Assembly: GCF_000003605.2 (NCBI RefSeq)
Contig: NW_003139905.1
Location: forward strand, 1 to 29,528
Source: Saccoglossus kowalevskii
Taxonomy: Eukaryota > Hemichordata > Enteropneusta > Harrimaniidae
Length of the DNA stretch: 29,528 bases
Reading direction: 5' to 3'
Position numbers and translations under genes: made by a program. The notes under the pieces were generated by a model that made no database searches, was not told the DNA's origin, and saw only the letters and a program-made list of their open reading frames with translations. This document shows, piece after piece, positions 1-29,528 of this stretch. How positions within the stretch are numbered: the stretch's first letter is position 1; the number at the start of each line of letters is the position of its first letter.

Positions 1-49
1 TGTCTATGAGAATTTTGTACAAGCTGCGATGTTGACTGACCAGGAATCT

Positions 50-53
50 AAAA
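50..53 (-). terminator. Pol III T4 terminator (reference copy)
   Basis: The minus strand reads CACCTGTTTTAG after the mature tRNA end, so TTTT begins seven bases past the discriminator. The same T4 lies 7-10 bp on the low-coordinate side of nearly every full copy and also of the truncated remnants. The clear exception is the copy at 12246-12317. Confidence 0.85.
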
Positions 54-70
54 CAGATGTTCCCACACCG

Positions 71-81
71 GGAATTGAACC
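71..81 (-). promoter_or_regulatory. Pol III B box (reference copy)
   Basis: GGTTCAATTCC, tRNA positions 52-62, fits the GGTTCRANYCC consensus. In the main CTC lineage this reads GGTTCATTTCC because A58 is U; in a few copies C56 is A. Confidence 0.85.
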
Positions 82-113
82 CGGGCCTTGGCGGTGAAAG
101 CGCCAAATCCTAA

Positions 114-124
114 CCACTAGACCA
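114..124 (-). promoter_or_regulatory. Pol III A box (reference copy)
   Basis: TGGTCTAGTGG, tRNA positions 8-19, fits the TRGYNNANNNG consensus bound by TFIIIC. In most CTC copies of the array G10 is A, which departs from that consensus. Confidence 0.85.
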
Positions 125-153
125 TATGGGACGTTGACGGATGAAGGCGTTTC

Positions 154-161
154 CTATTTAT
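154..161 (-). promoter_or_regulatory. TATA-like element about -30 (reference copy)
   Basis: ATAAATAG on the minus strand lies at -30 to -23 from the mature 5' end of the tRNA at 60-131. The octamer recurs at the same distance upstream of nearly all full copies; it is altered near 12632 and 15703. In several eukaryotes TATA-like boxes near -30 help TFIIIB on tRNA genes; a role here is inference. Confidence 0.55.
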
Positions 162-350
162 CGGGAACACATAAGTAAGGCATATAATCTGATACTTGTG
201 ACGTGACATGAACTGAATGTCGAGGATAATATATTCTCTTGTAATCAAGCCAACAAAAACGAGAGGCCAACTTATATCTTTTAATTAAATTGTCTATGAG
301 AATGTTGTACAAGCTGCGATGTTCAACTGACCAGGAATATAAAACTGGTG

Positions 351-422
351 TTCTCACACCGGGAAATGAACCCGGGCCATGGCGGTGAGAGCGCCAAATC
401 CTAACCACTAGATCATATGGGA
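351..422 (-). tRNA. tRNA-Glu(CTC), degenerate lineage reference copy
   Basis: This is the reference for the main CTC lineage. The anticodon loop CTCTCAC gives anticodon CTC with U33 kept. Four marks separate it from the TTC reference: the 3' acceptor strand is TGTGAGA, giving a C3-A70 mispair; the T loop is TTCATTT, so the nearly universal A58 is U; G10 is A (pairing with U25 but leaving the A-box consensus); and position 44 is U. Anticodon and D stems still pair and the T4 terminator is present. A covariance model would probably still call it, at a reduced score. I expect weak transcription or poor folding, but cannot prove it. Confidence 0.75.
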
Positions 423-648
423 CGTTGACGTATGAAGGTGTTTCCTATTTATCGAGAACACATAAGTAAGGCATATAATCGTATACTTGTGACGTGACGT
501 GACATGAACTGAATGTCTTGAATTATATATATTCCCTTGCAATCAAGCCAACAAATACGAGAGGCCAATTTATATCTTTTAATTAAATTGTCTATGAGAA
601 TGTTGTACAAGCTGCGATGTTCAACTGACCAGGAATCTAAAACAGGTG

Positions 649-669
649 TTCCCACACCGGGAACTGAAC
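649..669 (-). pseudogene. tRNA-Glu 3'-end remnant (deletion unit 1)
   Basis: Only the discriminator, the 3' acceptor strand, the 3' T-stem strand and the T loop (tRNA positions 73 to about 53) remain. The sequence then jumps into spacer (ATATAATCGGATATTAAGGC on the plus strand). The 5' half, anticodon, A box and TATA-like element are missing and position 58 is G. The terminator is kept. It cannot make a tRNA. Confidence 0.85.
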
Positions 670-858
670 ATATAATCGGATATTAAGGCATATAATCGGA
701 TACTTGTGACGTGACATGAACTGAATGTCGAGTATTCTATATTCTCTTGTGATCGAGCCAACAAATACGAGAGGCCAATTTATATCTTTTAATTAAATTG
801 TCTATGAGAATTTTGTACAAGCTGCAATGTTCAACTGACCAGGAAAATAAAACTGGTG

Positions 859-930
859 TTCCCACACCGGGAAATTAACCCGGGTCATGGCGGTGAGAGC
901 GCCAAATCCTGACCACTAGACTATATGGGA
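859..930 (-). tRNA. tRNA-Glu(CTC), damaged T loop
   Basis: The acceptor stem is canonical, but the T loop is TTAATTT (C56A and A58U), which breaks the G19-C56 tertiary pair and the B box. G9 is A. Likely inactive. Confidence 0.6.
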
Positions 931-1440
931 CGTTGTCGTATGAAGGCGTTTCCTATTTATCGGGAACACATAAGTAAGGCATATAATCGTATACTTGTGA
1001 CGTGACGTGACATGAACTGAATGTCGTGAATTATATATATTCTCTTGTAATCAAGCCAACAAATACGAGAGGACAATTTATATATTTTAATTAAATTGTC
1101 TATGAGAATTTTGTACAAGCTGCGATGTTCAACTGACCAGGAATCTAAAACAGGTGTTCTCACACCGGGAATTGAACCTGGGCCTTGGCGGTGAAAGCGC
1201 CGAATCCTAACCACTAGACCATATGGGACGATGACATTGGAAGGCAATTCCTATTTATCGGGAAAACACAAGTATGGCATGCAATCGGATACTTCTGACA
1301 TGAACTGCACGTCGTGTATTACATATTCTCTTGTAATAAGGCAACAAATACGAGAGGCCAATTTATATCTTTTAATTAAATTGTCTCTGAGAATTGTATA
1401 CAAGCTGCGATGTTCGACTGACCAGGAATCTAAAACAGGT
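860..1440. repeat. Segmental duplication D6, copy 1
   Basis: Matches 6838-7418 at a 5,978-bp offset, with the shared T-stem ACCTGG change, the GCCGAATCC tRNA and a class C spacer. Confidence 0.75.
1157..1228 (-). pseudogene. tRNA-Glu(TTC) pseudogene
   Basis: Full length with anticodon TTC, but with three mispairs: C3-A70, A51-C63 and C27-A43. A58 and both box cores remain. Its counterpart in another block is 7135-7206. Confidence 0.65.
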
Positions 1441-1441
1441 G

Positions 1442-1513
1442 TTCCCACACCTGGAATTGAACCCTGGCCTTGGCGTTGAAAGCGCCAAATGATAACCACT
1501 AGATCATATGGGA
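1442..1513 (-). pseudogene. tRNA-Glu(TTC) pseudogene
   Basis: The T stem has A50-G64 and G51-A63 mispairs. The D stem is broken by G22U and G23C. Loop position 38 is A and G10 is A. Related to 3424-3495. Confidence 0.65.
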
Positions 1514-1739
1514 CGTTGACGTATGAAGGCGTTTCCTATTTATCGGGAACACATAAGTAAGGCATATAATCGTATACTTGTGACGTGACGTGACATGAAC
1601 TGAATGTCTTGAATTATATATATTCCCTTGCAATCAAGCCAACAAATACGAGAGGCCAATTTATATCTTTTAATTAAATTGTCTATGAGAATTTTGTACA
1701 AGCTGCGATGTTCAACTGACCAGGAATATAAAACTGGAG

Positions 1740-1811
1740 TTTTCACACCGGGAAATGAACCCGGGCCATGGCGGTGAGTGCGCCAAATCCTAACCACTAG
1801 ATCATATGGGA
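1740..1811 (-). pseudogene. tRNA-Glu(CTC) pseudogene, U33A lineage
   Basis: The anticodon loop is CACTCAC, so the invariant U33 is A next to a CTC anticodon. The acceptor has C2-A71 and C3-A70 mispairs; A58U and G10A are also present. A tRNA without U33 would fold its anticodon loop poorly. Six copies in the window share the U33A change. Confidence 0.7.
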
Positions 1812-2037
1812 CGTTGACGTATGAAGGCGTTTCCTATTTATCGGGAACACATAAGTAAGGCATATAATCGTATACTTGTGACGTGACGTGACATGAACTG
1901 AATGTCGTGAATTATATATATTCTCTTGTAATCAAGCCAACAAATACGAGAGGCCAATTTATATCTTTTAATTAAATTGTCTATGAGAATTTTGTACAAG
2001 CTGCGATGTTCAACTGACCAGGAATCTAAAACAGGTG

Positions 2038-2109
2038 TTCCCACACCGGGAATTGAACCCGGGCCTTGGCGGTGAAAGCGCCAAATCCTAACCACTAGAC
2101 CATATGGGA
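2038..2109 (-). tRNA. tRNA-Glu(TTC), intact
   Basis: Matches the TTC reference across all four stems, with A58, U33, G10 and T4 terminator kept. Confidence 0.93.
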
Positions 2110-2328
2110 TGTTGACGTATGAAGGCGTTTCCTATTTATCGGGAACACATAAGTAAGGCATATAATCTGATACTTGTGACGTGACATGAACTGAATGTCG
2201 AGCATTATATATTCTCTTGTAATCAAGCCAAGAAATACGAGAGGCCAATTTATATCTTTTAATTAAATTGCCTATGAGAATGTTGTACAAGCTGCGATGT
2301 TCAACTGACCAGGAATATAAAACTGGTG

Positions 2329-2400
2329 TTCTCACACCGGGAAATGAACCCGGGCCATGGCGGTGAGAGCGCCAAATCCTAACCACTAGATCATATGGGA
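2329..2400 (-). tRNA. tRNA-Glu(CTC), degenerate lineage
   Basis: Typical member: C3-A70, A58U and G10A, other stems paired. Its upstream spacer is the 296-bp hybrid class. Confidence 0.72.
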
Positions 2401-2624
2401 CGTTGACGTATGAAGGCGTTTCCTATTTATCGGGAACACATAAGTAAGGCATATAATCTGATACTTGTGACGTGACGTGACATGAACTGAATGTCGAGTA
2501 TTATATATTCTCTTGTAATCAAGCCAACAAATACGAGAGGCCAATTTATATCTTTTAATTAAATTGTCTATGAGAATTTTGTACAAGCTGCGATGTTGAA
2601 CTGACCAGGAATCTAAAACAGATG

Positions 2625-2696
2625 TTCCCACACCGGGAATTGAACCCGGGCCTTGGCGGTGAAAGCGCCAAATCCTAACCACTAGACCATATGGGA
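2625..2696 (-). tRNA. tRNA-Glu(TTC), intact
   Basis: Same as the TTC reference in every stem and loop. The trailer reads CATCTG before the T4 run, a variant shared with copies at 60, 19350, 19646, 21323, 21619 and 27449. Confidence 0.93.
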
Positions 2697-2922
2697 CGTT
2701 GACGTATGAAGGTGTTTCCTATTTATCGGGAACACATAAGTAAGGCATATAATCGAATACTTGTGACGTGACGTGACATGAACTGAATGTCTTGAATTAT
2801 ATATATTCCCTTGCAATCAAGCCAACAAATACGAGAGGCCAATTTATATCTTTTAATTAAATTGTCTATGAGAATTTTGTACAAGCTGCGATGTTCAACT
2901 GACCAGGAATATAAAACAGGTG

Positions 2923-2943
2923 TTCCCACACCGGGAACTGAAC
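2923..2943 (-). pseudogene. tRNA-Glu 3'-end remnant (deletion unit 2)
   Basis: Same junction as 649-669: the 3' tRNA end is joined to spacer, so the 5' half and promoter are lost. Confidence 0.85.
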
Positions 2944-3132
2944 ATATAATCGGATATTAAGGCATATAATCGGATACTTGTGACGTGACATGAACTGAAT
3001 GTCGAGTATTCTATATTCTCTTGTGATCGAGCCAACAAATACGAGAGGCCAATTTATATCATTTAATTAAATTGTCTATGAGAATTTTGTACAAGCTGCG
3101 ATGTTCAACTGACCAGGAATGTAAAACTGGTG

Positions 3133-3204
3133 TTCCCACACCGAGAATTGAATCCGGGCCTTGGCGGTGAGAGCGCCAAATCCTAACCACTAGACCATAT
3201 AGGA
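3133..3204 (-). tRNA. tRNA-Glu(CTC), T-stem mispair
   Basis: Acceptor position 4 is U (wobble with G69). The T stem has an A53-C61 mispair and a G52-U62 wobble. A58, U33 and G10 are kept, so this belongs to the better-preserved CTC group. Confidence 0.75.
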
Positions 3205-3423
3205 TGTTGACGTATGAAGGCGTTTCCTATTTATCGGGAACACATAAGTAAGGCATTTAATCGGATACTTGTGACGTGACATGAACTGAATGTCGAGTAT
3301 TCTATATTCTCTTGTGATCGAGCCAACAAATACGAGAGGCCAATTTATATCTTTTAATTAAATTGTCTCTGAGAATTGTATACAAGCTGCGATGTTCGAC
3401 TGACCAGGAATCTAAAACAGGTG

Positions 3424-3495
3424 TTCCCACACCTGGAATTGAACCCAGGCCTTGGCGTTGAAAGCGCCAAATGATAACCACTAGATCATATGGGA
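3424..3495 (-). pseudogene. tRNA-Glu(TTC) pseudogene
   Basis: G51-A63 mispair and U50-G64 wobble in the T stem, D stem broken by G22U and G23C, C38A and G10A. Sister of 1442-1513. Confidence 0.65.
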
Positions 3496-3721
3496 CGTTG
3501 ACGTATGAAGGCGTTTCCTATTTATCGGGAACACATAAGTAAGGCATATAATCGTATACTTGTGACGTGACGTGATATGAACTGAATGTCTTGAATTATA
3601 TATATTCCCTTGCAATCAAGCCAACAAATACGAGAGGCCAATTTATATCTTTTAATTAAATTGTCTATGAGAATTTTGTACAAGCTGCGATGTTCAACTG
3701 ACCAGGAATCTAAAACAGGTG

Positions 3722-3742
3722 TACCCACACCGGGAACTGAAC
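3722..3742 (-). pseudogene. tRNA-Glu 3'-end remnant (deletion unit 3)
   Basis: Shared deletion junction; position 72 has also changed (plus strand GTACCC instead of GTTCCC). Confidence 0.83.
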
Positions 3743-3930
3743 ATATAATCGGATATTAAGGCATATAATCGGATACTTGTGACGTGACATGAACTGAATG
3801 TCGAGTATTATATATTCTCTTCTGATGAGCCAACAAATACGAGAGGCCAATTTATATCTTTTAATTAAATTGTCTATGAGAATTTTGTACAAGCTGCGAT
3901 GTTCAACTGACCAGGAATATAAAACTGGTG

Positions 3931-4002
3931 TTCCCACACCGAGAATTGAATCCGGGCCTTGGCGGTGAGAGCGCCAAATCCTAACCACTAGACCATATGG
4001 GA
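3931..4002 (-). tRNA. tRNA-Glu(CTC), T-stem mispair
   Basis: A53-C61 mispair and G52-U62 wobble as in 3133-3204, but with a normal C4. A58, U33 and G10 are kept. Confidence 0.75.
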
Positions 4003-4221
4003 TGTTGATGTATGAAGGCGTTTCCTATTTATCGGGAACACATAAGTAAGGCATTTAATCGGATACTTGTGACGTGACATGAACTGAATGTCGAGTATTC
4101 TATATTCTCTGGTGATCGAGCCAACAAATACGAGAGGCCAATTTATATCTTTTAATTAAATTGTCTATGAGAATTTTGTACAAGCTGCAATGTTCAACTG
4201 ACCAGGAATATAAAACTAGTG

Positions 4222-4293
4222 TTCCCACACCGGGAAATGAAGCCGGGTCATGGCGGTGAGAGCGCCAAATCCTGACCACTAGACTATATGGGA
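4222..4293 (-). tRNA. tRNA-Glu(CTC), degenerate
   Basis: The acceptor stem is canonical, but A58 is U, G53C opposes C61, and G9 is A. The same set of changes appears at 7711-7782, marking a duplication. Confidence 0.62.
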
Positions 4294-4514
4294 CGTTGTC
4301 GTATGAAGGCGTTTCCTATTTATCGGGAACACATAAGTAAGGCATATAATCGGATACTTATGACGTGACATGAACTGAATGTCGTGAATTATATATATTC
4401 TCTTGTAATCAAGCCAACAAATACGAGAGGTCAATTTATATCTTTTAATTAAATTGCCTATGAGAATGTTGTACCAGCTGCGATATTCAACTGACCAGGA
4501 ATCTAAAACAGGTG

Positions 4515-4586
4515 TTCTCACACCGGGAAATGAACCCGGGTCATGGCGGTGAGAGCGCAAAATCATGACCACTAGACCATATGGGA
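4515..4586 (-). pseudogene. tRNA-Glu(CTC) pseudogene
   Basis: C3-A70, A58U, a U28-C42 mispair in the anticodon stem and G22U in the D stem. Sister copies are at 8004-8075 and 22499-22570. Confidence 0.65.
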
Positions 4587-4805
4587 CGTTGTCGTCTGAA
4601 GGCGTTTCCTATTTATCGGGAACACATAAGTAAGGCATATAATCTGATACTTGTGACGTGACATGAACTGAATGTCGAGTATTATATATTGTCTTGTAAT
4701 CAATCCAACAAATATGAGAGGCCAATTTATATCTTTTAATTAAATTGTCTATGGGAATGTTGTACAAGCTGCAATGTTCAACTGACCAGGAATATAAAAC
4801 TGGTG

Positions 4806-4877
4806 TTCTCACACCGGGAAATGAACCCGGGCCATGGCGGTGAGAGGGCCAAATCCTAACCACTATATCATATGGGA
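4806..4877 (-). pseudogene. tRNA-Glu(CTC) pseudogene
   Basis: C3-A70, A58U, C31-C39 at the base of the anticodon loop and C12A in the D stem and A box. Sister copy at 8295-8366. Confidence 0.65.
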
Positions 4878-5103
4878 CGTTGACGTATGAAGGTGTTTCC
4901 TATTTATCGGGAACACATAAGTAAGGCATATAATCGATTACTTGTGACGTGACGTGACATGAACTGAATGTCGTGAATTATATATATTCTCTTGTAATCA
5001 AGCCAACATATACGAGAGGCCAATTTATATCATTTAATTAAATTGTCTCTGAGAATTTTGTACAAGCTGCGATGTTCAACTGACCAGGAATCTAAAACAG
5101 GTG

Positions 5104-5175
5104 TTCCCACACCGGGAATTGAACCCGGGCCTTGGCGGTGAGAGCGCCAAATCCTAACCACTAGACCATATGGGA
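5104..5175 (-). tRNA. tRNA-Glu(CTC), intact
   Basis: The best CTC copy in the window. It equals the TTC reference at every position except the anticodon: full acceptor pairing, A58, C56, U33, G10, T4 terminator. It should decode GAG. It shows that CTC copies were not originally defective. Confidence 0.93.
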
Positions 5176-5394
5176 CGATGACATTTGAAGGCGTTTCCTA
5201 TTTATCGGGAAAACACAAGTATGGCATGCAATCGGATACTTGTGATGTGACATGAACTGAATGTCGAGTATTCTATATTCCCTTGTGATCGAGCCAACAA
5301 ATACGAGAGGCCAATTTATATCATTTAATTAAATTTTCTATGAGAATGTTGTACAAGCTGCGATGTTCAACTGACCAGGAATATAAAACTGGTG

Positions 5395-5466
5395 TTCCCA
5401 CACCGGGAATTGAACCCGGACCTTCGCGGTGAAAGCGCCAAATCCTAACCACTAGACCATATGGGA
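5395..5466 (-). tRNA. tRNA-Glu(TTC), one anticodon-stem mispair
   Basis: G28-G42 mispair (plus strand CTTCGCGG); otherwise canonical, with A58 and intact boxes. Confidence 0.8.
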
Positions 5467-5685
5467 CGTTGACGAATGAAGGCGTTTCCTATTTATCGGG
5501 AACACATAAGTAAGGCATATAATCTGATACTTGTGACGTGACATGAACTGAATGTCGAGTATTATATATTCTCTTATAATCAAGCCAACAAATACGAGAG
5601 GCCAATTTATATCTTTTAATTAAATTGTCTATGGTAATTTTGTACAAGCTGCGATGTTCAACTGACCAGGAATCTAAAACAGATG

Positions 5686-5757
5686 TTCCCACACCGGGAA
5701 TTGAACCCAGGCCTTGGCGGTGAAAGCGCCAAATTCTAACCACTAGACCATATGGGA
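5686..5757 (-). tRNA. tRNA-Glu(TTC), near intact
   Basis: U50-G64 wobble in the T stem and G23A giving a C12-A23 mispair in the D stem. Everything else is canonical. Confidence 0.83.
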
Positions 5758-5976
5758 CGTTGACGTATGAAGGCGTTTCCTATTTATCGGGAACACATAA
5801 GTAAGGCATATAATCTGATACTTGTGACGTGACATGAACTGAATGTCGAGGATAATATATTCTCTTGTACTCAAGCCAACAAATACGAGAGGCCAATTTA
5901 TATCTTTTAATTAAATTGTCTATGAGAATGTTGTACAAGCTGCGATGTTCAACTGACCAGGAATCTAAAACAGGTG

Positions 5977-6048
5977 TTCCCACACCGGGAATTGAACCCG
6001 GGCCTTCGCGGTGAAAGCGCCGAATCCTAACCACTAGACCATTTGGGA
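5977..6048 (-). pseudogene. tRNA-Glu(TTC) pseudogene
   Basis: Three mispairs: A6-G67, C27-A43 and G28-G42. Anticodon and T loop are canonical. Confidence 0.6.
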
Positions 6049-6261
6049 CGATGACATTGGAAGGCGATTCCTATTTATCGGGAAAACACAAGTATGGCAT
6101 GCAATCGGATACTTCTGACATGAACTGCACGTCGTGTATTACATATTCTCTTGTAATAAGGCAACAAATACGAGAGGCCAATTTATATATTTTAATTAAA
6201 TTGTCTCTGAGAATTGTATACAAGCTGCGATGTTCAACTGACCAGGAACATAAAACTGGTG
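6049..6261. repeat. Divergent short spacer class C, representative
   Basis: Recognised by GACATTGGAAGGC, GGGAAAACACAAGTATGGC, ACTTCTGACATGAACTGCAC and TGTAATAAGGC on the plus strand. Similar spacers lie at 1229-1441, 6334-6545, 7207-7419, 24893-25105, 25178-25389 and 25462-25675, so this class is confined to the mosaic flanks and absent from the regular central block. Confidence 0.8.
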
Positions 6262-6333
6262 TTCCCACACCGGGAATTGAACCCGGGCCTCGGCGGTGAG
6301 AGCGCCAAATCCTAACCACTAGACCATATGGGA
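6262..6333 (-). tRNA. tRNA-Glu(CTC), near intact
   Basis: Canonical except for a U27-G43 wobble. Acceptor stem, A58, U33 and G10 are kept. Confidence 0.9.
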
Positions 6334-6545
6334 TGTTGACGTATGAAGGCATTTCCTATTTATCGGGAAAACACAAGTATGGCATGCAATCGGCTACTTC
6401 TGACATGAACTGCACGTCGTGTATTATATATTCTCTTCTGATGAGACAACAAATACGAGAGGCCAATTTATATTTTTTAATTAAATTGTCTCTGAGAATT
6501 TTGTAAAGCTGCGATGTTCAACTGACCAGGAATCTAAAACAGGTG

Positions 6546-6617
6546 TTCCCACACCGAGAATTTAACCCGGGCCTTGGCGGTGAGAGCGCCAAATCCTAAC
6601 CACTAGACCATATAGGA
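6546..6617 (-). tRNA. tRNA-Glu(CTC), C56A
   Basis: T loop TTAAATT: C56 is lost while A58 is kept. U4-G69 and G52-U62 wobbles. Its counterpart is at 25390-25461. Confidence 0.68.
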
Positions 6618-6836
6618 TGTTGACGTATGAAGGCGTTTCCTATTTATCGGGAACACATAAGTAAGGCATTTAATCGGATACTTGTGACGTGACATGAACT
6701 GAATGTCGAGTATTCTATATTCTCTTGTGATCGAGCCAACAAATACGAGAGGCCAATTTATATCTTTTAATTAAATTGTCTATGAGAATTTTGTACAAGC
6801 TGCAATGTTCAACTGACCAGGAATATAAAACTGGTG

Positions 6837-6908
6837 TTCCCACACCGGGAAATGAACCCGGGTCATGGCGGTGAGAGCGCCAAATCCTGAACACTAGACT
6901 ATATGGGA
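6837..6908 (-). tRNA. tRNA-Glu(CTC), degenerate
   Basis: The acceptor stem is canonical, but A58U, G19U and G9A damage the D-loop/T-loop contacts. Confidence 0.62.
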
Positions 6909-7418
6909 CGTTGTCGTATGAAGGCGTTTCCTATTTATCGGGAACACATAAGTAAGGCATATAATCGTATACTTGTGACGTGACGTGACATGAACTGAAT
7001 GTCGTGAATTATATATATTCTCTTGTAATCAAGCCAACAAATACGAGAGGCCAATTTATATCTTTTAATTAAATTGTCTATGAGAATTTTGTACAAGCTG
7101 CGATGTTCAACTGACCAGGAATCTAAAACAGGTGTTCTTACACCGGGAATTGAACCTGGACCTTGGCGGTGAAAGCGCCGAATCCTAACCACTAGACCAT
7201 ATGGGACGATGACATTGGAAGGCGATTCCTATTTATCGGGAAAACACAAGTATGGCATGCAATCGGATACTTCTGACATGAACTGCACGTCGTGTATTAC
7301 ATATTCTCTTGTAATAAGGCAACAAATACGAGAGGCCAATTTATATCTTTTAATTAAATTGTCTATGAGAATTTTGTACAAGCTGCGATGTTCAACTGAC
7401 CAGGAATATAAAACTGGT
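6838..7418. repeat. Segmental duplication D6, copy 2
   Basis: Second copy of D6; its tRNA at 7135 has gained a further acceptor mispair. Confidence 0.75.
7135..7206 (-). pseudogene. tRNA-Glu(TTC) pseudogene
   Basis: C3-A70, C4-A69, A51-C63 and C27-A43 mispairs. It is the more decayed partner of 1157-1228. Confidence 0.65.
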
Positions 7419-7419
7419 G

Positions 7420-7491
7420 TTCCCACACGGAGAATTGAATCCGGGCCTTGGCGGTGAGAGCGCCAAATCCTAACCACTAGACCATATGGGA
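7420..7491 (-). tRNA. tRNA-Glu(CTC), two T-stem mispairs
   Basis: C50-C64 and A53-C61 mispairs. Acceptor stem, A58, U33 and G10 are kept. Partner of 3931-4002. Confidence 0.68.
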
Positions 7492-7710
7492 TGTTGACGT
7501 ATGAAGGCGTTTCCTATTTATCGGGAACACATAAGTAAGGCATTTAATCGGATACTTGTGACGTGACATGAACTGAATGTCGAGTATTCTATATTCTCTT
7601 GTGATCGAGCCAACAAATACGAGAGGCCAATTTATATCTTTTAATTAAATTGTCTATGAGAATTTTGTACAAGCTGCAATGTTCAACTGACCAGGAATAT
7701 AAAACTAGTG

Positions 7711-7782
7711 TTCCCACACCGGGAAATGAAGCCGGGTCATGGCGGTGAGAGCGCCAAATCCTGACCACTAGACTATATGGGA
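7711..7782 (-). tRNA. tRNA-Glu(CTC), degenerate
   Basis: A58U, G53C opposing C61, and G9A, the same set as 4222-4293. Confidence 0.62.
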
Positions 7783-8003
7783 CGTTGTCGTATGAAGGCG
7801 TTTCCTATTTATCGGGAACACATAAGTAAGGCATATAATCGGATACTTGTGACGTGACATGAACTGAATGTCGTGAATTATATATATTCTCTTGTAATCA
7901 AGCCAACAAATACGAGAGGCCAATTTATATCTTTTAATTAAATTGCCTATGAGAATGTTGTACCAGCTGCGATGTTCAACTGACCAGGAATCTAAAACAG
8001 GTG

Positions 8004-8075
8004 TTCTCACACCGGGAAATGAACCCGGGTCATGGCGGTGAGAGCGCAAAATCATGACCACTAGACCATATGGGA
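8004..8075 (-). pseudogene. tRNA-Glu(CTC) pseudogene
   Basis: C3-A70, A58U, U28-C42 and G22U, as in 4515-4586. Confidence 0.65.
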
Positions 8076-8294
8076 CGTTGTCGTCTGAAGGCGTTTCCTA
8101 TTTATCGGGAACACATAAGTAAGGCATATAATCTGATACTTGTGACGTGACATGAACTGAATGTCGAGTATTATATATTGTCTTGTAATCAATCCAACAA
8201 ATATGAGAGGCCAATTTATATCTTTTAATTAAATTGTCTATGGGAATGTTGTACAAGCTGCGATGTTCAACTGACCAGGAATATAAAACTGGTG

Positions 8295-8366
8295 TTCTCA
8301 CACCGGGAAATGAACCCGGGCCATGGCGGTGAGAGGGCCAAATCCTAACCACTATATCATATGGGA
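8295..8366 (-). pseudogene. tRNA-Glu(CTC) pseudogene
   Basis: C3-A70, A58U, C31-C39 and C12A, as in 4806-4877. Confidence 0.65.
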
Positions 8367-8590
8367 CGTTGACGTATGAAGGTGTTTCCTATTTATCGGG
8401 AACACATAAGTAAGGCATATAATCGATTACTTGTGACGTGACGTGACATGAACTGAATGTCGTGAATTATATATATTCTCTTGTAATCAAGCCAACATAT
8501 ACGAGAGGCCAATTTATATCATTTAATTAAATTGTCTATGAGAATGTTGTACAAGCTGCAATGTTCAACTGACCAGGAATCTAAAACAGT

Positions 8591-8662
8591 GTCTCACACC
8601 GGGAAATGAACCCCGGCCATGGCGGTGAGAGCGCCAAATCCTAACCACTAGATCATATGGGA
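8591..8662 (-). tRNA. tRNA-Glu(CTC), degenerate with altered 3' end
   Basis: Lineage marks C3-A70, A58U and G10A, plus C50G opposing G64. Two bases are missing at the 3' boundary, so the discriminator position reads C instead of A. Confidence 0.6.
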
Positions 8663-8881
8663 CGTTGACGTATGAAGGCGTTTCCTATTTATCGGGAACA
8701 CATAAGTAAGGCATATAATCTGATACTTGTGACGTGACATGAACTGAATGTCGAGGATAATATATTCTCTTGTACTCAAGCCAACAAATACGAGAGGCCA
8801 ATTTATATCTTTTAATTAAATTGTCTATGAGAATGTTGTACAAGCTGCGATGTTCAACTGACCAGGAATATAAAACTGGTG

Positions 8882-8953
8882 TTCTCACACCGGGAAATGA
8901 ACCCGGGCCATGGCGGTGAGAGCGCCAAATCCTACCCACTAGATCATATGGGA
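8882..8953 (-). tRNA. tRNA-Glu(CTC), degenerate lineage
   Basis: C3-A70, A58U and G10A, with U20G in the D loop. Confidence 0.68.
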
Positions 8954-9172
8954 CGTTGACGTATGAAGGCGTTTCCTATTTATCGGGAACACATAAGTAA
9001 GGCATATAATCTGATACTTGTGACGTGACATGAACTGAATGTCGAGTATTATATATTCTCTTGTAATCAAGCCAACAAATACGAGAGGCCAATTTATATC
9101 TTTTAATTAAATTGTCTATGAGAATGTTGTACAAGCTGCGATGTTCAACTGACCAGGAATATAAAACTGGTG

Positions 9173-9244
9173 TTTTCACACCGGGAAACGAACCCGGGCC
9201 ATGGCGGTGAGAGCGCCAAATCCTAACCACTAGATCATATGGGA
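9173..9244 (-). tRNA. tRNA-Glu(CTC), degenerate
   Basis: C2-A71 and C3-A70 mispairs; T loop TTCGTTT (A57G, A58U); G10A. The anticodon loop keeps U33. Confidence 0.6.
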
Positions 9245-9470
9245 CGTTGACGTATGTAGGCGTTTCCTATTTATCGGGAACACATAAGTAAGGCATATAA
9301 TCGTATATTTGTGACGTGACGTGACATGAACTGAATGTCGTGAATTATATATATTCTCTTGTAATCAAGCCAACAAATACGAGAGGCCAATTTATATCTT
9401 TTAATTAAATTGTCTATGAGAATTTTGTACAAGCTGCGATGTTCAACTGACCAGGAATCTAAAACTGGTG

Positions 9471-9542
9471 TTCCCACACCGGGAATTGAACCCGGGCCTT
9501 CGCGGTGAAAGCGCCGAATCCTAACCACTAGACCATATGGGA
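9471..9542 (-). tRNA. tRNA-Glu(TTC), weakened anticodon stem
   Basis: C27-A43 and G28-G42 mispairs leave three anticodon-stem pairs. Acceptor and T arms and both boxes are canonical. Confidence 0.7.
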
Positions 9543-9761
9543 CGTTGACGTATGAAGGCGTTTCCTATTTATCGGGAACACATAAGTAAGGCATATAATC
9601 TGATACTTGTGACGTGACATGAACTGAATGTCGAGTATTATATATTCTCTTGTAATCAAGCCAACAAATACGAGAGGCCAATTTATATCTTTTAATTAAA
9701 TTGTCTATGAGAATGTTGTACAAGCTGCGATGTTCAACTGACCAGGAATATAAAACAGGTG

Positions 9762-9782
9762 TTCCCACACCGGGAACTGAAC
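9762..9782 (-). pseudogene. tRNA-Glu 3'-end remnant (deletion unit 4)
   Basis: Shared junction. The next locus on the plus-strand axis is a U33A copy, a linked pair that recurs five times. Confidence 0.85.
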
Positions 9783-9970
9783 ATATAATCGGATATTAAG
9801 GCATATAATCTGATACTTGTGACGTGACATGAACTGAATGTCGAGTATTATATATTCTCTTCTGATGAGCCAACAAATACGAGAGGCCAATTTATATCTT
9901 TTAATTAAATTGTCTATGAGAATTTTGTACAAGCTGCGATGTTCAACTGACCAGGAATATAAAACTGGTG

Positions 9971-10042
9971 TTTTCACACCGGGAAATGAACCCGGGCCAT
10001 GGCGGTGAGTGCGCCAAATCCTAACCACTAGATCATATGGGA
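9971..10042 (-). pseudogene. tRNA-Glu(CTC) pseudogene, U33A lineage
   Basis: U33A, C2-A71, C3-A70, A58U and G10A, identical in type to 1740-1811. Confidence 0.7.
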
Positions 10043-10268
10043 CGTTGACGTATGAAGGCGTTTCCTATTTATCGGGAACACATAAGTAAGGCATATAATC
10101 GTATACTTGTGACGTGACGTGACATGAACTGAATGTCGTGAATTATATATATTCTCTTGTAATCAAGCCAACAAATACGAGAGGCCAATTTATATCTTTT
10201 AATTAAATTGTCTATGAGAATTTTGTACAAGCTGCGATGTTCAACTGACCAGGAATCTAAAACAGGTG

Positions 10269-10340
10269 TTCCCACACCGGGAATTGAACCCGGGCCTTGG
10301 CGGTGAAAGCGCCAAATCCTAACCACTAGACCATATGGGA
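10269..10340 (-). tRNA. tRNA-Glu(TTC), intact
   Basis: No mispair; all promoter and fold positions match the TTC reference. It is a TTC member of the 589-bp dimer. Confidence 0.94.
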
Positions 10341-10559
10341 CATTGACGTATGAAGGCGTTTCCTATTTATCGGGAACACATAAGTAAGGCATATAATCTG
10401 ATACTTGTGACGTGACATGAACTGAATGTCGAGTATTATATATTCTCTTGTAATCAAGCCAACAAATACGAGAGGCCAATTTATATCTTTTAATTAAATT
10501 GTCTATGAGAATGTTGTACAAGCTGCGATGTTCAACTGACCAGGAATATAAAACTGGTG
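10341..10559. repeat. Spacer class B (219 bp; 291-bp unit), representative
   Basis: On the plus strand it carries two GTGAC steps and GAGTATTATATA. It mostly lies 5' of TTC copies in the regular block. It contains the TATA-like element near the upstream end of the tRNA and a T/A-rich palindrome TTTAATTAAA. I see no ORF or RNA gene of its own in it. Confidence 0.85.
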
Positions 10560-10631
10560 TTCTCACACCGGGAAATGAACCCGGGCCATGGCGGTGAGAG
10601 CGCCAAATCCTAACCACTAGATCATATGGGA
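10560..10631 (-). tRNA. tRNA-Glu(CTC), degenerate lineage
   Basis: Typical CTC partner of the dimer: C3-A70, A58U, G10A. Confidence 0.73.
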
Positions 10632-10857
10632 CGTTGACGTATGAAGGCGTTTCCTATTTATCGGGAACACATAAGTAAGGCATATAATCGTATACTTGTG
10701 ACGTGACGTGACATGAACTGAATGTCGTGAATTATATATATTCTCTTGTAATCAAGCCAACAAATACGAGAGGCCAATTTATATCTTTTAATTAAATTGT
10801 CTATGAGAATTTTGTACAAGCTGCGATGTTCAACTGACCAGGAATCTAAAACAGGTG
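10632..10857. repeat. Spacer class A (226 bp; 298-bp unit), representative
   Basis: Homologous to class B but with three GTGAC steps (10698-10712) and GTGAATTATATATA, i.e. 5 + 2 bp longer. It mostly lies 5' of degenerate CTC copies. The palindrome TTTAATTAAA is at 10787-10796. Nothing else recognisable. Confidence 0.85.
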
Positions 10858-10929
10858 TTCCCACACCGGGAATTTAACGCAGGCCTTGGCGGTGAAAGCG
10901 CCAAATCCTAACCACTAGACCATATGGGA
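10858..10929 (-). tRNA. tRNA-Glu(TTC), damaged T arm
   Basis: C56A in the T loop, G52C opposing C62, and a U50-G64 wobble. Acceptor and anticodon arms are canonical. The related copy at 17667 shares C56A and U50. Confidence 0.7.
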
Positions 10930-11148
10930 CGTTGACGTATGAAGGCGTTTCCTATTTATTGGGAACACATAAGTAAGGCATATAATCTGATACTTGTGAC
11001 GTGACATGAACTGAATGTCGAGTATTATATATTCTCTTGTAATCAAGCCAACAAATACGAGAGGCTAATTTATATCTTTTAATTAAATTGTCTATGAGAA
11101 TGTTGTACAAGCTGCGATGTTCAACTGACCAGGAATATAAAACTGGTG

Positions 11149-11220
11149 TTCTCACACCGGGAAATGAACCCGGGCCAAGGCGGTGAGAGCGCCAAATCCT
11201 AACCACTAGATCATATGGGA
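11149..11220 (-). tRNA. tRNA-Glu(CTC), degenerate lineage
   Basis: C3-A70, A58U and G10A, plus a U27-U43 mispair. Confidence 0.66.
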
Positions 11221-11446
11221 CTTTGACGTATGAAGGCGTTTCCTATTTATCGGGAACACATAAGTAAGGCATATAATCGTATACTTGTGACGTGACGTGA
11301 CATGAACTGAATGTCGTGAATTATATATATTCTCTTGTAATCAAGCCAACAAATACGAGAGGCCAATTTATATCTTTTAATTAAATTGTCTATGAGAATT
11401 TTGTACAAGCTGCGATGTTCAACTGACCAGGAATCTAAAACAGGTG

Positions 11447-11518
11447 TTCCCACACCGGGAATTGAACCCGGGCCTTGGCGGTGAAAGCGCCAAATCCTAA
11501 CCACTAGACCATATGGGA
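11447..11518 (-). tRNA. tRNA-Glu(TTC), intact
   Basis: Same as the TTC reference in all stems and loops. Confidence 0.94.
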
Positions 11519-11737
11519 CGTTGACGTATGAAGGCGTTTCCTATTTATCGGGAACACATAAGTAAGGCATATAATCTGATACTTGTGACGTGACATGAAC
11601 TGAATGTCGAGTATTATATATTCTCTTGTAATCAAGCCAACAAATAAGAGAGGCCAATTTATATCTTTTAATTAAATTGTCTATGAGAATGTTGTACAAG
11701 CTGCGATGTTCAACTGACCAGGAATATAAAACAGGTG

Positions 11738-11758
11738 TTCCCACACCGGGAACTGAAC
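11738..11758 (-). pseudogene. tRNA-Glu 3'-end remnant (deletion unit 5)
   Basis: Shared junction; 1,976 bp from the previous remnant, seven loci apart. Confidence 0.85.
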
Positions 11759-11946
11759 ATATAATCGGATATTAAGGCATATAATCGGATACTTGTGACG
11801 TGACATGAACTGAATGTCGAGTATTATATATTCTCTTCTGATGAGCCAACAAATACGAGAGGCCAATTTATATCTTTTAATTAAATTGTCTATGAGAATT
11901 TTGTACAAGCTGCGATGTTCAACTGACCAGGAATATAAAACTGGTG

Positions 11947-12018
11947 TTTTTACACCGGGAAATTAACCCGGGCCATGGCGGTGAGTGCGCCAAATCCTAA
12001 CCACTAGATCATATGGGA
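11947..12018 (-). pseudogene. tRNA-Glu(CTC) pseudogene, U33A lineage
   Basis: U33A with three acceptor mispairs (C2-A71, C3-A70, C4-A69), C56A, A58U and G10A. Same set as 13922-13993. Confidence 0.7.
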
Positions 12019-12245
12019 CGTTGACGTATGAAGGCGTTTCCTATTTATCGGGAACACATAAGTAAGGCATATAATCGTATACTTGTGACGTGACGTGACA
12101 TGAACTGAATGTCGTGAATTATATATATTCTCTTGTAATCAAGCCAACAAATACGAGAGGCCAATTTATATCTTTTAATTAAATTGTCTATGAGAATTTT
12201 GTACAAGCTGCGATGTTCAACTGACCAGGAATCTAAAGCAGGTGT

Positions 12246-12317
12246 TTCCCACACCGAGAATTGAACCCGGGCCATGGCGGTGAAAGCGCCAAATCCTAAC
12301 CACTAGACTATATGGGA
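12246..12317 (-). tRNA. tRNA-Glu(TTC), terminator lost
   Basis: The tRNA body is nearly canonical: G52-U62 wobble, G9A, U44. One extra T lies between the discriminator and the trailer, and the terminator is CTTT in place of TTTT, so the T run is only three long. Read-through into the next spacer is possible. Confidence 0.82.
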
Positions 12318-12536
12318 CGTTGACGTATGAAGGCGTTTCCTATTTATCGGGAACACATAAGTAAGGCATATAATCTGATACTTGTGACGTGACATGAACT
12401 GAATGTCGAGTATTATATATTCTCTTGTAATCAAGCCAACAAATACGAGAGGCCAATTTATATCTTTTAATTAAATTGCCTATGAGAATGTTGTACAAGC
12501 TGCGATGTTCAACTGACCAGGAATATAAAACTGGTG

Positions 12537-12608
12537 TTCTCACACCGGGAAATGAACCCGGGCCATGGCGGTGAGAGCGTCAAATCCTAACCACTAGATC
12601 ATATGGGA
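12537..12608 (-). tRNA. tRNA-Glu(CTC), degenerate lineage
   Basis: C3-A70, A58U and G10A plus an A29-C41 mispair, which is shared with its neighbour at 12835. Confidence 0.66.
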
Positions 12609-12834
12609 CGTTGACGTATGAAGGCGTTTCCTAATTATCGGGAACACATAAGTAAGGCATATAATCGTATACTTGTGACGTGACGTGACATGAACTGAAT
12701 GTCGTGAATTATATGTATTCTCTTGTAATCAAACCAACAAATACGAGAGGCCAATTTATATCTTTTAATTAAATTGTCTATGAGAATTTTGTACAAGCTG
12801 CGATGTTCAACTGACCAGGAATCTAAAACAGGTG

Positions 12835-12906
12835 TTCCCACACCGGGAATTGAACCCGGGCCTTGGCGGTGAAAGCGTCAAATCCTAACCACTAGACCAT
12901 ATGGGA
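12835..12906 (-). tRNA. tRNA-Glu(TTC), one anticodon-stem mispair
   Basis: A29-C41; otherwise canonical. Sharing this rare change with the adjacent CTC copy suggests local conversion between the two types. Confidence 0.8.
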
Positions 12907-13130
12907 CGTTGACGTATGAAGGCGTTTCCTATTTATCGGGAACACATAAGTAAGGCATATAATCTGATACTTGTGACGTGACGTGACATGAACTGAATGT
13001 CGAGTATTATATATTCTCTTGTAATCAAGCCAACAAATACGAGAGGCCAATTTATATCTTTTAATTAAATTGTCTATGAGAATGTTGTACAAGCTGCGAT
13101 GTTCAACTGACCAGGAATATAAAACTGGTG

Positions 13131-13202
13131 TTCTCACACCGGGAAATGAACCCGGGCCATGGCGGTGAGAGCGCCAAATCCTAACCACTAGACCATATGG
13201 GA
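13131..13202 (-). tRNA. tRNA-Glu(CTC), degenerate lineage with G10
   Basis: C3-A70 and A58U, but G10 is kept, so the A box is canonical. Confidence 0.73.
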
Positions 13203-13421
13203 CGTTGACGTATGAAGGCGTTTCCTATTTATCGAGAACACATAAGTAAGGCATATAATCTGATACTTGTGACGTGACATGAACTGAATGTCGAGTATTA
13301 TATATTCTCTTGTAATCAAGCCAACAAATACGAGAGGCCAATTTATATCTTTTAATTAAATTGTCTATGAGAATGTTGTACAAGCTGCGATGTTCAACTG
13401 ACCAGGAATCTAAAACAGGTG

Positions 13422-13493
13422 TTCCCACACCGGGAATTGAACCCGGGCCTTGGCGGTGAAAGCGCCAAATCCTAACCACTAGACCATATGGGA
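13422..13493 (-). tRNA. tRNA-Glu(TTC), intact
   Basis: Same as the TTC reference. Confidence 0.94.
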
Positions 13494-13712
13494 CGTTGAC
13501 GTATGAAGGCGTTTCCTATTTATCGGGAACACATAAGTAAGGCATATAATCTGATACTTGTGACGTGACATGAACTGAATGTCGAGTATTATATATTCTC
13601 TTGTAATCAAGCCAACAAATACGAGAGGCCAATTTATATCTTTTAATTAAATTGTCTATGAGAATGTTGTACAAGCTGCGATGTTCAACTGACCAGGAAT
13701 ATAAAACAGGTG

Positions 13713-13733
13713 TTCCCACACCGGGAACTGAAC
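13713..13733 (-). pseudogene. tRNA-Glu 3'-end remnant (deletion unit 6)
   Basis: Shared junction; 1,975 bp after unit 5, again seven loci apart. Confidence 0.85.
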
Positions 13734-13921
13734 ATATAATCGGATATTAAGGCATATAATCGGATACTTGTGACGTGACATGAACTGAATGTCGAGTATT
13801 ATATATTCTCTTCTGATGAGCCAACAAATACGAGAGGCCAATTTATATCTTTTAATTAAATTGTCTATGAGAATTTTGTACAAGCTGCGATGTTCAACTG
13901 ACCAGGAATATAAAACTGGTG

Positions 13922-13993
13922 TTTTTACACCGGGAAATTAACCCGGGCCATGGCGGTGAGTGCGCCAAATCCTAACCACTAGATCATATGGGA
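13922..13993 (-). pseudogene. tRNA-Glu(CTC) pseudogene, U33A lineage
   Basis: U33A, C2-A71, C3-A70, C4-A69, C56A, A58U and G10A. Confidence 0.7.
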
Positions 13994-14218
13994 CGTTGAC
14001 GTATGAAGGCGTTTCCTATTTATCGGGAACACATAAGTAAGGCATATAATCGTATACTTGTGACGTGACGTGACATGAACTGAATGTCGTGAATTATATA
14101 TATTCTCTTGTAATCAAGCCAACAAATACGAGAGGCCAATTTATATCTTTTAATTAAATTGTCTATGAGAATTTTGTACAAGCTGCGATGTCAACTGACC
14201 AGGAATATAAAACTGGTG

Positions 14219-14290
14219 TTCTCACACCGGGAAATGAACCCGGGCCATTGCGGTGAGAGCGCCAAATCCTAACCACTAGACCATATGGGA
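14219..14290 (-). tRNA. tRNA-Glu(CTC), degenerate lineage
   Basis: C3-A70, A58U and a G28-A42 mispair; G10 is kept. The 3' flank lacks one T (plus strand GATGTCAACTG). Confidence 0.65.
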
Positions 14291-14509
14291 CGTTGACGTA
14301 TGAAGGCGTTTCCTATTTATCGGGAACACATAAGTAAGGCATATAATCTGATACTTGTGACGTGACATGAACTGAATGTCGAGGATAATATATTCTCTTG
14401 TACTCAAGCCAACAAATACGAGAGGCCAATTTATATCTTTTAATTAAATTGTCTATGAGAATGTTGTACAAGCTGCGATGTTCAACTGACCAGGAATATA
14501 AAACTGGTG

Positions 14510-14581
14510 TTTTCACACCGGGAAATGAACCCGGGCCATGGCGGTGAGAGCGCCAAATCCTAACCACTAGACAATATGGGA
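14510..14581 (-). tRNA. tRNA-Glu(CTC), degenerate
   Basis: C2-A71 and C3-A70, A58U and G9U; G10 and U33 are kept. Confidence 0.62.
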
Positions 14582-14805
14582 CGTTGACGTATGAAGGCGT
14601 TTCCTATTTATCGGGAACACATAAGTAAGGCATATAATCTGATACTTGTGACGTGACGTGACATGAACTGAATGTCGAGTATTATATATTCTCTTGTAAT
14701 CAAGCCAACAAATACGAGAGGCCAATTTATATCTTTTAATTAAATTGTCTATGAGAATGTTGTACAAGCTGCGATGTTCAACTGACCAGGAATATAAAAC
14801 TGGTG

Positions 14806-14877
14806 TTCTCACACCGGGAAATGAACCCGGGCCATGGCGGTGAGAGCGCCAAATCCTAACCACTAGATCATATGGGA
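14806..14877 (-). tRNA. tRNA-Glu(CTC), degenerate lineage
   Basis: Lineage marks only: C3-A70, A58U, G10A. Confidence 0.73.
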
Positions 14878-15096
14878 CGTTGACGTATGAAGGCGTTTCC
14901 TATTTATCGGGAACACATAAGTAAGGCATATAATCTGATACTTGTGACGTGACATGAACTGAATGGCGAGTATTATATATTCTCTTGTAATCAAGCCAAC
15001 AAATACGAGAGGCCAATTTATATCTTTTAATTAAATTGTCTATGAGAATGTTGTACAAGCTGCGATGTTCAACTGACCAGGAATATAAAACAGGTG

Positions 15097-15117
15097 TTCC
15101 CACACCGGGAACTGAAC
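15097..15117 (-). pseudogene. tRNA-Glu 3'-end remnant (deletion unit 7)
   Basis: Shared junction; 1,384 bp after unit 6, about one 589-bp dimer fewer than the usual 1,975. Confidence 0.85.
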
Positions 15118-15305
15118 ATATAATCGGATATTAAGGCATATAATCGGATACTTGTGACGTGACATGAACTGAATGTCGAGTATTATATATTCTCTTCTGA
15201 TGAGCCAACAAAAACGAGAGGCCAATTTATATCTTTTAATTAAATTGTCTATGAGAATTTTGTACAAGCTGCGATGTTCAACTGACCAGGAATATAAAAC
15301 TGGTG

Positions 15306-15377
15306 TTTTCACACCGGGAAATGAACCCGGGCCATGGCGGTGAGTGCGCCAAATCCTAACCACTAGATCATATGGGA
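15306..15377 (-). pseudogene. tRNA-Glu(CTC) pseudogene, U33A lineage
   Basis: U33A, C2-A71, C3-A70, A58U and G10A. Confidence 0.7.
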
Positions 15378-15603
15378 CGTTGACGTATGAAGGCGTTTCC
15401 TATTTATCGGGAACACATAAGTAAGGCATATAATCGTATACTTGTGACGTGACGTGACATGAACTGAATGTCGTGAATTATATATATTCTCTTGTAATCA
15501 AGCCAACAAATACGAGAGGCCAATATATATCTTTTAATTAAATTGTCTATGAGAATTTTGTACAAGCTGCGATGTTCAACTGAGCAGGAATCTAAAACAG
15601 GTG

Positions 15604-15675
15604 TTCCCACAACGGGAATTGAACCCGGGCATTGGCGGTGAAAGCGCCAAATCCTAACCACTAGACCATATGGGA
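15604..15675 (-). tRNA. tRNA-Glu(TTC), one T-stem mispair
   Basis: C49-U65 at the outer T-stem pair; one variable-loop base is changed. Remaining arms are canonical. Shares U65 with 19054-19125. Confidence 0.82.
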
Positions 15676-15894
15676 CGTTGAAGAATGAAGGCGTTTCCTA
15701 TTTAACGGGAACACATAAGTAAGGCATATAATCTGATACTTGTGACGTGACATGAACTGAATGTCGAGTATTATATATTCTCTTGTAATCAAGCCAACAA
15801 ATACGAGAGGCCAATTTATATCTTTTAATTAAATTGTCTATGAGAATGTTGTACAAGCTGCGATGTTCAACTGACCAGGAATATAAAACTGGTG

Positions 15895-15966
15895 TTCCCA
15901 CACCGGGAATTGAACCCGGGCCTTGGCGTTGAAAGCGCCAAATCCTAACCACTAGACCATATGGGA
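15895..15966 (-). tRNA. tRNA-Glu(TTC), near intact (A38)
   Basis: Only C38A in the anticodon loop differs. The upstream TATA-like octamer of this unit's neighbour near 15703 is altered. Confidence 0.88.
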
Positions 15967-16190
15967 CGTTGACGTATGAAGGCGTTTCCTATTTATCGGG
16001 AACACATAAGTAAGGCATATAATCTGATACTTGTGACGTGACGTGACATGAACTGAATGTCGAGTATTATATATTCTCTTGTAATCAAGCCAACAAATAC
16101 GAGAGGCCAATTTATATCTTTTAATTAAATTGTCTATGAGAATTTTGTACAAGCTGCGATGTTCAACTGACCAGGAATATAAAACTGGTG

Positions 16191-16262
16191 TTCTCACACC
16201 GGGAAATGAACCCGGGCCATGGCGGTGAGAGCGCCAAATCCTAACCACTAGATCATATGGGA
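16191..16262 (-). tRNA. tRNA-Glu(CTC), degenerate lineage
   Basis: C3-A70, A58U, G10A. It starts the longest clean run of CTC/TTC alternation (to 18327). Confidence 0.73.
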
Positions 16263-16488
16263 CGTTGACGTATGAAGGCGTTTCCTATTTATCGGGAACA
16301 CATAAGTAAGGCATATAATCGTATACTTGTGACGTGACGTGACATGAACTGAATGTCGTGAATTATATATATTCTCTTGTAATCAAGCCAACAAATACGA
16401 GAGGCCAATTTATATCTTTTAATTAAATTGTCTATGAGAATTTTGTACAAGCTGCGATGTTCAACTGACCAGGAATCTAAAACAGGTG

Positions 16489-16560
16489 TTCCCACACCGG
16501 GAATTGAACCCGGGCCTTGGCGGTGAAAGCGCCAAATCCTAACCACTAGATCATATGGGA
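16489..16560 (-). tRNA. tRNA-Glu(TTC), intact stems (A10)
   Basis: All stems pair. G10 is A, so the A box is off consensus although A10-U25 pairs. Confidence 0.9.
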
Positions 16561-16779
16561 CATTGACGTATGAAGGCGTTTCCTATTTATCGGGAACACA
16601 TAAGTAAGGCATATAATCTGATACTTGTGACGTGACATGAACTGAATGTCGAGTATTATATATTCTCTTGTAATCAAGCCAACAAATACGAGAGGCCAAT
16701 TTATATCTTTTAATTAAATTGTCTATGAGAATGTTGTACAAGCTGCGATGTTCAACTGACCAGGAATATAAAACTGGTG

Positions 16780-16851
16780 TTCTCACACCGGGAAATGAAC
16801 CCGGGCCATGGCGGTGAGAGCGCCAAATCCTAACCACTAGATCATATGGGA
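16780..16851 (-). tRNA. tRNA-Glu(CTC), degenerate lineage
   Basis: C3-A70, A58U, G10A. Its 5' flank reads ACTTTGACG on the plus strand, as at 11220 and 18029. Confidence 0.73.
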
Positions 16852-17077
16852 CTTTGACGTATGAAGGCGTTTCCTATTTATCGGGAACACATAAGTAAGG
16901 CATATAATCGTATACTTGTGACGTGACGTGACATGAACTGAATGTCGTGAATTATATATATTCTCTTGTAATCAAGCCAACAAATACGAGAGGCCAATTT
17001 ATATCTTTTAATTAAATTGTCTATGAGAATTTTGTACAAGCTGCGATGTTCAACTGACCAGGAATCTAAAACAGGTG

Positions 17078-17149
17078 TTCCCACACCGGGAATTGAACTC
17101 GAGCCTTGGCGGTGAAAGCGCCAAATCCTAACCACTAGACCATATGGGA
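17078..17149 (-). tRNA. tRNA-Glu(TTC), one T-stem mispair
   Basis: A52-C62 mispair and U49-G65 wobble; other arms are canonical. Confidence 0.82.
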
Positions 17150-17368
17150 CGTTGACGTATGAAGGCGTTTCCTATTTATCGGGAACACATAAGTAAGGCA
17201 TATAATCTGATACTTGTGACGTGACATGAACTGAATGTCGAGTATTATATATTCTCTTGTAATCAAGCCAACAAATACGAGAGGCCAATTTATATCTTTT
17301 AATTAAATTGTCTATGAGAATGTTGTACAAGCTGCGATGTTCAACTGACCAGGAATATAAAACTGGTG

Positions 17369-17440
17369 TTCTCACACCGGGAAATGAACCCGGGCCATGG
17401 CGGTGAGAGCGCCAAATCCTAACCACTAGATCATATGGGA
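17369..17440 (-). tRNA. tRNA-Glu(CTC), degenerate lineage
   Basis: C3-A70, A58U, G10A. Confidence 0.73.
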
Positions 17441-17666
17441 CGATGACGTATGAAGGCGTTTCCTATTTATCGGGAACACATAAGTAAGGCATATAATCGT
17501 ATACTTGTGACGTGACGTGACATGAACTGAATGTCGTGAATTATATATATTCTCTTGTAATCAAGCCAACAAATACGAGAGGCCAATTTATATCTTTTAA
17601 TTAAATTGTCTATGAGAATTTTGTACAAGCTGCGATGTTCAACTGACCAGGAATCTAAAACAGGTG

Positions 17667-17738
17667 TTCCCACACCGGGAATTTAACCCAGGCCTTGGCG
17701 GTGAAAGCGCCAAATCCTAACCACTAGACCATATGGGA
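17667..17738 (-). tRNA. tRNA-Glu(TTC), C56A
   Basis: T loop TTAAATT and a U50-G64 wobble. It is the duplicate of 10858-10929 without that copy's extra G52C. Confidence 0.75.
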
Positions 17739-17957
17739 CGTTGACGTATGAAGGCGTTTCCTATTTATTGGGAACACATAAGTAAGGCATATAATCTGAT
17801 ACTTGTGACGTGACATGAACTGAATGTCGAGTATTATATATTCTCTTGTAATCAAGCCAACAAATACGAGAGGCTAATTTATATCTTTTAATTAAATTGT
17901 CTATGAGAATGTTGTACAAGCTGCGATGTTCAACTGACCAGGAATATAAAACTGGTG

Positions 17958-18029
17958 TTCTCACACCGGGAAATGAACCCGGGCCATGGCGGTGAGAGCG
18001 CCAAATCCTAACCACTAGATCATATGGGA
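17958..18029 (-). tRNA. tRNA-Glu(CTC), degenerate lineage
   Basis: C3-A70, A58U, G10A. It lacks the U43 seen in its duplicate at 11149. Confidence 0.73.
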
Positions 18030-18255
18030 CTTTGACGTATGAAGGCGTTTCCTATTTATCGGGAACACATAAGTAAGGCATATAATCGTATACTTGTGAC
18101 GTGACGTGACATGAACTGAATGTCGTGAATTATATATATTCTCTTGTAATCAAGCCAACAAATACGAGAGGCCAATTTATATCTTTTAATTAAATTGTCT
18201 ATGAGAATTTTGTACAAGCTGCGATGTTCAACTGACCAGGAATCTAAAACAGGTG

Positions 18256-18327
18256 TTCCCACACCGGGAATTGAACCCAGGCCTTGGCGGTGAAAGCGCC
18301 AAATCCTAACCACTAGACCATATGGGA
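18256..18327 (-). tRNA. tRNA-Glu(TTC), near intact
   Basis: Only a U50-G64 wobble separates it from the TTC reference. Confidence 0.92.
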
Positions 18328-18546
18328 CGTTGACGTATGAAGGCGTTTCCTATTTATCGGGAACACATAAGTAAGGCATATAATCTGATACTTGTGACGT
18401 GACATGAACTGAATGTCGAGTATTATATATTCTCTTGTAATCAAGCCAACAAATACGAGAGGCCAATTTATATCTTTTAATTAAATTGTCTATGAGAATG
18501 TTGTACAAGCTGCGATGTTCAACTGACCAGGAATATAAAACAGGTG

Positions 18547-18567
18547 TTCCCACACCGGGAACTGAAC
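18547..18567 (-). pseudogene. tRNA-Glu 3'-end remnant (deletion unit 8)
   Basis: Shared junction; lies exactly 6,809 bp from unit 5, inside the large duplicated block. Confidence 0.85.
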
Positions 18568-18755
18568 ATATAATCGGATATTAAGGCATATAATCGGATA
18601 CTTGTGACGTGACATGAACTGAATGTCGAGTATTATATATTCTCTTCTGATGAGCCAACAAATACGAGAGGCCAATTTATATCTTTTAATTAAATTGTCT
18701 ATGAGAATTTTGTACAAGCAGCGATGTTCAACTGACCAGGAATATAAAACTGGTG

Positions 18756-18827
18756 TTTTCACGCCGGGAAATGAACCCGGGCCATGGCGGTGAGTGCGCC
18801 AAATCCTAACCACTAGATCATATGGGA
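18756..18827 (-). pseudogene. tRNA-Glu(CTC) pseudogene, U33A lineage
   Basis: U33A, C2-A71, C3-A70, A7-C66, A58U and G10A. Confidence 0.7.
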
Positions 18828-19053
18828 CGTTGACGTATGAAGGCGTTTCCTATTTATCGGGAACACATAAGTAAGGCATATAATCGTATACTTGTGACGT
18901 GACGTGACATGAACTGAATGTCGTGAATTATATATATTCTCTTGTAATCAAGCCAACAAATACGAGAGGCCAATTTATATCTTTTAATTAAATTGTCTAT
19001 GAGAATTTTGTACAAGCTGCGATGTTCAACTGACCAGGAATCTAAAACAGGTG

Positions 19054-19125
19054 TTCCCACAACGGGAATTGAACCCGGGCCTTGGCGGTGAAAGCGCCAA
19101 ATCCTAACCACTAGACCATATGGGA
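19054..19125 (-). tRNA. tRNA-Glu(TTC), one T-stem mispair
   Basis: C49-U65; otherwise canonical, with G10 and A58. Confidence 0.85.
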
Positions 19126-19349
19126 CGTTGACGTATGAAGGCGTTACCTATTTATCGGGAACACATAAGTAAGGAATATAATCTGATATTTGTGACGTGA
19201 CGTGACATGAACTGCATGTCGAGTATTATATATTCTCTTGTAATCAAGCCAACAAATACGAGAGGCCAATTTATATCTTTTAATTAAATTGTCTATGAGA
19301 ATTTTGTACAAGCTGCGATGTTGAACTGACCAGGAATCTAAAACAGATG

Positions 19350-19421
19350 TTCCCACACCGGGAATTGAACCCGGGCCTTGGCGGTGAAAGCGCCAAATCC
19401 TAACCACTAGATCATATGGGA
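19350..19421 (-). tRNA. tRNA-Glu(TTC), intact stems (A10)
   Basis: All stems pair; G10A. First of two adjacent TTC copies, a local break of the CTC/TTC alternation. Confidence 0.9.
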
Positions 19422-19645
19422 CGTTGACGTATGAAGGCGTTTCCTATTTATCGGGAACACATAAGTAAGGCATATAATCTGATACTTGTGACGTGACGTG
19501 ACAAGAACTGAATGTCGAGTATTATATATTCTCTTGTAATCAAGCCAACAAATACGAGGGGCCAATTTATATCTTTTAATTAAATTGTCTATGAGAATTT
19601 TGTACAAGCTGCGATGTTGAACTGACCAGGAATCTAAAACAGATG

Positions 19646-19717
19646 TTCCCACACCGGGAATTGAACCCGGGCCTTGGCGGTGAAAGCGCCAAATCCTAAC
19701 CACTAGACCATATGGGA
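19646..19717 (-). tRNA. tRNA-Glu(TTC), intact
   Basis: Same as the TTC reference, with the CATCTG trailer variant. Confidence 0.93.
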
Positions 19718-19936
19718 CGTTGACGTATGAAGGCGTTTCCTATTTATCGGGAACACATAAGTAATGCATATAATCTGATACTTGTGACGTGACATGAACT
19801 GAATGTCGAGGATAATATATTCTCTTGCAATCAAGCCAACAAATACGAGAGGCCAATTTATATCTTTTAATTAAATTGTCTATGAGAATGTTGTACAAGC
19901 TGCGATGTTCAACTGACCAGGAATATAAAACTGGTG

Positions 19937-20008
19937 TTCTCACACCGGGAAATGAACCCGGGCCATGGCGGTGAGAGCGCCAAATCCTAACCACTAGATC
20001 ATATGGGA
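19937..20008 (-). tRNA. tRNA-Glu(CTC), degenerate lineage
   Basis: C3-A70, A58U, G10A. First of three consecutive CTC copies. Confidence 0.73.
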
Positions 20009-20227
20009 CGTTGACGTATGAAGATGTTTCCTATTTATCGGGAACACATAAGTAAGGCATATAATCTGATACTTGTGACGTGACATGAACTGAATGTCGA
20101 GTATTATATATTCTCTTGTAATCAAGCCAACAAATACGAGAGGCCAATTTATATCTTTTAATTAAATTGTCTATGAGAATGTTGTACAAGCTGCGATGTT
20201 CAACTGACCAGGAATATAAAACTGGTG

Positions 20228-20299
20228 TTCTCCCACCGGGAAATGAACCCGGGCCATGGCGGTGAGAGCGCCAAATCCTAACCACTAGATCATATGGGA
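20228..20299 (-). tRNA. tRNA-Glu(CTC), degenerate lineage
   Basis: C3-A70 and A5-G68 in the acceptor stem, A58U, G10A. This unit has no counterpart in the duplicate block at 21.1-22.3 kb. Confidence 0.67.
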
Positions 20300-20518
20300 C
20301 GTTGACGTATGAAGATGTTTCCTATTTATCGGGAACACATAAGTAAGGCATATAATCTGATACTTGTGACGTGACATGAACTGAATGTCGAGTATGATAT
20401 ATTCTCTTGTAATCAAGCCAACAAATACGAGAGGCCAATTTATATCTTTTAATTAAATTGTCTATGAGAATGTTGTACAAGCTGCGATGTTCAACTGACC
20501 AGGAATATAAAACTGGTG

Positions 20519-20590
20519 TTCTCACACCGGGAAATGAACCCGGGCCATGGCGGTGAGAGCGCCAAATCCTAACCACTAGATCATATGGGA
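20519..20590 (-). tRNA. tRNA-Glu(CTC), degenerate lineage
   Basis: C3-A70, A58U, G10A. Confidence 0.73.
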
Positions 20591-20816
20591 CGTTGACGTA
20601 TGAAGGTGTTTCCTATTTATCGGGAACACATAAGTAAGGCATATAATCGTATACTTGTGACGTGACGTGACATGAACTGAATGTCTTGAATTATATATAT
20701 TCCCTTGCAATCAAGCCAACAAATACGAGAGGCCAATTTATATCTTTTAATTAAATTGTCTATGAGAATTTTGTACAAGCTGCGATGTTCAAATGACCAG
20801 GAATCTAAAACAGGTG

Positions 20817-20837
20817 TTCCCACACCGGGAACTGAAC
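20817..20837 (-). pseudogene. tRNA-Glu 3'-end remnant (deletion unit 9)
   Basis: Shared junction, with one change just beyond it (GGATAGTAAGGC instead of GGATATTAAGGC). Confidence 0.85.
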
Positions 20838-21026
20838 ATATAATCGGATAGTAAGGCATATAATCGGATACTTGTGACGTGACATGAACTGAATGTCGAG
20901 TATTCTATATTCTCTTGTGATCGAGCCAACAAATACGAGAGGCCAATTTATATCTTTTAATTAAATTGTCTATGAGAATTTTGTACAAGCAGCAATGTTC
21001 AACTGACCAGGAATATAAAACTGGTG

Positions 21027-21098
21027 TTCTCACACCGGGAAATGAACCCGGGCCATGGCGGTGAGAGCGCCAAATCCTAACCACTAGATCATATGGGA
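21027..21098 (-). tRNA. tRNA-Glu(CTC), degenerate lineage
   Basis: C3-A70, A58U, G10A. Confidence 0.73.
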
Positions 21099-21322
21099 CG
21101 TTGACGTATGAAGGCGTTACCTATTTATCGGGAACACATAAGTAAGGAATATAATCTGATATTTGTTTTGTGACGTGACATGAACTGAATGTCGAGTATT
21201 ATATATTCTCTTGTAATCAAGCCAACAAATACGAGAGGCCAATTTATATCTTTTAATTAAATTGTCTATGAGAATTTTGTACAAGCTGCGATGTTGAACT
21301 GACCAGGAATCTAAAACAGATG

Positions 21323-21394
21323 TTCCCACACCGGGAATTGAACCCGGGCCTTGGCGGTGAAAGCGCCAAATCCTAACCACTAGACCATATGGGA
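21323..21394 (-). tRNA. tRNA-Glu(TTC), intact
   Basis: Same as the TTC reference. Duplicate of 19350-19421 but with G10 kept. Confidence 0.93.
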
Positions 21395-21618
21395 CATTGA
21401 CGTATGAAGGCGTTTCCTATTTATCGGGAACACATAAGTAAGGCATATAATCTGATACTTGTGACGTGACGTGACAAGAACTGAATGTCGAGTATTATAT
21501 ATTCTCTTGTAATCAAGCCAACAAATACGAGGGGCCAATTTATATCTTTTAATTAAATTGTCTATGAGAATTTTGTACAAGCTGCGATGTTGAACTGACC
21601 AGGAATCTAAAACAGATG

Positions 21619-21690
21619 TTCCCACACCGGGAATTGAACCCGGGCCTTGGCGGTGAAAGCGCCAAATCCTAACCACTAGACCATATGGGA
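21619..21690 (-). tRNA. tRNA-Glu(TTC), intact
   Basis: Same as the TTC reference. Duplicate of 19646-19717. Confidence 0.93.
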
Positions 21691-21909
21691 CGTTGACGTA
21701 TGAAGGCGTTTCCTATTTATCGGGAACACATAAGTAAGGCATATAATCTGATACTTGTGACGTGACATGAACTGAATGTCGAGGATAATATATTCTCTTG
21801 CAATCAAGCCAACAAATACGAGAGGCCAATTTATATCTTTTAATTAAATTGTCTATGAGAATGTTGTACAAGCTGCGATGTTCAACTGACCAGGAATATA
21901 AAACTGGTG

Positions 21910-21981
21910 TTCTCACACCGGGAAATGAACCCGGGCCATGGCGGTGAGAGCGCCAAATCCTAACCACTAGATCATATGGGA
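21910..21981 (-). tRNA. tRNA-Glu(CTC), degenerate lineage
   Basis: C3-A70, A58U, G10A. Confidence 0.73.
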
Positions 21982-22200
21982 CGTTGACGTATGAAGATGT
22001 TTCCTATTTATCGGGAACACATAAGTAAGGCATATAATCTGATACTTGTGACGTGACATGAACTGAATGTCGAGTATGATATATTCTCTTGTAATCAAGC
22101 CAACAAATACGAGAGGCCAATTTATATCTTTTAATTAAATTGTCTATGAGAATGTTGTACAAGCTGCGATGTTCAACTGACCAGGAATATAAAACTGGTG

Positions 22201-22272
22201 TTCTCACACCGGGAAATGAACCCGGGCCATGGCGGTGAGAGCGCCAAATCCTAACCACTAGATCATATGGGA
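22201..22272 (-). tRNA. tRNA-Glu(CTC), degenerate lineage
   Basis: C3-A70, A58U, G10A. Confidence 0.73.
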
Positions 22273-22429
22273 CGTTGACGTATGAAGGTGTTTCCTATTT
22301 ATCGGGAACACATAAGTAAGGCATATAATCGTATACTTGTGACGTGACGTGACATGAACTGAATGTCGTGAATTAAATATATTCTCTTGTAATCAAGCCA
22401 ACAAATACGAGAGGCCAATTTATATCTTT

Positions 22430-22800
22430 TAATTAAATTGCCTATGAGAATGTTGTACCAGCTGCGATGTTCAACTGACCAGGAATCTAAAACAGGTGTT
22501 CTCACACCGGGAAATGAACCCGGGTCATGGCGGTGAGAGCGCAAAATCATGACCACTAGACCATATGAGACGTTGTCGTATGAAGGCGTTTCCTATTTAT
22601 CGGGAACACGTAAGTAAGGCATGTAATCTGATACTTGTGACGTGACATGAACTGAATGTCGAGTATTATATATTGTATTGTAATCAATCCAACAAATATG
22701 AGAGGCCAATTTATATCTTTTAATTAAATTGTCTATGGGAATGTTGTACAAGCTGCGATGTTCAACTGACCAGGAATATAAAACTGGTGTTCTCACACCG
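22430..22800. repeat. Segmental duplication D2, partial copy 3
   Basis: Shares TGTACCAGCTGC, the GCAAAATCATGACC tRNA and ATCCAACAAATATGAG with the other copies, but its flanks are different. Confidence 0.7.
22499..22570 (-). pseudogene. tRNA-Glu(CTC) pseudogene with restored acceptor pair
   Basis: The acceptor 5' strand is TCTCATA, so U3 now pairs with the lineage's A70. The U28-C42 mispair, G22U and A58U remain, as in 4515 and 8004. Probably inactive despite the repaired acceptor. Confidence 0.62.
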
Positions 22801-22861
22801 GGAAATGAACCCGGGTCATGGCGGTGAGAGCGCCAAATCCTGAACACTAGACTATATGGGA
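22790..22861 (-). tRNA. tRNA-Glu(CTC), degenerate
   Basis: C3-A70, A58U, G19U and G9A. Its 3' half resembles the lineage and its D arm resembles 6837-6908, suggesting a recombinant copy. Confidence 0.6.
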
Positions 22862-23082
22862 CGTTGTCGTATGAAGGCGTTTCCTATTTATCGGGAACAC
22901 ATAAGTAAGGCATATCATCGGATACTTGTGACGTGACATGAACTGAATGTCGTGAATTATATATATTCTCTTGTAATCAAGCCAACATATACGAGAGGCC
23001 AATTTATATCATTTAATTAAATTGTCTATGAGAATGTTGTACAAGCTGCGATGTTCAACTGACCAGGAATCTAAAACAGGTG

Positions 23083-23154
23083 TTCACACACCGGGAATTG
23101 AACCCGGGCCTTGGCGGTGAAAGCGCCAAATCCTAACCACTAGACCATATGGGA
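23083..23154 (-). tRNA. tRNA-Glu(TTC), one acceptor mispair
   Basis: C3-U70; otherwise canonical with A58 and G10. Confidence 0.82.
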
Positions 23155-23368
23155 TGATGACATTTGAAGGCGTTTCCTATTTATCGGGAAAACACAAGTA
23201 TAGCATGCAATCGGATACTTCTGACATGAACTGCACGTCGTGTATTACATATTCTCTTGTAATCAAGCCAACAAATACGAGAGGCCAATTTATATCATTT
23301 AATTAAATTGTCTATGAGAATGTTGTACAAGCTGCGATGTTCAACTGACAAAAAATATAAAACTGGTG

Positions 23369-23440
23369 TTCCCACACCGGGAATTGAACCCGGGCCTTGG
23401 CGGTGAGAGCACCAAATCCTAACCACTAGACCATATGGGA
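23369..23440 (-). tRNA. tRNA-Glu(CTC), near intact
   Basis: U30-G40 wobble only; acceptor stem, A58, U33 and G10 are kept. Its 3' flank is unusually A-rich on the plus strand (GACAAAAAATAT), which adds a T6 run on the transcribed strand. Confidence 0.88.
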
Positions 23441-23657
23441 TGTTGACGTATGAAGGCGTTTCCTATTTATCGGGAACACATAAGTAAGGCATATAATCTG
23501 ATACTTGTGACGTGACATGAACTGAATGTCGAGTATTATATATTCTCTTCTGATGAGACAACAAATACGAGAGGCCAATTTATATTTTTTAATTAAATTG
23601 TCTCTGAGAATTTTGTACAAGCTGCGATGTCAACTTACCAGGAATCTAAAACAGGTG

Positions 23658-23729
23658 TTCCCACACCGGGAATTGAACCCGGGCCTTGGCGGTGAGAGCG
23701 CCAAATCCTAACCACTAGACTATATGGGA
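23658..23729 (-). tRNA. tRNA-Glu(CTC), near intact (A9)
   Basis: All stems pair; only G9A differs from the intact CTC copy at 5104. Confidence 0.89.
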
Positions 23730-23948
23730 CGATGACATTTGAAGGCGTTTCCTATTTATCGGGAAAACACAAGTATGGCATGCAATCGGATACTTGTGAT
23801 GTGACATGAACTGAATGTCGAGTATTCTATATTCCCTTGTGATCGAGCCAACAAATACGAGAGGCCAATTTATATCATTTAATTAAATTTTCTATGAGAA
23901 TGTTGTACAAGCTGCGATGTTCAACTGACCAGGAATATAAAACTGGCG

Positions 23949-24020
23949 TTCCCACACCGGGAATTGAACCCGGACCTTCGCGGTGAGAGCGCCAAATCCT
24001 AACCACTAGATCATATGGGA
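23949..24020 (-). tRNA. tRNA-Glu(CTC), one anticodon-stem mispair
   Basis: G28-G42 and G10A; acceptor and T arms are canonical. Counterpart of 5395, which reads TTC, so the anticodon was switched between duplicates. Confidence 0.78.
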
Positions 24021-24310
24021 CGTTGACGTATGAAGGCGTTTCCTATTTATCGGGAACACATAAGTAAGGCATATAATCTGATACTTGTGACGTGACATGA
24101 ACTGAATGCCGAGTATTATATATTCTCTTCTGATGAGACAACAAATACGAGAGGCCAATTTATATCTTTTACTTAAATTGTCTATGAGAATTTTGTACAA
24201 GCTGCGATGTTCAACTGACCAGGAATCTAAAACAGGTGTTCCCACACCGGGAATTGAACCCGGGCCTTGGCGGTGAAAGCGCCAAATCCTAATCACTAGA
24301 CCATATGGGA
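24021..24310. repeat. Single-unit duplication D5, copy 1
   Basis: Appears the same as 29200-29489 (offset 5,179): GAATGCCGAG, TTTACTTAAA and AATCACTAG are found only in these two units. Confidence 0.85.
24239..24310 (-). tRNA. tRNA-Glu(TTC), G19A
   Basis: All stems pair. G19, which normally pairs with C56, is A. The upstream-neighbour spacer carries TTTACTTAAA in place of TTTAATTAAA. The unit looks the same as that at 29418. Confidence 0.83.
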
Positions 24311-24529
24311 CGTTGACGAATGAAGGCGTTTCCTATTTATCGGGAACACATAAGTAAGGCATATAATCTGATACTTGTGACGTGACATGAACTGAATGTC
24401 GAGTATTATATATTCTCTTGTAATCAAGCCAACAAATACTTGAGGCCAATTTATATCTTTTAATTAAATTGTCTATGATAATTTTGTACAAGCTGCGATG
24501 TTCAACTGACCAGGAATCTAAAACAGATG

Positions 24530-24601
24530 TTCCCACACCGGGAATTGAACCCAGGCCTTGGCGGTGAAAGCGCCAAATCCTAACCACTAGACCATATGGG
24601 A
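24530..24601 (-). tRNA. tRNA-Glu(TTC), near intact
   Basis: U50-G64 wobble only. Partner of 5686 without its D-stem mispair. Confidence 0.92.
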
Positions 24602-24820
24602 CGTTGACGTATGAAGGCGTTTCCTATTTATCGGGAACACATAAGTAAGGCATATAATCTGATACTTGTGACGTGACATGAACTGAATGTCGAGGATAAT
24701 ATATTCTCTTGTACTCAAGCCAACAAATACGAGAGGCCAATTTATATCTTTTAATTAAATTGTCTATGAGAATGTTGTACAAGCTGCGATGTTCAACTGA
24801 CCAGGAATCTAAAACAGGTG

Positions 24821-24892
24821 TTCCCACACCGGGAATTGAACCCGGGCCTTGGCGGTGAAAGCGCCGAATCCTAACCACTAGACCATATGGGA
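24821..24892 (-). tRNA. tRNA-Glu(TTC), one anticodon-stem mispair
   Basis: C27-A43; otherwise canonical. Partner of 5977 without its two further mispairs. Confidence 0.83.
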
Positions 24893-25105
24893 CGATGACA
24901 TTGGAAGGCTATTCCTATTTATCGGGAAAACACAAGTATGGCATGCAATCGGATACTTCTGACATGAACTGCACGTCGTGTATTACATATTCTCTTGTAA
25001 TAAGGCAACAAATACGAGAGGCCAATTTATATCTTTTAATTAAATTGTCTCTGAGAATTGTATACAAGCTGCGATGTTCAACTGACCAGGAATATAAAAC
25101 TGGTG

Positions 25106-25177
25106 TTCCCACACCGAGAATTGAACCCGGGCCTCGGCGGTGAGAGCGCCAAATCCTAACCACTAGACCATATGGGA
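25106..25177 (-). tRNA. tRNA-Glu(CTC), near intact
   Basis: U27-G43 and G52-U62 wobbles only. Partner of 6262. Confidence 0.89.
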
Positions 25178-25389
25178 TGTTGACGTATGAAGGCATTTCC
25201 TATTTATCGGGAAAACACAAGTATGGCATGCAATCGGCTACTTCTGACATGAACTGCACCTCGTGTATTATATATTCTCTTCTGATGAGACAACAAATAC
25301 GAGAGGCCAATTTATATTTTTTAATTAAATTGTCTCTGAGAATTTTGTAAAGCTGCGATGTTCAACTGACCAGGAATCTAAAACAGGTG

Positions 25390-25461
25390 TTCCCACACCG
25401 AGAATTTAACCCGGGCCTTGGCGGTGAGAGCGCCAAATCCTAACCACTAGACCATATGGGA
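25390..25461 (-). tRNA. tRNA-Glu(CTC), C56A
   Basis: T loop TTAAATT; G52-U62 wobble; acceptor stem fully canonical (C4), unlike its partner at 6546. Confidence 0.7.
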
Positions 25462-25675
25462 CGATGACATTTGAAGGCGTTTCCTATTTATCGGGAAAAC
25501 ACAAGTATGGCATGCAATCGGATACTTCTGACATGAACTGCACGTCGTGTATTACATATTCTCTTGTAATCAAGCCAACAAATACGAAAGGCCAATTTAT
25601 ATCTTTTAATTAAATTGTCTATGAGAATTGTGTACAAGCTGCGATGTTCAACTGACCAGGAATATAAAACTGGTG

Positions 25676-25747
25676 TTCTCACACCGGGAAATGAACCCGG
25701 GCCATGGCGGTGAGAGCGCCAAATCCTAACCACTAGATGATATGGGA
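25676..25747 (-). tRNA. tRNA-Glu(CTC), degenerate lineage
   Basis: C3-A70, A58U, G10A and G9C. Confidence 0.68.
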
Positions 25748-25973
25748 CGTTGACGTATGAAGGCGTTTCCTATTTATCGGGAACACATAAGTAAGGCATA
25801 TAATCGTATACTTATGACGTGACGTGACATGAACTGAATGTCGTGAATTATATATATTCTCTTGTAATCAAGCCAACAAATACGAGAGGCCAATTTATAT
25901 CTTTTAAATAAATTGTCTATGAGAATATTGTACAAGCTGCGATGTTCAACTGACCAGGAATCTAAAACAGGTG

Positions 25974-26045
25974 TTCCCACACCGGGAATTGAACCCGGGC
26001 CTTGGCGGTGAGAGCGCCAAATCCTAACCACTAGACTATATGGGA
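25974..26045 (-). tRNA. tRNA-Glu(CTC), near intact (A9)
   Basis: All stems pair, G9A only; same type as 23658. Confidence 0.89.
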
Positions 26046-26264
26046 CGATGACATTTGAAGGCGTTTCCTATTTATCGGGAAAACACAAGTATGGCATGCA
26101 ATCGGATACTTGTGATGTGACATGAACTGAATGTCGAGTATTCTATATTCCCTTGTGATCGAGCCAACAAATACGAGAGGCCAATTTATATCATTTAATT
26201 AAATTTTCTATGAGAATGTTGTACAAGCTGCGATGTTCAACTGACCAGGAATATAAAACAGGTG

Positions 26265-26336
26265 TTCCCACACCGGGAATTGAACCCGGGCCTTGGCGGT
26301 GAGAGCGCCAAATCCTAACCACTAGATCATATGGGA
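26265..26336 (-). tRNA. tRNA-Glu(CTC), intact stems (A10)
   Basis: All stems pair, A58 kept; only G10A departs from the intact CTC copy. Confidence 0.9.
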
Positions 26337-26562
26337 CGTTGACGTATGAAGGCGTTTCCTATTTATCGGGAACACATAAGTAAGGCATATAATCGTATAC
26401 TTGTGACGTGACGTGACATGAACTGAATGTCGTGAATTATATATATTCTCTTGTAATCAAGCCAACAAATACGAGAGGCCAATTTATATCTTTTAATTAA
26501 ATTGTCTATGAGAATTTTGTACAAGCTGCGATGTTCAACTGACCAGGAATCTAAAACAGGTG

Positions 26563-26634
26563 TTCCCACACCGAGAATTGAACTCGGGCCATGGCGGTGA
26601 AAGCGCCAAATCCTAACCACTAGACCATATGGGA
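26563..26634 (-). tRNA. tRNA-Glu(TTC), compensated T stem
   Basis: The T stem is CCGAG/CTCGG: the usual G52-C62 pair is replaced by A52-U62, a double change that keeps pairing. Other arms are canonical apart from U44. Confidence 0.9.
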
Positions 26635-26853
26635 CGTTGACGTATGAAGGCGTTTCCTATTTATCGGGAACACATAAGTAAGGCATATAATCTGATACTT
26701 GTGACGTGACATGAACTGAATGTCGAGTATTATATATTCTCTTGTAATCAAGCCAACAAATACGAGAGGCCAATTTATATCTTTTAATTAAATTGTCTAT
26801 GAGAATGTTGTACAAGCTGCGATGTTCAACTGACCAGGAATATAAAATTGGTG

Positions 26854-26925
26854 TTCTCACACCGGGAAATGAACCCGGGCCATGGCGGTGAGAGCGCCAA
26901 ATCCTAACCACTAGATCATATGGGA
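26854..26925 (-). tRNA. tRNA-Glu(CTC), degenerate lineage
   Basis: C3-A70, A58U, G10A. Its trailer reads CCAATTTTATA, so the T4 run is kept. Confidence 0.73.
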
Positions 26926-27151
26926 CGTTGACGTATGAAGGCGTTTCCTATTTATCGGGAACACATAAGTAAGGCATATAATCGTATACTTGTGACGTGA
27001 CGTGACATGAACTGAATGTCGTGAATTATATATATTCTCTTGTAATCAAGCCAACAAATACGAGAGGCCAATTTATATCTTTTAATTAAATTGTCTATGA
27101 GAATTTTGTACAAGCTGCGATGTTCAACTGACCAGGAATCTAAAACAGGTG

Positions 27152-27223
27152 TTCCCACACCGGGAATTGAACCCGAGCCTTGGCGGTGAAAGCGCCAAAT
27201 CCTAACCACTAGACCATATGGGA
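27152..27223 (-). tRNA. tRNA-Glu(TTC), near intact
   Basis: U49-G65 wobble only. Confidence 0.92.
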
Positions 27224-27448
27224 CGTTGACGTATGAAGGCGTTTCCTATTTATCGGGAACACATAAGTAAGGCATATAATCTGATACTTGTGACGTGACG
27301 TGACATGAACTGAATGTCGAGTATTATATATTCTCTTGTAATCAAGCCAACAAATACGAGAGGCCAATTTATATCTTTTTAATTAAATTGTCTATGAGAA
27401 TTTTGTACAAGCTGCGATGTTGAACTGACCAGGAATCTAAAACAGATG

Positions 27449-27520
27449 TTCCCACACCGGGAAATGAACCCGGGCCTTGGCGGTGAAAGCGCCAAATCCT
27501 AACCACTAGACCATATGGGA
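27449..27520 (-). tRNA. tRNA-Glu(TTC) with A58U
   Basis: Acceptor and anticodon arms are of the TTC type, but the T loop is TTCATTT as in the CTC lineage. The simplest reading is a conversion tract covering the T loop. Confidence 0.78.
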
Positions 27521-27739
27521 CGTTGACGTATGAAGGCGTTTCCTATTTATCGGGAACACATAAGTAAGGCATATAATCTGATACTTGTGACGTGACATGA
27601 ACTGAATGTCGAGTATTATATATTCTCTTGTAATCAAGCCAACAAATACGAGAGGCCAATTTATATCTTTTAATTAAATTGTCTATGAGAATGTTGTACA
27701 AGCTGCGATGTTCAACTGACCAGGAATATAAAACTGGTG

Positions 27740-27811
27740 TTCTCACACCGGGAAATGAACCCGGGCCATGGCGGTGAGAGCGCCAAATCCTAACCACTAG
27801 ATCATATGGGA
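27740..27811 (-). tRNA. tRNA-Glu(CTC), degenerate lineage
   Basis: C3-A70, A58U, G10A. Confidence 0.73.
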
Positions 27812-28037
27812 CGTTGACGTATGAAGGTGTTTCCTATTTATCGGGAACACATAAGTAAGGCAGTTAATCGTATACTTGTGACGTGACGTGACATGAACTG
27901 AATGTCTTGAATTATATATATTCCCTTGCAATCAAGCCAACAAATACGAGAGGCCAATTTATATCTTTTAATTAAATTGTCTATGAGAATTTTGTACAAG
28001 CTGCGATGTTCAACTGACCAGGAATCTAAAACAGGTG

Positions 28038-28058
28038 TTCCCACACCGGGAACTGAAC
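28038..28058 (-). pseudogene. tRNA-Glu 3'-end remnant (deletion unit 10)
   Basis: Shared junction; far from the other remnants of the regular block, as are units 1-3. Confidence 0.85.
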
Positions 28059-28247
28059 ATATAATCGGATATTAAGGCATATAATCGGATACTTGCGACG
28101 TGACATGAACTGAATGTCGAGTATTCTATATTCTCTTGTGATCGAGCCAACAAATACGAGAGGCCAATTTATATCTTTTAATTAAATTGTCTATGAGAAT
28201 TTTGTACAAGCTGCAATGTTCAACTGACCAGGAATATAAAACTGGTG

Positions 28248-28319
28248 TTCCCACACCGGGAAATTAACCCGGGTCATGGCGGTGAGAGCGCCAAATCCTG
28301 ACCACTAGACTATATGGGA
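28248..28319 (-). tRNA. tRNA-Glu(CTC), damaged T loop
   Basis: C56A and A58U; acceptor canonical; G9A. Same type as 859-930, which also follows a remnant by 210 bp. Confidence 0.6.
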
Positions 28320-28545
28320 CGTTGTCATATGAAGGCGTTTCCTATTTATCGGGAACACATAAGTAAGGCATATAATCGTATACTTGTGACGTGACGTGAC
28401 ATGAACTGAATGTCTTGAATTATATATATTCCCTTGCAATCAAGCCAACAAATACGAGAGGCCAATTTATATCTTTTAATTAAATTGTCTATGAGAATTT
28501 TGTACAAGCTGCGATGTTCAACTGACCAGGAATCTAAAACTGGTG

Positions 28546-28617
28546 TTCCCACACCGGGAAATTAACCCGGGTCATGGCGGTGAGAGCGCCAAATCCTAAC
28601 CACTAGACCATATGGGA
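28546..28617 (-). tRNA. tRNA-Glu(CTC), damaged T loop
   Basis: C56A and A58U; other arms canonical, G9 and G10 kept. Confidence 0.62.
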
Positions 28618-28836
28618 CGATGACATTTGAAGGCGTTTCCTATTTATCGGGAAAACACAAGTATGGCATGCAATCGGATACTTGTGATGTGACATGAACT
28701 GAATGTCGAGTATTCTATATTCACTTGTGATCGAGGCAACAAATACGAGAGGCCAATTTATATCATTTAATTAAATTTTCTATGAGAATGTTGTACAAGC
28801 TGCGATGTTCAACTGACCAGGAATATAAAACTGGTG

Positions 28837-28908
28837 TTCCCACACCGGGAATTGAACCCGGACCTTCGCGGTGAGAGCGCCAAATCCTAACCACTAGACC
28901 ATATGGGA
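28837..28908 (-). tRNA. tRNA-Glu(CTC), one anticodon-stem mispair
   Basis: G28-G42; acceptor stem, A58 and G10 are kept. Confidence 0.8.
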
Positions 28909-29127
28909 CGATGACATTTGAAGGCGTTTCCTATTTATCGGGAAAACATAAGTAAGGCATATAATCAGATACTTGTGACGTGACATGAACTGAATGTCGA
29001 GTATTATATATTCTCTTGTGATCGACCCAATAAATACGAGAGGCCAATTTATATCATTTAATTAAATTTTCTATGAGAATGTTGTACAAGCTGCGATGTT
29101 CAACTGACCAGGAATATAAAACAGGTG

Positions 29128-29199
29128 TTCCCACACCGGGAATTGAACCCGGGCCTTGGCGGTGAGAGCGCCAAATCCTAACCACTAGATCATATGGGA
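29128..29199 (-). tRNA. tRNA-Glu(CTC), intact stems (A10)
   Basis: All stems pair and A58 is kept; G10A only. Confidence 0.9.
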
Positions 29200-29489
29200 C
29201 GTTGACGTATGAAGGCGTTTCCTATTTATCGGGAACACATAAGTAAGGCATATAATCTGATACTTGTGACGTGACATGAACTGAATGCCGAGTATTATAT
29301 ATTCTCTTCTGATGAGACAACAAATACGAGAGGCCAATTTATATCTTTTACTTAAATTGTCTATGAGAATTTTGTACAAGCTGCGATGTTCAACTGACCA
29401 GGAATCTAAAACAGGTGTTCCCACACCGGGAATTGAACCCGGGCCTTGGCGGTGAAAGCGCCAAATCCTAATCACTAGACCATATGGGA
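29200..29489. repeat. Single-unit duplication D5, copy 2
   Basis: Twin of 24021-24310; the match runs on to the window end with GACGAATGAAGG, minus one T at about 29510. Confidence 0.85.
29418..29489 (-). tRNA. tRNA-Glu(TTC), G19A
   Basis: Stems all pair; G19A in the D loop, as in 24239-24310. Confidence 0.83.
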
Positions 29490-29528
29490 CGTTGACGAAT
29501 GAAGGCGTTCCTATTTATCGGGAACACA

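Follow-up and report, generated by a model that had tools for sequence, protein, structure and literature searches.

The stretch of DNA analysed here (the window, 29,528 nt of one contig of the acorn worm Saccoglossus kowalevskii) consists of tRNA-Glu bodies and spacers from one end to the other, and it raises the question of whether such a locus is a bank of genes maintained for its tRNA product or satellite DNA built from a tRNA gene. We consider that it is probably a tRNA-gene-derived satellite, given that the number of intact tRNA bodies lies near the random expectation and that the tRNA varies as much as the spacer, as would be the case for a locus evolving as satellite DNA and not as a maintained gene bank.

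A spacer anchor matched 104 times across the window, defining 104 head-to-tail units of mostly 285-298 bp, besides 10 units of 209 or 210 bp. An earlier, sequence-only reading of this DNA had described 104 tRNA-Glu loci on the same strand, one every ~291-298 bp, with two isoacceptors and with both window ends inside the array, and it had proposed a covariance-model search and a tandem-repeat finder as checks. The first of these (Rfam RF00005, at gathering score) called 88 tRNA-Glu and the second (TRF) gave 13 rows with every period within 209-298 bp, while ARAGORN called 91 tRNA-Glu; all calls are on the minus strand and Glu is the only tRNA type among them. The original observation was partly confirmed: the single strand, the array filling the whole window and the two isoacceptors (CTC in 57 and TTC in 35 of the 92 bodies of 72 nt) all stood, and the figure of 104 stood as a count of repeat units but not of tRNA loci, since a tRNA body is present in 94 units only (72 nt long in 92 units, with one each of 71 and 73 nt); likewise, the spacing is not 291-298 bp throughout. 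In the other 10 units, a common deletion has taken away most of the tRNA body and left a 3' stub, and these tRNA-less units, which share one breakpoint, are dispersed along the array among the normal ones. In 92 of 93 full-length units, a TTTT run follows the body on its 3' side at no more than about 20 nt. The features of this layout are the following:

1-29528, minus strand: tandem array of 104 tRNA-Glu/spacer units (spacer anchor, TRF, ARAGORN, Rfam).
50-53, minus strand: TTTT run resembling a Pol III terminator, directly 3' of the tRNA body (example, from the sequence).
607-816, minus strand: 210-bp unit without tRNA body (example, from the alignment of the ten deletion units).
2881-3090, 3680-3888, 9720-9928, 11696-11904, 13671-13879, 15055-15263, 18505-18713, 20775-20984 and 27996-28205, minus strand: the other nine deletion units, with the same breakpoint (alignment).
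9929-12202, minus strand: eight-unit block (units 36-43), copied as units 60-67 (16738-19011) with a mean identity of 99.4%.

Three other descriptions of the array were tried and rejected. Homogenisation between neighbours does not hold, given that distant units are at least as alike as adjacent ones; the open reading frames of 80-107 aa from a mechanical scan are not genes, since they traverse the repeat and recur along with it; and a tRNA-derived SINE, with its dispersed insertions, does not fit a head-to-tail array whose spacer-tag matches, among those listed, are all in series on two contigs.

The tRNA bodies themselves were classed as intact when they kept all 21 stem pairs, at stem positions taken from the Rfam structure, together with T54-T55-C56 and A58. 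By these criteria, 26 of the 92 bodies of 72 nt are intact (18 TTC and 8 CTC) and 66 are broken, including the commonest body of the window, which has 15 identical copies with a disrupted acceptor pair and T instead of A58. Random mutation, in a model that ignores CpG effects and kinship among copies, predicts 22.3 intact bodies (P 0.13) and, among the 58 distinct sequences, 11.7 intact ones where 13 were observed (P 0.35); both counts are slightly above expectation, and neither is a significant excess over random decay. The bodies that serve as reference points are:

60-131, minus strand: intact tRNA-Glu(TTC), the array master sequence, an exact 72-mer with all stems paired.
2038-2109, 2625-2696, 10269-10340, 11447-11518, 13422-13493, 19646-19717, 21323-21394 and 21619-21690, minus strand: the eight other master copies, each an exact 72-mer of identical sequence.
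351-422, minus strand: example of the commonest body, which reads CTC at the anticodon, has a C3-A69 mismatch in the acceptor stem and carries T in place of A58 (sequence, counts and stem pairs).

The comparison of tRNA with spacer points the same way. Over 93 units, diversity is 0.074 in the tRNA and 0.057 in the spacer, and variants seen only once occur 19 times in 72 tRNA sites vs. 52 times in 219 spacer sites (P 0.68). In the TTC class (34 units), tRNA diversity falls to 0.0217, below the 0.0277 of the spacer, and these bodies may therefore be under weak constraint. Because picking units with ARAGORN skews the tRNA towards conservation, conclusions were taken from anchor-picked units, with the exception of the Thr array discussed below.

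The repeat is not confined to this window. A 29-base spacer tag has 560 matches genome-wide and its reversed control none, which excludes chance, and the array family occupies at least nine contigs of the assembly, one of them 129 kb long with array at both ends. On the other Glu contigs, only 5 of 40 compared units are intact, with diversities of 0.078 (tRNA) and 0.086 (spacer). The same genome also contains arrays for Arg, Cys, Thr, Trp, Pro, Leu and Met, besides Gly bodies in series, so that at least nine isotypes, eight besides Glu, have single-isotype arrays. In the Cys and Pro arrays, tRNA diversity is 0.51 and 0.61 of spacer diversity, and the Pro array has 8 of 14 distinct copies intact, above the 4.6 expected (P 0.03); in the Thr array the ratio of tRNA to spacer diversity is 1.36 for 28 ARAGORN-picked units and 1.32 for anchor-picked ones, of which only 4 of 61 intervals fit the period. 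The data are, then, not all consistent with pure neutrality.

Tandem units without gene-type constraint, together with block duplications, are what a satellite consists of and what was found. The sequence-only reading was partly supported in its interpretation: its remark that the array behaves more like satellite DNA is borne out by the lack of a significant intact excess, by a tRNA as variable as its spacer, by the amplified tRNA-less units and by the duplicated blocks. Most likely, the array began with the head-to-tail duplication of a functional tRNA-Glu gene that had a spacer and a T-run terminator of its own; unequal exchange and block duplication would then have expanded the array and made its units partly uniform, in tRNA as in spacer, a step to which the duplicated blocks and scattered deletion variants of the window point. 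In the window as a whole, most copies now gather mutations and no selection on the tRNA is detected, while a minority would be intact through recency or luck. Pol III may still transcribe these survivors, and a common cause would presumably account for the observed arrays of the eight other isotypes.

The strongest alternative is that selection keeps the array as a high-copy source of tRNA-Glu and tolerates the broken copies as load. It has in its favour the 57 exact copies of the master 72-mer genome-wide (9 of them in the window), the intact bodies and retained TTTT runs described above, and the lower tRNA than spacer diversity of the TTC class, but we regard it as unlikely, as the intact copies show no significant excess over random decay, tRNA diversity across all units is not below that of the spacer, and intact units are scarce on the other Glu contigs. 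Moreover, tRNA-Glu(TTC) is also encoded outside the array family, by five identical genes whose sequence is not that of the array; in the four of these that were read, the flanks differ and a T-run is present. Between the two Glu types, 13 of 72 sites are different, and 10 of these fall in five compensated pairs, from which the array founder was probably a real tRNA gene. Judging from the sequence of the five non-array genes, TTC supply probably does not depend on the array, and the proposal of a dose reservoir of tRNA-Glu loses ground for TTC through these genes and through the broken state of most array copies.

The CTC anticodon leaves more room for a gene bank, given that a non-array CTC tRNA-Glu gene was not found by either of two patterns able to show one: the GTTCGA T loop, with which all five Glu genes found outside the family were TTC, and one expected canonical form. 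Since the arrays do include intact CTC copies (8 of them in the window and 3 on contig C4635), the animal could be drawing its tRNA-Glu(CUC) from the satellite alone, a reading that we hold to be quite doubtful; if true, an essential tRNA would be encoded solely by the surviving copies of a decaying satellite.

Alternatively, the repeat might be kept for TFIIIC/Pol III binding, with an insulator or replication-pause role independent of the tRNA product; passages on the human 1q23.3 tRNA repeat (PMC4041453) and on Entamoeba arrays (PMC2652664) propose roles of this chromatin type. Several isotypes having similar arrays would suit such a role, as would near-invariant spacer blocks such as the TATA-like CCCGATAAATAG stretch (diversity 0.005) and the little-varied GTGGTTAGGATT stretch with the A box end (0.019). 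The B box, the part bound by TFIIIC, is nevertheless among the more variable parts (0.065), and just 38 of 93 units have it as GGTTCAATTCC; similarly, TGGTCTAGTGG is the A box sequence in just 45 of 93, and the ten deletion units have no A box left, which makes a chromatin element very improbable. Expansion of one or few units through misassembly is hardly credible: long arrays are difficult to assemble and the evidence comes from a single assembly, but the 94 bodies include 60 distinct tRNA sequences and no more than 6 unit pairs are identical, a picture that misjoined copies of one unit would not produce, and the spread of the family over its contigs also opposes it.

As a satellite, the locus has partial counterparts elsewhere. 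For Hydractinia and Nematostella, the literature already describes tandem tRNA arrays with roughly even spacing, tens to hundreds of copies and similar spacers, and the array section of that paper (PMC11067881) describes a layout shared by our evenly spaced, head-to-tail, one-type units, by their highly similar spacers and by separate arrays for many isotypes; those animals are cnidarians whereas ours is a hemichordate, whose mitochondrial gene order and genetic code likewise indicate an acorn worm, probably Saccoglossus, and that section does not discuss broken copies, which are the measured majority here. Tandem tRNA arrays also occur in Entamoeba (PMC2652664), where the authors judge concerted evolution to be the likeliest process, but there each unit can have as many as 5 tRNA genes, separated by microsatellite-like repeats, and the authors found no clear sign of pseudogene copies, in contrast to one tRNA type per unit, no short tandem repeats in the TRF output and mostly broken bodies here. 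The human 1q23.3 tRNA genes likewise lie within a variable tandem repeat, whose GC-rich units are 7.3 kb long and include a CTCF site besides the tRNA genes (PMC4041453), vs. about 0.3 kb and one tRNA here. A eukaryote survey (PMC2888827) reports that Nematostella and teleosts have rapidly turning over tDNA clusters with fifty or more members, among them genes alongside pseudogenes as in our array; its clusters are defined by distance, and the passages concerned do not mention hemichordates. Among openly licensed papers, no title on hemichordate tRNA arrays was found.

What is added here is, therefore, the measured decay. To a tRNA scanner an array can resemble a gene bank (91 "genes") and yet hold no significant intact excess over random decay, which bears on how tRNA gene counts in animal genomes are read, and on whether the arrays of Hydractinia, Nematostella and the acorn worm serve a function or are satellite DNA. 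With its arrays for at least nine isotypes and its non-array tRNA-Glu genes, this genome is well suited to asking which of them supply the cell. In an even sample of 40 contig starts from this genome, 19 were only N; ARAGORN found a tRNA in none of the 21 readable starts, and 16 of these 21 contain other tandem repeats.

The spacer anchor is matched 104 times in the window, whose first base is base 1 of contig C3111 in an assembly of 572 Mb and 4830 contigs, with spacings mainly of 285–298 bp and a second class of 209/210 bp, and these anchors span the entire window, leaving no space for any further gene. The ORFs listed in the window were rejected as genes given that they repeat along with the array unit. 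A tRNA-Glu body is present on the minus strand in 94 of the 104 units (72 nt in 92, 71 nt in one and 73 nt in one); ARAGORN called 91 tRNAs, and Rfam called 88 above its gathering score. One deletion is common to the other 10 units, of whose tRNA the last part alone remains, and these tRNA-less units with the same breakpoint are dispersed along the array, not clustered. Units 36–43 are repeated as units 60–67 with 99.4% identity, the commonest distance from a unit to its best match is 7 units (13/104), and a search for neighbour likeness among all 104 units found adjacent units no closer than distant ones. Block repeats together with scattered tRNA-less units suggest the pattern of unequal block exchange in a satellite.

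Most of the tRNA bodies have decayed. Among the 92 bodies of 72 nt, 57 carry the anticodon CTC and 35 TTC, and only 26 (18 TTC and 8 CTC) are intact, keeping all 21 stem pairs and the tested T-loop bases. The most frequent body, with 15 copies, has the anticodon CTC, a mispaired C-A in its acceptor stem and a T in place of A58. Of the 93 full-length units, 38 contain GGTTCAATTCC, which is the B box in intact copies, and 36 contain GGTTCATTTCC. TTTT follows the tRNA on its 3' side in 92 of the 93. We also observed a TATA-like block, GATAAATAGG, some 22–31 bases 5' of the tRNA in each full unit and among its least varied parts; the stretch CCCGATAAATAG at this block has a non-major fraction of 0.005, and the B box varies more.

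Selection on the array tRNA was assessed against the spacer and against random decay, a model that scatters over the body as many differences from the intact TTC form as were actually seen. Diversity over 93 units was 0.074 in the tRNA vs. 0.057 in the spacer, once-seen variants numbered 19 over the 72 positions of the tRNA vs. 52 over the 219 of the spacer (P 0.68), and variable sites of any kind 42/72 vs. 101/219 (P 0.08). Random placement predicted 22.3 intact copies vs. the 26 of 92 observed (P 0.13), and 11.7 intact distinct sequences vs. 13 of 58 (P 0.35). Divergence from the class consensus was 0.0217 in the tRNA vs. 0.0277 in the spacer for TTC (34 units), and 0.0412 vs. 0.0336 for CTC (57 units); given these per-class figures, weak constraint may act on the TTC class.

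The same repeat also occurs outside the window. The 29-base spacer tag has 560 matches genome-wide and its reversed control none, and because the window holds 75 exact tags per 104 units, the genome would contain roughly 780 units by our estimate. The exact intact TTC 72-mer has 57 copies over 8 contigs, 17 of them on C2654 (129 kb), where array was found at both ends, the parts examined. From stretches of C2654, C1449, C4635, C983 and C3505 we cut 47 units and compared the 40 of usual length, C983 contributing none; 5 of the 40 were intact.

Glu genes of another sequence exist outside this array family. The tag GGCCCGGGTTCGATTCCCGG has 52 genome matches over 10 contigs, and the ten examined, one per contig, were six Gly and four Glu. 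The non-array Glu body is a single identical 72-mer with 5 genome copies, located as follows.

Copies of the non-array Glu 72-mer
C2360, one; C2367, two; C2917, one; C4447, one

The two C2367 copies lie 1.1 kb apart, C2917 and C4447 measure 921 kb and 370 kb, and the four genes examined differ in their flanks and all have a T-run. Array and non-array bodies are unlike at 13 of their 72 positions. Ten of these 13 form five pairs altered on both sides, which argues that both forms were probably true genes when they diverged. Two genome patterns able to reveal a CTC tRNA-Glu gene outside the arrays found none.

Arrays are not restricted to Glu. In a genome-wide tRNA search, 63 matches were scored among 25,204 first-look candidates, and 62 of them fell on contigs later seen to hold arrays, the sole exception being an Arg gene on C3484. 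Arrays were seen for Arg-TCG, Cys-GCA, Thr-TGT, Trp-CCA, Pro-CGG, Leu-AAG and Met-CAT, and for Gly-GCC one body was examined on each of six contigs with several tags apiece, so that at least nine isotypes, including Glu, have arrays. A general B-box 13-mer gave 990 genome matches vs. 8 for its control; among 100 matches listed, 92 lay on three array contigs, and on seven other contigs, each examined at the match, ARAGORN found a tRNA in two. Lone tRNA-Arg(TCG) calls on C257 (L036) and C3484 (L020) lie outside Arg arrays in the stretches examined, and therefore Arg genes, as for Glu, may be both arrayed and dispersed. The tRNA/spacer diversity ratio was 1.13 for Arg (11/34 intact distinct sequences vs. 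9.7 expected), 0.51 for Cys (6/31 intact vs. 9.7, thus no excess), 0.84 for Trp (2/8 vs. 2.8), 0.61 for Pro (8/14 vs. 4.6, some excess, P 0.03) and 1.36 for Thr (28 units picked by ARAGORN); from these unequal ratios and intact counts, the strength of constraint may differ from array to array. In the Cys-GCA arrays (L010, L011, L012 and L018), 46 of 128 units compared have indels in the tRNA body despite about half the spacer's variability.

Tandem tRNA arrays are already known as a kind, with published examples in Hydractinia and Nematostella (PMC11067881) and large tRNA gene clusters surveyed in PMC2888827; what is new here is the host and the measured decay of the copies. The Entamoeba tRNA arrays (PMC2652664) and the human 1q23.3 tRNA repeat (PMC4041453) are unlike this Glu array, and the openly licensed papers searched yielded no case of a tRNA array in a hemichordate.

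COX1 has a single genome match, on a 17-kb mitochondrial contig whose remaining genes were named by eye, and its orientation is opposite to ND1, COX2 and the ATP6-to-CYTB block. The ND1–COX1 frame gap is below 100 bases, and therefore ND2 is absent between them. ATA codons on this contig stand at sites we take to be conserved isoleucines, and its single AAA codon at what is presumably a lysine. PMC3121625 describes for the mitochondrion of Saccoglossus kowalevskii an inverted COX1, a moved ND1 or ND2, ATA as Ile and AAA as Lys, the last also given in PMC2697986. This agreement marks the host as an acorn worm, probably a Saccoglossus.

Among 40 sampled contig starts (L044–L083), 19 were N only, and the 21 readable ones included no tRNA; 16 of these 21 carried tandem repeats with periods of 21–216 bp, and the genome is thus rich in non-tRNA satellites at contig starts. 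A 44-bp satellite fills nearly all of C3000:1-10000 (L023).
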